Assembly (NCBI GenBank): GCA_021793675.1
Contig: JAJYSG010000006.1
Coordinates: 1-62,274, forward strand
Direction of reading: 5' to 3'
From: Actinomycetes bacterium
GTDB taxonomy: Bacteria; Actinomycetota; Actinomycetes; Actinomycetales; Cellulomonadaceae
Length of the DNA stretch: 62,274 nt
In this document: in pieces, positions 1-62,274 of the stretch
How the letters are laid out: every line of letters begins with the position of its first letter
Numbering within the stretch: the stretch's first letter is position 1
Program-made: the position numbers and the translations under genes
The notes under the pieces: generated by a model
What the model was told of the DNA's origin: nothing
Database searches by the model: none
Seen by the model: the letters and a program-made list of their open reading frames with translations, nothing else

Positions 1-418
1 ATCTGGCCGGCGCCGGGACCGGGAACACCGGCTCGTCGGCGAGCACGCTCTCGACGCGGGCCACCGCGTCGTCGATCGCGACGTCCGCCTCGCCGCCGGT
101 CGCCTCGATCGCACGCAGCAGGTCACGCACCCGGTCGACGACGGCGAGCAGCGCGTCGGTCGTCGGACCGTCCATGGCGCGCCGGCCGTCGCGCAGCTCG
201 GCCAGCAGGTTCTCCCCGGCGTGCGCCAGACGCTCGAGACGCCCGAACGCGAGGAAGCCGCTGGTGCCCTTGATCGTGTGGATGGTCCGGAAGACGCTGC
301 TCAGCAGCGCACGATCCCCCGGCGCGCCCTCGAGCGCGACGAGGTCGCGGTCCAGCTGGTCGAGGTTCTCGTCGCTCTCGACCAGGAACTCGCGGACGAT
401 GTCGTCGACGTCCTCCAT
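1..418 (-). CDS. cheA: Chemotaxis histidine kinase CheA, N-terminal Hpt part (cut by window edge)
   Basis: Only the first 139 codons are inside the window. They encode an Hpt domain with the phosphorylated-histidine motif TIHTIKGTSGFL (His47), followed by the helix that contains LAHAGENLL. In the family, CheA autophosphorylates from its kinase domain and passes phosphate from this histidine to CheY, which binds the flagellar switch. The ATG is preceded by a good ribosome site (GGGAGG). A sigma-28-type promoter lies 45 bases upstream, after the end of csrA, so cheA probably starts its own chemotaxis operon that runs off the left edge. The kinase, dimerisation and CheW-like domains are not visible. 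Confidence 0.93.
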   Translation of the reverse strand, partial: MEDVDDIVREFLVESDENLDQLDRDLVALEGAPGDRALLSSVFRTIHTIKGTSGFLAFGRLERLAHAGENLLAELRDGRRAMDGPTTDALLAVVDRVRDLLRAIEATGGEADVAIDDAVARVESVLADEPVFPVPAPAR

Positions 419-436
419 GCGGAACCTCCCGGCGTG

Positions 437-453
437 GCCGCTCCGATGGCGGC
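437..453 (-). promoter_or_regulatory. GGA-loop hairpin in the cheA leader (possible CsrA site)
   Basis: On the transcript strand GCCGC and GCGGC form a five-base-pair stem around the loop CAUCGGA, so GGA is single-stranded. A second GGA lies in the ribosome site just downstream. CsrA proteins bind GGA in hairpin loops near ribosome sites, and csrA is the adjacent gene. GGA is common in GC-rich DNA, so this is a suggestion only. Confidence 0.35.
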
Positions 454-462
454 TCGCCGGGC

Positions 463-489
463 CCATCGGCCGCGCGCGGGCGTTCCTGA
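463..489 (-). promoter_or_regulatory. Sigma-28-type promoter of cheA
   Basis: The transcript strand reads TCAG, 15 bases, then GCCGATGG. This is the sigma-28 layout TAAA-N15-GCCGATAA with an actinobacterial -35. The same pattern occurs at six other flagellar promoters in this window. The predicted start is near base 455, giving a leader of about 37 bases. Confidence 0.7.
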
Positions 490-509
490 GGACTCGAACG
501 GGTGGTGGG

Positions 510-782
510 TCAGTCCTGGGACGGCGTCGAGGCCGGCTCGTCGCCGGTCGCCGGGGGCCCGGTGAGCAGCTGCCGCAACGCGGTGGCGGTGCCCTCGTCG
601 GCCGCGGCGGCCTCGGCGTTCGCGGATCGCACCGCGTCCAGCACCTCGGCGCGGTGGATCCGCACGGACCGCGGGGCGTCGATGCCGAGCCGCACGCCGT
701 CGCCGCGCACCTCGATCACGGTGAGCACGATGTCGCCGCCGATGACCAGCTGCTCCCCGACGCGACGACTGAGCACGAGCAT
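510..782 (-). CDS. csrA: Carbon storage / translational regulator CsrA
   Basis: This 90-residue protein starts MLVLSRRVGEQLVIG and contains VRLGIDAPRSVRIHR, both diagnostic of CsrA. It has a charged, alanine-rich tail of about 30 residues beyond the usual 60-residue core. CsrA is a dimeric RNA-binding protein that blocks translation by binding GGA motifs in leaders. In other bacteria with FliW it represses flagellin synthesis until FliW sequesters it. Here csrA follows flhF at the end of the fliM-flhF operon, fliW is in the same locus, and GGA hairpins occur in several flagellar leaders. The ATG start fits the family start exactly. Confidence 0.95.
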   Translation of the reverse strand: MLVLSRRVGEQLVIGGDIVLTVIEVRGDGVRLGIDAPRSVRIHRAEVLDAVRSANAEAAAADEGTATALRQLLTGPPATGDEPASTPSQD

Positions 783-849
783 GGTCCGGACAGTACAGCC
801 CCCGCCCGCGGGACCGCCGGTCCCGGCAACGTCGCGGTCGTCCGCGCGG

Positions 850-1968
850 TCAGGCGCGGTGCCGCAGCGCCGCGTCGACGCTCTGCCCGAGCACGCTCGC
901 CCACAGCGCGCGCGATGCGGGGATGCCGTCCGCCCACGCCACCGGCAGCCCCAGGCCGAGCACGGTGCCCGGGTCGGCCGTGTCCAGCAGCCCGAGCACC
1001 GCGAGGGCGTCCGGACGCCGCGCGCCACCCACCTGCTCCAGCCACCGGGCCGCGTCGGCCGCCTTGGTGCGGGCGTCCACGACGGCCCACACCGCGTCCG
1101 GCTGCGCGGCCGCGACCAGCCCGGACGCCAGCAGCCGGCCGGTCGGGTCGTCCGTGACGCCGACGACGAGGACCCATGGGTGCGGCGCCTGGCCGCTGCG
1201 GACCCGCCAGCGGACCACCGCGGCACCCGACGTCAGGCCCTCGTCGCCGGCCGCCACGACGGCGCCCTCCGGCAGGTCCCAGCGGAGCCGCAGCAGCCCG
1301 GCGGTGGCGGTCGCGGCCTGCGGCGGGCCGACCACGACGAGCACCTGTCCCGGCTGGCGCGGGGCGTCCGGTGGCTGCGGGATGCGCTCGAGCACCTCGG
1401 CGACCGAGCCGGCGCGGTCGAGCAGCTCCGCCGGCACGCCCGCGGCGAGCAGCGCGACCGCGGACCGGCCCCAGGAGGGCTCGGCGCCGGGCGGGTCGGA
1501 CGCCGGCACGACGACGGCGGACCGCGACGCGGGCGAGGTGCCGGGCGCCCCGGTGCCGGGCGTCGCGGTGAGCGCGCCGGCGACGTCGCCCCGGCAATCC
1601 GGTGCGGCCGGCCGGGCGGCGGCGTCGCCCGCGAGCGCCCGGACGCCTTCGAGCACCGCGGCGAACCGGGCGCCCGCCGTCGAGACCGCAGGCTCCGGGA
1701 CGCCCCGCCCGGACGCCTCCGCGCGGTCCGCCGCGTCCATGAGGGCCTCGAGCGGGTCCGCCGCCGGGATCGTCGTCCGGGACGGTGCGCGTGGCCGGTC
1801 GGGCACCTCGACCGTCAGCTCGTAGTGCTCCCGCGCGAAGAACCCCGCCACCCCGCCGTGGCGCACCCGCTCGGCCCGCACGATCGTCGCGCGGGGGCCG
1901 AGCTCCTCGCGCACCCGGCTCATCAGCTCGGGCAGGTCCTCACCCTCGAGCAGCAACAGCTCGGGCAC
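850..1968 (-). CDS. flhF: FlhF-like protein with a degenerate GTPase domain
   Basis: The gene starts 28 bases inside the end of flhA, the usual place for flhF. The first 60 residues (MPELLLLEGEDLPELMSRV... with EELGPRATIV) match the FlhF N-terminal segment. A low-complexity linker follows, then a C-terminal alpha/beta domain. True FlhF is an SRP-type GTPase that helps place flagella, but here the P-loop position reads VVVGPPQAATATAG and has no GK(S/T). The other GTPase motifs are also unrecognisable. It is therefore probably a non-hydrolysing relative, possibly structural or regulatory. The family assignment rests on synteny and the N-terminus. Length is 372 residues. Confidence 0.7.
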   Translation of the reverse strand: MPELLLLEGEDLPELMSRVREELGPRATIVRAERVRHGGVAGFFAREHYELTVEVPDRPRAPSRTTIPAADPLEALMDAADRAEASGRGVPEPAVSTAGARFAAVLEGVRALAGDAAARPAAPDCRGDVAGALTATPGTGAPGTSPASRSAVVVPASDPPGAEPSWGRSAVALLAAGVPAELLDRAGSVAEVLERIPQPPDAPRQPGQVLVVVGPPQAATATAGLLRLRWDLPEGAVVAAGDEGLTSGAAVVRWRVRSGQAPHPWVLVVGVTDDPTGRLLASGLVAAAQPDAVWAVVDARTKAADAARWLEQVGGARRPDALAVLGLLDTADPGTVLGLGLPVAWADGIPASRALWASVLGQSVDAALRHRA

Positions 1969-4000
1969 CGCCGATCACCCCCGACGTCACGATGGTGGCC
2001 CCGGCGTCCGCGATCTCCGGGTACGAGATCACCGGCAGCCGCGGCAGGCCGAGCGCGACGAGCCGGCGCAGCGCCGGCCGGATCGCCGGTGCGCACACCA
2101 GCACCACGGTGTGCCCGTCGGCCTCGGCCCGGGTGACCCCCTCGCGCAGGTCCGCGAGCAGCCGGTCGACGACCACCGGGTCGAGGGACAGCTGTGTGCC
2201 CTGCTCGCGGGCCCGCAGCGACTCCGCGGCCTGCTGCTCGAGCATCGGGTCGAGCGTGAGCACCCGCAGCTGGCCGTCCTCCACGTGCGGCGCCAGCAGC
2301 GCCGGGCCGAGCGCGGCGCGGGCGGCCTCCACGAGCCCCTCGGGGTCGGTGGACACCCGCGCGCGCAGCGACAGCGCCTCGTAGATCCGGGACAGGTCGC
2401 GGATCGCCACACCCTCGGCCAGCAGCCCCTGCAGCACGCGCTGCACCTCGCCGAGCGACAGCAGCGACGGGACGAGCTCCTCGACCACCGAGGGGTTCGC
2501 CCGCTTGACGGCCTCGGTGAGCAGCCGCACGTCCTCGCGGCCGAGCAGCCGGGCCGCGTGCTGCGCCACCAGCGCGCCCAGGTGGGTGACCAGGACGGAG
2601 ACGCGGTCGACGACGGTGGCGCCGGACATCTCGGCGGCATGCCGCAGCTCGGCGGGCACCCACCGTCCCGGCAGCCCGAACACCGGCTCGTTGACCGGCG
2701 TGCCGGGCAGCCCGGACAGGTCGTCGCCGAGCGCGAGCACCTGGCCGCGCGGCGCCTGACCGCGGCCCACCTCGACACCGGCGATCCGCACCACGTACGT
2801 GGCGCGCGGCAGGTCGACCGAGTCGCGCGTGCGCACCGGCGGCACGACGATGCCCAGCTCCATCGCGGTCTTGCGCCGCAGCGACCGGACCCGTCCCAGC
2901 AGGTCCTCCTCCGGCCCGGTGCCGACGAGGTCGACCAGGTCGGGCGCCAGCAGGATCTCCAGCGTCGGGACGCGCATCTGCTCGATGAGCTGGTCCGGGG
3001 TGTCCGGCGCCGGTTCGGGGGGCGCCGCCTTCGCCGTGCCGGCCGTGGCCGCCTCCGCCGCGCGGCGGGCGGTCACCCGCTGCGCCACCAGCAGCAGCGC
3101 GGCGCCGACCAGGATGAACGGCAGCTTCGGCATGCCCGGCAGCAGCGCCAGGCCGATGACGCCGGAGCCGGCGATGCGCAGCGCGGTGACCGACTGCAGC
3201 AGCTGGTTGGCGGCGGCCGTGCCCATGTCGCCGTCGGCGCTCGCGCGCGTCACGACGATGCCGGTGGACACCGACAGCAGCAGCGCCGGGATCTGGGTGA
3301 CGAGGCCGTCGCCCACGGACAGCAGGCTGAACCGCTGCAGCGACTCGCCCGCGGTCATCTTCATCTGGAGCATGCCGATGACGAAGCCGCCGGCGAGGTT
3401 GATGACCGTGATGATGATGCCGGCGATGGCGTCGCCCTTGACGAACTTGGACCCGCCGTCCATGGCCCCGTAGAAGTCGGCCTCGGCCGCGACGTCCTGC
3501 CGACGGCGGCGCGCGGTGTCCTCGTCGATGAGACCGGAGTTGAGGTCGGCGTCGATCGCCATCTGCTTGCCGGGCATCGCGTCGAGCGTGAACCGGGCGC
3601 CGACCTCGGCGACGCGGCCGGCGCCGTTGGTGATGACCACGAACTGGATGACCACGAGGATGAGGAAGATCACCAGGCCGATGACCAGCGAGCCGCCCAC
3701 CACGAAGTGGCCGAACGCGTCGATGACGTGACCGGCGTAGCCGTCCCGCAGCACGAGCCGTGTCGAGGCGACGTTGAGCCCCAGCCGGAACAGCGTGAAC
3801 ACCAGGATGAGCGACGGGAACACCGAGAAGTCCAGCGGCCGGCGGACGTACATGCTGGTCAGCAGGATGACCAGCGAGGCCGTGATGTTCACCGCGATGA
3901 GCAGGTCGAGCAGCGCCGCGGGCAGCGGCACGACGAGCAGCAGCACGATGCCGACGACGCCGATCGGCACCGCCATCGCGGAGATGTCCTTGTTCTTCAC
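1940..4000 (-). CDS. flhA: Flagellar type III export gate protein FlhA
   Basis: FlhA forms the nonameric ring of the flagellar export gate. At 686 residues it is full length. The N-terminal third has about eight membrane helices starting at AVPIGVVGIVLLLVVPLP. The FHIPEP-type signature follows (ALDAMPGKQMAIDADLNSG, then DFYGAMDGGSKFVKGD), and then the large cytoplasmic domain. I chose the GTG at 3998-4000. It overlaps the flhB stop by four bases and has an AAGGAGA ribosome site. The next in-frame ATG is seven codons inside. The gene belongs to the fliM-csrA operon. Confidence 0.96.
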   Translation of the reverse strand: MKNKDISAMAVPIGVVGIVLLLVVPLPAALLDLLIAVNITASLVILLTSMYVRRPLDFSVFPSLILVFTLFRLGLNVASTRLVLRDGYAGHVIDAFGHFVVGGSLVIGLVIFLILVVIQFVVITNGAGRVAEVGARFTLDAMPGKQMAIDADLNSGLIDEDTARRRRQDVAAEADFYGAMDGGSKFVKGDAIAGIIITVINLAGGFVIGMLQMKMTAGESLQRFSLLSVGDGLVTQIPALLLSVSTGIVVTRASADGDMGTAAANQLLQSVTALRIAGSGVIGLALLPGMPKLPFILVGAALLLVAQRVTARRAAEAATAGTAKAAPPEPAPDTPDQLIEQMRVPTLEILLAPDLVDLVGTGPEEDLLGRVRSLRRKTAMELGIVVPPVRTRDSVDLPRATYVVRIAGVEVGRGQAPRGQVLALGDDLSGLPGTPVNEPVFGLPGRWVPAELRHAAEMSGATVVDRVSVLVTHLGALVAQHAARLLGREDVRLLTEAVKRANPSVVEELVPSLLSLGEVQRVLQGLLAEGVAIRDLSRIYEALSLRARVSTDPEGLVEAARAALGPALLAPHVEDGQLRVLTLDPMLEQQAAESLRAREQGTQLSLDPVVVDRLLADLREGVTRAEADGHTVVLVCAPAIRPALRRLVALGLPRLPVISYPEIADAGATIVTSGVIGGARAVAARG

Positions 4001-5187
4001 GGGGTCTCCTTCGCGGCCGGGGTGCGGGCCGGACGACGGGTGCGGGCGGCCGCCCGGGCGGCGGCCCGCCCGGCGGCGCGGTGGTCGGTGGTGTCGCCGG
4101 CCGGCAGCGCGGAGCCGCCGGGGACGCGGTGCTGGCCGGCGGCCGCGCCACGCCGCCGCAGCGCCATGACGAACGCGAGCACGCGGGCCACCGCGGTGAA
4201 CAGGTACTCGGGGATCTCGCTGCCGACCTCGCACGCGGCGTGCAGCGCGCGCGCCAGCGGCACGTCCTCGACGAGCGGCACGTGGTGCTCGGCGGCGCGC
4301 GCCCGGATGGTCGCGGCCAGCGCGCCGGCGCCCTTGGCCACCACGCGCGGCGCGCCCCGGCCGGGCTCGTAGCGCAGCGCCACCGCGACGTGGGTCGGGT
4401 TGACCAGCACGACGTCGGCCTCGGCGACCGCCGCCATCATGCGGTTGCGGGAGATCTGCTGCTGCCGGCCCCGGATCGCGGCCTTCACGTGCGGGTCGCC
4501 CTCGGAGCGCTTGTTCTCCTCCTTGACCTCGCGCAGCGTCATCCGGGTCTGCTTGCGGTTGCGCCGCAGCACCACCACGAGGTCGACCACGGACAGCAGC
4601 AGGCCGGCGACGATCCCGGTGCGCAGCAGGCTCGTCGCGCCGCCGCCCCCGACGGACAGCACCGCGGACAGCGGCAGCCGGCCGGACGCCAGCAGCGTCG
4701 GGGTCAGCCCGCGCACGGTGACGTACATCACCAGCCCCACGGCCGCGGTCTTGAGCAGCACCTTCGCGCCCTGCCACCACGCCTGCGCGCCGACCAGCCG
4801 GCGGACCCCGGTCAGCGGGTTGAACTGCTGCGGCTGCGGCTTGAACGAGCGCAGGTGCACGCCGCCCTGCGCGGCGGCGACCGCGACGACGGCCACCACG
4901 GTGACGGCGAACATCGGCAGCATCGCCGACAGCCCCGCGCGCAGGGCGTCGAACAGCACCCGCACCGCGGCCGCCGGGTCCGGCCGGCGCGCCAGGTCGG
5001 CGAGCGCGGCGAGGGGCGCGGTGGCGCCCTGCCGGGCCCGCGCGGCCACCGCCGGCAGCGTGAGCGCCGCGGCACCCAGCCCCACCCATGCCTGCAGGTC
5101 CTGCGACCGGCCGAGGCGGCCCTGACGGCGGACGTCCTTGAGTCGGCGGTCGGAGGCCTTGAACGTCCGTTCCTGCGCGTCGCTCAC
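3997..5187 (-). CDS. flhB: Flagellar export switch protein FlhB
   Basis: FlhB controls the switch of the export apparatus from rod/hook to filament substrates by cleaving itself in an NPTH loop. The motif is present at residues 263-266 (VVLVNPTHVAVALRYEP). Four membrane segments precede it, and residues 1-30 have the typical basic start (ERTFKASDRRLKDVRRQGRLGRS). The tail of about 45 residues is alanine- and arginine-rich. The 396-residue product starts at a GTG that overlaps the fliR stop by four bases, and its own stop overlaps flhA by four bases, so translation is likely coupled. Confidence 0.96.
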   Translation of the reverse strand: MSDAQERTFKASDRRLKDVRRQGRLGRSQDLQAWVGLGAAALTLPAVAARARQGATAPLAALADLARRPDPAAAVRVLFDALRAGLSAMLPMFAVTVVAVVAVAAAQGGVHLRSFKPQPQQFNPLTGVRRLVGAQAWWQGAKVLLKTAAVGLVMYVTVRGLTPTLLASGRLPLSAVLSVGGGGATSLLRTGIVAGLLLSVVDLVVVLRRNRKQTRMTLREVKEENKRSEGDPHVKAAIRGRQQQISRNRMMAAVAEADVVLVNPTHVAVALRYEPGRGAPRVVAKGAGALAATIRARAAEHHVPLVEDVPLARALHAACEVGSEIPEYLFTAVARVLAFVMALRRRGAAAGQHRVPGGSALPAGDTTDHRAAGRAAARAAARTRRPARTPAAKETP

Positions 5188-5951
5188 GGTCCCACCCCCT
5201 GCATGGCGTGCGAGGCGCCGCGCACCAGCCCGGCGACGACGCCCGGCAGCGTGAGGACCGCCATCCCGCCCAGCGAGATGGTGAGCAGGATCTTGATCGG
5301 GAAGCCCATCGCGAAGGCGTTGAGCGCCGGCGCGACCCGCGTCAGCAGCCCGAGCCCGACGTCGGCGAGGAACAGCACGACCAGCAGGGGCCCGGCGATC
5401 TGCAGCGCGGCCACCACCATCCCGGTCAGCCCCTGGGCCGCGGTGTGCGCCAGCGCCGCGGCGTCCGGGGCGGTGCCCAGCGGCAGCGCGTCGAACGACC
5501 GCACCAGCCCGGCGAGCACCACCTGGTGCCCACCGGACACGACGAGCAGCGCGAGCGCGAGCCACTGGTACAGCCGCGAGAAGGTCGCGCCGTTCGTCAG
5601 CGACAGCGGGTCGAACGCGCTCGCCATCTGGAAGCCGCCGAACAGGTCGATGAAGCTGCCCGCCGACTCCACCGCGGCGAACACCAGGGCGACGAGGAAG
5701 CCCAGCGCGGCACCGACGACCGCCTGCAGCACGAGGTCGACGAGGAACGCGCCGGTGGCGTCGGGCGGCGCGGTCCCCAGCCGCGGCTGCACCGCCAGCG
5801 CCAGGCTCACCGCGAGCAGCGCCTTGACCTGGCCGGGGATCGCCTTGTGGGCGAACGGCGGCGCCAGGAACAGGAACGCCGCGATGCGCACGCCGGCGAG
5901 CATGGTCGTGGTGACCGCACCGAGCGGCAGCGTCACGGAGACCGGCCCCAC
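5184..5951 (-). CDS. fliR: Flagellar export gate protein FliR
   Basis: The 255-residue product has six or so hydrophobic segments and FliR features such as ESAGSFIDLFGGFQMASAFDP and LNAFAMGFPIKILLTISLGG. FliR forms the export channel core together with FliP and FliQ in the basal-body membrane patch. It starts with GTG three bases after the fliQ stop and overlaps flhB by four bases at its end. Confidence 0.95.
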   Translation of the reverse strand: MGPVSVTLPLGAVTTTMLAGVRIAAFLFLAPPFAHKAIPGQVKALLAVSLALAVQPRLGTAPPDATGAFLVDLVLQAVVGAALGFLVALVFAAVESAGSFIDLFGGFQMASAFDPLSLTNGATFSRLYQWLALALLVVSGGHQVVLAGLVRSFDALPLGTAPDAAALAHTAAQGLTGMVVAALQIAGPLLVVLFLADVGLGLLTRVAPALNAFAMGFPIKILLTISLGGMAVLTLPGVVAGLVRGASHAMQGVGP

Positions 5952-5954
5952 GGC

Positions 5955-6227
5955 TCAGCCCCCGAGGAGCGCGGGGATCCGCGCGTACAGGTCCGTGGTG
6001 AAGGAGATCAGCTCGCTGATCATCCAGTGCCCGCAGACGATGAGCGCCACGGCGGCGCCGACCGCCTTCGGCACGAAGCTCAGCGTCACCTCCTGGATCT
6101 GCGTCACCGACTGCACCAGGGAGACGACGAACCCGATGACGAGCGCGGTGACCAGCACCGGGGCGGCCAGCTTGGCGGCGAGGATGAGCGCCTGGACCGC
6201 GACGTCGAGGACGGCGTTGGTGTCCAT
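5955..6227 (-). CDS. fliQ: Flagellar export gate protein FliQ
   Basis: At 90 residues this matches the usual FliQ length. It has two membrane helices (residues about 16-40 and 55-75) and the family stretch SLVQSVTQIQEVTLSFVPK. FliQ wraps around the FliP/FliR channel in the export gate. Its ATG shares one base with the fliP stop (TGATG), and fliR follows after three bases, as in most fliPQR clusters. Confidence 0.96.
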   Translation of the reverse strand: MDTNAVLDVAVQALILAAKLAAPVLVTALVIGFVVSLVQSVTQIQEVTLSFVPKAVGAAVALIVCGHWMISELISFTTDLYARIPALLGG

Positions 6228-7153
6228 CAGCCCGCCCCGGTGTAGGAGCCGACGAGCGCCGTGATGACCAGTCCCCAGCCGTCGACCAGCACGAACAGCA
6301 GGATCTTGAACGGCAGGGACACCATGACGGGCGGCAGCATCATCATGCCCATCGCCATGAGGCTCGAGGAGACCACGAGGTCGACCACGAGGAACGGCAC
6401 GAAGATGACGAAGCCCATGATGAACGCCGAGCGCAGCTCGCTGAGGATGAACGCCGGCACGAGCGTGGTGAACGGGGTGGCGGCCGGCGTGGCGGGGTTC
6501 TCCTGGCCGCCGGCCCGGGTGATGAGCGCGATGTCCTGCTCGCGGGTGTGCGCCAGCATGAAGTCCTCGACCGGCACCCGCCCCGCGTCCACCGCCTGGC
6601 TGAACGTCACGTGCCCGTCCAGGTAGGGCTGCACCGCGTCGTCCTTGACGTGCGAGATCACCGGCGCCATGACGAACAGCGAGAGGAACAGCGCCAGTCC
6701 GGCGAGCACCTGGTTGGGCGGCACCGACTGCAGGCCCAGGGCGTTCCGGGTGAGCGACAGGACGACGAAGATCTTGGTGAAGCTCGTCGTCATGATGAGG
6801 GCCGCCGGGGCCACCGACAGCAGCGTGATGACCAGCAGCACGACGATCGACGAGCTGGGCGTGCCGTTGACGCCGTTGATGCTCACGGTGACGCCGCCGG
6901 ACGCGGGGCTCGCCGGCGCGGTGGGCGTGGCCGGCGTGGCCGGCACGGCCGGTGGGGTCGGCGCCGTGCGCACGGGCGCCGCGACGACGGACGCGGCCGG
7001 CACGGTGCCGTCGGCGGTGGCCGGCGCCGCCGACGCGCTGCCGGCGCCGAGTAGCAGCCACACGGCGGCGAGGACGACGACGAGGAGGGCGGGACGCCCG
7101 GCACGCTTCGTTCCGCGGGTACCCGTGGCGGCGGGTGCCGCGAGCGCGTTCAC
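6227..7153 (-). CDS. fliP: Flagellar export gate protein FliP
   Basis: FliP pentamers form the export pore. The core shows MTTSFTKIFVVLSLTRNALG, PPNQVLAGLALFLSLFVMAPV and the C-terminal SLPFKILLFVLVDGWGL. The N-terminus is longer than usual for FliP. It has a signal-anchor (about residues 20-42, ending SASA) followed by a proline/alanine/threonine-rich stretch of about 45 residues before the core. The start is GTG at 7151-7153, ten bases after GGAGG. The length is 308 residues against about 250 in enterobacteria. Confidence 0.95.
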   Translation of the reverse strand: MNALAAPAATGTRGTKRAGRPALLVVVLAAVWLLLGAGSASAAPATADGTVPAASVVAAPVRTAPTPPAVPATPATPTAPASPASGGVTVSINGVNGTPSSSIVVLLVITLLSVAPAALIMTTSFTKIFVVLSLTRNALGLQSVPPNQVLAGLALFLSLFVMAPVISHVKDDAVQPYLDGHVTFSQAVDAGRVPVEDFMLAHTREQDIALITRAGGQENPATPAATPFTTLVPAFILSELRSAFIMGFVIFVPFLVVDLVVSSSLMAMGMMMLPPVMVSLPFKILLFVLVDGWGLVITALVGSYTGAG

Positions 7154-7160
7154 CGCACGC

Positions 7161-7640
7161 TCACCTCCGGACCGTCCGGTCCTGCCAGGCGCGGACCGTG
7201 GCGTGCCACGTCTGCGGTGACAGGACGGATCCGGCCAGCAGGCCGGGCCGGCGGTTGGCCGGTGTCCCGGCGGGCCCGGCCAGCCCTGGCTGGGCGGGGC
7301 CGCGTGGGGTCGGCACGCGTGGGGTCGGCACCTGCGGGGCGACCGCGGGCGTGGCCGATCGTGCGGCCGCCGGCTGCTGCGGCAGCGCCGGGACCGGCCG
7401 CAGCTCGGTGATGAGGTGCACACCGGCGTCGGCGAACCCGACGAGCAGCCGCCGGTCGCCGGCCGCGATGACGGCCACCCCGGCGTGCTTGGACAGCGCG
7501 TGGCGGTCGAGCACCCGCACGTCGGCCTCGCGGGAGGAGTCGTGGCCACGGCCGCCCAGGCGGCGCGCCAGGTACCAGACGAGCGCGACGACGACCGCGA
7601 GCGAGACGATCACCCGCAGCGCGACGACGAGCCCCTCCAT
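7161..7640 (-). CDS. fliO: Flagellar biosynthesis protein FliO
   Basis: The 159-residue product has a single N-terminal membrane helix (VVALRVIVSLAVVVALVWYLARR) and a small cytoplasmic domain with VLDRHALSKHAGVAVIAAGDRRLLVGF. This is the FliO pattern of a heme-oxygenase-unrelated, FliP-chaperoning membrane protein. The proline-rich C-terminal half is not conserved. It sits between fliN and fliP as expected, with a TGATG overlap to fliN. Confidence 0.85.
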   Translation of the reverse strand: MEGLVVALRVIVSLAVVVALVWYLARRLGGRGHDSSREADVRVLDRHALSKHAGVAVIAAGDRRLLVGFADAGVHLITELRPVPALPQQPAAARSATPAVAPQVPTPRVPTPRGPAQPGLAGPAGTPANRRPGLLAGSVLSPQTWHATVRAWQDRTVRR

Positions 7641-8353
7641 CAGGCCTCGCCCTCCTGGCCCGAGACGATCTGCGTGATCCGCACGCCGTAGTCCTCGTCG
7701 ACGACGACGACCTCGCCGCGCGCGATGAGCCGGCCGTTGACGAGGATGTCGGCCGGCGAGCTGGCCGCCCGGTCCAGCTCGAGGACCGCGCCGGGCGCCA
7801 GGTCGAGCACCTCGCGCAGCGGCAGCCGGGCCCGTCCGAGCTCGACCGTCAGGGTCATCTCGACGTCGTAGAGCACCCGCATGGTGGTGCGCTGCGTGGG
7901 CACCCGACCGGCCGTGGCGGCCGGCACATGGGTCGCGGCGACGCGCACACCGAACCAGGCCACGGTCACGCCCTCGGCCTGCAGCGCGTACACCGTCATG
8001 TCGCCGGCCAGCGCGCTCTCGGCACTCTCGGTGCGCACCGCGTCCACCGTCGCCGATCCCAGCTCCGCGGCCGCCGCGTCCAGCGCCGGGCGCAGCGCGT
8101 CGGCGACCGCCACCGGCGTCCCGGCGGCGACGCCGGCCTGCGTCAGCTCGGCGACGACCGCCTCGGCGACGAGCGCGAACGTCGCGCTCGGGCTGCCCAG
8201 GCAGGAGGCGACCACGGCGAGCGCCGCGGGCGCCGGCCGCTCGTCGTCGGCCGCCGGCACCGCGGTGAGCGGCAGCGGCGCGGGCACCCGTGCCGCGACG
8301 GCATCGGCGAGCGTCTGCGTGTCCACCGTGACGGACAGGGCGGAACGGGTCAT
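7640..8353 (-). CDS. fliN: Flagellar motor switch protein FliN, with long N-terminal extension
   Basis: The last 80 residues are a SpoA/FliN domain (DVEMTLTVELGRARLPLREVLDLAPGAVLELDR, then VNGRLIARGEVVVVDEDYGVRITQ). FliN forms the bottom of the C-ring and takes part in rotation switching. Classical FliN is about 100-140 residues, but this one has 237. Residues 35-140 form an extra domain that recalls the CheC-like part of FliY (two alpha/beta repeats), although no CheC phosphatase motif is evident to me. The ATG overlaps the fliM stop by four bases. Confidence 0.9.
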   Translation of the reverse strand: MTRSALSVTVDTQTLADAVAARVPAPLPLTAVPAADDERPAPAALAVVASCLGSPSATFALVAEAVVAELTQAGVAAGTPVAVADALRPALDAAAAELGSATVDAVRTESAESALAGDMTVYALQAEGVTVAWFGVRVAATHVPAATAGRVPTQRTTMRVLYDVEMTLTVELGRARLPLREVLDLAPGAVLELDRAASSPADILVNGRLIARGEVVVVDEDYGVRITQIVSGQEGEA

Positions 8354-9291
8354 GACGCGGCCTCCTCGACGGCGACGACCTGGCACACCAGCCGCGAGCC
8401 ATGGCTGGCCGCGGTGGCATGGGCGAGCGGAACCCCGTCGACGACGACGTCGAGGGGCTGCGAAGCGGGGTGGCCGAGCGGCAGCACGTCGCCCACCGCG
8501 AGCTGGACCACCTGCCGGGGGCGCACCGTCATCGGCGCGAACCGCACCGTGACGTCGAGCGGCACGTCCTCGACCGCGCGCTCGAGCTCGTGCCGGGCGG
8601 CCGCGAGCGCGGCGCGCTCCTGCGGACCGAGCTGCGTGGCACCCGACTGGTCGCGCAGCGACTGCAGCACGGACTCGGCCGGCAGCATGAGTGCCGCGGT
8701 GTCGGTGCGGTCGCCGGCGCGCAGCGCGAACGTCGCGACGATGACGCCGTCGCCGGCGCCGGCCGCCTGCACGAACTGCGGGCTGTACTGCACCGACTTC
8801 ACCGACAAGGTGGCGGACAGCAACGGGTGGAAGGCGTAGTGCAGGTCGTCGAGCGCGATCTGCAGCAGGTCCCTGACCACCGTGAGCTCGATCTCGGTGA
8901 GCTCGCGGCCCTCGCGGTCGTCGCCCATGCCGGTGCCGCCGAACAGGTAGTCGACCCAGACGAGCATGGTCGCGACCGGCATCTGCACCAGCGCGGTCTG
9001 CCGCGTGGGATCCATCTGGCACAGCACCACGCCGGTGGGCTGCGGCAGCGACGCGATGAAGTCCTCGTAGGTCATGAGGGCGAGCGACTCGAACGTCACC
9101 GAGCAGGTGGCGCGCAGCCGGGCCGCGAGCTGGGTGCCCCACATCCGCGCGAAGCGCTGGCTGACGATCTCCAGCTGGCGCGCGTGGTCGCGCGCCAGGG
9201 TCAGCGGACGCCGGAAGTCGTAGAGCTCCGGCTCGGTGGCGCGCCGTCGCCAGGACGAGGGTGCGTCGGCAGGCGCGCTCTGGACACTCAC
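8350..9291 (-). CDS. fliM: Flagellar motor switch protein FliM
   Basis: FliM links the FliG ring to FliN in the C-ring. Family stretches seen are YDFRRPLTLARDHARQLEIV, the middle domain with VDYLFGGTGMG and RELTEIELTVVRDLL, and a C-terminal SpoA domain. The N-terminal CheY-binding peptide known from other FliM proteins (LSQxEIDALL) is absent. The protein starts almost directly at the YDFRRP region. The GTG start lies seven bases after a sigma-28 -10 element, so no longer N-terminus is possible from that promoter and the mRNA should be leaderless. The product has 313 residues. Confidence 0.94.
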   Translation of the reverse strand: MSVQSAPADAPSSWRRRATEPELYDFRRPLTLARDHARQLEIVSQRFARMWGTQLAARLRATCSVTFESLALMTYEDFIASLPQPTGVVLCQMDPTRQTALVQMPVATMLVWVDYLFGGTGMGDDREGRELTEIELTVVRDLLQIALDDLHYAFHPLLSATLSVKSVQYSPQFVQAAGAGDGVIVATFALRAGDRTDTAALMLPAESVLQSLRDQSGATQLGPQERAALAAARHELERAVEDVPLDVTVRFAPMTVRPRQVVQLAVGDVLPLGHPASQPLDVVVDGVPLAHATAASHGSRLVCQVVAVEEAAS

Positions 9292-9298
9292 GCGCGAC

Positions 9299-9325
9299 CC
9301 ATCGGCGGGCCACGCCCGGTCCTGA
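9299..9325 (-). promoter_or_regulatory. Sigma-28-type promoter of the fliM-csrA operon
   Basis: The transcript strand reads TCAG-N15-GCCGATGG, identical in both boxes to the cheA site. The -10 element ends at base 9299 and the fliM GTG begins at 9291. Standard sigma-28 spacing puts the transcription start on or next to the G of GTG. This predicts a leaderless mRNA. Confidence 0.72.
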
Positions 9326-9350
9326 GCGAAATCATCGGGTGCAGTAGCGG

Positions 9351-9872
9351 CTACTGCGTCACGTAGTCGGTCAGGTAGACGTCCATCACCCCCTCGCCGT
9401 ACGCCTGCCGCAGCTCCTGGAGCAGCTGGGCCTTGAGCTGGTCCCGCGTCGCCGCCGTCGAGACCTCCTCCACGGTCCGGCCGCTGTACAACGCGATCGC
9501 CAGGTCGAGCGCGCGCGACGGGTTCGGCGTCTGCTTGACCGCGGCGCTCAGCTGGATGGCCAGCCCCAGCCGCAGGTAGTGCCCACCGGCGAGGTTGACG
9601 CTCACCGCGCTCACCGTGAGCACCTGGCCCGCCACCGGCGTGGGGGTCGGCTTCGGACCGGGCGTGCCGTGGCCCGGGCCCGCCAGCAGGTACCAGCCGG
9701 CGCCGGCCGCGACGACGACGACCGCGAGCAGCACGACGATGAGCCGCCGCGGCCCGCGGCGCTTCTTGGCGGGACCGGCAGCCGGCGGGTCCACGGCGCG
9801 TTCCGCCACGGACGCCGGCGCGGCGGGCCGCGCGCCGATCTTCTGCTGCCCGATCACCCGTTGCTCGACCAT
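9351..9872 (-). CDS. fliL: Flagellar basal-body-associated protein FliL
   Basis: The product has 173 residues: a basic, proline-rich cytoplasmic start, one membrane helix (RLIVVLLAVVVVAAGAGWYLLAG) and an extracellular domain ending ELRQAYGEGVMDVYLTDYVTQ. FliL surrounds the stator units and supports torque. It follows motB with 16 bases between. The fliM promoter lies just downstream of its stop. Confidence 0.9.
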   Translation of the reverse strand: MVEQRVIGQQKIGARPAAPASVAERAVDPPAAGPAKKRRGPRRLIVVLLAVVVVAAGAGWYLLAGPGHGTPGPKPTPTPVAGQVLTVSAVSVNLAGGHYLRLGLAIQLSAAVKQTPNPSRALDLAIALYSGRTVEEVSTAATRDQLKAQLLQELRQAYGEGVMDVYLTDYVTQ

Positions 9873-9888
9873 CGGCCCCGCACCCCCG

Positions 9889-10770
9889 TCACTGTCCCTG
9901 GTCCTTGGCGACGATGCCCGGCACGAGCGCCCGCACCTGGTCCGTCGCGGACGACTCCACGACGACGTCGACCCGCCGGTTGAGCGCCAGCGCCTGCTCC
10001 CCGGTGGCGCCGGGGATCGGCCGGGCGTCGCCGAAGCCGACCGAGTGCACCCGGTTCCCGGGCAGCCCGTCGGCCTCGACGAAGTGCCGCAGCACCTGCG
10101 TCGCCCGGTCGGCGGACAGCTCCCAGTTCGTCGGGTAGCGGCCGCTCACCGGCAGCACGTTCGCGTGGCCCTCGACGGAGATCTCGTCGGGCAGCCCGAC
10201 GATCTCCGGTGCGATCGCGTCCAGCACGCGCACCGCCGTCCCGGTGAGCTGCGCCGACGCCGGGGCGAAGAAGACGTCGTCGGCCACCAGGCCGATCACC
10301 AGGCCGCGCGACGTGATCGTCATCTGCACCGCCGAGCCGAGGCCGGCCGCGTCCAGCTGCTGCTGGATCTGGTGCTCGACCGTCTCCAGCCGGGTCGCCT
10401 CGGCCCGGGCGGCGGGCAGCACCCCGGTGTCCGGCGACACCTGCGGTGCCGGCGCGGACCCCGGTCCGCTCGCCGCCGTGAGCGGGGTCATCGCCTGCGC
10501 GGGCGAGCTCGGGTCCTGCGCGTCCTGCGAGACGGCGGTGCTGGACTGCAGCACACCATCGGCGCCGGTGAGGATCGACTGGTGACCGAACCCGGCGGCC
10601 AGCGACTCGCGCAACGCCTGGAACTTCTGCATGTCCACCTGGCTCATCGCGTACAGCACGATGAACAGGCCCATCATCACGGTGAGCATGTCGGAGTAGC
10701 TGACCATCCAGCGCTCGCCGTTGGCGTGCTCCTCCTCCTGCTCGCGCGCGCGGCGCCGGCGGGTGGCCAT
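9889..10770 (-). CDS. motB: Motor stator protein MotB
   Basis: MotB anchors the stator to peptidoglycan and supplies the ion-carrying aspartate. The membrane helix is WMVSYSDMLTVMMGLFIVLYAMS with Asp27 in the expected place. The C-terminal OmpA-like domain shows ISVEGHANVLPVSGRYPTNWELSADRA and DARPIPGATGEQALALNRRV. The 293-residue length is usual. The ATG overlaps the motA stop (TGATG), so the two are coupled. I cannot tell the driving ion from sequence alone; proton use is the default. Confidence 0.95.
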   Translation of the reverse strand: MATRRRRAREQEEEHANGERWMVSYSDMLTVMMGLFIVLYAMSQVDMQKFQALRESLAAGFGHQSILTGADGVLQSSTAVSQDAQDPSSPAQAMTPLTAASGPGSAPAPQVSPDTGVLPAARAEATRLETVEHQIQQQLDAAGLGSAVQMTITSRGLVIGLVADDVFFAPASAQLTGTAVRVLDAIAPEIVGLPDEISVEGHANVLPVSGRYPTNWELSADRATQVLRHFVEADGLPGNRVHSVGFGDARPIPGATGEQALALNRRVDVVVESSATDQVRALVPGIVAKDQGQ

Positions 10771-11564
10771 CAGGCGGCCGCCTTCTTCGCGTCCTTCTTG
10801 GCGTCGCCGCGCGCCGCGTCGTCGCCCGGCAGCAGGCTGCGCAGCCGCTCGCCCACCAGCCGCGGGTTGGCGCCGGCCTGCACCGCGAGCAGACCCTCGA
10901 GCGCGAGCTCCATCTGCGCGCACTCGAGGTCGGACAGCCGCCGGATCCGGGTGGCGATCGGCAGCCAGACGACGTTGGCCGACAGCAGGCCCCACAGCGT
11001 CGCGACGAACGCGGCCGCGATGTTCTCGCCCAGCGCGGCGGGCTCGCTGAGGTTCTCCAGCACGTGCACCAGCGAGATGACGGTGCCGATGATGCCGACC
11101 GTCGGGGCGTACCCACCCATGTCGGCGAAGTACTTCGCCGTGACACGGTCCTGCGCGCGCTTGGTGGCGATCCGGTCCTCGAGGATCTCCCGGAGGTCCT
11201 CGGGGTCGGTGCCGTCGATCGCCGACTGCAGGCCGTTGCGCAGGAACGGGTCGTCGATGCTGCGGGTGGCGTCCTCGAGGGCGAGCAGCCCCTCGCGACG
11301 CGCCTTGTCCGCGAGCTGGACGAGCGTGTCGATGATGCCGTCCGGCTGGGGCAGCCGGCCACGCATCGCGCGGGGCACCGCGGCGAACGCCGCCTTGGCG
11401 TCCTTGAGCGTGTGCCCCGCCAGACCCACGGCCAGCGTCGTCACCCAGACCAGCAGCAACGGGCCGGGCAGGAACACCGCCGTGGGCGACGTGCCCTCGA
11501 TGAGCATCACCACGAAGATGACGACGAACGCCACGACGAGCCCGATCGGTCCGGCGAGGTCCAT
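10770..11564 (-). CDS. motA: Motor stator protein MotA
   Basis: The product has 264 residues and four membrane segments. Two are at the N-terminus, and two near residues 150-205 include ADMGGYAPTVGIIGTVISLVHVLENL and AFVATLWGLLSANVVWLPIA, as in MotA. The cytoplasmic loop holds the region that contacts FliG. The C-terminus is lysine- and alanine-rich (AKKDAKKAAA). It forms an operon with flbD upstream and motB downstream, all with one-base overlaps. Confidence 0.95.
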   Translation of the reverse strand: MDLAGPIGLVVAFVVIFVVMLIEGTSPTAVFLPGPLLLVWVTTLAVGLAGHTLKDAKAAFAAVPRAMRGRLPQPDGIIDTLVQLADKARREGLLALEDATRSIDDPFLRNGLQSAIDGTDPEDLREILEDRIATKRAQDRVTAKYFADMGGYAPTVGIIGTVISLVHVLENLSEPAALGENIAAAFVATLWGLLSANVVWLPIATRIRRLSDLECAQMELALEGLLAVQAGANPRLVGERLRSLLPGDDAARGDAKKDAKKAAA

Positions 11565-11884
11565 CAGCGCACCCTCCGCAGCTGGCCGCCGGTGGCGGTC
11601 GGCTGGTCGTCGGGCGCGGGGTCGGGGTCGTCGTCGTCGGCGGGGTCAGGACCGGGGAGGGCGTGCACGGTCTCCGTCGAGAGCTGCTGCAGGTCGCGCG
11701 AGCGCGCCAGCACCCGTGCCCGGTGCTCGTTGACCCGGGCGATCACCTCGTCCATCGACTCGGCGACGATGAGCTTGGTGCCGTCGATGAGGGTGAGGAT
11801 GGTGTCCGGCGCGCTCTCGACGCGCTGGATGAGGTCCGGGTTGACCCCGAACATCCCTCCGTTGAGGCGCGTGACGACGATCAC
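11564..11884 (-). CDS. flbD: FlbD family flagellar protein
   Basis: Residues 1-60 match the small FlbD family often found before motA in Gram-positive flagellar loci (MIVVTRLNGGMFGVNPDLIQRVESAPDTILTL is the start region, then GTKLIVAESMDEVIARV). The last 40 residues are acidic and disordered. The function of this short FlbD is not known; it is unrelated to the Caulobacter regulator FlbD. The start is GTG. The bases just before the start codon can be locked in a nine-base-pair stem with an upstream stretch. Confidence 0.82.
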   Translation of the reverse strand: MIVVTRLNGGMFGVNPDLIQRVESAPDTILTLIDGTKLIVAESMDEVIARVNEHRARVLARSRDLQQLSTETVHALPGPDPADDDDPDPAPDDQPTATGGQLRRVR

Positions 11885-11929
11885 GGCGGCACCATCCCTG
11901 GTCCGTGCGGCATGGGCGGCGGTGCCGCC
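11885..11929 (-). promoter_or_regulatory. Stem that could sequester the flbD start region
   Basis: The nine bases directly before the flbD GTG (GGTGCCGCC on the transcript) are perfectly complementary to GGCGGCACC 27 bases upstream. No strong Shine-Dalgarno sequence is visible (AGGGA is the best). The fold would hide the initiation region, so translation of flbD-motA-motB may be controlled through this leader. Confidence 0.4.
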
Positions 11930-11931
11930 CA

Positions 11932-11949
11932 GGGCCCATCCATGAGCCC
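11932..11949 (-). promoter_or_regulatory. GGA-loop hairpin in the flbD-motAB leader (possible CsrA site)
   Basis: On the transcript GGGCUC pairs with GGGCCC (one G-U pair) around the six-base loop AUGGAU. The identical loop occurs in the fliC leader hairpin. A GGA in a hexaloop is the preferred CsrA target. It lies close to the predicted transcript 5' end. Confidence 0.5.
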
Positions 11950-11960
11950 TTCGACGACGT

Positions 11961-11987
11961 TGATCGGCCGGCCCGGACCGGTGCTGA
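11961..11987 (-). promoter_or_regulatory. Sigma-28-type promoter of flbD-motA-motB-fliL
   Basis: The transcript strand reads TCAG-N15-GCCGATCA. The predicted start is near base 11953, giving a leader of about 69 bases that contains the two hairpins described next to it. Confidence 0.68.
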
Positions 11988-12004
11988 GGGGTTCGGCGCG
12001 ACGG

Positions 12005-12856
12005 CTACGCCGACGCCGGGTGATAGGCCCAGTGCCAGGACTCGCGCGGCACGTCGGCGACGAAGCCGAACCGGCCGGCGTTCGCGCGCATCCAGGTCAG
12101 CGCCGGCCCGTCGAGCCGCAGGTCGGCGGCCAGCCCCCAGCCGTGCTCGCTCGTGCCGGGCACCGCGGCCAGGCCACCCTGCGAGTAGAGGCCCTCGGAC
12201 TTCGCGAGCGAGACCTGCTCGTCGTACGGGCGGTAGCCCTCGGTGACGCCGATGGTCACGCCGTCCGCCTTGGCGGCCGCGATGAGGCCGGTGAGCGCCT
12301 GCGCCGCCGGCTGCCACATCCGCGCCCCGGTGCTGCCGACGGGGGCGAGCGCGGCTGCCGGGATGCGACCGTTGCCGTAGGACGCCAGCTCGGCCGGCAC
12401 ACCGTTCGCGTCGAGCCGCCCGCCGGCCGCGGCCGCCGCGCTCGTCGCACCCGGCGTGGTCGCCCCCGAGGCGCCTGAGACTCCCGACAGGCCGAGCGCG
12501 GCGAGCAGCGACGAGACGCCGCCGCCGGACAGCGCGGTGCCGGACGCGGCCGTGCCGGACAGGCCCAGCGCGGACAGGTCCGACGAGCCGGTGCCGCCCG
12601 ACGAGCCGGTGAGCCCGGCGGCCGAGGAGCCGAGCCCGAGGGAGTCCAGCAGCGAGCCGGACGACGTGGCGTCCGCGCTCGAGGTGCCGGCCGCCAGCGC
12701 CTGCGCGAGGACGGCCGCGAACGCGGTCCCCGACGCGGCGGACGCCGACGACGCCCCGCCGGTCGTGGTGGCCGACACGGCCTGCGCCGGGTCGGCCACC
12801 AACGACTGGATCTGGGCGATCCGCTGACCGATGGTGGAGATCGCGTCCATGCTCAC
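12005..12856 (-). CDS. M15 (VanY-type) D-alanyl-D-alanine carboxypeptidase of the hook operon
   Basis: The C-terminal domain has the M15B zinc-peptidase motifs SEHGWGLAAD (His238, Asp245) and ESWHWAY (Glu272, His275), preceded by GVTEGYRPYDEQ. Residues 1-25 (MDAISTIGQRIAQIQSLV after the start) are predicted helical, and a serine/glycine/alanine-rich linker of about 120 residues joins the two parts. No signal peptide is seen, which suits export by the flagellar apparatus. It overlaps flgE by four bases (GTGA), so it belongs to the rod/hook operon, in the role FlgJ has elsewhere: opening peptidoglycan for the rod. That role is inferred. Confidence 0.82.
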   Translation of the reverse strand: MSMDAISTIGQRIAQIQSLVADPAQAVSATTTGGASSASAASGTAFAAVLAQALAAGTSSADATSSGSLLDSLGLGSSAAGLTGSSGGTGSSDLSALGLSGTAASGTALSGGGVSSLLAALGLSGVSGASGATTPGATSAAAAAGGRLDANGVPAELASYGNGRIPAAALAPVGSTGARMWQPAAQALTGLIAAAKADGVTIGVTEGYRPYDEQVSLAKSEGLYSQGGLAAVPGTSEHGWGLAADLRLDGPALTWMRANAGRFGFVADVPRESWHWAYHPASA

Positions 12857-14091
12857 CGCTTGAGGTCGACCAGCTCCTGCAGCACCTGGTCGGACGTCGT
12901 GATGACGCGCGCGTTCGCCTGGAAGCCGCGCTGGGCGACGATGAGGTTGGTGAACTCGCTGGACAGGTCGACGTTGCTCATCTCGAGCGAGCCGCCCGCC
13001 AGCGTGCCGCGCCCGCCGGTGCCCGGCGTGCCGAGCTGGATGGTCCCGGAGTTGACGGTGGTGGTGAACAGCGAGCCGCCGGCCTTCTCCAGCCCGACCG
13101 GGTTGGTGAAGTTGGCCAGCGCGAGCCGTCCGATCACCTGCTTGAGGCCGTTGCTGAAGGACCCGGTGATGGTGCCGTCCTGGCCGAGCTGGAACGACTG
13201 CAGCGTGCCGGCGGCGTGGCCGTCCTGCGTCAGCCCCTTGACGCTGTCGACGCCGGAGAAGCCGGTGAGCGTCGACAGGTCGACCGTGATCCCGCCGACG
13301 GTCAGCGAGCCGGGCGAGGCGAGCGCGCCGGTCGCGGGGTTGAAGTCGACCTCGCCGGGCACCGCGGGGGCCGCCGGCGTCGGGTTGTAGGTCGCGGTCG
13401 CGGTCGTCGTGCCGTCCGCCGCGACGACCGCGCCCGCCAGGGTCCACGGCGCGGCCGTGGTCGCACCCTTGGTGAAGGTGAGGTTGAGCGTGCTCGCCTC
13501 GCCCGTGGGGTTGTACACCGTGAGGGACCGCGTGATCGTCGTGCCCGGGGCGGCGCTCGAGTCGAGGTTGCCCTGGAACGTCGCGTTCGCCGTGCCCTGC
13601 GCCGCCATGAGGGTGCCCGCCGGGACGCTGAGGTCGGTGAGCGGACCGTTGGTGTCGATGACGCCGTTGGTCGCCGCCCAGCCCTGCACCAGGGCGCCGT
13701 CGCCCGGCAGCACCATCTGGCCGGTGGCGTCGAAGTCGAACGAGCCGTCGCGCGTGTAGTACGTGTCGTTGCCCTTGCGCACCACGAAGAAGCCGTCGCC
13801 CTGGATCATCATGTCGGTGCTGCGGCCGGTGAGCTGGCTGGCACCCTGCGTGAAGTTCGTCGTGATGCCGGCGACCCGCACGCCGAGGCCTACCTGGGCC
13901 GGGTTGGTGCCGCCCTGGCCGTTCTGGGCGCCGCCGGCGTTGCTGAGCACCTGGCTCAGCGTGTCCTGGAACTGGACCTGGGACGACTTGAAGCCGGTGG
14001 TGTTGACGTTGGCGATGTTGTTGCCGGTGACGTCGAGCATGGTCTGGTGGCTGCGCAGGCCACTGATGCCGGAGAAGAGCGAGCGGAGCAT
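12853..14091 (-). CDS. flgE: Flagellar hook protein FlgE
   Basis: The start MLRSLFSGISGLRSHQTMLDVTGNNIANVNTTGFKSS contains the rod/hook signature, and the C-terminus (SNVDLSSEFTNLIVAQRGFQANARVITTSDQVLQELVDLKR in part) is the matching coiled-coil end. The middle is a threonine-rich hook domain. The 412-residue length is normal for FlgE. The ATG has an AAGGGAA ribosome site. It is the only FlgE/F/G-type gene in the locus. Confidence 0.95.
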   Translation of the reverse strand: MLRSLFSGISGLRSHQTMLDVTGNNIANVNTTGFKSSQVQFQDTLSQVLSNAGGAQNGQGGTNPAQVGLGVRVAGITTNFTQGASQLTGRSTDMMIQGDGFFVVRKGNDTYYTRDGSFDFDATGQMVLPGDGALVQGWAATNGVIDTNGPLTDLSVPAGTLMAAQGTANATFQGNLDSSAAPGTTITRSLTVYNPTGEASTLNLTFTKGATTAAPWTLAGAVVAADGTTTATATYNPTPAAPAVPGEVDFNPATGALASPGSLTVGGITVDLSTLTGFSGVDSVKGLTQDGHAAGTLQSFQLGQDGTITGSFSNGLKQVIGRLALANFTNPVGLEKAGGSLFTTTVNSGTIQLGTPGTGGRGTLAGGSLEMSNVDLSSEFTNLIVAQRGFQANARVITTSDQVLQELVDLKR

Positions 14092-14114
14092 GGTGGTTCC
14101 CTTCCTGGTGGGGT

Positions 14115-14555
14115 TCAGTTGGCCGGGGCCAGCGTCTGGACGGCGTCGAGCGCCACGTCGGTGTCGCCGACCTTGAGCATCGGGACGCTGCCGGTGTAGT
14201 CGACGGACGCGACGACGCCGGACTGGCCCTTGCCGTTCGCGTCGGTCCACGTGACCTGGCGGCCGACGAAGGACGCGGCGGTCTCGCGCATCTGCAGCGC
14301 GAACGACTCGCGCGCGGTGCTGATCTGCTCCTCGAGCGTCTGCATCTGCGCGAGCTGGGTCGTCTGGGTGAGGATCGTCGTCGAGTCGGTGGGGCTCGAC
14401 GGGTCCTGGTTGTCGAGCTGCGCGATGAGCAGCTTGAGGAATCCCGCGTTGTCGAGCTGGCTCTTGTCCGTCGGCGTCGTCGTGCTCGCCGACGACGTGG
14501 CGGCCGTGCGGTCCGACGTCAGGTACGACACCGGGATGGACATGTCGGTGCTCAT
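14115..14555 (-). CDS. flgD: Flagellar hook-capping protein FlgD
   Basis: FlgD caps the growing hook. The diagnostic region FLKLLIAQLDNQDPSSPTD, followed by TQTTQLAQMQTLEEQ, is present at residues 38-75. A short SH3-like end follows (VGRQVTWTDANGKGQSGVVASV). At 146 residues it is at the short end of the family and lacks the larger C-terminal domain of enterobacterial FlgD. It sits between fliK and flgE as expected, with a GGAGAGA ribosome site. Confidence 0.94.
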   Translation of the reverse strand: MSTDMSIPVSYLTSDRTAATSSASTTTPTDKSQLDNAGFLKLLIAQLDNQDPSSPTDSTTILTQTTQLAQMQTLEEQISTARESFALQMRETAASFVGRQVTWTDANGKGQSGVVASVDYTGSVPMLKVGDTDVALDAVQTLAPAN

Positions 14556-14570
14556 GGGTGCTCTCTCCTC

Positions 14571-16145
14571 TCAGACGATCACGTCGAGGCCGGTGGAACG
14601 GCTGGCCGAGGGGCCGGCCGGCGTCGTCGCGCCGCTGCCGGGCTGCCCGGTCCGGTGCCCGGCGGCCGGCTGGCCCGCGGGTGCCCCGCCGTCGCCGGAC
14701 GTGCCGGACCCCTGCGGTGAACCGCCCCGGCCTCCGGGGTCGCCGAGCCCGACCTGGACGTTGAGCCCGGCGCCGGCGAGGTCGCGCTGCAGGTCGCCGA
14801 GCGCGCCGCGCAGCGCGTCACGCGCCGAGTCGGTCGATCCGACGAGGTCCACGCGCACGGCGTCCGGCCCGATGTGCGCGACGACGCGCACGGACCCGAG
14901 GCGCTCGGGGTCCAGCGGCACGGACAGCACGTGACGGCCGGCGGCCAGGCCGGTGAGGGCACGCAGCCGCACCCCGAGCTGGTCCGCGACGGGCACCGCG
15001 GGTGCGGGTGCCGGCGGCGTCCCCGCCGCGCTCGCCGAGGCCGGGGCGCCGTGCGACGCCCACGGCACGACGACGGGGCCGGCCACCTGCGTGGTGGGGG
15101 CCGCAGCGGCGGGCGCAGCCGGCGGCACGGCGGACCCGGGTGTCCCGGCACCGGCCGGCAGCTGCGTGCCGGCCGTCGCGGCACGGTCGGGGCCACCCGA
15201 CGTGCCGGACGTCGCCGATGCCGCGGCGTCCGCCTGCGGAGACGCCGTGCGGCCGGCGCCGGACCCACCGCGCGCCGCCCCAGGGGCGCCGGCCGTGACG
15301 ACCGCACCGCCCGCGCCCGCCGCCGGTGCCGCTGGACCGGCAGACGTCGCCGACCCGGTCGCGCCGGCACCGGACGGCACCGCCGGGATCGTGGCGACCG
15401 GACCGTGCCCGGCCGCCGGGGCGGCGACGGCGGCACCGGCGGCCGGCACGGGGGTCCCCACGACAGCAGCGGCGGTGTCGGCCGGCGCTCCCGTCGTCCC
15501 CGTGCCCGCACCGGCCGTGCCGCCGGTCGCACCTGCCACGGGGCCACCCACCCCGATGGCAGGTGCCGCGACGGGAGAACCCGCCGCGGCCACCACCGCA
15601 CCCCACCCGAGCGCCGATCGCGCCGGGTCGGACGTGCTCCCCGCTGCGGTGCCGCCGGCCGCCGGTCCGGCGGCACCGGCCGGCACGCCGGTCACCACGC
15701 CGGCGCCACCGGCAGCGACCGTCGCACGGCCGGCGTCGCCCTGCCCGACCCCGGGCATCGCGTCCTGCGCCGCGGGATGAGCCCTGGCGTGCGCCGCGAC
15801 CCGCGCCGCGACCCCGTGGGCGGCGGTGTCGGCACGCGCCGCCCGGTCGGCCGCGTCGGACCGGGCGTCGCGGCTCCGTTCGGCGCGGTCGGCGGCGTCG
15901 ACCCGGTCCAAGCGCGCCTGCTGGTCGGACCGGTCGGCGCGCGCGGCACGCTCCCGGTCGGCGCGGTCAGCCTGGTCGGCCCGGTCGGCCGACGCCTCGT
16001 CGGGACGGCTCGTCGGGTCACCCGACGTGGCCCGGTCCAGCTGTCGGCGGAACGCCTCGTCGAAGGCGTCTCCCCCGCCCGCCCCCGCCGACGGGCGCGG
16101 CCGCGCCGTCCCGGGCGCCGTCAGCACCGCCGTCACCGCGCTCAT
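14571..16145 (-). CDS. fliK: Flagellar hook-length control protein FliK
   Basis: FliK is an exported ruler that measures the hook and flips FlhB specificity. The recognisable part is the C-terminal Flg_hook domain (LSVPLDPERLGSVRVVAHI, then LRGALGDLQRDLAGAGLNVQVGL, about residues 395-470). Residues 40-110 are a run of arginine/aspartate/alanine repeats (ADRADQADRADRERAARA and similar). Residues 110-390 are alanine/glycine/proline-rich and probably disordered. Such sequence is usual for rulers, but the charged block is extreme. The product has 524 residues. Confidence 0.88.
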   Translation of the reverse strand: MSAVTAVLTAPGTARPRPSAGAGGGDAFDEAFRRQLDRATSGDPTSRPDEASADRADQADRADRERAARADRSDQQARLDRVDAADRAERSRDARSDAADRAARADTAAHGVAARVAAHARAHPAAQDAMPGVGQGDAGRATVAAGGAGVVTGVPAGAAGPAAGGTAAGSTSDPARSALGWGAVVAAAGSPVAAPAIGVGGPVAGATGGTAGAGTGTTGAPADTAAAVVGTPVPAAGAAVAAPAAGHGPVATIPAVPSGAGATGSATSAGPAAPAAGAGGAVVTAGAPGAARGGSGAGRTASPQADAAASATSGTSGGPDRAATAGTQLPAGAGTPGSAVPPAAPAAAAPTTQVAGPVVVPWASHGAPASASAAGTPPAPAPAVPVADQLGVRLRALTGLAAGRHVLSVPLDPERLGSVRVVAHIGPDAVRVDLVGSTDSARDALRGALGDLQRDLAGAGLNVQVGLGDPGGRGGSPQGSGTSGDGGAPAGQPAAGHRTGQPGSGATTPAGPSASRSTGLDVIV

Positions 16146-16170
16146 CGCGCCACCTCCCGGCTCGTCACGC

Positions 16171-16590
16171 TCATCGCTCGTCCTCGCGTCGCCGCCCGGC
16201 GACCTCGTCGAGCACCACCTGCTCGGCGCGCAGCTCGGCGGCTCGCTCCCGCTCCTCGTGGTGCTCCTCGAGCAGCTCGACGGCGCGCTCCTCCTGCCGT
16301 GCGTGCGACCACGCGTCGCGCCGCTCGGCCGCCACCGATCGAGCCGCCTGCAGCCGCTCGGTGTCCTCGACGAGCAACGACGACAGGCTCAGCCGGCTCG
16401 CCGCCGCCGCGAGGAAGGAAGCGCTGTCCACGCCGTCGGGCAGGCCGGCCCCGGACAGCCGCTCGGCGGTCACCCGGGCACGCCGCTGCGCCGCCGCCGC
16501 CTCGCGCTCCGCCGCGCCGAGCAGTGCCGCGGCGGTGTCCTCCCGCAGCCCGCGCAGCCGCAGCAGGCCGGCCAGCCCGAAACGGTTCAT
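16171..16590 (-). CDS. fliJ: Flagellar export chaperone-escort protein FliJ
   Basis: The 139-residue product is almost entirely helical and charged, starting MNRFGLAGLLRLRGLREDTAA, typical of the coiled-coil FliJ that sits in the centre of the FliI ATPase ring. The identification rests on length, coiled-coil composition and its place directly after fliI. The ATG overlaps the fliI stop by four bases. Confidence 0.85.
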   Translation of the reverse strand: MNRFGLAGLLRLRGLREDTAAALLGAAEREAAAAQRRARVTAERLSGAGLPDGVDSASFLAAAASRLSLSSLLVEDTERLQAARSVAAERRDAWSHARQEERAVELLEEHHEERERAAELRAEQVVLDEVAGRRREDER

Positions 16591-17897
16591 GCGTGCACCC
16601 CCGCGTCGAGCAGCTGCACCAGCTCGGCCAGCCGGGCCCACGAGCGGTCCGCGGGCGCCCGCTCATCCATCGCCTGGCGCAGGAACGCGTCGATCGCGCC
16701 CGCGTGCGCGAGCGCGGTGTCGACGAGCGGGTTCGAGCCCGCCACGTAGGCACCGACGTCGACGAGGTCGGCCACCTCCGCGCGGGCCGCCAGGACGGAG
16801 CGCAGCCGCTGCGCGAGGGCCGCCTGCTCGCGGCCGACGACGCGGCCGGCGACGCGGCTGATGGAGCCGAGCACGTCGATCGAGGGAAAGTGGCCGGCGA
16901 CCGCGAGCCGGCGCTGCAGCACCACGTGGCCGTCGAGGATCGACCGCGCCGCGTCGGCGATCGGCTCGTTGTGGTCGTCGCCGTCCACCAGCACCGTGTA
17001 CAGACCGGTCACGGAGCCGGTCGGGCCGGTGCCGGCGCGCTCCAGCAGGCGGGCGAGCAGGGCGAACGTGCTCGGCGGGTAGCCGCGCGTCGCGGGCGGC
17101 TCGCCCACCGAGAGCCCCACCTCGCGCTGCGCCATCGCGACGCGCGTCAGCGAGTCCATCATGAGCACCGCGTGCGCGCCGGTGTCGCGCAGGTGCTCGG
17201 CGATGCGGGTCGCCACGAACGCCGACCGCAGCCGGACCAGCGGCGGTGCGTCCGACGTGGCGACGACGACCACCGAGCGGGCCAGCCCCTCCGGCCCGAG
17301 GTCGTCCTCGAGGAACTCGCGCACCTCGCGGCCACGCTCGCCGACGAGCGCGATGACCGAGACCTCCGCCTGCGTGCCGCGGGCGATCATCGACAGCAAC
17401 GAGGACTTGCCGACCCCGGACCCGGCGAACAGCCCCATCCGCTGCCCTCGACCCACCGTGACCAGCGTGTCGAGCGCCCGGACGCCGAGGTCGAGCGGCG
17501 TGTCCACGCGCGCCCGCTGCAGCGGGTGCGGGGCCCGGTTGTCCACGTCCACCCAGGCCTCGGCGCGCACCGGACCCTTGCCGTCGATCGGCCGGCCGAG
17601 CCCGTCCAGCACGCGCCCGAGCAGCCCGGGCCCGACCGGCACCCGCAGCGCGTCGCCCACGGGCCGCACCGGCATCCCGGCGCGCAGGCCCTCGGCGGCG
17701 TCCAGCGGCATGCAGCGCGCCGTGCCGGACGCGGTCGCGACCACCTCGCCCCGCGCCCCGCCCCCGATGTCGACGAGCGCGCCGATCGGCAGGTCGAGGC
17801 CGGCGACCTCGACAGACAGCCCGACGACGGACCGGACGCGGCCCACCCGCTGCGGGCAGGCCGCCGCCAGCACCCGGTCCCAGGTCGCGGTGGTCAC
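16587..17897 (-). CDS. fliI: Flagellum-specific export ATPase FliI
   Basis: FliI is the hexameric ATPase of the export apparatus, related to F1-beta. Walker A is AGSGVGKS (residues 158-165), Walker B is AVLMMDSLTR, and the family stretches GYPPSTFALLARLLERAG and GHFPSIDVLGSISRV are present. The product has 436 residues. It starts with GTG and overlaps fliH by four bases. Confidence 0.97.
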   Translation of the reverse strand: MTTATWDRVLAAACPQRVGRVRSVVGLSVEVAGLDLPIGALVDIGGGARGEVVATASGTARCMPLDAAEGLRAGMPVRPVGDALRVPVGPGLLGRVLDGLGRPIDGKGPVRAEAWVDVDNRAPHPLQRARVDTPLDLGVRALDTLVTVGRGQRMGLFAGSGVGKSSLLSMIARGTQAEVSVIALVGERGREVREFLEDDLGPEGLARSVVVVATSDAPPLVRLRSAFVATRIAEHLRDTGAHAVLMMDSLTRVAMAQREVGLSVGEPPATRGYPPSTFALLARLLERAGTGPTGSVTGLYTVLVDGDDHNEPIADAARSILDGHVVLQRRLAVAGHFPSIDVLGSISRVAGRVVGREQAALAQRLRSVLAARAEVADLVDVGAYVAGSNPLVDTALAHAGAIDAFLRQAMDERAPADRSWARLAELVQLLDAGVHA

Positions 17898-18523
17898 GAC
17901 GCCCCCTCCAGCGCCGCGCGCGCCCGGCGCAGCGCCTCGTCGATGCGACCGTCCAGCCAGCCGTCCGCATGGGTGGCGAACGCCTCGCCGCGTCCCAGCG
18001 ACGGGTCGGCGACGAGCGACACGCCGGCCGGCAGCGGCGCCGTGCCGGCCACCAGCTCGAGGTCCTGCGGGTGGAGGCGCACCGTGACCTCGTCGGCCAG
18101 CTCCGCAGCCGCTCGCACCCGGGCGAGCGCGGCGCGCGCCGCGGCCTGCTCGTCGGCCAGGTCGACGGCGAGCACCGCGCCCGCCAGGGCGATCGCCGCC
18201 TCGTGCAGCGCGGCCTCGACCTCGGTCAGCAGCGGCAGCGCCCGAGCCTGCGCCGCGCGCGCCGCGGCCGCCAGCACGGCCAGGGCCGCCTCGGTGCGCT
18301 CGTCGGCCCGGTGTGCGGCCAGCTCGCGCTCGTGGGCCGCGCGGCGCCGGGCCGTCTCGGCGACCCGGGCGGCGGCGCGGGCGCCGGCGGTGAAGCCGGC
18401 GGCGAACCCGGCGGCCCGGGCGGACTCCCGGTCGGTGCCGATGGGCAGCACGTCGGCCCGCCCGCCGTCGAGCGACCCCAGCAGGGGCGGGAAGTGCGCC
18501 GGGACCACCTCGGGGTCACGCAA
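17894..18523 (-). CDS. fliH: Flagellar assembly protein FliH
   Basis: FliH tethers FliI to the C-ring. This 209-residue protein has a central, alanine- and arginine-rich coiled coil (residues 35-100) with AAGFAAGFTAGARAAARV-type spacing, and a C-terminal domain with VRLHPQDLELV and VADPSLGRGEAFATHADGWLDGRIDEAL, which fits the FliH/YscL family. The chosen start is TTG, eight bases inside the end of fliG. A GTG five codons later is the alternative. Confidence 0.88.
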   Translation of the reverse strand: MRDPEVVPAHFPPLLGSLDGGRADVLPIGTDRESARAAGFAAGFTAGARAAARVAETARRRAAHERELAAHRADERTEAALAVLAAAARAAQARALPLLTEVEAALHEAAIALAGAVLAVDLADEQAAARAALARVRAAAELADEVTVRLHPQDLELVAGTAPLPAGVSLVADPSLGRGEAFATHADGWLDGRIDEALRRARAALEGAS

Positions 18524-19523
18524 CGTACTCGTCCTCCCCGTCGCGGCGGATGGTGATCTGGCCGGACTCCTCGAGCCGGCGGATCACCTGGACGATCGAC
18601 GCGCGGGCGTCCTCGACCTGCGACAGCCGCACCGGCCCGAGCAGCTCGATCTCCTCGACGAGGTTCTCCCGGGCCCGCTCCGAGACGTTGCGCATGACGA
18701 CGTCGCGCACCGGCTCCGGCGAGCCCTTGAGGGCCAGCGCCAGCACCGAGGTCTCCACCTGCCGCAGCACCAGCTGCATGGCGCGGTCCTCGAGCAGCAC
18801 GATGTCCGCGAACACGAACATCCGGCTGCGGATCTCCTCCGCGAGCTCCTCGTCGCGCTCCGCCAGCCCCTCGAGGATCGCCTTCTCCGTCGCCGGGTCG
18901 GCCCGGTTGATGATCTCGACGAGCGGCTGCACGCCGCCGACGCTGGCCAGCTCGCGCGGCGCCAGCACCGCGGACGCCTTGCGCTGCAGGCTCTCGGCGA
19001 CCACCTGCACGAGGTCCGGCGAGGCCCGCTCCATGAGCGCGATGCGGTGCGCGATCGCCGCCTGGTCCTCGGGCGGCAGGCCCGCCAGCACCATCGACGC
19101 CTGCTCCGGGCGGAGGTGGGCCAGCACCAGCGCCACGGTCTGCGGGTGCTCACCGGACAGCAGCGACACGATCTGGCGAGCGTCCACCTGCTGCAGGAAG
19201 TCGAACGGCTGGCCGGCGAGCACCGCCTCGAGCCGGCCCATCATCTCGGCCGCCCGCTCCTCGCCGAGCGACGCCACCAGCAGCTTCTCGGCGAGCGCCG
19301 AGCCGCCGCCGACGCCCACCCCGAGGGTCAACGCGGACCAGAACTCGTCGACCACCTCGTCGGCCAGGCCCTGGTCCACGTGCTCGAGGCGCACGATCTC
19401 GGCCGTCAGCTCCTCGATCTCGAACTCGTCGAGCCGCTGCAGCACGCGCGCGGCCCGGTCCCGACCGAGCTGGAGCAGCAGCAGCGCGGCCTTCTGGGCG
19501 CCCGTCAGCACGGCGGTGGTCAT
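18516..19523 (-). CDS. fliG: Flagellar motor switch protein FliG
   Basis: FliG is the torque-bearing rotor protein. The 335-residue product has all three domains. The N-terminus is TGAQKAALLLLQLGRDRAARVL, the middle domain contains EHPQTVALVLAHLRPEQASMVL, and the C-terminal torque helix region reads RMFVFADIVLLEDRAMQLVLRQV. The ATG overlaps the fliF stop by four bases. Confidence 0.97.
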   Translation of the reverse strand: MTTAVLTGAQKAALLLLQLGRDRAARVLQRLDEFEIEELTAEIVRLEHVDQGLADEVVDEFWSALTLGVGVGGGSALAEKLLVASLGEERAAEMMGRLEAVLAGQPFDFLQQVDARQIVSLLSGEHPQTVALVLAHLRPEQASMVLAGLPPEDQAAIAHRIALMERASPDLVQVVAESLQRKASAVLAPRELASVGGVQPLVEIINRADPATEKAILEGLAERDEELAEEIRSRMFVFADIVLLEDRAMQLVLRQVETSVLALALKGSPEPVRDVVMRNVSERARENLVEEIELLGPVRLSQVEDARASIVQVIRRLEESGQITIRRDGEDEYVA

Positions 19524-21124
19524 CGGCGGTTGCCCCCGGTCGGCGCCGTCATCCACAGCCGCAGCAGGTCCGCGATCTCGTTCGGCTGCTCGTCGGCCAT
19601 CGCCTCGATCTCCCGGCGACGGGCGAGCAGCGGGTTGTCCTCGGGCTGCGGCGCGGGCGCGGGCAGCAGCCCCGGCACGCCGTCGGCGCCTTCGAGCAGC
19701 GCGCGCTCGTGCGCCGAGCGCGCCGCCTCGAGCTCGCCGAGGTCGAGCGCCTCGCGGCGGGCGCGGCGCGACCGCCGGCCGCCGAGCACCAGGAGCAGCA
19801 CGAGCAGCAGCAGCACCGCGCCCCCGATGCCGGCCTTGAGGTACAGCGCGTTGCGGACGGCCGCCTTCTGCTGCACGTCGGCCTGCGCCAGCGCCTGCTG
19901 GGCCTGGTCCTGCCGCGCGGTGTCGAACGCCATCCGCTGCACCGACAGCGTGTCCCCGCGGTTCGTGTCGATGCCGGCGGCGGCCGAGATCGCGGCGGTC
20001 AGCGCGGTCATGTCGAGGTTCTTCGCCGCGGTGGCGTCGACGGCCACCGAGACGGACTGCTTCGTCACCCCGCCCGGACCGGACGTGACGACCTGCGTCT
20101 CCTTGTCGACGGGGTTGCTGACGTCGGCGCTCGTCGAGCTGTAAGTGCCGGTGCCGCCGGTGCCGTTGGGCACGGAGATGTTGTCCGGTCCGAGCACCCC
20201 GGTCGACGAGGAGCCGCTGCCGGTGTACTGCTCGGTCTTCGTCGAGGACGCCAGGGGGGGCGTGCTCGGCGTCGGCGCGGAGTACTTCTCGGTGGTGGTC
20301 TGACTCGAGTCCTCGTTGAGCTGGGCGGTGACCGTGACGGCGGACTTGCCGGGGCCGACGAGCGGGTCGAGGAGGTTCGCCACGGCCTGGCGCACCTTCG
20401 ACTCGTAGTCCGTCGCCTGCTGGGAGGCGAGCGCGCCACCCGCGGTGCCGCTGCCGACCGCCGACAGCACCTGCCCGGACGAGTCGATGACCGCGACGTC
20501 GGCCGGCTTCATCTTCTGGATGCCCGCGGAGACCAGGTGCACGATCGCCTGCACCTGGTCGGTCGTCAGCGTCACGCCCGGCCGGGTCCGCACGAAGACC
20601 GAGGCCGTCGGGTCGGCCTGCTGGGAGACGAAGACGCTCTCCTGCGGCAGCGCGAGCTTGACCGTCGCGGCCTGCACGCCGTCGATCGACTCGACGGTCT
20701 TGGCGAGCTCGCCCTCGGTGGCCCGCTGGTACGCGGTCTGCTGCTGGAAGTCGGAGGCCGTCACCGGCAGGCTGTCGAGCAGCGAGTAGCCGGCGCCGTC
20801 GGTGTTCGCCGGCAGGCCCGCGGCCGCCATCGCGATGCGCTCGGAGTAGAGCTTGGCCTGCGGCACGAGGATCGTCCCGCCGCCGTCGGCGAGCTGGTAG
20901 CTGACGCCGTCCTTGGTCAGCTGGGTGACGATCGCGGAGGCGTCGGTGCCGGACAGCCCGGAGAACAGCGGGCTCATCGTCGGCCGGCCGAGCCATCCGG
21001 CGAGCGCCACCGCGGCGACCGCGACGGCGGCGACGGCGACGAGCAGGAACGTCCGCTGGACGAGGGAGAACTGGCGGACCGCGGCGGTGAGGCGGTCGAT
21101 GGCGGTTCGCACCTGGGCGGGCAT
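19520..21124 (-). CDS. fliF: Flagellar MS-ring protein FliF
   Basis: FliF forms the membrane ring on which the whole motor is built. There are two membrane helices (about residues 24-44 and 430-450). Between them lie ring-building domains with ALPQESVFVSQQADPTASVFV and QVQAIVHLVSAGIQKMKPADVAVID. The cytoplasmic tail that binds FliG ends the protein (QPNEIADLLRLWM). It has 534 residues and overlaps fliE by one base. Confidence 0.97.
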   Translation of the reverse strand: MPAQVRTAIDRLTAAVRQFSLVQRTFLLVAVAAVAVAAVALAGWLGRPTMSPLFSGLSGTDASAIVTQLTKDGVSYQLADGGGTILVPQAKLYSERIAMAAAGLPANTDGAGYSLLDSLPVTASDFQQQTAYQRATEGELAKTVESIDGVQAATVKLALPQESVFVSQQADPTASVFVRTRPGVTLTTDQVQAIVHLVSAGIQKMKPADVAVIDSSGQVLSAVGSGTAGGALASQQATDYESKVRQAVANLLDPLVGPGKSAVTVTAQLNEDSSQTTTEKYSAPTPSTPPLASSTKTEQYTGSGSSSTGVLGPDNISVPNGTGGTGTYSSTSADVSNPVDKETQVVTSGPGGVTKQSVSVAVDATAAKNLDMTALTAAISAAAGIDTNRGDTLSVQRMAFDTARQDQAQQALAQADVQQKAAVRNALYLKAGIGGAVLLLLVLLLVLGGRRSRRARREALDLGELEAARSAHERALLEGADGVPGLLPAPAPQPEDNPLLARRREIEAMADEQPNEIADLLRLWMTAPTGGNRR

Positions 21125-21426
21125 CAGGCCTGCATCCTCATGATCTCGTCGAACGCGTTGACCGCCTGGTTGCGCACGGCGGCCGTCAGCTCGATGGCCA
21201 GCGACGCCTGCGCGGCGGCGATGGTGTAGTCGTGGACGTCGGTGAGCTGGCCGGTGACGGCCTGGACGGCCAGGCCGTCGGCGGTGGACTGCATCTGCTG
21301 CAGCTGGTCCACCCCGGACAGGACGGAGCCGAATCCGGTGCCCGACGACGGCGTGGTGGCCTGCGTCGGCAGGGACGGCAGGGTGGGTGCGACGCCGGTG
21401 ACCCCGGCGACGGCGGCGACGCTCAC
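21124..21426 (-). CDS. fliE: Flagellar hook-basal body protein FliE
   Basis: The 100-residue product ends with the FliE signature VTGQLTDVHDYTIAAAQASLAIELTAAVRNQAVNAFDEIMRM (given here as key words DVHDYTIAA and AFDEIMRM). FliE joins the MS-ring to the rod. The GTG start overlaps the flgC stop by four bases and its stop overlaps fliF. Confidence 0.94.
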   Translation of the reverse strand: MSVAAVAGVTGVAPTLPSLPTQATTPSSGTGFGSVLSGVDQLQQMQSTADGLAVQAVTGQLTDVHDYTIAAAQASLAIELTAAVRNQAVNAFDEIMRMQA

Positions 21427-21821
21427 AGGTTCTGCCCGATCTTCAGTGCGGACTCGTAGGCGTCCTTCGCCCGGTCGACCACGGCGGCGTTCGCCTGGTA
21501 GCCGCGCTGCGCCATGATCAGCTGGACCATCTGGCTGGACATGTCGACGTCGGGGTAGCGCACGTTGCCCTGCGCGTCCGCCAGCGGGTTGTCGGGCTCG
21601 TAGACCACCCGCCCGGTGGCGTTGCCCGACGTCACCGCGCCGGCCACCTGCACGCCGCCACCCGACATCTCGCTCGCCACGATGTACTTCGCCTCGTAGG
21701 CCGGCTGGGACGTGGAGCGTGCGGTGTCGATGTTGGCGAGGTTGTCGCTCACGGCGTCGAGCCACTTGCGGTCGACGGTCATCCCGCTCGCCGCGATCCC
21801 GAGTGTTCCGAAGGTGGTCAT
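21423..21821 (-). CDS. flgC: Flagellar proximal rod protein FlgC
   Basis: The protein has 132 residues, with the rod signature IAASGMTVDRKWLDAVSDNLANIDT at the start and the C-terminal MVQLIMAQRGYQANAAVVDRAKDAYESAL. FlgC is part of the proximal rod with FlgB. The ATG shares one base with the flgB stop. Family length is about 135, so it is complete. Confidence 0.95.
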   Translation of the reverse strand: MTTFGTLGIAASGMTVDRKWLDAVSDNLANIDTARSTSQPAYEAKYIVASEMSGGGVQVAGAVTSGNATGRVVYEPDNPLADAQGNVRYPDVDMSSQMVQLIMAQRGYQANAAVVDRAKDAYESALKIGQNL

Positions 21822-22168
21822 CAGGCCGTCCTCATCGCCGCGCGGATCTGGGAGAAGTCGGCCGAGACGGCTTGCGTGGCGAGCTCGTAGCGCAGGTTCG
21901 TGTCGACGTTGGACAGCGTCTCCGTGTCGAGGTTGACGTTGTTGCCGTCCGTGCGCGTGGGCTCGAGCGAGCGGGACACCGTCGGCGTGACGGCACCGCT
22001 GCCGTGGGAGACCGCCTGCGCCAGGGCGTCCTCGAACTGGACCCGCTGGGCGTGGTAGCCGGGGGTCTGCAGGTTCGCCACGTTGTCCGCGATCGCACGC
22101 TGGCGCTCGGCCAGCCCGTCCAGCGCGCTGCGCAGCGCCACGCTGGACACGGAGTCGAAGACGCCCAT
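21821..22168 (-). CDS. flgB: Flagellar proximal rod protein FlgB
   Basis: The protein has 115 residues with the rod signature LRSALDGLAERQRAIADNVANLQTPGYHAQRVQFEDAL. FlgB is a proximal rod subunit and the first gene of the longest operon here (flgB to the M15 peptidase). The ATG has a GTAGGAGT ribosome site. A sigma-28 promoter lies 77 bases upstream, and the leader holds two GGA-loop hairpins. Confidence 0.95.
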   Translation of the reverse strand: MGVFDSVSSVALRSALDGLAERQRAIADNVANLQTPGYHAQRVQFEDALAQAVSHGSGAVTPTVSRSLEPTRTDGNNVNLDTETLSNVDTNLRYELATQAVSADFSQIRAAMRTA

Positions 22169-22202
22169 CGGGGCACACTCCTACCGACGTCGAAAGCAAG
22201 TC

Positions 22203-22217
22203 GGCCGATCCGTGGCC
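22203..22217 (-). promoter_or_regulatory. GGA-loop hairpin in the flgB leader (possible CsrA site)
   Basis: The transcript reads GGCC-ACGGAUC-GGCC. A four-base-pair GC stem presents the loop ACGGAUC, which fits the ANGGAU core preferred by CsrA. Confidence 0.42.
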
Positions 22218-22223
22218 CAGGGC

Positions 22224-22238
22224 GAGCAATCCCTGCTC
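22224..22238 (-). promoter_or_regulatory. 5'-terminal GGA hairpin of the flgB transcript
   Basis: GAGCA and UGCUC form a five-base-pair stem around GGGAU. The predicted transcription start falls on the first base of this hairpin. It may protect the 5' end or bind CsrA. Confidence 0.38.
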
Positions 22239-22245
22239 GGCCCGC

Positions 22246-22272
22246 CCATCGGACGGCGTCCCGGCTTCCTGA
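22246..22272 (-). promoter_or_regulatory. Sigma-28-type promoter of the flgB operon
   Basis: The transcript strand reads TCAG-N15-TCCGATGG. The predicted start is near base 22238. The operon behind it runs about 10 kb to base 12005 with hardly any gap. Confidence 0.68.
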
Positions 22273-22407
22273 GCCGTTGTGCGCACCTCACCGGCGCTAT
22301 CACCCGATGGGACGAGGCCAATCCGGACAACGCCTGACACTCCGGCCGTCGGGACGCCCGCCCGGCGTCACCCCGGCGGCGTGGCGAGGACGACGACGGC
22401 CCGGGAC

Positions 22408-22430
22408 GGCCGGCCGCGTCACGGCCGGCC
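22408..22430 (-). terminator. Hairpin after the fliD-fliS operon
   Basis: Two copies of GGCCGGCC form an eight-base-pair stem with a seven-base loop, starting two bases after the stop of the preceding gene. There is no T-run, as is common in actinobacteria. It could be a terminator for fliD-fliS-orf. Confidence 0.4.
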
Positions 22431-22432
22431 CG

Positions 22433-22756
22433 TCAGCCGTCGACGTCCACGTAGACCGGCGGGTGCAGGCGCGTCGGGGCCAGCGTGGCCAGCGCACGGC
22501 GCTGCCGCCGCCCGCGCACCATGGCCGCCGCCAGCTGCTCCGCCACGGTGAGCTGGCGCGCCAGCAGGGCGCGGGCCCGTTCCTCGAGCGTGGCCGGCAG
22601 CGGACCGAGCCCCTCGGGGGGCGTCCAGGGCGCCGCGGGCGCGGGGGCAGGCCGGTGGGCGTCCGCCAGCAGCTCCTCGGCCTCGCGGACGGCCATCTCC
22701 ATGTCGTCGAGGGCCGCCACCCAGGCGCCCTCCCAGGCCAGGCTCGTCGTCGCCAT
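22433..22756 (-). CDS. Uncharacterised protein in the fliT position
   Basis: I do not recognise this 107-residue protein by sequence. It is mostly helical and charged (AALDDMEMAVREAEELLADA, then LEERARALLARQLTVAEQLAAAMVRGRRQRRAL), with a proline/alanine stretch between. It lies seven bases after fliS, where FliT-type export chaperones usually sit, and its size and helical make-up would suit such a role. The start MATTSLAWEG is the one closest to the fliS stop. The upstream extension would overlap fliS. Confidence 0.65.
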   Translation of the reverse strand: MATTSLAWEGAWVAALDDMEMAVREAEELLADAHRPAPAPAAPWTPPEGLGPLPATLEERARALLARQLTVAEQLAAAMVRGRRQRRALATLAPTRLHPPVYVDVDG

Positions 22757-22763
22757 GGCGGTC

Positions 22764-23183
22764 TCAGGCCACACCGAGCACGCCGGCGAGCGCTTCCGCA
22801 CCCGGCTCGGCGCTGTGGCCCACCTCGTCCGCGGCCTCGTGCCACGCCAGGGCCAGCGGTTCCAGCAGCCCCCGGCACGACGCCACCCGCGCCACGTCAC
22901 CGGTGGCCCCGGCCTCGAAGAGCTCCCGCAGCACGAAGGCGTAGATCGACATCAGGGCGCCCGCGCCGTCCCACGCATGCACGTCGAGCATGCCGATGAG
23001 CTCGCCGACGATCTCCTCGGCGTGCCCGACGAACGGCGCCGCGGTGGCCCGGTCGCCGTCCTGCAGCGCGTTCCCGGCGCGCGTCAGGTCGAGGACCAGC
23101 CGGTCGAACAGCATGGTGAGCAGCCGCGGTGGGCTCGCCGTCGCGATCGCGTCGGCCAGGTAGCGGGAGCGGGCGTCGTCCAC
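22764..23183 (-). CDS. fliS: Flagellin export chaperone FliS
   Basis: FliS binds flagellin before export. The 139-residue product shows the family pattern YLADAIATASPPRLLTMLFDRLVLDLTRA, followed by GELIGMLD and YAFVLRELFEA. The GTG start has a GGAAGG ribosome site seven bases upstream and follows fliD by 14 bases. In Bacillus FliS also helps FliW-CsrA regulation, which is relevant to this locus. Confidence 0.93.
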   Translation of the reverse strand: MDDARSRYLADAIATASPPRLLTMLFDRLVLDLTRAGNALQDGDRATAAPFVGHAEEIVGELIGMLDVHAWDGAGALMSIYAFVLRELFEAGATGDVARVASCRGLLEPLALAWHEAADEVGHSAEPGAEALAGVLGVA

Positions 23184-23197
23184 GAGGGTGCCTTCCG

Positions 23198-24619
23198 TCA
23201 GGAGGACTTCACGGAGCTCGACGAGCTCGAGGTGCTCGTCGTCGACAGCGACCCGAGCACCGAGGTGAGGTAGGAGGACTGCGACTGCAGCTGCGACAGC
23301 GACGTCTCCATCGCGGAGTACTGCTGCTCGAGCGACTGCTGGCGCAGCTGCAGCTGGACGGCCCAGTCGGAGATCTGGTTGCCGAGGTCCTGCACGGTGC
23401 TCTGCTGCAGCGCGATGTTGGACGTGAGGAGCCCCTGGGTGGGGTCCGAGTACGTGGTGGCCACCGACTGCACGCGCTGCGCGATCGCGCTGACGACCGC
23501 CTGGGTCTGTACCGGGTCGGCCTGGAGCGAGGCCGCGAACGCCTTCTGGTCGAACGTGAAGGTGCCGTCGCTGTTGACGACGATGCCCACCGACGAGGGC
23601 GAGACGAGCTCTCCGTTGTACGTCACCGCGCCCGCGCCCGCGTCCGAGACGGCGTTCTGCAGGAACATCACGTCGCTCTCGTTGCCGAGGATCCCCGGCG
23701 TCATGTTCGTCGTCCCGTCGGCGGCCGTCGTCGTCGTCGACGCGGTCTGGCTCGTGATCTCGCCCAGCACCAGGTTGAGCTGCCCGACGAGGTCCGAGCC
23801 GAGCTTCGTCAGCGCGGTGTCGTCGCGCGACGTGGAGACGGTGACGTTCGACGTCGTCGGCTGGCTCACCGTGAAGGTGAGCCCGGGCAGCACGCCCGTG
23901 AACGTGTTGGTGGCCGAGGTGACGGTCGACGCGGCCGACGTGCCGTCCGGGTTCGTCGCGCCCGGCCACAGCGTGATCTGCGCGTCGCGGGCGGCGACCG
24001 CCGAGACGACGCCCGTCGTCACCATCGTCCCGGTGCCGTCGTTGGCCGTGACGGAGGTCTGGAACGCGCCGGCGGCCCCGGAGGTCTTGGCGGTGAGCTG
24101 CAGCTGGTAGCCGCCGCTGACCTGGACGGCCACCGCGTTGACGCCGGCCGCGGACCCGTTGATGGCCTGCGCGATGGCGTCCGCCGACGTCAGACCGTTG
24201 GTGGACACCGTCGTCGTGGCGTTGTTGGCCCCGGTGAACGTCATGCTGCCGTTGCCCAGCAGCAGGTCGGCGACGGACGTGCTCGACACGAGCGACACCT
24301 GGGTCTGCGCGGTCTGGTTGACCGCGAACGTGATGGCGGCCGGGTCGCCGGTGGAGGTCGCGGTCGCGGTGACCGAGGAGTCCGACGAGGACGCGGTGAG
24401 CGCCTGCCAGCTCGAGGCGGTGGCCGCCGTGGTGGCGGCGTCGCCGAGCGAGCCGACCTTGGTGTTGAGCGACTGCAGCGCGGTGATGAGGTTCTGGGTG
24501 GCCGTCTGCTTCTGCTGCAGCAGCTGCTGGGGCTGCGACTCGATCTGCATCAGCTGGCTGATGATGCTCGTCGTGTCCAGGCCGCTGACCAGACCGCTGA
24601 TGCTCTGCGTCCCTGACAT
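23198..24619 (-). CDS. fliD: Flagellar filament cap protein FliD
   Basis: FliD caps the filament and guides flagellin folding. The N-terminal motif SISGLVSGLDTTSIISQLMQIE is diagnostic, and the C-terminal coiled coil includes QLQLRQQSLEQQYSAMETSLSQLQSQSSYL. The 473-residue length is normal. The serine/threonine-rich tail is not conserved. It starts with ATG and GGAGGAACG upstream. No sigma-28 site was found before it; a terminator pair of fliC lies upstream. Confidence 0.95.
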   Translation of the reverse strand: MSGTQSISGLVSGLDTTSIISQLMQIESQPQQLLQQKQTATQNLITALQSLNTKVGSLGDAATTAATASSWQALTASSSDSSVTATATSTGDPAAITFAVNQTAQTQVSLVSSTSVADLLLGNGSMTFTGANNATTTVSTNGLTSADAIAQAINGSAAGVNAVAVQVSGGYQLQLTAKTSGAAGAFQTSVTANDGTGTMVTTGVVSAVAARDAQITLWPGATNPDGTSAASTVTSATNTFTGVLPGLTFTVSQPTTSNVTVSTSRDDTALTKLGSDLVGQLNLVLGEITSQTASTTTTAADGTTNMTPGILGNESDVMFLQNAVSDAGAGAVTYNGELVSPSSVGIVVNSDGTFTFDQKAFAASLQADPVQTQAVVSAIAQRVQSVATTYSDPTQGLLTSNIALQQSTVQDLGNQISDWAVQLQLRQQSLEQQYSAMETSLSQLQSQSSYLTSVLGSLSTTSTSSSSSSVKSS

Positions 24620-24670
24620 CTCGTTCCTCCCGGGGTCACGCTGCGGCCGGCGGCTGCCGGGTGGTGCTGG

Positions 24671-24709
24671 GGCACCGGCGGCGCGCGGGGACGGCGCGCC
24701 GCCGGTGCC
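24671..24709 (-). terminator. Strong hairpin between fliC and fliD
   Basis: A perfect 16-base-pair stem (GGCACCGGCGGCGCGC and its complement) surrounds a seven-base loop. It lies 82 bases after the fliC stop and 52 before fliD. Confidence 0.7.
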
Positions 24710-24759
24710 AGGCCCAGGGCTCCGACTGGGTGGGGTCGGGGTTGCTGCCCAGGGATGTC

Positions 24760-24780
24760 GGCCGTGGACGTGCCACGGCC
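24760..24780 (-). terminator. First hairpin after fliC
   Basis: GGCCGTGG and CCACGGCC pair around ACGTG, ten bases after the fliC stop. With the larger hairpin downstream this makes a tandem terminator, fitting a very highly expressed gene. Confidence 0.6.
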
Positions 24781-24790
24781 GGGGTCAGGC

Positions 24791-25954
24791 CTAGCCGAGC
24801 AGCTTGAGGATGCTCTGCGGCATCGAGTTGGCCTGGGCCAGCATCGCGGTGCCTGCCTGCTGCAGGATCTGGGCCCGGGTGAACTTGACCATCTCGGACG
24901 CCATGTCGGTGTCCTGGATCTGGCTGTTCGACGCCGTGAGGTTCTCCACCGCGACGTTGACCGCGTTGATCGTGTGCGTGAACCGGTTCTGGTACGCACC
25001 GAGGTCGGCCCGCTGGGTCGAGATCTGCTGGATCGAGTTCTGGATGGTCGTGATCGTCGCCTGCGCCGCGGTGTGCGACGAGAAGTCGATGTGCCCGTAG
25101 GTGTCGGCGGCGCCCGCACCGACGCCACCGGTGACCGCGGTGGTCGTCACGGCGCCACCGTTGAGGGCGTGGACGTCGAGGCCGGTCGCCGCGCCGGTCG
25201 AGTCGGTGACGACGCTCGCCGTGAAGCCCGCCGAGAAGGTGGAGTCCGCGTTGAGCGCGGCGGCCACCGACTGGACGGTCGCGCCCGTGGTGCCGGTGGG
25301 CATGTTCACGGCGGCGGTCGTCGTGCCGCCGCCCGCCAGGGTGCTCGTGAAGGTGACGCTGCCGGCGGTGAAGCTGGCCGCCTGGGTGTCGGTCATGGCG
25401 ATCGTCGAACCCGTGCCGCTGGCGACCTTCAGGCTGGTGGCCAGGTTGACGACGTTGAGCTGCGACATGTCGACGGCGATGTTGCTGTTCGACGTGCCGT
25501 CGGCGCCGACCTGGAAGTTGAGCGTGCCGGCGGAGCCGTCCAGCAGGTTGGTGCCGTTGAAGTTCGTCGACTTGCCGATGCGGCCGAGCTCGGAGACGAG
25601 CTGGTTCGCCTCGGTCGCGATGTCGCCGCGGGCGGCGCTGTTGTTCGAGTCGTTGGCCGCCTGGACGGCCAGGTCGTTGAGGCGCTGGAGCACCGAGTGG
25701 ACCTCGGTGAGGGCACCCTCAGCGGTCTGCACGACGTTGATGCCGTCCTGGGCGTTGCGCGCAGCCTGCGTGAGGCCCCCGATCTGCGACTGCAGGCCCT
25801 GCGAGATGGCCAGGCCGGCCGCGTCGTCGGCGGCCCGGTTGATCCGGTAGCCGGACGACAGCTTCTCGAGCGAGCTCGACAGCGACGCCTGCGTGTTGGA
25901 GAGGTTCCGGTACGCGTTCAGCGCCGCGAGGTTGGTGTTGACGGTGAGACCCAT
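24791..25954 (-). CDS. fliC: Flagellin FliC
   Basis: This is the filament subunit. The conserved N-terminal D0/D1 region (MGLTVNTNLAALNAYRNL, then LSSGYRINRAADDAAGLAIS) and the C-terminal one (QNRFTHTINAVNVAVENLTASNSQIQDTDMASEMV, QQAGTAMLAQAN) flank a short, variable, threonine/alanine-rich centre. The product has 387 residues. The ribosome site AAGGAGG is the best in the window. The gene has its own sigma-28 promoter, a leader hairpin with GGA in the loop, and tandem terminators. Only one flagellin gene is visible. Confidence 0.97.
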   Translation of the reverse strand: MGLTVNTNLAALNAYRNLSNTQASLSSSLEKLSSGYRINRAADDAAGLAISQGLQSQIGGLTQAARNAQDGINVVQTAEGALTEVHSVLQRLNDLAVQAANDSNNSAARGDIATEANQLVSELGRIGKSTNFNGTNLLDGSAGTLNFQVGADGTSNSNIAVDMSQLNVVNLATSLKVASGTGSTIAMTDTQAASFTAGSVTFTSTLAGGGTTTAAVNMPTGTTGATVQSVAAALNADSTFSAGFTASVVTDSTGAATGLDVHALNGGAVTTTAVTGGVGAGAADTYGHIDFSSHTAAQATITTIQNSIQQISTQRADLGAYQNRFTHTINAVNVAVENLTASNSQIQDTDMASEMVKFTRAQILQQAGTAMLAQANSMPQSILKLLG

Positions 25955-25986
25955 CGTGATCTTCCTCCTTGATGCGGGTCATGGCG

Positions 25987-26000
25987 GCCCATCCATGGGC
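25987..26000 (-). promoter_or_regulatory. GGA-loop hairpin in the fliC leader (possible CsrA site)
   Basis: The transcript reads GCCC-AUGGAU-GGGC, a perfect small hairpin whose loop contains GGA in the CsrA-preferred AUGGAU context. A second GGA lies in the Shine-Dalgarno sequence 21 bases further on. Two sites, one in a hairpin and one on the ribosome site, is the arrangement known for CsrA on the Bacillus hag leader. Confidence 0.58.
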
Positions 26001-26010
26001 ACGTCCTTGT

Positions 26011-26037
26011 TCATCGCCCGGGCCGGCCGGCATCTGA
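26011..26037 (-). promoter_or_regulatory. Sigma-28-type promoter of fliC
   Basis: The transcript strand reads TCAG-N15-GGCGATGA, with one mismatch to the GCCGAT core. The predicted start near base 26003 gives a leader of about 49 bases that begins just before the GGA hairpin. Confidence 0.66.
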
Positions 26038-26070
26038 GGAGTTCTTCCCGGCAGATCCGCACCGTCCCGA

Positions 26071-26949
26071 TCAGGCGGTCGCCCGCCCCCGGCGCGCGTC
26101 CGCCACGGCCGCGACGATCGCGCGCGGTCGCGGCACCTCGTCGGCCGGCCCGTGGCTGGCGGCGGGCATCGACGCGCGGGCCGCCACGGCGGCGAAGTAG
26201 GCACGCCGGCGCCGCTCCGCGACGCCGGCCGGACGGGTGGCTGTCGGCACCAGGTCAGGGTCGAGCGCGGCGTTCATGCCGTCGCGCAGCATGGTGAGCG
26301 CCTCCGTCCGCAGCTGGCTGATCCGCGACTCGGTCACGCCGAGCTCGGCCGCCAGGTCGGCGATCGACCGGTCCTCGAGGTAGAGGCCGACGACGACGGC
26401 GCGCAGCCGCTCCGGGAGCGTCACCACGGCGGCCCGCAGCCAGTGCACGCGTTCGTTGCCGAGCATGAGGTCCTCGGGTGTCGCCCCGGGGTCCGGCAGG
26501 ACGTCGGCGAGCACCGAGCCGGGGGCGTCGAGGCGCAGCACGCGCCGTTCGGCGTCGAGGCGGGCGCCCTCCACGCCGGCCACGTCGGTGCCCATCGCCG
26601 CGGCGATCTCCTCGCGCCCGGGCTGGCGCCCCAGGCTCGCCCGCAGCTGGTCGCTGGCCGTGGTGTACTCCCGGACCCGCCGGCGGGCGCCGCGCGACGC
26701 CCAGTCGATGGAGCGCAGCTCGTCGAGGATGGCGCCCTTGATCCGCAGCGCGGCGTAGCGCGCGAACGGGACGCCCGACGTGGCGTCGTACGACCTGGCC
26801 GCGAGGACCAGCGCGAGACTTCCGGCAGACACCAGCTCGTCGCGGGTCACCGAGGGCGGCACCCGATGGAGCACCTCGCTGACGTGGTACCCGACGAGCG
26901 CGAGGTGGTCGACGACGAGCCGCTCCGTTGCGACCTGTGCTTCACCCAT
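26071..26949 (-). CDS. fliA: Flagellar RNA polymerase sigma factor FliA (sigma-28)
   Basis: Sigma region 2 is visible in LALVLAARSYDATSGVPFARYAALRIKGAILDELRSIDWASR, and region 4 in LPERLRAVVVGLYLEDRSIADLAAELGVTESRISQLRTEAL (key words RIKGAILDELR and VTESRISQLR). Both match FliA/WhiG-type factors. The product has 292 residues including an unusual basic tail of about 60 residues. The chosen ATG has no clear ribosome site, and upstream codons stay open for 30 residues, so the start is uncertain. It should read the seven TCAG-N15-GCCGAT promoters found here. No flgM anti-sigma gene was seen in the window. Confidence 0.93.
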   Translation of the reverse strand: MGEAQVATERLVVDHLALVGYHVSEVLHRVPPSVTRDELVSAGSLALVLAARSYDATSGVPFARYAALRIKGAILDELRSIDWASRGARRRVREYTTASDQLRASLGRQPGREEIAAAMGTDVAGVEGARLDAERRVLRLDAPGSVLADVLPDPGATPEDLMLGNERVHWLRAAVVTLPERLRAVVVGLYLEDRSIADLAAELGVTESRISQLRTEALTMLRDGMNAALDPDLVPTATRPAGVAERRRRAYFAAVAARASMPAASHGPADEVPRPRAIVAAVADARRGRATA

Positions 26950-27101
26950 GGGGTGCTCGTCGTCCGGCGGCGCGCTCCGCTTGAGCCAGAAAGCGATTTC
27001 TCCTCGGGTTCCGACCCATCCGACGAATCGGACGAGCAACCATCAAGCACGCCGGGCGAATCGCCCACCGTGGGGCGCGCTCGACATCTCGCCCGGCCAG
27101 A

Positions 27102-27117
27102 TGTGAGAAATATCACA
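27102..27117. promoter_or_regulatory. Crp-type operator
   Basis: TGTGA-GAAATA-TCACA is a perfect match to the Crp/GlxR consensus TGTGA-N6-TCACA and the most AT-rich spot in the region. It lies about 150 bases before fliA and 120 before the flgN promoter start. It suggests that cAMP or a Crp-family regulator controls entry into motility gene expression. Confidence 0.62.
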
Positions 27118-27202
27118 CTCTCGAGGGCGTCGCGCGACCAGCGGCGGACACCCGTCCGAGTGACGCATTCCGGTGGTCGCCACGACAGACTCGCCCGTTG
27201 GG

Positions 27203-27229
27203 TCAAGTCCGGGCCTCGGCGTCCGATAG
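27203..27229 (+). promoter_or_regulatory. Sigma-28-type promoter of flgN-flgK-flgL-fliW
   Basis: The sequence reads TCAA-N15-TCCGATAG, the only site with TCAA in the -35 box. The predicted start is near base 27237, 58 bases before the flgN ATG. Confidence 0.68.
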
Positions 27230-27294
27230 TGAGGGCGATCAGCAGGCCGTACCGTGGCGCGCCGCCCCGAAGGCCCGAGAGGAACCTGACGCCC

Positions 27295-27777
27295 ATGACC
27301 CTGAACAGCCTGTCCGAGGCGCTCTGGCACGAACGCCGGCTCCTCGAGCTGCTCCTGTTCAAGCTCGAGGAGGAGCAGCTCGTGCTCACCTCGGGCCGCA
27401 GCCGCTGGCTCGCCCAGGCGACCCGGGAGGTGGAGTCGGTGCTGGACGAGATCCGCTCGGCCGAGATCGCGCGCGCGGTCGAGGTCGAGGACGTCGCCGC
27501 AGGCCTCGGCCTGACCGGGAACGCCTCGCTGGCGCAGCTGGCCGCCGTGGCGCCCGCGCCCTGGGACGAGCTGCTGCGCTCCCACCGGGACGCCTTCGCG
27601 TCCATCACGGCGGAGATCGGCCACATGGCGGAGGACAACCGCGAGCTGCTCGCGATGTCCCACCGCGCCACGCAGGAGACGCTCGCGTCGCTCGAGGACA
27701 GCGTGCGCACCTACGACGAGACCGGCCAGCAGCGCGCCGAGGTCCCCGGCGCGCAGCTGATCGACCGGTCGATCTGA
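27295..27777 (+). CDS. flgN: FlgN-type chaperone for hook-filament junction proteins
   Basis: The 160-residue, helix-rich protein (LNSLSEALWHERRLLELLLFKLEEEQLVLTSG, given as its key N-terminal pattern WHERRLLELLLFKLEEEQ) has the size and coiled-coil character of FlgN and lies 11 bases before flgK. FlgN binds FlgK and FlgL before export. The start ATG has GAGAGGAA upstream. Assignment depends mainly on context, since FlgN proteins vary greatly. Confidence 0.8.
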   Translation: MTLNSLSEALWHERRLLELLLFKLEEEQLVLTSGRSRWLAQATREVESVLDEIRSAEIARAVEVEDVAAGLGLTGNASLAQLAAVAPAPWDELLRSHRDAFASITAEIGHMAEDNRELLAMSHRATQETLASLEDSVRTYDETGQQRAEVPGAQLIDRSI

Positions 27778-27788
27778 ACGGGGCGACG

Positions 27789-29285
27789 ATGAGCAGCACC
27801 TTCTCCGGCATCAGCACCGCGCTCTCGTCGCTCATCGCCCAGCGCACCGCGCTGGACGTCGCGGGCCAGAACATCGCGAACGCCAACACGCCCGGCTACA
27901 CGCGCCAGCGCGCCGACCTCGGCGCAGTCACCGGCTCCCAGGTGCCCTCGATGTTCGCGACGAGCGACGGCGTCGGCACCGGCGTCCAGGTCACCGGGAT
28001 CTCGCGGGCCTCCGACCCGTTCCTCGACGCCAAGCTGCGCACCCAGACGTCGGGCGCCGCGACGCTCGCCGCCCTGTCCGGCGCCTACTCCACGCTCGAG
28101 TCCGGCCTCGGCGAGCCGGGCGGCTCCGGGCTGTCCGCCCAGCTGCAGACGTTCTGGAACGCGTGGCACGACGTGTCCAACGCCCCGGACACCGGCTCCA
28201 CCCGCTCCGTGCTGCTCGACGACGGGCGCCAGCTGGTCGACACGCTCCACACCCAGTACACGAACATCGCCACGCAGTGGAGCGACGCCCGCACCACGAC
28301 GTCGAGCCTCGTCGACCAGACGAACGCGCTCGCCACGAACGTCGCGGACCTCAACCAGCGCATCCTCGACATCACCAACAACGGGGGCAGCGCCAACGAG
28401 CTCGCCGACCAGCGCGACCAGGCCCTGACGCAGCTCGCCGGCCTCGTCGGCGCGACCGTGCAGAGCCGGCAGGACGGCCAGGTGGACGTCTACGTCGGCG
28501 GGAACGCTCTCGTGTTCGGCGCCTCGTCGCGCGCGCTGGCCCTCGGGGGCGCGCAGGTGTTCAGCCAGGCCGCGGGATACGCGACCGACGGCACGCCGAC
28601 CACCCCCCAGGACGTCCACCTCGAGTGGGCCGACACGCCGGGCCAGCGCGTCGTTCCCACGGGCGGCACGGTCGCCGGGCAGCTCATGGTGCTCGCGCCG
28701 GCAGCCGCGGACGGCTCCGGCACCGGCGGGGTGCTCGCCGAGGCCGCCCAGCGGCTCGACCAGGTCGCCACCCGGCTGGCGACCGACGTCAACACGCTGC
28801 ACGCCGGGGCGCAGACCGTCGCCGGCAGCAACGGCGGCGCGTTCTTCACCCCGCTCGACCCGAGCGACCCGACCTGGACGAGCGGTCCGACGCACGGCCC
28901 GGCCGCGCTGCAGATCTCCGTCGCACTGACGACGGCCGACCAGGTCGCGGTCGCCGCCCCCGGCGCGGGCGCGTACGACGCGTCGATCGGCCAGCAGATC
29001 GCCGCCCTCGGCACCTCCACCACGGGCGCCGACGCCGTGTGGAGCCAGGCGGTCGTCGAGATCGGCAACCGCAGCGCCGCGGCGGCGTCCCGCAGCTCGG
29101 TCGCCGAGTCCGCGCGGGCCTCGGCCGAGCAGGACCAGCTCGGCAACGCGAGCGTCGACACCGACCAGGAGACCGTGGGGATGATCGCGACGCAGCGCTC
29201 CTACCAGGCCGCCGCGCGCGTGCTCACCACGCTCGACGACATGCTCGACACTCTCATCAACAAGACCGGCCTGGTCGGGAGGTGA
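27789..29285 (+). CDS. flgK: Hook-filament junction protein FlgK
   Basis: The first 40 residues carry the rod/hook signature (FSGISTALSSLIAQRTALDVAGQNIANANTPGYTRQ, key words DVAGQNIANANTPGYTRQ). The end is the paired helix QETVGMIATQRSYQAAARVLTTLDDMLDTL. The 498-residue length fits FlgK. It is followed five bases later by flgL. There is no obvious strong ribosome site before the ATG (ACGGGGCGACG). Confidence 0.95.
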   Translation: MSSTFSGISTALSSLIAQRTALDVAGQNIANANTPGYTRQRADLGAVTGSQVPSMFATSDGVGTGVQVTGISRASDPFLDAKLRTQTSGAATLAALSGAYSTLESGLGEPGGSGLSAQLQTFWNAWHDVSNAPDTGSTRSVLLDDGRQLVDTLHTQYTNIATQWSDARTTTSSLVDQTNALATNVADLNQRILDITNNGGSANELADQRDQALTQLAGLVGATVQSRQDGQVDVYVGGNALVFGASSRALALGGAQVFSQAAGYATDGTPTTPQDVHLEWADTPGQRVVPTGGTVAGQLMVLAPAAADGSGTGGVLAEAAQRLDQVATRLATDVNTLHAGAQTVAGSNGGAFFTPLDPSDPTWTSGPTHGPAALQISVALTTADQVAVAAPGAGAYDASIGQQIAALGTSTTGADAVWSQAVVEIGNRSAAAASRSSVAESARASAEQDQLGNASVDTDQETVGMIATQRSYQAAARVLTTLDDMLDTLINKTGLVGR

Positions 29286-29290
29286 CGACG

Positions 29291-30211
29291 ATGCTCCAAC
29301 GCGTGACCAACGAGACCATCCAGCGCTCCACGCTGCGCAACCTGCAGACCAACCTGTCCGCGGTCGCCCGGTTGCAGGCGGAGATGTCGAGCGGCAAGCG
29401 GATCCAGGTGCCCTCGGACGACCCGTCGGGCACCGGCCAGTCGCTCAGCCTGAACGCCACGGCGAGCCAGCTCGCCCAGTACCAGCGCAACGGGCAGGAC
29501 GGCGACTCCTGGCTCACCACGGTGGACACCGCGCTGACCACCGCGCTCGGCTACCTGCGCAACGCGCGCGACCTCGTCGTGCAGAGCGGTGACGCCGGCC
29601 TCGGGCAGACCTCGCGCGACGCGCTCGCCGACGGCATCGACGGCCTCAAGGCCGGCCTGCTCACCCAGGCCAACGCCCGCTACCAGGGACGCAACGTGTT
29701 CGCCGGCACGTCGGACGCCCCGGCCGCGTTCACGGTGAGCACCAGCGGCAGCACCCCGGCGTACACCTGGACCGGCTCGACGACCGGGAGCGTGGACCGC
29801 AAGATCGGTCCCTCGACGTCCGTGCGGGTCGACACCGACGGCTCGCAGGCGTTCGGCTGGACGGACCCCAGCACCGGGACGCAGTCCACGGCGTTCGCGC
29901 TGCTCGACAAGATCTCGACGGGGCTGCGCAACGGCAGCAGCGTCACGGGCACGCTCAACGACCTCGACTCCGTCATGCAGTCCATGCTCACGGCCGCCGC
30001 GTCCAACGGCAGCCGGCAGAAGGTGCTGGAGAACACCATGTCGGACGTCTCGTCGCAGCAGCTGACCATCAAGGGACAGCTCAGCGGTGTCGAGGACGTC
30101 GACATGGCGTCGGTCATCATGAACCTGCAGATGCAGCAGGTCACCTACCAGGGCGCCCTGGCGGCCGGCGCCCGGGTGCTGCAGCCCACGCTCCTGGACT
30201 TCCTGCGGTGA
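29291..30211 (+). CDS. flgL: Hook-filament junction protein FlgL
   Basis: FlgL is flagellin-like. The N-terminus RVTNETIQRSTLRNLQTNL, LQAEMSSGKRIQVPSDDPSGTG and the C-terminus VDMASVIMNLQMQQVTYQGALAAGARVLQPTLLDFL are typical. The product has 306 residues. The stop overlaps the fliW start by four bases. Confidence 0.95.
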   Translation: MLQRVTNETIQRSTLRNLQTNLSAVARLQAEMSSGKRIQVPSDDPSGTGQSLSLNATASQLAQYQRNGQDGDSWLTTVDTALTTALGYLRNARDLVVQSGDAGLGQTSRDALADGIDGLKAGLLTQANARYQGRNVFAGTSDAPAAFTVSTSGSTPAYTWTGSTTGSVDRKIGPSTSVRVDTDGSQAFGWTDPSTGTQSTAFALLDKISTGLRNGSSVTGTLNDLDSVMQSMLTAAASNGSRQKVLENTMSDVSSQQLTIKGQLSGVEDVDMASVIMNLQMQQVTYQGALAAGARVLQPTLLDFLR

Positions 30212-30630
30212 GCGGCACGGCGACCGCGGGGACGTGCCTCGTCGCCACCCCGGACGGACCTGTCGAGGTGCCGGACCGGCTGGTGCTGGTGGAGCCGCTG
30301 CCGGGCCTGCCCGGCACCGAGTACGCGCTCGACGCGCTCGACGAGGTCGGCTTCCTGTTCGCGCTGCGCGGCGAGGGTGGCGTGCGGCTGTTCGTCGTCA
30401 GCCCGGGCCTGGTCTTCCCCGACTACGCGCCCCGCATCGGGCGCCCGGTGCTCGAGGCGGTCGGCGACGGGGATCCCGCCGTGCTGCTCGTCGTCGTGCA
30501 CCCCGGGTCGGACGGCCGGCCCGTGCCCACCGCCGACCTGCTGGCCCCGATCGTCGTGGGCCCCGGCACCGGCCGGGCCCTGCAGGTGGTGCTCGACGAG
30601 GACCTGCCGCTGCGGGCCGCGCTCGCCTGA
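30208..30630 (+). CDS. fliW: Flagellar assembly factor FliW (CsrA antagonist)
   Basis: At 140 residues it is close to the FliW length and shows the family pattern LPGLPGTEYALDALDEVGFLFALRGEGGVRLFVVSP and FPDYAPRIG. FliW binds either flagellin or CsrA. When flagellin is used up, free FliW removes CsrA from the flagellin mRNA. The gene is coupled to flgL by a GTGA overlap, while csrA lies at the far end of the locus. Confidence 0.92.
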   Translation: MSGTATAGTCLVATPDGPVEVPDRLVLVEPLPGLPGTEYALDALDEVGFLFALRGEGGVRLFVVSPGLVFPDYAPRIGRPVLEAVGDGDPAVLLVVVHPGSDGRPVPTADLLAPIVVGPGTGRALQVVLDEDLPLRAALA

Positions 30631-30634
30631 CGTC

Positions 30635-30661
30635 TCAGTTCCGCCGCGCCCCGGCCGATGG
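30635..30661 (+). promoter_or_regulatory. Sigma-28-type promoter of the HDOD gene
   Basis: TCAG-N15-GCCGATGG begins five bases after the fliW stop. The -10 box ends six bases before the ATG of the next gene, so the start of transcription should coincide with the start codon. Confidence 0.7.
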
Positions 30662-30667
30662 GGTGGC

Positions 30668-31915
30668 ATGCCCATGTCCGCTCCGCGCTCCGCCGGCGCG
30701 CCCGTCCTGGCAGAACCCGTCCGCGCGCGAAGCCCGCACGTCGTCATCTTCCGGCAGGCGGTGGTCGACGCGGAGCAGACCGTCCGGGCATGGGCGCTGC
30801 GGGCCGCGGTGGCCACGACCGACGGTCGCTGGAGCGCCGAGGACGAGGTCGAGCCGACCACCGAGGCGGAGTACCGAGCACTCGACCTGGCCCGGCTCGG
30901 CGGTGCCACGCCGGTGCTGCTGCGGGCGACGAGCGGGCTGGCGTCCGGCGCGACACCGGTCCCCGCCAGCCCGCGCGGGCTGTGGCTCGAGCTGTCCGCC
31001 GCGATGGCACGCGACCCCGAGGCGAACGCGCACGTCGCAGCCCTGCGCGGGCGGGGCGTGCCGGTCGTCGTCGGGGACTACGCCGCCGCGCCCGAGCAGG
31101 ACGCCCTGATCATGGCCTGGCGCGCCACGGCGGTCGTGCGCGCCGACGACCCGCGGCTGGCCGAGCTGGCGCGCCACGTCCACGACCTGGAGGGCGCCGT
31201 CATCGCCGCGGGGGTCGCCACGTCGGCAGCCCGCCGGCGCGCCTTCGCGTGCGGCGCCGACCTGGTGCAAGGTCCCCTGCTGCAGCACGAGGCGGACGGT
31301 CCGCTGCGCGCGGCGAAGGCCGGTGAGGTGCAGTGCCTCGAGGTGATCCGGCTGCTGTCGGCGCCGGACGTCGAGCTCGAGGCCGTGGTCCGCATGGTCG
31401 CCGCCGACCCCGAGCTGTCGATCCGGGTGCTCCACGTGGTCAACTCGAGCGCGTTCGCGCTCAACCACACGGTCGACTCGGTGCGGCACGCCGTCATCCT
31501 GATCGGACCGCAACGCCTCGCGGCCCTGGCGATGGCCTCGCTCATCGACGCGCGCCCGGCCGCGGTCGGGCAGCTGTGGTCGGTGCTGAGCCGGGCGCTG
31601 ACGTGCCGGTCACTGGCAGGACGGGACGCCGGCTACACCGTCGGGCTGCTGTCCGCGGTGGCGAGCCAGCAGCGCATCGACATCTCGTCGCTGCTGGCCA
31701 CGTCGGGCGTCTCACCGGAGCTGGCGCAGGCGCTCGAGGGGCACGCCGGCCCGCTCGGTCAGGTGCTCACCGCCGTGCTCGCGCACGAGGAGAACGACCC
31801 GGCCGCGGTGGCCGCCACGGGGCTGGACCCGTTCGACGTCGCCCGCGCCCACCTCGACGCGGTGCCGGAGGCGCTGTCCATCGCCACCACGCTGTCGATG
31901 GACCCCGTCGGCTGA
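30668..31915 (+). CDS. Degenerate EAL plus HDOD signalling protein (YuxH-like)
   Basis: The first 200 residues follow the EAL fold (HVVIFRQAVVDAEQTVRAWALRAAV, then GAVIAAGVATSAARRRAFACGADLVQGPLL), but the EAL triplet and metal ligands are missing, so it should not cleave cyclic-di-GMP. The second half is an HDOD domain (QCLEVIRLLSAPDVELEAVVRMVAADPELSIRVLHVVNSSAFAL, key words DPELSIRVLHVVNSSAF). Such proteins are thought to be signalling scaffolds. The sigma-28 promoter ties it to motility. The ATG at 30668 fits a leaderless mRNA; a second in-frame ATG is two codons later. Length is 415 residues. Confidence 0.8.
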   Translation: MPMSAPRSAGAPVLAEPVRARSPHVVIFRQAVVDAEQTVRAWALRAAVATTDGRWSAEDEVEPTTEAEYRALDLARLGGATPVLLRATSGLASGATPVPASPRGLWLELSAAMARDPEANAHVAALRGRGVPVVVGDYAAAPEQDALIMAWRATAVVRADDPRLAELARHVHDLEGAVIAAGVATSAARRRAFACGADLVQGPLLQHEADGPLRAAKAGEVQCLEVIRLLSAPDVELEAVVRMVAADPELSIRVLHVVNSSAFALNHTVDSVRHAVILIGPQRLAALAMASLIDARPAAVGQLWSVLSRALTCRSLAGRDAGYTVGLLSAVASQQRIDISSLLATSGVSPELAQALEGHAGPLGQVLTAVLAHEENDPAAVAATGLDPFDVARAHLDAVPEALSIATTLSMDPVG

Positions 31916-32038
31916 GGCCTTTCGGCCACCTCACAGGATCCGCGCACCGTAAGGTCAGGTGCCGCTGCCACGGTGTGGTCTACCCTCCCGCCCGGGAAGG
32001 TCGTGCGAGAGGCGCTCGGCACAAGGAAGTGAGGTCCG

Positions 32039-33169
32039 GTGAGCTACCAGCGGTCCCGCAAGCAGAAGGTGGTCGCGAAGGCGCGCCGCATCCAGGACCG
32101 GGAGCTCGCACGGATCGAGCGGGCCAGGCGCGCCCGCCGCGACACCATCCGGCGGGTCGCCCTGCGGGTCGGCGTCGTGGTCGTCGCGCTCGCGATCGTC
32201 GCCGGCGTCGGCCTGGCGGTGCGCGCGGTCGTCGCGAGCAACCGGCGGGGACCGGCCAACATGGCGTCCGACGGGCTGCTGATCTCCAGCACCGACGGCC
32301 AGACGATGACCGCCACCCGGTCCGCGCCGCTGCCGGACAACGGCGTCCCGACGCCGTCGGCCGACCTCGCCTCGTCCGGCGTGACGCAGGTCGTCGCGTA
32401 CTTCGACTACGCCGACCCCGCCTCGGCCGCGTTCTGGCGCACCAACGGCGCGGGCATCGCGCAGATGCTCACCGCGTCGCAGGGGATGTTCACCCTCGAG
32501 ATCCACCCCGTCGCGATCCCGTCCGCCCGGGAGTCGTTCACGCCGATGCCCGCGACGCCGTCCCCCTCCGCCAGCACCGGCAGCACGCCCACGCCGACCG
32601 CGAGCGCGACGCCCGGGGCGACGCCCACCCCGACGCCCACCCAGAACCTCGCGGACGCCGGCTACGACTACGCGCTGCGGGCCGCCAACACGTTCGCGTG
32701 CGTCGCGAACGGTGCGCCCGACCAGGCGCTGGCGGTCAACGACGCACTGTTCGCCGCCCAGGCGACCTTCGGGACCTCGGGGCTGACCGACGACCAGCTG
32801 GTCGCCCTCGTCCAGAAGGCCGGGGTCACGGCCAAGGGCACGGAGAAGTGCATCCGGAGCCACCACTACGAGCGCTGGGTGATCCAGGCAACCACGCGTG
32901 CCATGACCGCCGTGCCCTTCACCGGGGTGCCGGCCCTCGGCACGGCGCCGCTGGTGATCGTCGGCGGCCACCAGTACACCGGCAAGGTCGACGACGCGAC
33001 GGCGTTCACCGGCATCGTGCTGCAGGCGTACCAGGCGGCCAGCCAGGCGGCCAGCGCCGCATCCGGCGCCACCGCGACGCCGACGCCCAGTCCCGGCGCG
33101 ACGCCGGCCGCCACGGCCCCGGCGGTGCCGAGCGGCACCGCCGCACCCACCCCGAGCTCCGGGTCCTGA
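32039..33169 (+). CDS. Membrane-anchored DsbA-like thioredoxin-fold protein without catalytic cysteines
   Basis: A basic N-terminus and one membrane helix (LRVGVVVVALAIVAGVGLAVRAVVA, about residues 42-66) are followed by a thioredoxin-fold DsbA-like domain. The place of the CPxC active site reads VVAYFDYADPASAAFW, so both cysteines are replaced. Only two cysteines remain, far apart (FACVANG and TEKCIRS). A serine/threonine/proline-rich insert (about residues 175-200) and a similar C-terminal tail look like extracellular linkers. The cis-proline region (VPALGTAPLVIVGG) survives. The GTG start has GGAAGTGAGG upstream. Any enzymatic redox role is doubtful. Confidence 0.75.
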   Translation: MSYQRSRKQKVVAKARRIQDRELARIERARRARRDTIRRVALRVGVVVVALAIVAGVGLAVRAVVASNRRGPANMASDGLLISSTDGQTMTATRSAPLPDNGVPTPSADLASSGVTQVVAYFDYADPASAAFWRTNGAGIAQMLTASQGMFTLEIHPVAIPSARESFTPMPATPSPSASTGSTPTPTASATPGATPTPTPTQNLADAGYDYALRAANTFACVANGAPDQALAVNDALFAAQATFGTSGLTDDQLVALVQKAGVTAKGTEKCIRSHHYERWVIQATTRAMTAVPFTGVPALGTAPLVIVGGHQYTGKVDDATAFTGIVLQAYQAASQAASAASGATATPTPSPGATPAATAPAVPSGTAAPTPSSGS

Positions 33170-33218
33170 CGGGCCCGGAGGCGGTGCCGACCACCGGCGC
33201 TGCTGTGGCAAGATGACG

Positions 33219-33244
33219 GCACCGGGACCCTCGCGTCCCGGTGC
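33219..33244 (+). terminator. Hairpin between the DsbA-like gene and msiK
   Basis: GCACCGGGAC and GTCCCGGTGC form a ten-base-pair stem around six bases. It lies 50 bases after the upstream stop codon. Confidence 0.55.
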
Positions 33245-33354
33245 GTCGTCGTCGACGGTGTCGGCGTCGACACGGACCCACCCCCGGCCGGGGATGGGTC
33301 GGGCCTTCACTACGGATCGTCCGGCACGTACCTGCCGGTGAAGGGGAGTACACG

Positions 33355-34488
33355 ATGGCCACGGTCACTTTCGACCACGCGACCCGCATCTACCCGGGCA
33401 CGGAGCGTCCCGCGGTGGACGGTCTGGACCTGCACATCGAGGACGGCGAGTTCCTCGTCCTCGTCGGCCCGTCCGGCTGCGGCAAGTCCACCTCGCTGCG
33501 CATGCTCGCCGGCCTGGAGGACGTCAACTCGGGCCGCGTCCTCATCGGGGACCGCGACGTCACGGACGTCCAGCCCAAGGACCGCGACATCGCGATGGTG
33601 TTCCAGAACTACGCCCTGTACCCGCACATGACCGTCGCGGACAACATGGGCTTCGCGCTGAAGATCGCCGGCACCCCCAAGGCCGAGATCCGCCAGCGCG
33701 TCGAGGAGGCCGCCAAGATCCTCGACCTGTCCCAGTACCTCGACCGCAAGCCGAAGGCGCTCTCCGGTGGCCAGCGTCAGCGCGTCGCCATGGGCCGCGC
33801 CATCGTCCGCCAGCCGCAGGTGTTCCTCATGGACGAGCCGCTGTCGAACCTCGACGCCAAGCTGCGCGTGCAGACCCGCACGCAGATCGCGTCGCTGCAG
33901 CGCCGCCTCGGCGTGACGACGGTCTACGTCACGCACGACCAGATCGAGGCCCTGACCATGGGCGACCGCATCGCCGTGCTCAAGGACGGCCTGCTCCAGC
34001 AGGTCGGCACCCCGCGCGAGATGTACGACGTCCCGGCGAACGTCTTCGTCGCCGGCTTCATCGGCTCCCCCGCCATGAACATCGGCACCTTCCCGGTGCT
34101 CGACGGTGCGGCCTCGGTCGGCAACTCCCGCATCACGCTGCCGCGCCAGGCGATCGGCACGCTGACCGACGACGACAAGGGCAACATCACCGTCGGGTTC
34201 CGGCCCGAGGACCTCGACGTGGTGCCTGCCGGCACCCCGGACTCCATCCCGGTGTACGTCAACATCGTCGAGGAGCTCGGTTCGGACGCCTTCGTGTACG
34301 GCTCGCTGACCGACGCGTTCGGCTCGGCCGCGGTGATCCACTCCACCGCCGCCGACTCCGAGGTCACCGTCCGGATCGACCCGCGCGACGTGCCCGCCAA
34401 GGGCTCTCAGATCAACGTCCGCGTCCGGCCGCACCTGCTGCACCTGTTCCACGCGGGCAACGGCGAGCGCATCGCCATCGGCGCCTGA
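33355..34488 (+). CDS. msiK: Sugar ABC transporter ATPase (MsiK/UgpC type)
   Basis: The protein has Walker [10 protein letters not shown] (residues 38-46), signature LSGGQRQRVAMGRA, Walker B VFLMDEPLSNLDAKLR and a C-terminal TOBE region (NITVGFRPEDLDV), the CUT1 sugar-importer pattern. No permease or binding protein genes are adjacent. In related actinobacteria the orphan MsiK drives several oligosaccharide importers (cellobiose, maltose, xylobiose), so this is probably the shared ATPase. The product has 377 residues and an AGGGGAG ribosome site. Confidence 0.92.
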   Translation: MATVTFDHATRIYPGTERPAVDGLDLHIEDGEFLVLVGPSGCGKSTSLRMLAGLEDVNSGRVLIGDRDVTDVQPKDRDIAMVFQNYALYPHMTVADNMGFALKIAGTPKAEIRQRVEEAAKILDLSQYLDRKPKALSGGQRQRVAMGRAIVRQPQVFLMDEPLSNLDAKLRVQTRTQIASLQRRLGVTTVYVTHDQIEALTMGDRIAVLKDGLLQQVGTPREMYDVPANVFVAGFIGSPAMNIGTFPVLDGAASVGNSRITLPRQAIGTLTDDDKGNITVGFRPEDLDVVPAGTPDSIPVYVNIVEELGSDAFVYGSLTDAFGSAAVIHSTAADSEVTVRIDPRDVPAKGSQINVRVRPHLLHLFHAGNGERIAIGA

Positions 34489-34502
34489 TCACGCGATCGG
34501 CT

Positions 34503-34535
34503 CGAAGGGGCGGGACCAGGGGTCCCGCCCCTTCG
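34503..34535 (+). terminator. Very stable hairpin after msiK
   Basis: A perfect 15-base-pair stem (CGAAGGGGCGGGACC and complement) with a three-base loop lies 15 bases after the msiK stop. It is the clearest intrinsic terminator in the window. The next gene starts only 14-23 bases later. Confidence 0.8.
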
Positions 34536-34558
34536 TCGTGTCGAGGACAATGGCTCCC

Positions 34559-35827
34559 GTGAGCTCCGCCTCCCTGCAGATCACGGCCGCCACGCCGGAC
34601 CCCGCCCTGCTCGACCTCCCCTGGGACGTGCCGCTGGAGGACTGGCCGGCTGCGACGATCGCCGCGCTGCCCCGCGGCATCTCGCGCCACACCGTGCGGT
34701 TCGCCCGGCTGTCGGGCCGCGTCGTGGCGGTCAAGGAGATCGGCGAGTACGTCGCGTTCCGCGAGTACGAGCTGCTGCGCCAGCTGCGCCGGCTGGACGT
34801 GCCGAGCGTCGCGCCCCTCGGCGTCGTCTCGGGCCGACACACACCCGAGGGCGAGCCCCTCGAACCCGCGCTCGTCACGGAGCACCTGCAGTTCGCCCTG
34901 CCGTACCGGGTGCTGTTCAGCCAGACCCTGCGCCCCGACACCGCGACGCGGCTCATCGACGCCCTCGCCGTCCTCATGGTGCGGCTGCACCTCGCGGGCT
35001 TCTACTGGGGCGACGTCTCGCTGTCGAACACGCTCTTCCGGCGGGACGCGGAGACGTTCGCGGCCTACCTCGTGGACGCCGAGACCGGCGACCTGCACGA
35101 GTCGCTCACCGACGGCCAGCGCTCCTACGACCTGGACGTCGCGCGCGTCAACATCATCGGCGAGCTCATGGACCTGCAGGCCGGCGAGTACCTCGAGGAC
35201 GACGCCGACGCGGTGGCGATCGGCGACGCGCTCGTCACGCGCTACACGGAGCTGTGGCACGCGCTCACCGAGGTCGAGTCCTTCGGGTTCGGCGAGCGCT
35301 GGCGTGTCCAGGCGCGCATCGACCGGCTCAACGACCTGGGGTTCGACGTCGACGAGCTCGACATCACCACCGACGTCGGCGGCACCACGGTCCGCATCCA
35401 GCCCAAGGTGGTCGACGCGGGGCACCACAGCCGGCGGCTGATGCGGCTGACGGGTCTCGATGTGCAGGAGAACCAGGCCCGCCGGCTGCTCAACGACCTC
35501 GACGAGTACCGCGCCGCAACCGACCGGCAGCGGGAGGACGAGGCCTTCGTGGCGCACGACTGGCTCACCGAGGTCTTCGAGCCGGCGGTGCGGGCCGTGC
35601 CCCGGGAGCTGCGCGCCAAGCTGGAGCCGGCGCAGGTCTACCACGAGCTGCTGGACCACCGCTGGTTCCTGTCGGAGCTGCAGCACCGGGACGTGCCGAT
35701 GGACCAGGTGGTGGCGTCCTACGTGAAGAACATCCTGCCGCTGCGACCCGACGAGCAGGCGGTGCTCGGCGGCGTCCCTGGCGACATGCGCGACGAGACC
35801 GGCGTGATCCCCGTCGTCGAGCCCTGA
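34559..35827 (+). CDS. DUF4032 family protein (LPS-kinase-like fold)
   Basis: This resembles the actinobacterial DUF4032 proteins, whose N-terminal half recalls WaaP/InaA-type small kinases. Kinase-like pieces are RVVAVKEIGEYVAFREYELLRQL (lysine and glutamate), LHLAGFYWGDVSLSNTLF (HGD/N-like loop, here YWGDVSLSN) and AYLVDAETGDLH. The second half is the DUF4032 region (YHELLDHRWFLSELQHRDVPM). The biological role is unknown. Possible starts are GTG at 34559 (chosen) or ATG at 34550. The length is about 422 residues. It has no room for its own promoter after the msiK hairpin. Confidence 0.8.
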   Translation: MSSASLQITAATPDPALLDLPWDVPLEDWPAATIAALPRGISRHTVRFARLSGRVVAVKEIGEYVAFREYELLRQLRRLDVPSVAPLGVVSGRHTPEGEPLEPALVTEHLQFALPYRVLFSQTLRPDTATRLIDALAVLMVRLHLAGFYWGDVSLSNTLFRRDAETFAAYLVDAETGDLHESLTDGQRSYDLDVARVNIIGELMDLQAGEYLEDDADAVAIGDALVTRYTELWHALTEVESFGFGERWRVQARIDRLNDLGFDVDELDITTDVGGTTVRIQPKVVDAGHHSRRLMRLTGLDVQENQARRLLNDLDEYRAATDRQREDEAFVAHDWLTEVFEPAVRAVPRELRAKLEPAQVYHELLDHRWFLSELQHRDVPMDQVVASYVKNILPLRPDEQAVLGGVPGDMRDETGVIPVVEP

Positions 35828-35842
35828 CCCTCGCAACGTCCG

Positions 35843-36823
35843 CTAGGAGGTGGAGGAGCGGCGGCGGGCCACCTCGTAGAGTGCGATGCCGGCGGCGACG
35901 CCGGCGTTGAGCGACTCGACCGCGCCGGCGATCGGGATCGCCGCGATGGCATCGCACTGCTCGCGGACCAGGCGCGACAGCCCTTTGCCCTCCGAGCCGA
36001 CGACGAGCACCAGCGGGTCACGGGAGAACGGCAGCTCCGCCACGGTCGTGTCCCCGTGACCGTCCAGGCCGACGACGAAGAGGCCGGCCTTCCGATACTC
36101 CCCCAGGGTCCGCGCGAGGTTGGTGGCCCGCGCCACCGGCACGCGCGCCGCGGCACCAGCGGACACCTTCCACGCGGAGGCCGTCACGCCCGCCGCCCGC
36201 CGCTCGGGCACCAGCACGCCGTGCGCGCCGAACGCGCCCGCCGAGCGCAGCACGGCGCCCAGGTTCCGGGGGTCGGTGACACCGTCCAGCGCGACGACCA
36301 GCGCGGCCTCGTCCCGCGCGGCGGCGGCGTCGAGCAGGTCGTCGGGCTCGGCGTAGGCGTACGGCGGCACCTGGATCGCGACACCCTGGTGGACCGCGCC
36401 GTCGGTGAGACGGTCGAGCTCGAGGCGGCCGACCTCGAGCAGCGGGCGCCGCGCGTCGGCCGCGATCGCGATGATCTCGCGCGTGCGGTCGTCGTGCTCG
36501 AGACGTGCGGCGAGGTACACCGTCGTCACCGGCACACCGGCCCGCAGCGCCTCGAGCACGGCGTTGCGACCCGCGACGACCTCGTGCGTCGTCGACCGTC
36601 GCGCCGGCCGGCGCGGAGCGGCCCCCGCCGTCGACGCGCCCGGCCGGGCCGCCGCCCGCGCCTCGGCGGCAGCCTTGCGCTGGTGCGCGGGGTGGTGCTC
36701 GCGGTCCTCCGCCTTGGGCGTCGGGCCGCGGCCCTCGAGCCCCTGCCGGACGCGGCCGCCGCTCCCGGCGGGCCGCTTCACCGCCTTGCGCACCGCACCG
36801 CGGCGCTTGGAGTTCCCGGCCAT
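35843..36823 (-). CDS. rlmB: 23S rRNA 2'-O-methyltransferase RlmB (TrmH family)
   Basis: The C-terminal SPOUT domain shows [53 protein letters not shown] (key words [13 protein letters not shown]), [16 protein letters not shown] and [18 protein letters not shown], the three SPOUT methylase motifs. The basic 75-residue N-terminus is the usual actinobacterial extension. It methylates G2251 of 23S rRNA by family assignment. The start lies in ATGATG overlapping the cysS stop; I chose the second ATG after GGGGAGG. Length is 326. Confidence 0.92.
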
Positions 36824-38241
36824 CATGCCTCCCCTGCGAGTGACCACCGCGCGCCGTCGCGCCCGTCCTCGACGGCGATGCCTGCCGCCGTGAGCCGGTC
36901 ACGGATCGCGTCCGCGGTGGTGAAGTCCCTGGCGGCACGGGCTGCTGCCCGTGCCGCGATCTCGGCGTCGATGAGCGCCCCGAGCGCGCGCGCCGCCCGG
37001 TCGTCGCCGCCCGCGGTCCGCCACTGCGGCGAGGCCGGGTCGAGCCCGATCGCGTCGAGCATCGCGCGCAGCCCGGCGAGCGCCGTGGTGGTGGCCTCGT
37101 CGTCCCCCCGGGCGAGCGCCGAGTTGCCGGTCCGCAGCACCTCGTGCACCACGGCGAGCGCCGCCGGCACGTTGAGGTCGTCGTCCAGCGCGGCGGCGAA
37201 GTCGGCGGGCACGGCGGTGCCGGCCACGGCTTCGTCGTCCGGCTGGCCCACGCGCTCACCGGCGCGCACGACGAACCCGGACAGCCGCTCCCAGGCGGCG
37301 GCCGCCTCCGGGAGGGTCTCGTCGGTCCACTCCAGCATCGACCGGTACTGCACCGCCGTCAGCGCGTACCGCACCACGGCAGCCGGCACCTGCGTGAGCA
37401 CGGTGCTCACCAGCAGGCTGTTGCCCAACGACTTGCTCATCTTGGCGCCGCCCTGCGTCACCCAGCCGTTGTGCAGCCAGTAACGTGCGAAGCCGTAGCC
37501 CGCCGCACGCGACTGCGCCTGCTCGTTCTCGTGGTGCGGGAACCGCAGGTCCAGGCCGCCGCCGTGGATGTCGAACGCGTCGCCGAGGTAGCGCCGGCTC
37601 ATGGCCGAGCACTCGAGGTGCCAGCCGGGCCGGCCGCGCCCGAAGGGCGTGTCCCACGCCGCGTCGGCGGGCTCGCCGGGCTTCGGGGACTTCCACAGCG
37701 CGAAGTCGTGCGGATCGTGCTTGGCACCGCCCTCGTCGGGGGTGTCGACCATGTCGTCGAGCCGCTGGTTGGTCAGCTCGCCGTAGCGCGGCCAGGACCG
37801 CACGTCGAAGTACACGTCGCCGGGGCCCGCCTGGTAGGCGTGGCCGGACTCGACCAGCGTGCGCATGAGGTCGACCATCTCCGGCACGTGACCGGTGGCG
37901 CGCGGCTCGTAGTCGGGGGGCAGCACGCCCAGCGCGTCGTAGGCGGCGGTGAACGCGCGCTCGTTGGCCAGCGCGAACGCCCACCACGGCCGTCCCGCCT
38001 GCGGCGCCTTGGCGAGGATCTTGTCGTCGATGTCGGTGACGTTGCGCACCAGCGTCACGCGGTGCCCGGTGCGGCGCAGCCACCGCACCAGCACGTCGAA
38101 CGCCACGGCGGACCGCAGGTGCCCCACGTGCGGCGGGGCCTGCACCGTCGCACCGCACAGGTAGATGCCGACCTGCCCGCTCACCAGCGGCACGAAGTCG
38201 CGCACGGTGCGCGTGGCAGAGTCGAACAGCCGCAGGGTCAC
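36823..38241 (-). CDS. cysS: Cysteinyl-tRNA synthetase CysS
   Basis: The class I signatures HVGH (in [18 protein letters not shown]-type) and KMSKS are present. So are the zinc-site residues ([24 protein letters not shown]) and the [14 protein letters not shown] motif. The product has 472 residues and charges tRNA-Cys. The GTG start aligns with the family N-terminus ([10 protein letters not shown]). It is followed directly by rlmB, a common actinobacterial pair. It is not MshC, which has a different N-terminus. Confidence 0.93.
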
Positions 38242-38254
38242 GCCCGCAAGGGTA

Positions 38255-38299
38255 CCGGCCGGGTTCCGCCCGCCACCGCGGCCGGCGTCGCCCGGCCGG
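38255..38299 (-). terminator. Inverted repeat between the MFS gene and cysS
   Basis: CCGGCCGGG and CCCGGCCGG are separated by 27 bases. It fills most of the 67-base gap and may act as a terminator for the tetR-MFS operon. Confidence 0.3.
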
Positions 38300-38308
38300 C
38301 CGGGACCC

Positions 38309-39559
38309 TCACGCCAGCTCCTCGTCGGGCGCCGGCCGGTGGGCCTCCGCGGCCATGCCGCCGGACGGCCGCACCCGCCCGCCCGCACCGGCTCCGGGAA
38401 CGCGCAGCACGCCCGAGACCAGGGGCACCGCGAGCACCAGGAGAGCCGGCACGACGAACCCGGCGCGCAGGCTGGCCACCGTGCCCACCGCGCCGACGAG
38501 CACACCGCCGAGCACCACCCCGACGTAGTTGAAGTAGTTGAGGCGTGCGACGACGAGGTCCGCCGCGCCCGGTGCCACGTCGCCCGCCGCCGAGAACGCC
38601 AGCGGCGGGACCACCGCCAGCATCCCGGTCACGCCGAACGCCGCGACGGCCGTCCACGGCGCGTGGGCGGCGACCACGGCGAGCAGCGCCACCGTGCCGA
38701 GCAGCCCGGCCGTGCGCACCACGGCGGTGCGACCCCAGCGCTGCACGGCGCGGTCCCCCAGCACCCGCGCCAGCAGGCCGGCGCCGAGGTAGGCGGCGTA
38801 GCCGAGCGGCCGGACGTGGCCGGACGCGCGCAGGTCGCCGAGCAGCAGCGAGCTCCACGACGACACCGCGGAGTCCGCGATGTAGAACGCGATCACGCAC
38901 ACGCCCAGCAGCAGCACCGGCCGCCACGGCACGCGCCGGCCGGCCGGCAGCGCCTCGAGCGACGCCTCCCCCGCCGGGCCGCGCCAGCCGCCACGCACGA
39001 CGAGCACGGCCGCCGCCACCGCCACCGGGACGCCGAGCAGCAGCACCCACATCACCGGGCGCTCGGCCCCGCGGCCACTGGTCACCGCGACGAGCAGCGC
39101 ACCGACGATGCCGGCCGCCGAGAACGCGCCGTGGAAGGACGCCAGCAACGACCGTCCGTACGCCTGCTGCACGGCGACCGCCTGCATGTTGCCGCCCGCG
39201 TCGACCAGCCCCAGACCCAGGCCGTAGACGAGGAACCCGACGACCGCGACGCCGAAGACGGGCGCCGCGGCGGCCCACGCGAGCGCGACGACGAGCGCCG
39301 TGAGCCCCAGTGTGAGCGCGGCCCGCGAGCCGCCCCGGCCCCGGGCGAGCCGGTCGGCCAGCACGGTGCCGAGGGCCGCCATGACGCACACCAGCAGGAT
39401 GACGACGGTGATCCGGCCGGTGCCGACCGAGTACCGGTCCTCGAAGGTGGGAAGGCTGGTCAGGACGAGCGCGTAGGCGAGCCCCTGCGCAGCGAACGCG
39501 CCCGCGGCCGCGCGCCGGGCGCGGCGCGCCGGGCTCGCGGCCGGGCCCGCGTCGCTCAC
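38309..39559 (-). CDS. Major facilitator superfamily transporter
   Basis: About 12 hydrophobic segments in 416 residues, with a basic N-terminus and the inter-helix-2/3 motif [16 protein letters not shown], place it in the [21 protein letters not shown] resembles the sugar/drug exporters of the FucP/Bicyclomycin-like branch. The substrate is unknown. It overlaps the tetR stop by four bases (GTGA), so the adjacent repressor probably controls it and the pair may be an efflux module. Confidence 0.85.
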
Positions 39560-40206
39560 GCGGTCCTGTCGCGCACCACGCGGCGGGACAGGCCGTCCTC
39601 GCCACGGCCGTCCTGCAGCTCGGCGTGCGCGGACAGGAACTGGGCGAACACCTCCAGGGTCTCGCGGGCCGCGCCGTCGTCGTCGTCGGCGAGCCAGGCC
39701 AGCACCACGCCGTCGGTCATCATGACGACGAGCCGCGACATGACCTCGATCGGCAGCGTCCAGTCGATGCGCGCCGACCGGGCGAGCGTCTCGAGGAACT
39801 GGCGCGCGGCCTCGTGGCTGACGACGTACTGGTTGACGGAGACCTGGCGCACCTCGGGATGGCGCATCGAGTACGTGGTCAGCTCATAGCTCAGCAGCTG
39901 CGAGCCACGGGTCGCGCTGATGCCGGTCCACAGCAGCTCGAGCGCCCGCCCGATGATGACGTCCGCGTCGCCGCTGACAGGCATCTCCAGCAGGCTCTGC
40001 GAGAGGTTCTGGCGGGTGATCTCGTGCGCCATCGCCTCGAGGAGCTCGTCCTTGTCCTGGAAGCAGTAGTGCACCACCCCGAGCGAGACGCCGGCCTCGG
40101 CGGCGACCGCGCGGACGGTGGCGGCGTCGATGCCGTCCCGGCTCGCGACCGTGATGGCGGCCTCGATGAGCTGCTCGCGACGCTCGGCGATCGGCAGCCT
40201 CTTCAT
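39556..40206 (-). CDS. TetR family transcriptional regulator
   Basis: The N-terminal helix-turn-helix is clear: RREQLIEAAITVASRDGIDAATVRAVAAEAGVSLGVVHYCFQDKDELLEAM (key words ATVRAVAAEAGVSLGVVHYCF). The remaining 150 residues are a helical ligand domain with MSRLVVMMTDGVVLAWL, similar to BetI-type members. The product has 216 residues. It is co-transcribed with the MFS gene. An imperfect palindrome upstream is a candidate operator. Confidence 0.9.
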   Translation of the reverse strand: MKRLPIAERREQLIEAAITVASRDGIDAATVRAVAAEAGVSLGVVHYCFQDKDELLEAMAHEITRQNLSQSLLEMPVSGDADVIIGRALELLWTGISATRGSQLLSYELTTYSMRHPEVRQVSVNQYVVSHEAARQFLETLARSARIDWTLPIEVMSRLVVMMTDGVVLAWLADDDDGAARETLEVFAQFLSAHAELQDGRGEDGLSRRVVRDRTA

Positions 40207-40236
40207 GGTCCCCTCCGGTCACGGTACGGCCGCGTG

Positions 40237-40252
40237 TCACCCGTACCGGTGA
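40237..40252. promoter_or_regulatory. Candidate TetR operator
   Basis: TCACC and GGTGA face each other across CGTACC, 31 bases before the tetR ATG, followed by another half-site TGACGTCATCAC. TetR regulators usually bind such dyads over their own promoter. Confidence 0.35.
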
Positions 40253-40529
40253 CGTCATCACAACGCCCGCCGTGACACAAGTCAAGCATGCCTATCACTC
40301 GGCTTGGACGGCTGACCAGATGGCCACCGGGACCGCCGGCGCCACCGAAGCCTGCGCCGACCGGGTCCGCGCTCCGGTCACAGCGCCCTGACCTGGGCAG
40401 AGGCCGGCGGCACCCCGGCTCACGGGCAGGGCACCGGCGCGTCACGCACGACGCGTTCGGGCTTGCCGGTCGGCCCGCGACCGGCCGCGGTGAGCCCACG
40501 TTCGGCCTCGTGCGGGGCCGGGCCGTCCG

Positions 40530-40592
40530 CGGCGGACCCCGCTGCCGCGAGCGCGGCGGCCGGTGCCGGGTGCGGCGGCGGGGGGTCCGCCG
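40530..40592 (-). repeat. Inverted repeat after the thioredoxin operon
   Basis: CGGCGGACCCC and GGGGTCCGCCG are perfect 11-base arms separated by 41 bases that hold a smaller hairpin. The repeat starts 28 bases after the stop of the last gene and could be a terminator. Confidence 0.35.
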
Positions 40593-40620
40593 TACCCGAC
40601 ACGAGCCGTAGCGCTCGGTC

Positions 40621-40785
40621 CTACTTCGAGAAGAGCTTGGAGAGGAAGCCGCCGGCGACCTGCTCGCTCTCGTGGCCCGCGCACCACTGGGACGCCGGCA
40701 CGGTCCGCTTGACCGAGTCGACGTGCTGGCCGCAGCCGGCCCACGTCGTCTTGCCGCACACAGAGCACTTCACGGGGTAGCACAT
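40621..40785 (-). CDS. Small cysteine-rich protein
   Basis: This 54-residue protein starts MCYPVKCSVCGKTTWAGCGQ and contains further QWCAGH, giving five cysteines in 35 residues plus two histidines. It recalls a small zinc-ribbon or metal-knuckle family seen in actinobacteria, without known function. The ATG has a GGAG ribosome site. The phenylalanine/lysine tail (GGFLSKLFSK) could touch a membrane. It is the last gene of the thioredoxin-CoADR-cstR operon, so a link to sulfane sulfur or metal binding is plausible but unproven. Confidence 0.75.
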   Translation of the reverse strand: MCYPVKCSVCGKTTWAGCGQHVDSVKRTVPASQWCAGHESEQVAGGFLSKLFSK

Positions 40786-40819
40786 AGGTGTCTCCTGGGG
40801 TTGGGGGGAGGGGGTTGGT

Positions 40820-41098
40820 TCAGGCAAGCATGAGGAAGAGCTTCTCCAGCTCCTCCGTGGTCAGTCCGTCCTCGCCGGCCGCGGCGGCCTGCGGGTCGAC
40901 GAGGCAGTCCTTCATCGCGGTCGAGACGATCGCGAAGCCGGCCTTGTGCAACGCACTCGTCACCGCTGCGAGCTGCGTGACGACGTCGCGGCAGGATCCG
41001 CCGTTCTCCACCGCGGCGATGACCGCGTTGAGCTGGCCGCTGGCGCGACGCAGGCGGTTGACGATCCGGCGCTGCGCCTCGGCCTCGGGAGTGGTCAT
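40820..41098 (-). CDS. CsoR-family repressor, probably persulfide-sensing (CstR-like), copy 1
   Basis: The 92-residue helical protein (RRIVNRLRRASGQLNAVIAAV) belongs to the CsoR/DUF156 family. Cys36 and Cys65 are at the sensing positions, but the residue that is His61 in copper-binding CsoR is Ala. Loss of this ligand is typical of CstR, which senses persulfides through its two cysteines. Its neighbours (rhodanese, CoA-disulfide reductase, thioredoxin) support that. It is 73% or so identical by eye to the second copy at 46595-46867 over the core. Confidence 0.85.
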   Translation of the reverse strand: MTTPEAEAQRRIVNRLRRASGQLNAVIAAVENGGSCRDVVTQLAAVTSALHKAGFAIVSTAMKDCLVDPQAAAAGEDGLTTEELEKLFLMLA

Positions 41099-41116
41099 GG
41101 GCTGGTTCCTCTCACT

Positions 41117-41140
41117 GCTGACGAGCTGACGAGCTGACGA
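41117..41140. repeat. Three tandem copies of GCTGACGA
   Basis: Three perfect eight-base units lie between the CoADR-rhodanese stop and cstR copy 1. No function is apparent. Confidence 0.6.
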
Positions 41141-41165
41141 GCGGCCGGCGCGAGCCGGACCGCCG

Positions 41166-42842
41166 TCAGGCACGGGCGCCCTGCGGCGCGGCGGCGCGGG
41201 CCTGGAGCGCCGCGGTGAGCGTCTCCATGCCACCGGACAGCGACGCGGAGTCGAACCCGTGCGCGGTCAGCACACGGTGCGCCAGGTACGAGCGCCACCC
41301 GGAGTGGCACATGACGCGCACCGGCCGGCCGGCGGCCGCCTGCCGCACCTCGTCGAGCCGCTCGCGCAGCTCGGTGTGCGGCACGTTGAGCGCACCCGTG
41401 AGGTGGCCGCGTGCGAACTCGCCCGCGGTGCGGACGTCCAGCACCAGGGCCTCCTCGACGACCGTCTCGATGTCGTCCGGGTACCACAGCCGGAGCGTGC
41501 CGTCGACGACGTTCTGCCCGAGGAAGCCGGCCATGGTCACCGGGTCCTTGGCGCTGCCGTAGGGCGGGGCGTACGCCAGGTCGAGCTCGACGAGGTCGTC
41601 CACCGTCATGCCGGCGCGGATCGCGGTCGCGAACACGTCCGCCCGCTTGTCGACACCGTCCTCGCCGACCACCTGGGCGCCGAGCACGCGCCCGTCGTCC
41701 GGGGTGATGTGGACCACCATGTGCAACGTGCTGGTGCCGGGGTAGTAGCTGGCGTGCTGGCCCGGGTGGAGGTGCAGGGTGCGGTAGGCCGTCCCGGCTG
41801 CGTCGAGCGACGCCCGGTTCGCGCCCGTCATCGCCGCCGTGAGGTCGCCGACCCGCACGATCGCGGTGCCGATGGTCGGCGGGATCGGGCGCGCCGAGCC
41901 GGGCCGCAGGATGTCGTCGGCCACCAGGCGTCCGGCCCGGTTCGCCGGCCCGGCGAGCAGCACCGGGCGCCGCGCGCCGGTCACCGCGTCGACGCTCACC
42001 ACGGCGTCGCCCACCGCCCAGATGCCGGGCTGGGACGTACGGCCGTGCTCGTCGGCGACGATCGCGCCGCGCTCGCACGCGATGCCCGCCCGCTCGAACA
42101 CCTCGGTGTCCGGGCGCACGCCGACCGAGAGCACGACGAAGTCGGCATCCAGCCGGCTGCCGTCCGCGAGCACGACGACGTCGCGCTCGGCGCCGCTCTC
42201 GATCCGTGTCGCCGCGACACCGGTGCGCACGTCGATGCCGAGCCGCGCCAGGGCGTGCGTCGCGTAGAACGCGAGCTCCTCCTCCAGCGGGGGCAGCACG
42301 TGCGGCGCGAGCTCGACGAGCGTCACGGTCATGCCGGCATTGGCCAGCGCCTCGGCCGCCTCGACGCCGATGAAGCCGGCACCGAGCACGACGACGCGGC
42401 CGGCGCCACCCGCGACGCGGGCCCGCATGACGAGGGCCTCGTCGACCGTCCGCAACGTGCTGACGCGCGGCGAGTCGAGGCCGGGGATGGGCGGCCGCAC
42501 GGCCCGGGCGCCCGGCGAGAGCACGAGCGCGTCGTAGCCGATCTCGTCGACCCCGTCCGCGGTGCTCACCGTGACGGTCCGCGCCGCCGGGTCCACCCCG
42601 ATGACGTCGTGGCCGGTCCGCACGTCGAGCGCCAGCGCGGCGCGCAGCGACTCGGGGGTCTGCACCTGCAGCACCCCGGGGTCCGTGATCTCGCCGCCGA
42701 CGTAGTACGGCAGGCCGCAGTTGGCGAACGAGACGTAGGGACCGCGCTCGAGGACGACGATCTCCGCCGTCTCGTCCAGCCGGCGGGCCCGGGCGGCGGC
42801 ACTCATGCCGCCCGCGACGCCCCCGACGACGACGATCCTCAT
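41166..42842 (-). CDS. CoA-disulfide reductase-like flavoprotein fused to rhodanese
   Basis: Residues 1-450 are an FAD/NAD(P)H oxidoreductase (VVVGGVAGGMSAAARARRL for FAD, VVVLGAGFIGVEAAEAL for NAD(P)H, IWAVGDAV). The single active cysteine is in SFANCGLPY (Cys42), as in CoA-disulfide and CoA-persulfide reductases. Residues 460-558 are a rhodanese domain with the catalytic loop MCHSGWRS (Cys512). Such fusions reduce CoA persulfides or polysulfide with NAD(P)H. The ATG overlaps the thioredoxin stop by four bases. Length is 558 residues. Confidence 0.92.
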   Translation of the reverse strand: MRIVVVGGVAGGMSAAARARRLDETAEIVVLERGPYVSFANCGLPYYVGGEITDPGVLQVQTPESLRAALALDVRTGHDVIGVDPAARTVTVSTADGVDEIGYDALVLSPGARAVRPPIPGLDSPRVSTLRTVDEALVMRARVAGGAGRVVVLGAGFIGVEAAEALANAGMTVTLVELAPHVLPPLEEELAFYATHALARLGIDVRTGVAATRIESGAERDVVVLADGSRLDADFVVLSVGVRPDTEVFERAGIACERGAIVADEHGRTSQPGIWAVGDAVVSVDAVTGARRPVLLAGPANRAGRLVADDILRPGSARPIPPTIGTAIVRVGDLTAAMTGANRASLDAAGTAYRTLHLHPGQHASYYPGTSTLHMVVHITPDDGRVLGAQVVGEDGVDKRADVFATAIRAGMTVDDLVELDLAYAPPYGSAKDPVTMAGFLGQNVVDGTLRLWYPDDIETVVEEALVLDVRTAGEFARGHLTGALNVPHTELRERLDEVRQAAAGRPVRVMCHSGWRSYLAHRVLTAHGFDSASLSGGMETLTAALQARAAAPQGARA

Positions 42843-43228
42843 CGGACCGCCTCCGCGCCCTGCTCGTCCTTGGCCTGGGCCGCGATCTGCGCCCGCACCT
42901 CGTCCATGTCGAGCGCCCGGACGGCCGCGATCAGCTCGTCGAGCGCGGTGGCCGGCAGCGCGCCGGGCTGGGCGAAGACGACGATGCCGGACCGGAACGC
43001 CACCAGCGTGGGGATCGAGGTGATGCCGAAGACGCCGGCGAGCTGCTGCTGCGCCTCGGTGTCCACCTTGCCGAACACGATGTCCGGGTGGGCGGCCGAC
43101 GCGCGCTCGAACACCGGCGCGAACATGCGGCACGGCCCGCACCAGGCGGCCCAGAAGTCCAGCAGGACGATGTCGTTCTCGGCGACGACCGCCGGAAGCG
43201 TGTCGAGCGTGATCTCGCGTGTGCTCAT
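42839..43228 (-). CDS. Thioredoxin
   Basis: The active site WCGPC (Cys30, Cys33) and the cis-proline SIPTLVAF are present. The 129-residue product has an unusual C-terminal extension of about 20 charged residues beyond the fold. It is first in an operon with CoADR-rhodanese, cstR and the small cysteine-rich gene, so it may supply electrons for persulfide reduction. The ATG is six bases after a TATACT -10 box, which predicts a leaderless mRNA. Confidence 0.93.
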   Translation of the reverse strand: MSTREITLDTLPAVVAENDIVLLDFWAAWCGPCRMFAPVFERASAAHPDIVFGKVDTEAQQQLAGVFGITSIPTLVAFRSGIVVFAQPGALPATALDELIAAVRALDMDEVRAQIAAQAKDEQGAEAVR

Positions 43229-43234
43229 GGGATA

Positions 43235-43263
43235 AGTATACCCCCGGGGGTTTCCGTGGACAA
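43235..43263 (-). promoter_or_regulatory. SigA-type promoter of the thioredoxin operon with CsoR/CstR operator in the spacer
   Basis: The transcript strand reads TTGTCC, 17 bases, TATACT, then six bases to ATG. The spacer contains ACCCCCGGGGGT (43240-43251), a perfect dyad of the CsoR-family operator type. Repressor bound here would cover the promoter. Confidence 0.7.
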
Positions 43264-43271
43264 CCCGGCGA

Positions 43272-43496
43272 TCACCGGGCGGCGGCGGCGCGGAAGGCGG
43301 CGCCACGCAGCGGCTTGCCCGCCAGCGGAGCCAGCAGGCACACGTCCAGCGCACCTACCAGCACGAACACCAGGCCGACGACGGCGAGCACCCAGCCCGC
43401 ACCGCCGAGAGCGACGCCGAGAGCGATGAGGATCACACCGACGACAGCACGGGTCCAGCGACCTGCGGTGGAGCTGAGGAACGTGAGGACAGACAT
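43272..43496 (-). CDS. DUF2892 membrane protein (YgaP-tail type)
   Basis: The 74-residue protein has two membrane helices (TRAVVGVILIALGVALGGAGW and LAVVGLVFVLVGALDVCLLAPL) and the DUF2892 pattern. In E. coli YgaP a domain of this type anchors a rhodanese in the membrane. Here the separate gene lies 18 bases after a rhodanese lipoprotein gene, so the two may act together. Confidence 0.82.
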   Translation of the reverse strand: MSVLTFLSSTAGRWTRAVVGVILIALGVALGGAGWVLAVVGLVFVLVGALDVCLLAPLAGKPLRGAAFRAAAAR

Positions 43497-43514
43497 GACG
43501 ACCTCCAGAGTCGA

Positions 43515-43886
43515 CTACTGGGTGACGACGGACAACCCCGTCGTCCGGGCGGCGGCATCGATGCTGCCGAGATTGGTGACATGGGCGAAGCCCCTGGCAC
43601 CCATGAGCGCCTTGGCCTGCCCCGCGCGGCTGCCGGTGCGGCAGTAGACGAGGTAGCTGCCGGCGGGGTCGAGCGCGCCGATCTTCGTGGTGAAGTCCGG
43701 CTGCTCGACGTCGATGTTCACCGCGCCGGACAGGTGTCCCGCGGCATACTCGGCAGGGGTCCGCACGTCGATCACCACGGCGCCGGCCGGCACGCCGGTG
43801 GCGGCCGGCGACGCGCACGCCGCCACCGACAGCACGGCCGCCGTGGCCACCACCGCGGCGACGAGCAGTCTGAGCATGCGCCCCAT
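43515..43886 (-). CDS. Rhodanese-domain lipoprotein
   Basis: The signal peptide ends in the lipobox SVAAC (Cys24). A single rhodanese domain follows (VVIDVRTPAEYAAGHLSGAVNID) with the active-site loop VYCRTGSRAG (Cys82). It should transfer sulfane sulfur at the outer face of the membrane. The product has 123 residues. The ATG has a perfect GGAGG seven bases upstream or less. The divergent promoter region to the CoADR-TusA-DsrE gene holds two CsoR-type operators. Confidence 0.9.
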   Translation of the reverse strand: MGRMLRLLVAAVVATAAVLSVAACASPAATGVPAGAVVIDVRTPAEYAAGHLSGAVNIDVEQPDFTTKIGALDPAGSYLVYCRTGSRAGQAKALMGARGFAHVTNLGSIDAAARTTGLSVVTQ

Positions 43887-43922
43887 CGATCCTCCGTCCG
43901 GGCCGCGTCGCAGCCTCTCGTA

Positions 43923-43938
43923 ATACCCCTATGGGTAT
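43923..43938. promoter_or_regulatory. CsoR/CstR-type operator (rhodanese lipoprotein side)
   Basis: ATACCC and GGGTAT face each other with four bases between. It overlaps a TAGGAT-like -10 box on the minus strand (43937-43942), suitable for repression of the rhodanese lipoprotein operon. Confidence 0.6.
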
Positions 43939-43977
43939 CCTACACGCCCGCCAGGCAGCCCGTCCCTTTGGTCCTAC

Positions 43978-43993
43978 ATACCCCCTAGGGTGT
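43978..43993. promoter_or_regulatory. CsoR/CstR-type operator (CoADR-TusA-DsrE side)
   Basis: ATACCCCCTAGGGTGT contains the perfect dyad CCCTAGGG. It is 48 bases before the GTG of the plus-strand gene. Confidence 0.6.
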
Positions 43994-44040
43994 CTACCTA
44001 GGCTGCTTGTGACAGATCGAACAAAGTGAGGGAGAGCGTC

Positions 44041-46371
44041 GTGAAGCTTGTCGTGGTCGGAGGCGTGGCCGCCGGAGCGTCGGTGGCAGCCCGGGCGCGC
44101 CGCTTGGACGAGCAGGCCGAGATCGTCGTGCTCGAACGTGGGCACCACGTCTCGTTCGCGAACTGCGGGCTGCCCTACCACGTCGGCGAGGTCATCACCG
44201 ACCGGTCCCGGCTGCTGCTGCAGACACCGGACTCGCTGCGCGAGATGCTCGACATCGACGTGCGCACCGGGCAGGAGGTCGTCGCGATCGACCGCGAGGC
44301 CCGTACGGTCCGGGTCCGGGAGGTCGAGGGCGGCCGGGAGTACGACGAGCCCTACGACGCCCTCGCGCTGTGCCCGGGTGCGGACCCGGTGCGGCCCCCG
44401 CTGGCCGGCATCGACGACCCCCGGGTCCACGTGCTGCGCCGCATCGGCGACATGGACAAGATCAAGGCCGTCGTCGACGAGGCCTGCGCCCACCGCAAGG
44501 CCGACGGCACGGCGCCGCTGCGCGCGGTCGTCGTCGGCGCCGGCTACATCGGGCTGGAGCTGGCGGAGAACCTGCACCACCGCGGCGCGCGGGTGCACGT
44601 CGTCGAGCTGGCGGGCCAGATCCTGCCGCCGCTCGACCACGAGATCGCCGTCCCCGTGGAGCAGCACCTGCGCAGCCGCGGCATCGACGTGCGGCTGTCG
44701 ACCGCCGCGGCCGCGTTCGAGCCGACGCCGCAGGCGCTGCGCGTCGAGCTGCAGGACTCGACCGTGCTCGAGGCCGACCTCGTCGTGCTCGCGGTCGGGG
44801 TGCGCCCCAGCACCGAGCTCGCCCGCGGCGCGGGGCTCGAGCTCGGGCCGCACGGCGGCGTGCTGGTCGACACGCACATGCGCACCTCGGACCCGCACAT
44901 CTGGGCGGCGGGCGACGCCGTCGAGACGCCGCACACCGTGCTCGGCGACCTGCGCCTGGCGCCGCTGGCCGGGCCGGCCAACCGCCAGGGCCGCGTCGTC
45001 GCGGACAACGTCTGCGGCCGCGACAGCGAGTACCGCAGCACGCAGGGCACCTCGGTGGTCAAGGTGTTCGACATGGTGGCCGGGGGCACCGGCGCCAACG
45101 AGCGCCAGCTGGTCGCCGGCGGGGTGGCTTACCGCGCGGTGCACGTGCACCCGTCCGGGCACGCGGGGTACTACCCCGGCACGGCGACCATGCACCTCAA
45201 GGTGCTGTTCGACCCCGAGACCGGGCGCCTGCTGGGTGCTCAGGCGTGCGGCTTCGACGGGATCGACAAGCGGCTCGACGTGCTGGCCACCGCCCTGCGG
45301 CTGGGCGCGACGGTCTTCGACCTCGAGGAGCTCGAGCTCGCGTACGCCCCGCCGTTCGGCGCCGCGAAGGACCCGGTGAACATGGCCGGCTTCGTGGCTG
45401 CCAACACGATTCGCGGCGACCTGCGCCTCTGGTACGCGCAGGACTACCCGCAGGCCGTGGACGGCGCCCGCCTGGTCGACGTCCGCACCGCCGAGGAGTT
45501 CGAGCTGTGGCACGTACCCGGCGCGCAGAACGTGCCGCTCGGCGAGCTGCGCACGGCGTGCGAGGACTGGGACCGGGACCAGCCCGTGCGGCTCTACTGC
45601 GCCGTCGGGTTCCGCTCCTACCTGGCCTACCGGGCCCTGGTGCAGCGCGGCTTCACCGACGTCGCCACGCTGTCCGGCGGGTCGCAGACCTTCCGCGCCT
45701 GGCACGACGTCGAGCCCGCCGAGCCCAGCACCGTCCCGACGACGCCGTACGGCGAGGCCGCCGAGGTGCACGCCGCGGTGGTCGCCCAGCGCGGCAGCGG
45801 CGTCACGGTCGAGCTCGACTGCGCGGGGCTGGCCTGCCCCGGGCCGCTGATGAAGCTGGCCACCACCGTCAAGGGCCTGGCGCCCGGCGACGAGGTGCGC
45901 GTCCACGTCTCCGACCCCGGCTTCGCGAACGACGGGCCGGCGTGGGCGGCCCGCAACGGCCACGCGCTGCTGGCGATGGACCCGGAGGGCCCCGGCTACG
46001 TCGCCCGGTTCCGCAAGGGCGGCGCCGCCGCGCCCGCACCCTTCGCCGCCGCGGGGCTCCCGGCCCCGGCGACGACCGGGAAGAACTCGTTCGTCGTCTT
46101 CTCCGGCGACCTGGACAAGGTGCTCGCGGCGTTCATCATCGCCAACGGCGCGCTGGCCATGGGCGAGCAGGTGTCGATGTTCTTCACGTTCTGGGGGCTC
46201 AACACGCTGCGCCGCAGCGACCCGCCCAAGCGGGACAAGCCGCTCCTGGACGCGGTGTTCGGCCAGATGATGCCGCAGGGCGCCGACCAGCTGAGCCTCT
46301 CGCAGATGCACATGATGGGCGCCGGCACCGCCCTGCTGAAGAAGGTCATGAAGGACAACGCAGTGCCGTAG
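44041..46371 (+). CDS. CoA-disulfide reductase-like protein fused to rhodanese, TusA and DsrE-like domains (ends at an in-frame TAG)
   Basis: Domains in order: FAD/NAD(P)H reductase with Cys42 (SFANCGLPY), residues 1-450; rhodanese with Cys520 (LYCAVGFRS), 460-565; TusA/SirA domain with ACPGPLMKL (Cys599), 590-660; and the first part of a DsrE/DrsE_2 domain (FVVFSGDLDKVLAAFIIANG). The reading frame stops at TAG (46369-46371), and the remaining 57 codons of the DsrE-like domain follow in the same frame. All three catalytic cysteines are upstream of the stop, the DsrE cysteine is downstream. The GTG start has AGGGAGAG five bases before. The role is likely persulfide reduction and sulfur relay. 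Confidence 0.88.
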   Translation: MKLVVVGGVAAGASVAARARRLDEQAEIVVLERGHHVSFANCGLPYHVGEVITDRSRLLLQTPDSLREMLDIDVRTGQEVVAIDREARTVRVREVEGGREYDEPYDALALCPGADPVRPPLAGIDDPRVHVLRRIGDMDKIKAVVDEACAHRKADGTAPLRAVVVGAGYIGLELAENLHHRGARVHVVELAGQILPPLDHEIAVPVEQHLRSRGIDVRLSTAAAAFEPTPQALRVELQDSTVLEADLVVLAVGVRPSTELARGAGLELGPHGGVLVDTHMRTSDPHIWAAGDAVETPHTVLGDLRLAPLAGPANRQGRVVADNVCGRDSEYRSTQGTSVVKVFDMVAGGTGANERQLVAGGVAYRAVHVHPSGHAGYYPGTATMHLKVLFDPETGRLLGAQACGFDGIDKRLDVLATALRLGATVFDLEELELAYAPPFGAAKDPVNMAGFVAANTIRGDLRLWYAQDYPQAVDGARLVDVRTAEEFELWHVPGAQNVPLGELRTACEDWDRDQPVRLYCAVGFRSYLAYRALVQRGFTDVATLSGGSQTFRAWHDVEPAEPSTVPTTPYGEAAEVHAAVVAQRGSGVTVELDCAGLACPGPLMKLATTVKGLAPGDEVRVHVSDPGFANDGPAWAARNGHALLAMDPEGPGYVARFRKGGAAAPAPFAAAGLPAPATTGKNSFVVFSGDLDKVLAAFIIANGALAMGEQVSMFFTFWGLNTLRRSDPPKRDKPLLDAVFGQMMPQGADQLSLSQMHMMGAGTALLKKVMKDNAVP

Positions 46372-46545
46372 TTGCCCGAACTCGTCGCGTCGGCCCAGGC
46401 CGGCGGCGCCCGCCTCATCGCGTGCACCATGACGATGGACCTGCTGGGGATCGCGGCGTCCGACCTCATCGACGGGGTCGAGCTCGGCGGCGTCGCCACG
46501 TTCCTGGGCGAGGCCGCCCAGTCCGGCACCACCCTGTTCATCTGA
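46372..46545 (+). pseudogene. Detached C-terminal part of the DsrE-like domain
   Basis: Directly after the TAG the frame stays open for 57 codons: LPELVASAQAGGARLIACTMTMDLLGI, then LIDGVELGGVATFLGEA, ending SGTTLFI. This is the usual end of DrsE_2 domains, with their conserved cysteine (LIACTM). It has no own ribosome site or plausible start apart from TTG at the first codon. It is either a nonsense-mutation remnant, made by readthrough of TAG, or the result of a sequencing error. Confidence 0.8.
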
Positions 46546-46552
46546 TCCGGCC

Positions 46553-46590
46553 GGCCGGCGGGCCGCGGGAGCTCCCGCGGCCCGCCGGCC
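46553..46590. terminator. Perfect 38-base palindrome between convergent genes
   Basis: GGCCGGCGGGCCGCGGGAG is followed at once by its exact reverse complement. It lies seven bases after the TGA of the interrupted gene and four bases before the cstR stop on the other strand. It would terminate both transcripts. Confidence 0.75.
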
Positions 46591-46594
46591 GCCG

Positions 46595-46867
46595 TCAGGT
46601 GAGCTTGAGGAAGAGCTTCTCCAGCTCCTCGGCCGACAGGGCGTTGGGCCCGGCGGCGGCCGGGTCGGTCACGCAGTCCTTCATCGCCGTGGACACGATG
46701 GCCAGCCCCGCCTTGTTCAGCGCGTTGGTCACCGCCGAGAGCTGTGGGACGACCGTGCGGCAGGTGGCTCCCGCCTCGAGCGCGACGACGACGGCGTTGA
46801 GCTGCCCCTCGGCCCGGCGGAGCCGGTTGACGATCCGGCGCTGCGGATCGGGCAACGGGCCGGTCAC
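46595..46867 (-). CDS. CsoR-family repressor, probably persulfide-sensing (CstR-like), copy 2
   Basis: The 90-residue protein has the same layout as the first copy: RRIVNRLRRAEGQLNAVVVAL, Cys36 and Cys65, and Ala61 where copper-sensing CsoR has His. It starts with GTG overlapping the stop of the membrane-protein gene by four bases. Two paralogues so close together may divide control of the four operators or respond to different sulfur species. Confidence 0.85.
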   Translation of the reverse strand: MTGPLPDPQRRIVNRLRRAEGQLNAVVVALEAGATCRTVVPQLSAVTNALNKAGLAIVSTAMKDCVTDPAAAGPNALSAEELEKLFLKLT

Positions 46868-47193
46868 GCGTCACCGCCCGGCGCGTGCCGGGCGTCGGTC
46901 AGCCGCACCAGGCGGCGGGCGTCCGGATACCCGTGGTCGGAGCCGATCGCGTCGTGCTCGCGCGGTCGCAGCAGGTTCGTCGGGCACCAGCCCGTCGCCG
47001 CGCCGATCACCAGAAAGACGGCGAACACCCCGGCGGGCACCGCGAGCCAGATCTCCCCCGAGGTGCCCGCGCCGACGGCGAGCGCGCCCACGAACAGTGC
47101 CACGACGCCCCGGGCCGCGCGCTGCCCGGGGGTGACGGCGCACGCGCTGCCGGGCTCGGGGGCGGAGGGACGCTGGGCGCGTGGGTGGGTCAC
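46864..47193 (-). CDS. DUF2892-like membrane protein
   Basis: The 109-residue protein has two membrane helices (GVVALFVGALAVGAGTSGEIW and LAVPAGVFAVFLVIGAATGW) and the motif GWCPTNLL, which resembles the YgaP/DUF2892 family; a cysteine (CAVTPGQRAARG) precedes the first helix. The GTG start follows a TATAGT -10 box by seven bases, so the mRNA is probably leaderless. It is in an operon with cstR copy 2. Confidence 0.75.
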   Translation of the reverse strand: MTHPRAQRPSAPEPGSACAVTPGQRAARGVVALFVGALAVGAGTSGEIWLAVPAGVFAVFLVIGAATGWCPTNLLRPREHDAIGSDHGYPDARRLVRLTDARHAPGGDA

Positions 47194-47200
47194 ATCGGGA

Positions 47201-47220
47201 ACTATACCCCCCGGGGTTTA
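47201..47220 (-). promoter_or_regulatory. Promoter -10 box and CsoR/CstR operator of the cstR copy 2 operon
   Basis: The transcript strand has CCCCGGGG flanked by AAAC and GGTATA, next to a TATAGT -10 box (47201-47206). The layout repeats that of the thioredoxin promoter, so the repressor probably controls its own operon. Confidence 0.6.
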
Positions 47221-47296
47221 TTGGTGAGGACGTGGCCCCGCCGGGTCCGGCGAGCGTCGCGTCCAGGCGTGCCCGACGACCGCGCCCCGGGCCGGC

Positions 47297-47421
47297 GATC
47301 ACGACAAGCGGTCGGCCGGCGCGGCACGACGAAGTCGTGGTCGCCCGGCACGACGAGCGGATGGTCAGCGCGGCAGGACGAGCGGGTGGTCAGCGCGATG
47401 CGACAAGCGCGGTGGCGATCG
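47297..47421. repeat. Five degenerate tandem repeats of about 25 bases
   Basis: Units begin at about 47297, 47323, 47347, 47372 and 47397 and share a GGCACGACGAGCGG-like core followed by TGGTCAGCGC. The last units run into the 3' end of ispF, whose C-terminal codons they form. The rest fills the gap to the DUF2892-like gene. Confidence 0.6.
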
Positions 47422-47866
47422 CCGCGACGCCCTCGCCCCGGCCGGTGAGCCCGAGCCCGTCGCTCGTGGTCGCCGACACCGCGACCGGCGCGCCGACGGC
47501 CGCCGACAGCGCCGCCTCGGCCTCGGCCCGGCGCGGCCCGAGCTTCGGCCGGTTGCCGACCACCTGGACCGCGACGTTCCCGATCTCGAAGCCCGCCGCC
47601 CGCACCCGCCGCGCGACCTCGGCGAGGATCGCCGTGCCGGCCGCGCCGGCCCAGCGCGGGTCCGACGTGCCGATCTGCGAGCCGAGGTCGCCGAGACCCG
47701 CCGCCGACAGCAGCGCGTCGGCCGCGGCGTGCGACGCGGCGTCCCCGTCCGAGTGGCCTGCGAGCGGCGTCTCGCCCGGCCACTCCAGGCCGGCGAGGTG
47801 CAGCACGGCGCCGGGGGCCGGCGCCAGGTCGTAGGCGTGCACGTCGACGCCGATCCCGACCCGCAT
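47390..47866 (-). CDS. ispF: 2-C-methyl-D-erythritol 2,4-cyclodiphosphate synthase IspF
   Basis: IspF catalyses the fifth step of the non-mevalonate isoprenoid pathway. The metal site DVHAY, the motif [28 protein letters not shown] and the end [21 protein letters not shown] are all present. At 158 residues it is normal. It follows ispD in the same direction. I chose ATG at 47864-47866, which fits the family N-terminus ([12 protein letters not shown]); an ATG six codons upstream is possible. Confidence 0.96.
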
Positions 47867-47935
47867 CCCGGTCACGCTCCCCATGTCCCGGTCACGCCCC
47901 GATCCTGCCCGGCCGGGGGCCCCCGGCGGTCGCCG

Positions 47936-48643
47936 TCACGACGCGTCCGGCGCGCGCAGGGCGGCGAGGGACAGGTCGGACGGGGTGGTGACCTTGGCCG
48001 CGCGCTCGTCCCCCGGGACCACCCACACCGGCACGCCCTGCGCCTCCACCAGGCCGGCGTCGTCGGAGGCCGCCGTGCTCTCGTCGTGCGCGGAACCGGC
48101 GGCCGCCGCGTGCGCGGCGACCAGCACGTCCCGGGCGAAGCCCTGCGGCGTCTGCACCGCGCGCAGCGCCCCCCGGGGGACGGTCTGCAGCACCGGCTCG
48201 CCGGTCCCGTCACCCGGCCCGACGCGTTTGATCGTGTCGGTCACCGGGAGCGCGGGCACCACCGCCGGGTGCCCGGCGCGGACGGCCTCGATCACCCGGT
48301 CCACCAGGTCGGCGGGCGGGAACGGGCGGGCCGCGTCGTGCACCAGGACCACGTCGGCCTCGTCGGGCAGCGCCGCCAGGCCGGCCGCGACGGACGCCTG
48401 CCGGGCCGCGCCGCCGGCCACCACGGCCACCGGGCACGGCAGGTCCGCGAGCGCGGCACGCGCGTCCGCGATGCGATCCGCGGGCACGACGACGACGAGC
48501 GAGGAGACGGCGCCGGAGGCCAGCAGCGAACGTGCGGCGTGCACGACGAGCGGCACACCGCCCAGCGGGACGAACGCCTTGGGCAGCTCGTGCCCGAGCC
48601 GAGATCCGCTCCCGGCGGCGACGAGGACCGCGGCGACCGTCAT
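47936..48643 (-). CDS. ispD: 2-C-methyl-D-erythritol 4-phosphate cytidylyltransferase IspD
   Basis: IspD makes CDP-methylerythritol in the third step of the non-mevalonate pathway. The nucleotide site LVAAGSGSRLGHELPKAF, VLVHDAARPF and LPVTDTIKRV are diagnostic. It has 235 residues and lies between carD and ispF, a gene order common in actinobacteria. Confidence 0.96.
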   Translation of the reverse strand: MTVAAVLVAAGSGSRLGHELPKAFVPLGGVPLVVHAARSLLASGAVSSLVVVVPADRIADARAALADLPCPVAVVAGGAARQASVAAGLAALPDEADVVLVHDAARPFPPADLVDRVIEAVRAGHPAVVPALPVTDTIKRVGPGDGTGEPVLQTVPRGALRAVQTPQGFARDVLVAAHAAAAGSAHDESTAASDDAGLVEAQGVPVWVVPGDERAAKVTTPSDLSLAALRAPDAS

Positions 48644-48679
48644 GGCCGTCCCCTCCCCCCGAAGGGCGTCAGGCGGCCG

Positions 48680-49162
48680 TCAGGAGGCGAGGACCTCGTC
48701 GAGGAGCGCCTCGGCCTGGTCCTCCTCCGTGTGCTCCGCCAGGGCGAGCTCGGAGACGAGGATGTGGCGCGCCTTGGCCAGCATCCGCTTCTCGCCGGCG
48801 GACAGGCCACGGTCGGCGTCCCGCCGCGACAGGTCGCGGACGACCTCGGCGACCTTGATGACGTCGCCCGACGCGAGCTTCTCGAGGTTGGCCTTGAACC
48901 GGCGCGACCAGTTGGTCGGCTCCTCGGTGTAGGGGGCGCGCAGCACCTCGAACACCCGGTCGAGGCCTTCCTGGCCCACGACGTCGCGCACACCGACGAG
49001 ATCGACGTTCTCCGCCGGCACCTCGATCGTCAGGTCACCCTGCGCGACGCGCAGCTTGAGGTAGAGCTTGTCCTCACCGCGAATGGTCCGGGTCTTGATC
49101 TCTTCGATCAGTGCTGCACCGTGGTGCGGGTAGACGACAGTCTCCCCAACAGTGAATGTCAT
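48680..49162 (-). CDS. carD: RNA polymerase-binding transcription factor CarD
   Basis: CarD binds RNA polymerase beta and stabilises open complexes, notably at rRNA promoters. The N-terminal RID region ([22 protein letters not shown]) and the helical DNA-binding part with [18 protein letters not shown] and [22 protein letters not shown] are present. The 160 residues match mycobacterial CarD. The ribosome site is AAGGGGA. It heads the carD-ispD-ispF group. Confidence 0.96.
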
Positions 49163-49353
49163 CTGGTGGATTCCCCTTCCAGGCCCCGTCCAGGGTATCA
49201 CGGCCCTTCCCGACCCCTCCCCCGGACCAGGAACGTCCGCCCAGGTCAGGCGGCATGAAGCCGGATCATGGCCAGGCCACGACTCCTGGGCGCCCACAAG
49301 CCGAGACGCCGCTACGCTGGTCAGGCCTGAGACCAAAGTCCTAGGAGGATCCC

Positions 49354-49821
49354 GTGACTGGTTCGCCGCTGCGCCGTCTGCTCGCCGTCGCGGTGCTCGC
49401 GCTCGCGCTCGCCGGATGCTCGGCGACGAACCCGATCCAGACCGACAAGCCGTACTCGCCGGGCGACGGGGTGCGCGCGCAGCTCGGCGACATCCGCGCC
49501 GAGAACCTGCTGGCCGTCACGTCCGCGGCCGGCGACCCCGGGGCGCTGTCCGGCGCGCTGGTCAACTCCGGCTCCTCGAACGCCCTGGTGACGCTCACCG
49601 TGGACTCCTCGTCACAGCAGGTCACGGTGCCGGCGCACGGCTCGGTGCTGCTCGGCACCGGCGACGCCACCGGACGCCAGGTGCCGCTGCCCACCGTCAC
49701 CGCCGCGCCGGGAGCCCTGCTCGACGTCGAGATCTCCACCCCGGCGGACGGCAGCCTGCACGTGCGCGTGCCCGTGCTGGACGCGTCGAACCCCCAGTAC
49801 ACCGCAGTCGTCGGCGGCTGA
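49354..49821 (+). CDS. Small lipoprotein, function unknown
   Basis: The protein has a lipoprotein signal ([13 protein letters not shown], Cys22) and a 130-residue beta-rich domain ([37 protein letters not shown]). This recalls the copper-chaperone-like or DUF461-like lipoproteins of actinobacteria, but I see no metal-binding His/Met pattern. The GTG has an AGGAGG site. It stands alone, divergent from carD and convergent with pstB. Confidence 0.8.
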
Positions 49822-49834
49822 CCCGGCAGGCGCC

Positions 49835-49859
49835 GGGCTGGCCCCCCTGCGGCCAGCCC
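49835..49859. terminator. Hairpin between the lipoprotein gene and pstB
   Basis: GGGCTGGCC and GGCCAGCCC pair over a seven-base loop, 14 bases after the lipoprotein stop and seven before the pstB stop. It serves both convergent genes. Confidence 0.65.
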
Positions 49860-49865
49860 CGACGG

Positions 49866-50645
49866 TCAGCCGAACCGGCCGGAGATGTAGTCCTCGGTCT
49901 CCTTCTCGTGAGGCGAGGAGAAGATGGTCGCCGTGTCGTCGATCTCGATGAGCCGGCCGGGCTTGCCGGTGGCCTCGAGGTTGAAGAACCCGGTGCGGTC
50001 GGACACCCGGGCCGCCTGCTGCATGTTGTGCGTCACGATGACGATCGTGTAGCTGGACTTCAGCTCGGCGATGAGGTCCTCGATCGCCAGCGTGGAGATC
50101 GGGTCGAGCGCGGAGCAGGGCTCGTCCATGAGGAGCACCTGCGGCCGGACCGCGATGGCGCGCGCGATGCACAGCCGCTGCTGCTGACCGCCGGACAGGC
50201 CGGAGCCGGGACGGTGCAGGCGGTCCTTGACCTCTTTCCAGAGGTTCGCGCCGGTGAGCGCCTGCTCGACGAGGTCGTCGGCCTCCGACTTGGGCAGCCG
50301 CTTGTTGTTGAGCCGCACCCCCGCCAGCACGTTCTCCGCGATCGACATCGTCGGGAACGGGTTCGGGCGCTGGAACACCATGCCGACCTGCCGCCGCACG
50401 GCGACCGGGTCGACGTCCGGGCCGTACAGGTCGACGCCGTCCATCGCCACGGTGCCCTCGACGCGCGCGCCCGGGATGACCTCGTGCATGCGGTTGATCG
50501 AACGCAGGAACGTCGACTTGCCGCAGCCCGACGGCCCGATGAGGGCCGTCACCGAGCGCGGCTCGATCGACATGGTGACGCCCGCGACGGCGAGAAAGTC
50601 GCCGTAGTAGATGTTGAGGTCCTTGGCGTCGATGCGCTGTGCCAC
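49866..50645 (-). CDS. pstB: Phosphate ABC transporter ATPase PstB
   Basis: Walker [18 protein letters not shown], signature [14 protein letters not shown], Walker [14 protein letters not shown] and [15 protein letters not shown] identify PstB. It has 259 residues and powers phosphate uptake with PstSCA. It starts with GTG after a 43-base gap from pstA. Confidence 0.97.
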
Positions 50646-50688
50646 GTGGGTCTCGCTCTCTGCGTTCTTCGGGGGGTCTCGGTGCGGC

Positions 50689-51666
50689 TCAGCGCATCTT
50701 CGGTGCGAACAGCCGGGTCACGAGACGACCCACCAGGTTGAGGATGACGACGATCAGCAGCAGGGTCAACGCCGCGGCCCAAGCCCGGTCGAGGTTGATC
50801 GACACGAGGCAGTCGGTGGCGTGCGGGGCGCAGCGCGCCGGGCCCTGGTGGTACTGGTCGTAGATGAACACGGGCAGCGTCATCATGCGTCCGCTGAACA
50901 GGTTGAAGTTGATCGAGGCCGTGGTGCCGACCGCGATGAGCAGCGGCGCCGTCTCGCCGATGACGCGCGCGATCGCCAGCAGCACACCCGTCGTCAGCCC
51001 CGCCACCGAGGTGCGCAGCACCACCTTGACGATGGTCAGCCACTTGGGGACGCCGAGCGCGTAGGCGGCCTCGCGCAGCTCGTTCGGCACCAGCCGCAGC
51101 ATCTCCTCCCCGGACCGCACCACCACCGGGGTCATGAGCAGGGCCAGCGCCACGGAACCCATGACGCCGAGCCGGACACCCGGCCCGAAGAAGATCGCGA
51201 ACACGGCGAAGGCGAACAGACCCGCGACGATGGACGGGATGCCCGTCATGATGTCGACGAAGAACGTCACCGCGCGCGCCAGGTGGCCCTTGCCGTACTC
51301 GACGAGGTAGATCGCCGCCAGCAGCCCGATGGGCACCGAGATCACCGCGGCGCCCAGCGTGATGAGCACCGTGCCGGCGATCGCGTGGTAGGCGCCGCCC
51401 GCGTCCATGCCGCCCGAGACGTTACGCATCGAGTGCAGCAGGAAGCTGCCGTTGAACTTGGTCGCACCGTTGCGCACCACGGTCCACAGCAGCGACACCA
51501 GCGGCACCGCCGCCAGCAGGAACGCGGTCCACACCAGACCGGTCATCAGCCGGTCCTTGCGCCGGCGGCCCCGATCGACCGAGGCCAGCAGGTCGCGCGT
51601 CACGACCTCCGGACCGCCGACGGTGCGGACCGGGACGGCCGAGCCGGCCGGGGTGGTGGCGCTCAT
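50689..51666 (-). CDS. pstA: Phosphate ABC transporter permease PstA
   Basis: Six membrane helices and the permease loop ([31 protein letters not shown], key words [13 protein letters not shown]) with [12 protein letters not shown] identify PstA. It has 325 residues. Two cysteines in an extracellular loop ([10 protein letters not shown]) are unusual and could form a disulfide. The ATG shares one base with the pstC stop. Confidence 0.95.
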
Positions 51667-52679
51667 CAGTTGGCTCCGGAGAAGTCACGGCGACGCGACA
51701 CGATCCAGCGCGCCGCCATGTTGACCACCATGGTGATGACGAAGAGCGCCAGGCCGGTCGCGATGAGCGTGTTGACCGCCAGGCCGCTCGAGTCGGGGAA
51801 CTTCGCGGCGATGTTCGCGGCGATGGTCTGCAGCACGCCGGAGTCGAAGATCTGGAACGAGAAGCCGGCGCCGGTCGAGGTCGACAGGACCATGAGGACC
51901 GCCATCGTCTCGCCCAGCGCACGGCCCAGGCCGAGCATCGCCGCCGAGATGACGCCGGAACGACCGAACGGCAGCACGGCGGTGCGGATCATCTCCCAGC
52001 GCGTCGCCCCGAGCGCCAGCGCGGCCTCCTCGTACAACCGTGGTGTCTGCTTGAAGACCTCGCGCGAGACCGCGGTGATGATCGGCAGGATCATGATGGC
52101 CAGCACGAGCGCCGTGGTGGCCATCGAGCGGCCGGTGGCGGTGGCCTGCACGCTGACCCCCGGGATGGCGCTCAGCGCGCCGGACACCCACGCCCACAGC
52201 GGCGCGATGCGGGGTGCCAGCAGCTGCGCGCCCCACAGGCCGAAGACGACCGACGGGATCGCGGCGAGCAGGTCGATGGCGAAGCTGACCGGCCCCGCGA
52301 CGCGCCGCGGGGCGTAGTGCGAGACGAAGAGCGCGATCCCCACGGCCACCGGCGTCGCGATGAGCAGCGCGAGCGCGGCCGCGACGAGCGTGCCGAAGAT
52401 CAGCGGGCCGATGTACCCCGCGAGGCTGGTGACGCCGGCCGGGAGGTTGCCCTCGCTCTGCAGCCGGGCGTCCGACGCCGTGAAGGCGGCCCAGCCCTGC
52501 ACCAGCAGGAAGATCGCGACGGCGGCCAGGACCAGGAGCAGCAGCACGCCGGCGCCGGTGGCCGCCCAGCGGAACAGCCGCGCCATGCCGCGCTCGGCGG
52601 TGCCGCGCCGGCGGGCCGGCCGCCGCGTGGCCGAGCCTGCGCGTGGTGGTGGCGAGGCATCGATCGTGGAGGCGCTCAC
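51666..52679 (-). CDS. pstC: Phosphate ABC transporter permease PstC
   Basis: The permease loop EEAALALGATRWEMIRTAVLPFGRSGV and LGRALGETMAVLMV are diagnostic. About six helices follow a 40-residue basic N-terminus. I chose the GTG at 52677-52679 with AAGG eight bases before it; the open frame continues upstream, but through a large hairpin and without a ribosome site. Length is 337 residues. Confidence 0.94.
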   Translation of the reverse strand: MSASTIDASPPPRAGSATRRPARRRGTAERGMARLFRWAATGAGVLLLLVLAAVAIFLLVQGWAAFTASDARLQSEGNLPAGVTSLAGYIGPLIFGTLVAAALALLIATPVAVGIALFVSHYAPRRVAGPVSFAIDLLAAIPSVVFGLWGAQLLAPRIAPLWAWVSGALSAIPGVSVQATATGRSMATTALVLAIMILPIITAVSREVFKQTPRLYEEAALALGATRWEMIRTAVLPFGRSGVISAAMLGLGRALGETMAVLMVLSTSTGAGFSFQIFDSGVLQTIAANIAAKFPDSSGLAVNTLIATGLALFVITMVVNMAARWIVSRRRDFSGAN

Positions 52680-52726
52680 GTGAGGAACCTTCTCATCATT
52701 CTTCGACGGCGTGACCGGGGACGTCG

Positions 52727-52775
52727 CTGCCGGTGGCAGGGTACCCACGCGAGGGGCTCCCCCTGCCACCGGCAG
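52727..52775 (-). promoter_or_regulatory. Large hairpin between pstS and pstC
   Basis: A perfect 15-base-pair stem (CTGCCGGTGGCAGGG and complement) has a 19-base loop. It lies 25 bases after the pstS stop and 47 before pstC. It could partly stop transcription or block RNA decay, so that the binding protein is made in excess. Confidence 0.55.
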
Positions 52776-52800
52776 GTCCGCAGTCATGCGGGCGGCTGGG

Positions 52801-53946
52801 TCAGCCGACCTTGATCGCGGCCACGGCGGCCGCCGCCTTCTGGGCCAGGGTGCCGGTCATCGGCGCCGAGCCCGCGGCCTGCGCGCCGGCCTGCTGGCCG
52901 GCGTCGGACACGATGTATCCCAGGAACGACTTGACGAAGTTGCCCTTCGCCGCGTCGGTGTAGTCCGAGCACGCGATGCCGTAGGACACCATGAGGAGCG
53001 GGTAGTCGCCCGACGTGGCGGCGGTGCGGTTGATGTCCACCACGACGTCGTTCGTCGGGCGGCCGGCGGCCAGCGGCGAGGCGCTGACGACCGCCGCGGC
53101 ACCCTGCGCCGACGGCTTGTTCCACTCGGAGCCGACCTTGATCTTGGCGACGCCGACACCCTGCTGCGGCACGGCCGAGTCGTCGAGGTAGGCGATCGAC
53201 CCCTGCGTGCTCGTCACGACGCCGGCCACACCCGAGTTGCCCTGCGCCGAGTCACCGCCGTTGAGCGGCCACCCGTCGTTGGCGGCGTGGGTCCAGACGT
53301 CCGGCGCCGTCTTGTTGAGGTAGTCGGTGAAGTTGTGCGTCGTGCCCGACTTGTCGGAGCGGTGCACCGTGGCGATCTTCGTCGTCGGCAGCGTGACGCC
53401 CGGGTTGTCGGCGGCGATCGCGGGGTCGTTCCACGTGGTGATCGCGCCCGTGAAGATCTTGGCGATCGTCGCCGGGGCGAGGTTGAGGGACGTGACGCCC
53501 GGCAGGTTGAAGGCCACCGCGATCGGCGAGACGTACACCGGGATGTCCCACGCGCCGTTGGTGCCGCACACCTTCTGCGACTGGGTCAGCTCGTCGGTGC
53601 TCATGGCGGCGTCGGAGCCCGCCCACGCGACGCCACCGGCGAGGAACTGCTGGCGGCCCGCGCCGGAGCCGGCGGGGTCGTAGTTGATCGTCAGACCGGA
53701 GTTCTGCTGCTGGAAAGCGGCGATCCACGCCTGCATCGCCTGCTGCTGAGCCGACGAGCCGGCGCCCGAGAACGAGCCGGTGATCTTCGTGCCCGCGGAG
53801 GTCGTCGCCGCGGACGTGCTGCCGGCCCCGGTCGAGGCCGCCCCGCCGCCCGTCGTCGTGCTGTTGTTGTCCGAGCCACAAGCGGCCAGCGCCAGTGCGG
53901 TCAGGCCAGCCAGCACGGCGGCGCCCACTACGTGCGTTCGCTTCAC
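52801..53946 (-). CDS. pstS: Phosphate-binding lipoprotein PstS
   Basis: A lipoprotein signal (AGLTALALAACGSD, Cys23) is followed by a periplasmic-type phosphate-binding domain with GAGSSAQQQAMQAW, YDPAGSGAGRQQFLAGGVAWAGSDAAM, VHRSDKSGTTHNFTDYL and STQGSIAYLDDS. The 381-residue protein captures phosphate for PstCAB. I chose the GTG start with GGGGAA before it; ATG codons four and five codons upstream are possible. PHO-box repeats lie 90 bases upstream. Confidence 0.96.
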   Translation of the reverse strand: MKRTHVVGAAVLAGLTALALAACGSDNNSTTTGGGAASTGAGSTSAATTSAGTKITGSFSGAGSSAQQQAMQAWIAAFQQQNSGLTINYDPAGSGAGRQQFLAGGVAWAGSDAAMSTDELTQSQKVCGTNGAWDIPVYVSPIAVAFNLPGVTSLNLAPATIAKIFTGAITTWNDPAIAADNPGVTLPTTKIATVHRSDKSGTTHNFTDYLNKTAPDVWTHAANDGWPLNGGDSAQGNSGVAGVVTSTQGSIAYLDDSAVPQQGVGVAKIKVGSEWNKPSAQGAAAVVSASPLAAGRPTNDVVVDINRTAATSGDYPLLMVSYGIACSDYTDAAKGNFVKSFLGYIVSDAGQQAGAQAAGSAPMTGTLAQKAAAAVAAIKVG

Positions 53947-54035
53947 TGTGTTCCCCATCATGTCGTCGTAGCGCCTGGTGCGGCGCTTGTCGGTGCCGAC
54001 GCTAGGGAGCGCAGGTGTCCGGGCCGCCCGCGCCG

Positions 54036-54053
54036 GGTGAACCCCAGGTGAAC
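54036..54053 (-). promoter_or_regulatory. PHO box of pstS
   Basis: On the transcript strand two GTTCACC units are spaced exactly 11 bases apart, with a weaker third unit upstream. This is the direct-repeat operator of actinobacterial PhoP/RegX3-type regulators. Confidence 0.75.
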
Positions 54054-54127
54054 GGTGGGCGACGACTCGGTCCACGAGGTCACGAATCGGCCGACCAGCG
54101 CCCCGCGGGCCTGCGCCCGCGGGCGGC

Positions 54128-54823
54128 TCACTCGGCGGAGAGCTTGTAGCCCAGCCCCCGGACGGTGGTCAGCAGCCGCGGCACCGAGGGGTCGTCTTCG
54201 ACCTTCGCCCGCAGGCGCTTGACGTGGACGTCGAGCGTCTTGGTGTCGCCGACGTAGTCGGAGCCCCAGATGCGGTCGATCAGCTGACCGCGCGTCAGCA
54301 CCCGGCCGGGGTTGCGCAGCAGCAGCTCGAGCAGCTCGAACTCCTTGAGCGGGAAGGCCACCTGCTCGCCGTGCACCCGCACCACGTGCCGGTCGACGTC
54401 CATCTCGACGGGGCCGAGCGTCAGCAGGTCGTCGTCCCCCGGCTCGTCCTGCTGCCGCGCCGCGTCGCCCCGGCGCAGCACCGCGCGGATGCGCGCGAGC
54501 AGCTCGCGCGACGAGTACGGCTTGGTGACGTAGTCGTCCGCGCCGAGCTCGAGCCCGACGACCTTGTCGATCTCGCCGTCCTTCGCGGTGAGCATGATGA
54601 TCGGGACGTCCGAGCCCGCCCGCAGCCGCCGGCACACCTCGGTGCCGGGCAGCCCGGGGAGCATGAGGTCGAGCAGCACCAGGTCGGCGCCGTCGTCGTC
54701 GAACCGGGCCAGCGCGTCCGGTCCGGTCGCGGCGGTCGAGACCTGGTAGCCCTCCTTGTCCAGCAGGTACGCCAGGGGCTCGCGGTAGGACTCCTCGTCC
54801 TCGACGAGCAGGATGCGGGTCAC
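54128..54823 (-). CDS. regX3: Phosphate response regulator (RegX3/PhoP type)
   Basis: The receiver domain has Asp52 in LVLLDLMLPGLPG, MLTAKDGEIDKVVGLELGADDYVTKPYSSREL, and an OmpR-type winged helix with FPLKEFELLELLLRNPGRVLTRGQL and DVHVKRLRAKVEDDP. It has 231 residues. It follows its kinase with a GTGA overlap and lies beside pst and phoU, so it should bind the GTTCACC repeats. Confidence 0.94.
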   Translation of the reverse strand: MTRILLVEDEESYREPLAYLLDKEGYQVSTAATGPDALARFDDDGADLVLLDLMLPGLPGTEVCRRLRAGSDVPIIMLTAKDGEIDKVVGLELGADDYVTKPYSSRELLARIRAVLRRGDAARQQDEPGDDDLLTLGPVEMDVDRHVVRVHGEQVAFPLKEFELLELLLRNPGRVLTRGQLIDRIWGSDYVGDTKTLDVHVKRLRAKVEDDPSVPRLLTTVRGLGYKLSAE

Positions 54824-56040
54824 GGCGTCCTCTCCACGGTGTTCCGTCGGGCGCGGGGGGTGGTGGTGCGAGCGCGCGGGGCGTCGGCCGGTGCGGCCGC
54901 CGGCACCGTGGACGGCGCCGGCTCCTCCGCCCGCGGCAGCCGGAGCGTGAACGTCGAGCCGCGGCCCGGCCGGGACCACACGGTGACCTCCCCGCCGTGG
55001 TCGGCCGCGACGTGCTTGACGATCGACAGGCCGAGCCCGGTGCCGCCGGTGTCGCGCGAGCGCGCCTGGTCCACGCGGTAGAACCGCTCGAAGATGCGCT
55101 CCTGCTCGTGCGCGGGGATGCCGATGCCGGAGTCGACGACGGCGATCTCGACGATCTCCCCGACGGTCCGCACGCCGACGCCGACGCGCGTCGCCTCCGG
55201 CGAGTACGCCACGGCGTTGTCCAGCAGGTTGCGCACCGCGGTCACCAGGAGGTTCCGGTCGCCGAACACGGTGCGGCCGGTCTCGCCCCCCACGTCGATC
55301 GTGATCCGGCGGGCCGCCGCGGTGGTCTGGGCGCGGTCGGCGGCCTCGGCGAGCACCGCGTCGAGATCCACCACCTGCATCCCCTCGATGCCGCCCGCGG
55401 ACTGCAGCCGGGACAGCTCGATGATCTCCTGCACCAGCTGCGACAGCCGGGCGGCCTCGGCGCGCATGCGCCCGGCGAACCGGCGCACCGCCGCGGGGTC
55501 GTCGGCCGCGTCCTGCACCGTCTCGGCGAGCAGCGAGAGCGCCCCGACGGGCGTCTTGAGCTCGTGCGAGATGTTGACGACGAAGTCGCGGCGCATCGTC
55601 TCGACCTTGCGGGCCGTCGTGAGGTCCTCGGCCAGCACGAGCAGGTGCTGCGGCGTCGCCTGGGCGACCCGCACCGACAGCAGCATGGTGCCGGGTCCCA
55701 CCGGCCCGCGCGGCAGCTCGAGCTCGGCGTCCGCGATGACGCCGTCCCGACGCACCTCGGCGACCATGTCCCGGATCGCCGGGTGCACCAGCCGGCCGTC
55801 GCGGACCAGGCCGAGCGCCAGCGCGGGCGGGCTCGCCCGTACGACGCGGTCGTCCGCGTCCATCACGACCGCCGCCGAGCGCAGCACCGCGAGCGCGCGC
55901 ACCAGCCCGTCGTCGAGCTCCGGCTGCGGCTGCTCGGGCAACCGCCGCTGCACCCGCTCGCTGAACCGGAAGGCTGCGGTGGCGGCGACGCCGACGAGCA
56001 GGCCGATGAGGCCGCCGACGAGCCCGCTGATGCCGTCCAC
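54820..56040 (-). CDS. senX3: Phosphate-sensing histidine kinase (SenX3/PhoR type)
   Basis: One or two N-terminal membrane helices (SGLVGGLIGLLVGVAATAAF), a PAS-like region, the H-box FVVNISHELKTPVGAL (His159) and the ATP-binding boxes DNAVAYSPEAT, VVDSGIGIP and GTGLGLSIVKHV are seen. The 406 residues and lack of a large sensor fit SenX3, which senses phosphate through PstSCAB and PhoU. The GTG start is supported by the transmembrane start of SenX3; the open frame upstream enters the promoter region. Confidence 0.93.
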   Translation of the reverse strand: MDGISGLVGGLIGLLVGVAATAAFRFSERVQRRLPEQPQPELDDGLVRALAVLRSAAVVMDADDRVVRASPPALALGLVRDGRLVHPAIRDMVAEVRRDGVIADAELELPRGPVGPGTMLLSVRVAQATPQHLLVLAEDLTTARKVETMRRDFVVNISHELKTPVGALSLLAETVQDAADDPAAVRRFAGRMRAEAARLSQLVQEIIELSRLQSAGGIEGMQVVDLDAVLAEAADRAQTTAAARRITIDVGGETGRTVFGDRNLLVTAVRNLLDNAVAYSPEATRVGVGVRTVGEIVEIAVVDSGIGIPAHEQERIFERFYRVDQARSRDTGGTGLGLSIVKHVAADHGGEVTVWSRPGRGSTFTLRLPRAEEPAPSTVPAAAPADAPRARTTTPRARRNTVERTP

Positions 56041-56112
56041 GCGACCACAGTAGGGCTCGGCGACGTCGCTCTCCCGCGTGGCGCAGGCCCTGCCACGGGT
56101 GCGCCGCCCACT

Positions 56113-56141
56113 GTTCACCTCGTAGGGTCCTACCGTTCACG
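56113..56141 (+). promoter_or_regulatory. PHO box in the senX3-phoU divergent region
   Basis: GTTCACC and GTTCACG lie 22 bases apart (twice the 11-base period), with a degenerate unit between. The regulator probably controls phoU and perhaps its own operon. Confidence 0.6.
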
Positions 56142-56188
56142 TGGCGGTGGGATCCTGGCGACGGTCACCTAGGACGAAAGAGGACGCG

Positions 56189-56857
56189 ATGCGCGAGATC
56201 TTCGACGCCGAGCTGAAGGCGCTCGGCGACGACCTGCAGGCCATGGCCCACCGTGTGCAGCACGCGATCGAGGCGGCCGGACAGGCGCTCGCCACGGCCG
56301 ACCTGGCCCTGGCCGAACGGGTGATCGCCGACGACCTCGCGATCGACCAGCTCAACCGCCAGCTCGACGAGCAGTGCATCCACATGCTCGCCCAGCAGCA
56401 GCCGGTCGCGACCGACCTGCGCGTCATCGTCTCCGCGCTGCGCATGAGCGCCACCCTCGAGCGGATGGGCGACCTCGCGCGGCACATCGCCGAGATCGCG
56501 CGCGGGCGCTACCCGCGGCAGGCCGTGCCGCAGTCGCTCACCGGGACGTTCACCGAGATGGACGCCGCCGCGCGGCGGCTCGCGCAGCGCATCGTCACGC
56601 TCCTGGAGAGCCGCGACCTGGCGCTCGCCGAGCAGATCGAGACCGACGACGACCGGCTCGACGACCTGCACGCGGACTCGTTCACCGCGATGCTCGGCGG
56701 CGGCTGGACCGCCGGCCCGCAGCAGACGGTCGACGTCACGCTGCTGGCGCGGTTCTACGAGCGGTTCGGCGACCACGGCGTCTCCATCGCACGCCGCATC
56801 GTCTACCTCGTCACGGGTGACCTCTCGGCCGGCGAGCCGCTGCACATCCAGGGCTGA
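56189..56857 (+). CDS. phoU: Phosphate signalling protein PhoU
   Basis: PhoU has two three-helix repeats, here with ERVIADDLAIDQLNRQLDEQCIHMLAQQQPVATDLRVIVSALRMSATLERMGDLARHIA (key words VATDLRVIVSALRMSATLERMGDLA) and the second repeat ending YERFGDHGVSIARRIVYLVTG. It links the Pst transporter to the SenX3 kinase and represses the regulon when phosphate is plentiful. It has 222 residues and an AAAGAGGA ribosome site. Confidence 0.96.
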   Translation: MREIFDAELKALGDDLQAMAHRVQHAIEAAGQALATADLALAERVIADDLAIDQLNRQLDEQCIHMLAQQQPVATDLRVIVSALRMSATLERMGDLARHIAEIARGRYPRQAVPQSLTGTFTEMDAAARRLAQRIVTLLESRDLALAEQIETDDDRLDDLHADSFTAMLGGGWTAGPQQTVDVTLLARFYERFGDHGVSIARRIVYLVTGDLSAGEPLHIQG

Positions 56858-56996
56858 CCGGCCGGCCACCGGGCGGGTTCTGCGGGCGCATGTCCCGCGC
56901 GCACCGTGCCCCAGCCCTGGGCACGTCCCGGGCGAGTGCCGGACACGTCGCGCACGCGTCCCCGCGCACGTGCTGCGGATCTCCTGCAGACGCGAA

Positions 56997-57028
56997 CGGC
57001 GGCGCCCCCTTCCTCAGGGGCGCCGCCG
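56997..57028. terminator. Hairpin between phoU and gpmA
   Basis: CGGCGGCGCCCC and GGGGCGCCGCCG form a 12-base-pair stem over eight bases, 15 bases after the gpmA stop on its strand and 139 after the phoU stop. Confidence 0.7.
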
Positions 57029-57043
57029 TCGGTCGTCGGGCCG

Positions 57044-57784
57044 CTACTTGCCCTGGTTGGCCACCGCGGCGATGGACGCGGCCGCGGCGTCGGGGTCGAG
57101 GTAGCTGCCCCCGGGGTTCGTCGGCTTCAGCGTCGCCTCGTCGAGCGTGTAGACCAGCGGGATGCCGGTCGGGATGTTGATGCCGGCGATGGTCGCGTCG
57201 TCGACGTCGTCGAGGTACTTGACGATGGCGCGGATCGAGTTGCCGTGCGCGGCGACCAGCACCGTCTTGCCGGCCTGCAGGTCCGGCACGAGGTCGGAGT
57301 GCCAGTACGGCAGCGCCCGCTCGAGCACCTGCTTGAGGGCCTCGGCACGCGGGATCGGCTCGCCGGCGTAGCGCGGGTCGCCGTCCTGGGAGAATTCGGA
57401 GCCCAGCTCGACGTCCGGCGGCGGCACGTCGTACGAGCGGCGCCAGAGCATGAACTGCTCCTCGCCGTACTCGTCGCGGATCTGCTTCTTGTCCTTGCCC
57501 TGCAGCGCGCCGTAGTGCCGCTCGTTGAGCCGCCAGCTGCGCTTGACAGGGATCCACAGCAAGTCGGCGACGTCGAGCGCGTAGTTCGCCGTGGTGATGG
57601 CCCGGCGCAGCAGCGACGTGTGCACGACGTCCGGGGCGATGCCGGCGTCCTTGAGGAGCTGGCCGCCACGCTTGGCCTCCTCGACACCCTTCTCCGACAG
57701 GGCCACGTCCACCCAGCCGGTGAAGAGGTTCTTCGCGTTCCATTCGCTCTCGCCGTGGCGGAGCAGCACGAGGGTGTAGGTCAT
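57044..57784 (-). CDS. gpmA: 2,3-bisphosphoglycerate-dependent phosphoglycerate mutase
   Basis: The catalytic motif [18 protein letters not shown] (His10), [30 protein letters not shown] and [15 protein letters not shown] are all present. It interconverts 3- and 2-phosphoglycerate in glycolysis. The 246 residues match the family. The ribosome site is AGGAGA. Confidence 0.97.
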
Positions 57785-57818
57785 GGCGTCATTGTCTCCT
57801 GACGCCGGGCGGCGCGGC

Positions 57819-57836
57819 GGGGGACGACCGTCCCCC
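57819..57836 (-). terminator. Hairpin between mshA and gpmA
   Basis: GGGGGAC and GTCCCCC pair over four bases, in the 135-base gap. It may end the mshA transcript. Confidence 0.45.
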
Positions 57837-57919
57837 GGAACCCTCCCGGAACCGTCCGGGCGCCGTACCACCGCGGTCCCGGCGCCGGCGTCACCACAGC
57901 CGGCGGCACCACCCACCCG

Positions 57920-59260
57920 TCATCGCTCGCGGTGGCACTCGGCGGCCACCGCGTAGACCTTGAGCACCTGGTCGGCCGCGCCGTCCCAGCCGAACCGCTC
58001 GGCCGCGGGCCGCGCCGCCGCCGCCCAGGAGGCGCGCAGCTCGTCGTCGGCGAGCGCCTGGGCGAGCACGTCCGCCCACAGCGCAGGGTCGTGCCCCGGC
58101 ACCAGGCGGCCCGACACGTGGTCGTCGACGATCGTCCTGAGCCCTCCGACCGCCGCGGCGACCACGGGCACGCCGCTGGCCTGGGCCTCGGCCGCGACCA
58201 GGCCGAACGACTCCGAGCGCGACGGCATCGCGACGAGGTCGGCGGCGTGGTACCAGCACACCAGGTCCGTGCGGGCAGCCGGCGGGTGGACCACGAGGTC
58301 GGCCCCGACGCCCAGCTCGTCCGCGAGCCGGCGCAGGTCCCGCACGGCCGTCGGGCGCCCCGAGGGACCGCCGAGCACGACGAGCAGCGGGACGGGCCGG
58401 CCCGTGGCGCGCAGCACGCCGAGCGCGCGGACCAGCACGTCCGGCGCCTTGAGCGGCTGCACGCGACCCGCGAAGAGCACGATGTGCCGGTGCCGCGGCA
58501 GCCCGAGGGCGGCGCGCGCGGCGTGGCGGGCACCGGGCGGCCCGGGGCGGAACCGGCGCAGGTCCACCCCGGGCTCCACCACGTGCACGCGCGCGGGGTC
58601 GGCGCCGTAGAGGTCGACGAGCTCGCGAGCCTCCGCCGCGGTGCTCGCCACCAGGGCGTCCGCCGCCCGCACCACCTGCTCCTCGCCGTCCTCGCGCAGC
58701 ACGGGCTCGGCGCTGTCCCCCGGCGCCAGGGCCCGGTTCTTCACGCGTGCCAACGTGTGCGCGGTGTGGACCAGCGGGACGTCCCAGCGGCGCGCGGCAG
58801 CGATGCCCACCTGGCCGGAGAGCCAGTAGTGCGAGTGCACCACCTGGTACCAGCCCGGGTGCCGGGCCGCCTCGGTGCGCAGCACGCCGGCGGTCATCCC
58901 ACACAGCAGCGCCGGCAGCTCGCCCTTGTCGAGGCGCTCGAACGGCCCCGCGGGCACGTGGTTGACGAGGATCGGCGGCGTGACGCCCGGCGGCACCTCG
59001 TCGGCCAGGAGCACCGCGCGGGACTCGTCGCGCGACAGGCTGCGGCCGTCCGCGCCGCGCCCGCCGAGCACCACCGTCTCCGGCTGGTCCGCCGACGTGG
59101 CGCGCGTGAAGATCTCCACGCGCGCGCCCCGGTCGGCGAGCGCCCGGGCCAGCTCCAGGACGTAGACGTTCATCCCGCCGGCGTCACCCGTGCCCGGCTG
59201 GTCGAGCGGGGAGGTGTGGACCGACAGCATGGCGACGCGAGGTGCCTGCTGGATCGTCAC
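57920..59260 (-). CDS. mshA: D-inositol-3-phosphate glycosyltransferase MshA (mycothiol synthesis)
   Basis: MshA joins GlcNAc to inositol-3-phosphate, the first step to mycothiol. It shows the GT-4 pattern with [80 protein letters not shown] and [23 protein letters not shown], all typical of actinobacterial MshA. It has 446 residues and starts with GTG. Mycothiol places the host among actinobacteria and complements the low-molecular-weight thiol chemistry of the sulfur island. Confidence 0.94.
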
Positions 59261-59270
59261 CCCACCATTG

Positions 59271-60365
59271 TCACCGCCCGGGGGACCGGCCCGCGGGGTC
59301 GTCCGCCGCGGCCGCCAGCACGCACGCCGCGGAGGCCAGCGGGCGCGACGAGGTCACCGCGCCGGACCGGTCGAGCACGGTGACGGCGCCGGGCACCTGC
59401 TCGGCCACCACCACCCGGTCGCCGACCACCGCGAGGTGCCGCGGCGTGCCGCCCGGCAGCGGCTGGTGCGCGCGGTGCGTCAGCAGGCCGTCGTCGCCGA
59501 TGGTGAACCGCGACAGCGCCCCGGCGCCGCGCACGCCGACGACGAGCTCGCGGCCGTCCAGCTCCAGGTGCGACGGGGCCGGCGCGGCCGCGGGCCGCCG
59601 ATCCGGTGGGACCGCAGGCGACGCCGGAAGAGACTGGACCAGCTCGGCGGTGCCGGTGGCGGCGTCCCAGGCCAGCACGTGGACGGTCGCGTCGAGCTCG
59701 CCCGTGAGATAGGCGAGGACGCCGCCCGCGGCCGGCGAGGGCGCCGGGGGCGCGGCGAGCACGAGGTGACGCGGTCCGGTGCCGGGCGGCAGCGTCGCGG
59801 CGACGCCGGCCGGTTCGAGGCCGGCGGACGTCCGCACGTACCGGCGCAGCTGGTCCGTCCCGAGGTCGACGACGAGCACGTGGCCGCCCGGCGCACGGGC
59901 GACGAAGTGGGCGTGCGGCCCTTCCTGGCGGTCCGCGTCCGGGCCGGCACCGGCGTGCCGCAGCACCTGCGGCTCGTCGGGCACGAAGCGGCCGTCTGCG
60001 GCCAGGTGCAGCACGCCGAGCGCGCCGTCGCCGTAGTTCGCCACGTAGAGCAGGTCGCCGTCGAGCAGCAGGTGGCACGGGAACGAGCCGCCGGAGGACG
60101 CGGTGCCCAGCGGCTCGAGGCCCTCGTCGTGCACCCGGAAGGCGGCCACCCGGCCGGTCTCGCTCTCGTCGGTGGCGTAGAGCACGGCCCCGTCGGGGCG
60201 CTGCGCCAGGAACGACGGCGCCGGCGTCTCGACCACGCGCCGAGGGCGGCCCAGCTCGCCGGTGCCGAGGTCCATCTCGATGCGGTAGATGCCCTCGCCG
60301 CGTCCCGGTGGCGTGCCGATGCCGGCCGGCGGGTAGGTGCCGATCCAGAGCGAGCGCACGGCCAC
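59271..60365 (-). CDS. Beta-propeller lactonase family protein
   Basis: The 364-residue protein fits the 6-phosphogluconolactonase-type propeller family ([10 protein letters not shown] at the start, GVLYATDES-like repeats, [48 protein letters not shown]). Family members hydrolyse lactones of sugar acids, but many have no tested function. It lies 11 bases after the ROK regulator stop, so it may be part of the same transcript. The GTG start is chosen from alignment with the propeller start; a GTG two codons later is possible. Confidence 0.85.
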
Positions 60366-60376
60366 GACCGGCGACT

Positions 60377-61798
60377 CTACGTGGTTGCCGCCGCACCGGA
60401 CGCGGCGGCGAGCGACGGGTCGGGCCCGCCGGCGGCGGCGACGTCGCCACGGGCGGCGGCGGGCCGAGCGGGCCGGCGCGCGGCGACGGCCTCCGGCTGC
60501 CCGACACGGGCCGTGCCGCCCGGCCGCGCCTCGGGCCCCGGTTCGGCCGTGGCTCCCCCGGCCGGCCCGAACCAGGCGGACGGCGCCACCACGAGCGGTC
60601 GTAGTGCCGCGAGCGCGCCACCCGTCATCGCGGGGAACTGGCCGGCTCGGGCGTGCGTCACGCGGGGGGCCGACCACGGGGCCGTGATGACCATCTCCTC
60701 GAGCGCACGCTCGATGTCCTCGCGCACGTGTGCGAACAGCTGGCCGAACGTGCCGCCGAGCACCACCTCGTCCACGTCGACGGTGTTGAGCACGCCGGCG
60801 AGCGCCACCCCGAGGGCCCGGGCGGCCGACGACACCGCGAACCGAGCCCGCGGGTCGCCGCCGGCGACCGCCGCCACCAGGTCGTGCACGGTTGCGGTGG
60901 GCGGCAGGCCCGCACCGCGCAGCATCGCCTCCTGGCCGGCCCGCGCCTCGAGCGTGCCGCGCGCGGTACCGCCCGGCGCGCTGGGGTCGACGACGATGTG
61001 CCCGATCTCACCGCTCCAGCCGTGCCGGCCCGCGAAGATCTCGCCGTCGAGCACGAGCGCCCCGCCGACGCCGATCTCCCCCGAGACGTAGACGAAGCTC
61101 GGTGGACCGTCGCCGCGTCGCACCCGGGCCTCGGCCCGGGCACCGAGCTTGGCCTCGTTGGCGAGCACGGGGAGCAGGCCGTCCGGCCAGCCGCGGGCCC
61201 GCAGCGCGCCGACGACGTCGACGTCCCGCCAGTCGAGGTTGGGCGCCAGCCGCAGCGGGCCGTGGTCGGAGTCGACGAGGCCGGGCAGCGCCAGCGACGT
61301 CCCGACGACGCGCACGCCCTCGGCGCGCAGCCGCGCCAGCGCGCGGTCGGCGATCTCGGCGAGTCGCCGCAGCACGGCGTCCGGGTCCTGGCGGCGCAGG
61401 TCGTCGGCCTCGACCCGCTCGAGGAGCACCTGGCCGGACAGGTCGATGGCGCGCAGGCCCAGGTAGTCGACGTTCACCTCCATGCCGAGCCCGGCGAACG
61501 TGCCCAGCGCGGGGGCGAGCGGCACCGCGGGGCGCCCTGCCCGGCGCGACGGGCGCGGCACCAGCTCGCGGACCATGCCGCCACGGACCAGCTGGTCGAC
61601 GATCGGCGTCACCGAGGGCCGCGCGAGGCCGGTGCCGGCCGCGAGCTCGGCACGCGACGGCGGCTGCGCGGCATCGAGGACGAAGCCGAGCGCCACCGAG
61701 AGGTTGTGCTCTCGCAGGTGCTCGCTGCGCGCCACGCCGGCCGGGGCCGCGCGCCGCCCGGCGCGCGCCTGGCTCCACGCGTCGGTCGTCGTCCGCAC
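60377..61798 (-). CDS. ROK family transcriptional regulator (XylR-like)
   Basis: A winged helix (SRAELAAGTGLARPSVTPIVDQLVRGGMV, residues 48-78) is followed by a ROK sugar-binding domain (VGTSLALPGLVDSDHG, LANEAKLGARAEA, YVSGEIGVGGALVLDGEIFAG, GWSGEIGHIVVD). The zinc cluster CxCGxxGCxE of most ROK proteins is missing (APGGTARGTLEARAG). The last 70 residues are alanine/proline-rich. It is divergent from xylA, so it probably represses xylose genes. It has 473 residues and a GTG start. Confidence 0.9.
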   Translation of the reverse strand: MRTTTDAWSQARAGRRAAPAGVARSEHLREHNLSVALGFVLDAAQPPSRAELAAGTGLARPSVTPIVDQLVRGGMVRELVPRPSRRAGRPAVPLAPALGTFAGLGMEVNVDYLGLRAIDLSGQVLLERVEADDLRRQDPDAVLRRLAEIADRALARLRAEGVRVVGTSLALPGLVDSDHGPLRLAPNLDWRDVDVVGALRARGWPDGLLPVLANEAKLGARAEARVRRGDGPPSFVYVSGEIGVGGALVLDGEIFAGRHGWSGEIGHIVVDPSAPGGTARGTLEARAGQEAMLRGAGLPPTATVHDLVAAVAGGDPRARFAVSSAARALGVALAGVLNTVDVDEVVLGGTFGQLFAHVREDIERALEEMVITAPWSAPRVTHARAGQFPAMTGGALAALRPLVVAPSAWFGPAGGATAEPGPEARPGGTARVGQPEAVAARRPARPAAARGDVAAAGGPDPSLAAASGAAATT

Positions 61799-61892
61799 GG
61801 CTTGACCCTACCTCGCACTCGGCATAAATTCACGACGGGAACTAATCAGCTGCTCCCTCTAGATCACCCGCTCGCTCGATGAGGAGATTCCC
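61799..61892. promoter_or_regulatory. Divergent xylA / ROK regulator promoter region
   Basis: These 94 bases include an AT-richer patch (CATAAATTCACGACGG, then GAACTAATCAG) likely to hold both promoters and the repressor site. TTGACC near 61803 is a possible -35 for xylA and CATAAA near 61824 a possible -10. I could not define the operator exactly. Confidence 0.4.
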
Positions 61893-62274
61893 GTGGCGCA
61901 GACGCCCGACATCAAGTACTCGTTCGGCCTCTGGACGGTCGGCTGGCAGGCGCAGGACCCGTTCGGCCTGGCCACCCGTCCGGCCCTCGACCCGGTCGAG
62001 TCGATCCACAAGCTCGCCGAGATCGGCGCGTGGGGCTTCACGTTCCACGACAACGACGTCTTCCCGTTCGACGCCGACGACGCGGACCGCCGCGCCCGCA
62101 TCGACGCCGTGAAGAAGGCGGCCGACGAGACCGGCCTGGTCATCGAGATGGTGACCACCAACACGTTCACCCACCCGGTGTTCAAGGACGGCGCGTTCAC
62201 CTCGAACGACCGCGCCATCCGCCGCTTCGGCCTGCGCAAGGTCCTCCGCAACGTCGACCTGACCGCCGAGCTCG
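61893..62274 (+). CDS. xylA: Xylose isomerase XylA, 5' part (cut by window edge)
   Basis: The first 127 codons match class I actinobacterial xylose isomerases: [17 protein letters not shown], then [21 protein letters not shown] with the active-site histidine of TFHDND, and [25 protein letters not shown]. The enzyme converts D-xylose to D-xylulose. The GTG start has a GAGGAG site. The metal-site part lies beyond the window. Confidence 0.95.

Follow-up and report, generated by a model that had tools for sequence, protein, structure and literature searches.

A sigma-28-type promoter-like element shared by early and late flagellar genes of a Cellulomonas-like bacterium, and a possible CRP-type operator at fliA

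In enterobacteria the flagellar genes are switched on through a hierarchy that runs from FlhDC to FliA and FlgM, in which FliA reads the filament and chemotaxis genes. The flagellar cluster considered here raises the question of whether early and late genes are separated in this way at all. It lies in a stretch of 62,274 nt (the window) from a Cellulomonas-like bacterium (GCA_021793675.1, contig JAJYSG010000006.1), and a sequence-only reading had proposed that seven matching sites of the form TCAR-N15-KSCGAT place its basal-body genes under the same sigma factor as its filament genes. The features concerned are collected in Table 1.

Table 1. Genes, promoter-like sites and candidate operator in the window
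Feature	Position	Strand	Score or remark
5' part of cheA (Hpt domain)	2..418	-	truncated at contig end
Promoter-like site before cheA, CTCA-N16-GCCGAT	463..490	-	23.5 bits
Gene run fliM to csrA (switch, export apparatus)	510..9291	-	
Promoter-like site before fliM	9299..9326	-	23.4 bits; GTG start 9 nt past -10 box
Gene run flbD, motA, motB, fliL	9351..11884	-	
Promoter-like site before flbD-motA-motB-fliL	11961..11988	-	19.9 bits
Gene run flgB to flgE and VanY-like peptidase gene	12005..22168	-	
Promoter-like site before flgB and basal-body run	22246..22273	-	19.6 bits
Gene run fliC, fliD, fliS and unnamed gene	22433..25954	-	
Promoter-like site before fliC	26011..26038	-	17.8 bits
fliA, FliA-type sigma factor	26071..26949	-	likely reader of the seven sites
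Weak sigma-28-like element, spacer 17	26959..26985	-	12.0 bits, noise level alone; 9 nt before fliA start
CRP-type palindrome TGTGA-N6-TCACA, perfect	27102..27117		centre 160 bp upstream of fliA
Promoter-like site before flgN-flgK-flgL-fliW	27202..27229	+	18.3 bits; GTCA replacing CTCA
Gene run flgN, flgK, flgL, fliW	27295..30630	+	
Promoter-like site before HDOD gene	30634..30661	+	17.9 bits
HDOD gene with weak EAL match	30668..31915	+	start ATG 30668 or GTG 30761

All seven sites match the proposed pattern with exactly 15 bases of spacing; those before flgN and the HDOD gene are on the plus strand, the other five on the minus strand. Each points towards the gene assigned to it (cheA, fliM, flbD, flgB, fliC, flgN and the HDOD gene). 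All are wholly intergenic, a placement open to 3.7% of the 25-base positions within the first 31.9 kb. The -35 box had been drawn one base too short: TCAR is present in every site, but the conserved box is CTCA (six of seven) and the full-length element is CTCA-N16-GCCGAT. The -10 box reads GCCGAT in four sites, TCCGAT in two and GGCGAT in one, and is followed by GG, GA, AG or CA, in no case by AA. Sigma-28 promoters have TAAA at -35, 15-base spacing and a -10 core GCCGAT followed by AA; the departure from TAAA noted earlier is true of the window's lineage, but in the same register the box is CTAA or CTTA in a clade of Microbacteriaceae and Micrococcaceae. It counts against reading by the cluster sigma that the change in -35 box and sigma recognition helix is for the most part a single event in one clade, with one locus (L121) breaking the rule. 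At the HDOD gene, whose site recurs in a related genome (G060) at 22.0 bits, the possible start at the in-frame ATG lies 8 bases after the -10 box.

TCAR-N15-KSCGAT occurs seven times in the window, against a mean of 0.51 and a largest value of 3 in 100 dinucleotide shuffles; since the pattern was derived from the sites this comparison is partly circular, and a matrix trained on the flagellar clusters of 15 relatives, excluding the window, was used instead. It places the same seven sites at the top of the window (17.8–23.5 bits), the eighth match scoring 14.5 and the reversed-window control 14.3. In the organism's own assembly TCAR-N15-KSCGAT gives 49 matches versus 4 for the reversed motif, 7 of them in the window and 42 outside, while CTCA-N16-KSCGAT gives 23 versus 3, six of them within the window (the site before flgN, in which G replaces the first C, drops out) and 17 elsewhere. 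The six all lie in gaps with a gene 9–101 bp downstream, whereas 15 of the 17 are intragenic and neither of the other two has a gene called downstream. Because most matches elsewhere are intragenic, the letters alone are unspecific, and specificity comes from position and conservation. Across the order, CTCA-N16-GCCGATRG is found 4.10 times per genome in 31 flagellated genomes and 1.33 times in 48 others (one-sided P = 1e-7), the reversed control giving 1.10 and 0.94 (P = 0.19).

Many flagellated actinobacteria carry the element ahead of the same genes, its spacing being essentially constant. Ahead of six target genes in the 15 relatives, CTCA-N16-GCCGAW is present in 25 of 72 upstream regions, compared with 2 of 331 before non-target genes; in the same 72 regions a spacer of 17 gives 4, a spacer of 15 none, and the remaining spacers from 8 to 25 either 0 or 1. 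The exact N15–17 motif was not found in 43 of the 72; with a matrix retrained on these regions themselves, but not otherwise, 63 pass 9 bits. In 80 named loci, sites of at least 15 bits precede flgB (34/74), fliC (24/39), flgN (22/37), flbD (21/37) and fliM (21/31), less often flgL (7/39), rarely fliI (1/74), fliS (1/46) and flgK (1/44), and neither of two cheA genes; none was found before any remaining gene of these loci. In a relaxed form the motif occurs in 99 of 185 actinobacterial target regions versus 1 of 35 others. At fliM the sigma-28 site stands 9–10 nt from the start codon in 11 of 12 clusters. One flagellated genome (G069) retains little trace of it.

That a single FliA-type sigma should serve both basal body and filament is not new, this layout having already been reported in a relative, Actinoplanes. 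In Actinoplanes missouriensis, Jang et al. (J Bacteriol, 2016) reportedly mapped 11 starts with CTCA(N15-17)GCCGAA before flagellar operons and proposed one sigma for all. The boxes CTCA and GCCGA precede flagellar operons in both organisms, but the window's sites end in T, with a spacer of 16 in all seven, where the Actinoplanes consensus is said to end in A: four sites match CTCA(N15-17)GCCGA(A/T) exactly with final T, two differ by one letter and one by two. Among nine Actinoplanes and Paractinoplanes loci, CTCAGCG-N16-GCCGAA stands before flgB in seven (eight if GCCGAT is allowed) and CTCA-N17-GCCGA(A/T) before fliC in seven; flgN has GCCGAC there, and the exact motif in none of the nine. 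Two fixed boxes at a single spacing would also suit an operator for a DNA-binding regulator, but the sites are directional, always oriented to the gene, share the -10 core and register of sigma-28, have boxes that are not repeats of one another, and belong to the class reportedly mapped as starts in Actinoplanes; an operator is thus a most improbable reading, and we treat the sites as putative promoters. The flagellar genes of Actinoplanes are described as directed by WhiG-like flagellar sigmas (PMC8325347), and A. missouriensis as having three FliA-family sigmas (PMC13293333). The WhiG promoter consensus of Rubrobacter radiotolerans is given as TAAA / GCCGATAA (PMC8325347); the -10 core is the same and TCAR in the window occupies the position of TAAA, the difference being that CTCA here accompanies flagella and TAAA in Rubrobacter type IV pili.

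The candidate reader of these sites is encoded within the cluster and has sigma regions 2, 3 and 4. Against the FliA/WhiG profile TIGR02479 it scores 155 bits (E = 2.4e-45, model positions 1–223 of 224); as this is under the NCBI cut-off of 189.6, we call it FliA-type. It is the best of three FliA/WhiG-like matches in the assembly, the second being a 466-residue open frame at 113.6 bits. Any match to the profile was rejected as a marker, since such matches turn up in 78 of the order's 79 genomes; a sigma over the cut-off is present in 29, of which 24, including G060, are flagellated. Canonical WhiG and the cluster sigmas form separate clades in a tree (100/100), but the cut-off is no clean border because the cluster-type sigmas of two genomes (G023 and G078) pass it.

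A canonical WhiG encoded elsewhere might read some or all of the sites, the cluster sigma having a narrower task, and an assembly that is 62% complete may hide such a gene. An excess of the motif GCTCAAG-N15-GCCGA is confined to the 24 genomes that combine WhiG with flagella, at 12.9 copies per genome (5.0 reversed); the five with WhiG alone have 2.8 (2.0 reversed) and seven with flagella alone 5.6 (5.6 reversed). As a promoter class of WhiG's own this motif is suggestive but confounded by family. The sites themselves are retained in flagellated genomes without a WhiG over the cut-off (G017, G041, G013 and G063, the last three as CTTA/CTAA), and the five genomes with WhiG but without FlgK have 0–2 strict motif matches. 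Reading by a WhiG paralogue seems to us improbable, and recognition by the cluster sigma is preferred.

We consider it highly likely that RNA polymerase carrying the cluster FliA-type sigma reads the CTCA-N16-GCCGAT sites, one of which would head each same-direction flagellar gene run in the window (each run being a putative operon) as well as cheA and the HDOD gene. The earlier proposal of one sigma for basal-body and filament genes is well supported by sequence, because the element is common to flgB, fliM, flbD-motAB and to the fliC and flgN-flgK runs, holds its positions in relatives, and is accompanied by the assembly's best FliA/WhiG-like match in the cluster itself. Very probably, the early genes (basal body, export, motor) and the late ones (hook-filament, flagellin) would form a single regulatory tier, with the production or release of FliA as the commitment step. 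The difference from enterobacteria, where a FliA-type sigma likewise serves filament and chemotaxis genes, is that here the basal-body genes bear the same sites and that FlgM over its cut-off is found in none of the 79 genomes of the order (31 with FlgK), with two weaker matches (G025 and G035); the profile was positive in 4 of 14 control genomes, including E. coli and B. subtilis. By genome comparison, a one-sigma flagellar regulon would reach beyond a zoospore former and take in many further families of actinobacteria.

At several E. coli operons sigma-28 sites boost earlier promoters. Dual control of this kind, in which housekeeping promoters of the basal-body runs would act first and an early class would persist, is unlikely, though less so than reading by WhiG. 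Which promoter fires first is not visible from sequence, G+C-rich upstream regions mask housekeeping promoters, and the start of fliA itself would need something besides a strong sigma-28 site; but among conserved elements ahead of flgB, flbD and fliM the sigma-28 site, close to the start codon, is the strongest, and start mapping in Actinoplanes is said to have hit the same element. The single tier stays the favoured arrangement. The region upstream of fliA went unmentioned in the sequence-only reading.

A strong sigma-28 site before fliA was sought and rejected (exact motif in 0 of 14 relatives; 15 bits in 0 of 27 named loci). The best score within 350 bp upstream is 12.0 in the window and 1.5–14.4 in the 14 relatives, and a weak sigma-28-like element abuts the start in 11 of 42 fliA genes. 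Shared 6-mers before fliA were no better than those in reversed sequences; in that output the CRP-type palindrome was spotted by eye, and the tests on it were made afterwards. The genome encodes a CRP-family protein that aligns with 3mzh over residues 8–225 (E = 1.9e-79); 4cyd and 3r6s align with it too, these structures being M. tuberculosis CRP and Corynebacterium GlxR. Upstream of fliA there is thus a TGTGA-N6-TCACA sequence, and elsewhere in the genome a candidate protein to bind it. CRP and GlxR govern regulons in Mycobacterium and Corynebacterium, and in E. coli CRP acts at flhDC. Palindrome and homologous protein are shared with those regulons, the predicted operator differing in that it precedes fliA itself. 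A class II CRP promoter with its -10 box at a fixed distance was set aside, the palindrome-anchored sequences not being decisive.

Separately from the sigma argument, a CRP/GlxR-type protein bound at this operator might control fliA and, through it, all flagellar operons; we hold this tentatively, at somewhat less than even chances. With the same reserve, cAMP-CRP of GlxR type could be the missing flagellar master regulator of the Cellulomonas group, acting through one fliA operator, with FliA then serving all tiers without FlgM or an early class, a picture tempered by the conserved if poor, leaderless sigma-28-like promoter of fliA. If true, swimming in the group would respond to cAMP by way of just one gene, a link that the conserved site may provide. 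In a literature search covering few subscription papers, none of the titles and abstract openings dealt with CRP or GlxR at fliA in actinobacteria. The Kineococcus motility island is described as having no known master regulator and no flgM (PMC2587704); for the programme trigger that the genome paper left open, CRP at fliA offers a testable answer.

The chances are about even that the palindrome arose by chance, serves flgN or represses. It sits between divergent genes; 0.62 sites with at most one mismatch are expected in a window of such composition; it is absent from 33 of 42 fliA upstream regions; when only 8 letters of the 10 need match, a gap of 6 (13/42) barely exceeds gaps of 4 (11) and 1 (10); the CRP homologue scores 112 bits, under the NCBI CRP cut-off of 266; and no class III cyclase was found in G028 or G009. 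Against chance, matches at 9–10 of 10 letters occur in 9 of the 42 regions (window included) at gap 6 versus 0–2 at other gaps, and in 3 of 1527 before other genes. Exact sites number four in the assembly and three in G060, one of each lying before fliA, and the distance from palindrome to fliA varies little, from 160 to 209 bp.

The sequence-only reading had proposed that seven sites of the form TCAR-N15-KSCGAT define a local FliA regulon, in which the basal-body genes share the sigma factor of the filament genes. All seven were recovered where it had placed them, each matching the pattern, upstream of the gene it had named and wholly within a gap between called genes. Genes were called by codon use (G+C of the window 74%), the key ones being named from Pfam and NCBIfam and the remainder from gene order and recall; the source assembly (1.87 Mb) is 62% complete, and the nearest named records by FliG are from Cellulomonas, at 76% identity or less. 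CTCA forms the -35 box in six of the seven sites. Every flagellar gene run in the window, presumably an operon, has one of the seven at its head, except fliA. The pattern occurs seven times in the window against a mean of 0.51 in shuffles, a comparison limited by its derivation from these same sites, and flagellar clusters of relatives were therefore used as the test.

Features of the window discussed in the text
Feature	Position	Context
Promoter-like site	463-490	upstream of cheA
Promoter-like site	9299-9326	upstream of fliM
Promoter-like site	11961-11988	upstream of flbD
Promoter-like site	22246-22273	upstream of flgB
Promoter-like site	26011-26038	upstream of fliC
Promoter-like site	27202-27229	upstream of flgN
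Promoter-like site	30634-30661	upstream of HDOD gene
fliA (cluster sigma)	26071-26949 (-)	
Weak sigma-28-like element	26959-26985	adjoins fliA start; spacer 17; only 12.0 bits in full
CRP-type palindrome TGTGA-N6-TCACA, perfect	27102-27117	160 bp upstream of fliA
csrA	510-782	
FlhF-like protein	850-1968	
Conserved 107-residue protein	22433-22756	adjoins fliS
fliW	30268-30630	

A FlgK match was found in 31 of the 79 genomes of the order, the window's included, and the comparison set comprised the clusters of 15 others, most of them nearly identical in gene order. CTCA-N16-GCCGAW lies upstream of cheA, fliM, flbD, flgB, fliC and flgN in 25 of 72 regions; a 17-base spacer gave 4/72, and the remaining gaps from 8 to 25 none or one each. 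Non-target genes gave 2/331 at gap 16 and one each at gaps 15 and 17. A matrix retrained on the 72 regions, window excluded (63 exceed 9 bits), ranked the seven sites first to seventh in the window at 17.8 to 23.5 bits, the eighth match reaching 14.5 and the reversed window 14.3. The HDOD gene, outside the training, has its site also in one relative, G060 (22.0 bits). Strict matches averaged 4.10 per flagellated genome and 1.33 in others, the reversed motif 1.10 and 0.94. Thirty of 55 CTCA matches in G060 were inspected; 14 are intergenic, eight of them with a called gene downstream (flbD, fliM, MCP, GGDEF and PilZ genes, an aldolase, a hydrolase and an Imm_superinfect/DUF2510 protein).

Among 80 named loci, with non-actinobacterial ones included in the denominators, sites of at least 15 bits precede flgB in 34/74, fliC in 24/39, flgN in 22/37, flbD in 21/37, fliM in 21/31 and cheA in 0/2, and also flgL (7/39) and fliI, fliS and flgK (one each); no other gene there has one. 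A relaxed motif occurs in 99 of 185 actinobacterial target regions and one of 35 others, divided by record title with L164 placed among the former. L164 (WNZI01000007.1, titled Vibrio cholerae 35D) carries an actinobacterial-looking cluster with CTAA/CTTA-type sites, and is probably mislabelled or contaminated.

In Actinoplanes missouriensis, CTCA(N15-17)GCCGAA is reportedly common to 11 mapped starts, and Jang et al. in 2016 are said to have proposed that one sigma factor governs the whole flagellar cluster. In nine Actinoplanes/Paractinoplanes loci the element likewise precedes flgB (8/9) and fliC (7/9), whereas the motif is missing at flgN (0/9), where GCCGAC takes its place; these loci yielded no fliM, flbD or fliA. 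Passages of PMC8325347 state that WhiG-like sigmas direct the flagellar genes of Actinoplanes. As far as these sources reach, the window's element thus belongs to a kind already known.

The candidate readers of the sites are the cluster sigma and a WhiG paralogue. The former scores 155 bits against TIGR02479, below the cut-off of 189.6, which a FliA/WhiG sigma exceeds in 29/79 genomes; the cluster-type sigmas of G023 and G078 also narrowly pass it. In a tree of 53 proteins, in which the tool flags long branches, ten over-cut-off sigmas separate from 43 cluster-type sigmas with 100/100 support. Four genomes (G017, G041, G013 and G063) have flagella and sites without an over-cut-off WhiG, the last three with sites of CTTA or CTAA form; in G069, flagellated and also without WhiG, sites are hardly present. 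A clade comprising Microbacteriaceae, Micrococcaceae and related taxa has CTAA or CTTA as its -35 box, and its sigma has the recognition helix THSA(V/I)SQQ, or SQT/SQM, versus T(E/Q/R)SR(I/V/A)SQ(L/M) elsewhere, a joint change that is mostly one event and to which locus L121 is an exception. The separate clades, the sites in WhiG-less genomes and the paired change favour the cluster sigma as the probable reader. For a second class of promoter-like sites, GCTCAAG-N15-GCCGA, an excess is confined to genomes that have WhiG as well as flagella (G007, G014, G043, G048, G059 and G064 counted).

FlgM exceeded its cut-off in none of the 79 genomes, with which passages of PMC2587704, PMC4255298 and PMC10746217 accord. 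A single tier is consistent with this lack, because a hook-completion checkpoint that frees FliA could hardly work if building the hook itself needs FliA. Both csrA and fliW lie within the cluster, as expected for CsrA-FliW control of flagellin.

Upstream of fliA no strong sigma-28-type site was found. The weak element there resembles CTCAAG-N17-(G/A)CGA(C/G), which, scored without its last five positions, exceeds 12 bits in 11 of 42 fliA genes, always with spacer 17 and with ATG or GTG starting 9 nt after the box; the control gave 20 of 715 other non-target genes, four with that spacer. The exact palindrome has four copies in the window's assembly and three in G060 (4.5 Mb); in both genomes one copy lies upstream of fliA. 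With 9 or 10 of its 10 letters at gap 6 it precedes nine of 42 fliA genes (the window, G060, G028, four Cellulomonas records, a Micrococcales record and Georgenia), as against 0-2 at other gaps and 3/1527 other genes; at 8 letters gap 6 is not special (13 versus up to 11). The genome's CRP-family protein, below the NCBI CRP cut-off, aligns best with 3mzh and 3d0s, which we take to be M. tuberculosis CRP, closely followed by 4cyd and 3r6s, presumably Corynebacterium GlxR. A class III cyclase domain scores 26.9 bits in the window's genome and 43.5 in G060; the domain search found none in G028 and G009. Conserved palindrome, CRP-family protein and cyclase together suggest a tentative scheme, on balance somewhat doubtful, in which CRP would control fliA, presumably by activation, and through it all flagellar operons. 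The palindrome sits between divergent genes, so that flgN could be its target.

In 11 of 12 clusters the -10 box is followed at a distance of 9-10 nt by the fliM start codon (GTG or ATG; 9291-9326 in the window), and the offsets as printed place it in frame, which suggests a probably leaderless message. The HDOD message may likewise be leaderless, given an ATG 8 nt downstream of its box; in G060 this gene has no such start-adjoining arrangement. Residues 8-77 of the FlhF-like protein match TIGR03499 below cut-off (33.7 bits), and no Pfam domain was found in it; passages of PMC10746217 describe later actinobacterial classes as without FlhF. The 107-residue protein, with no match in Pfam or NCBIfam, is perhaps a chaperone, and is present in the clusters of 11 of the 15 relatives.
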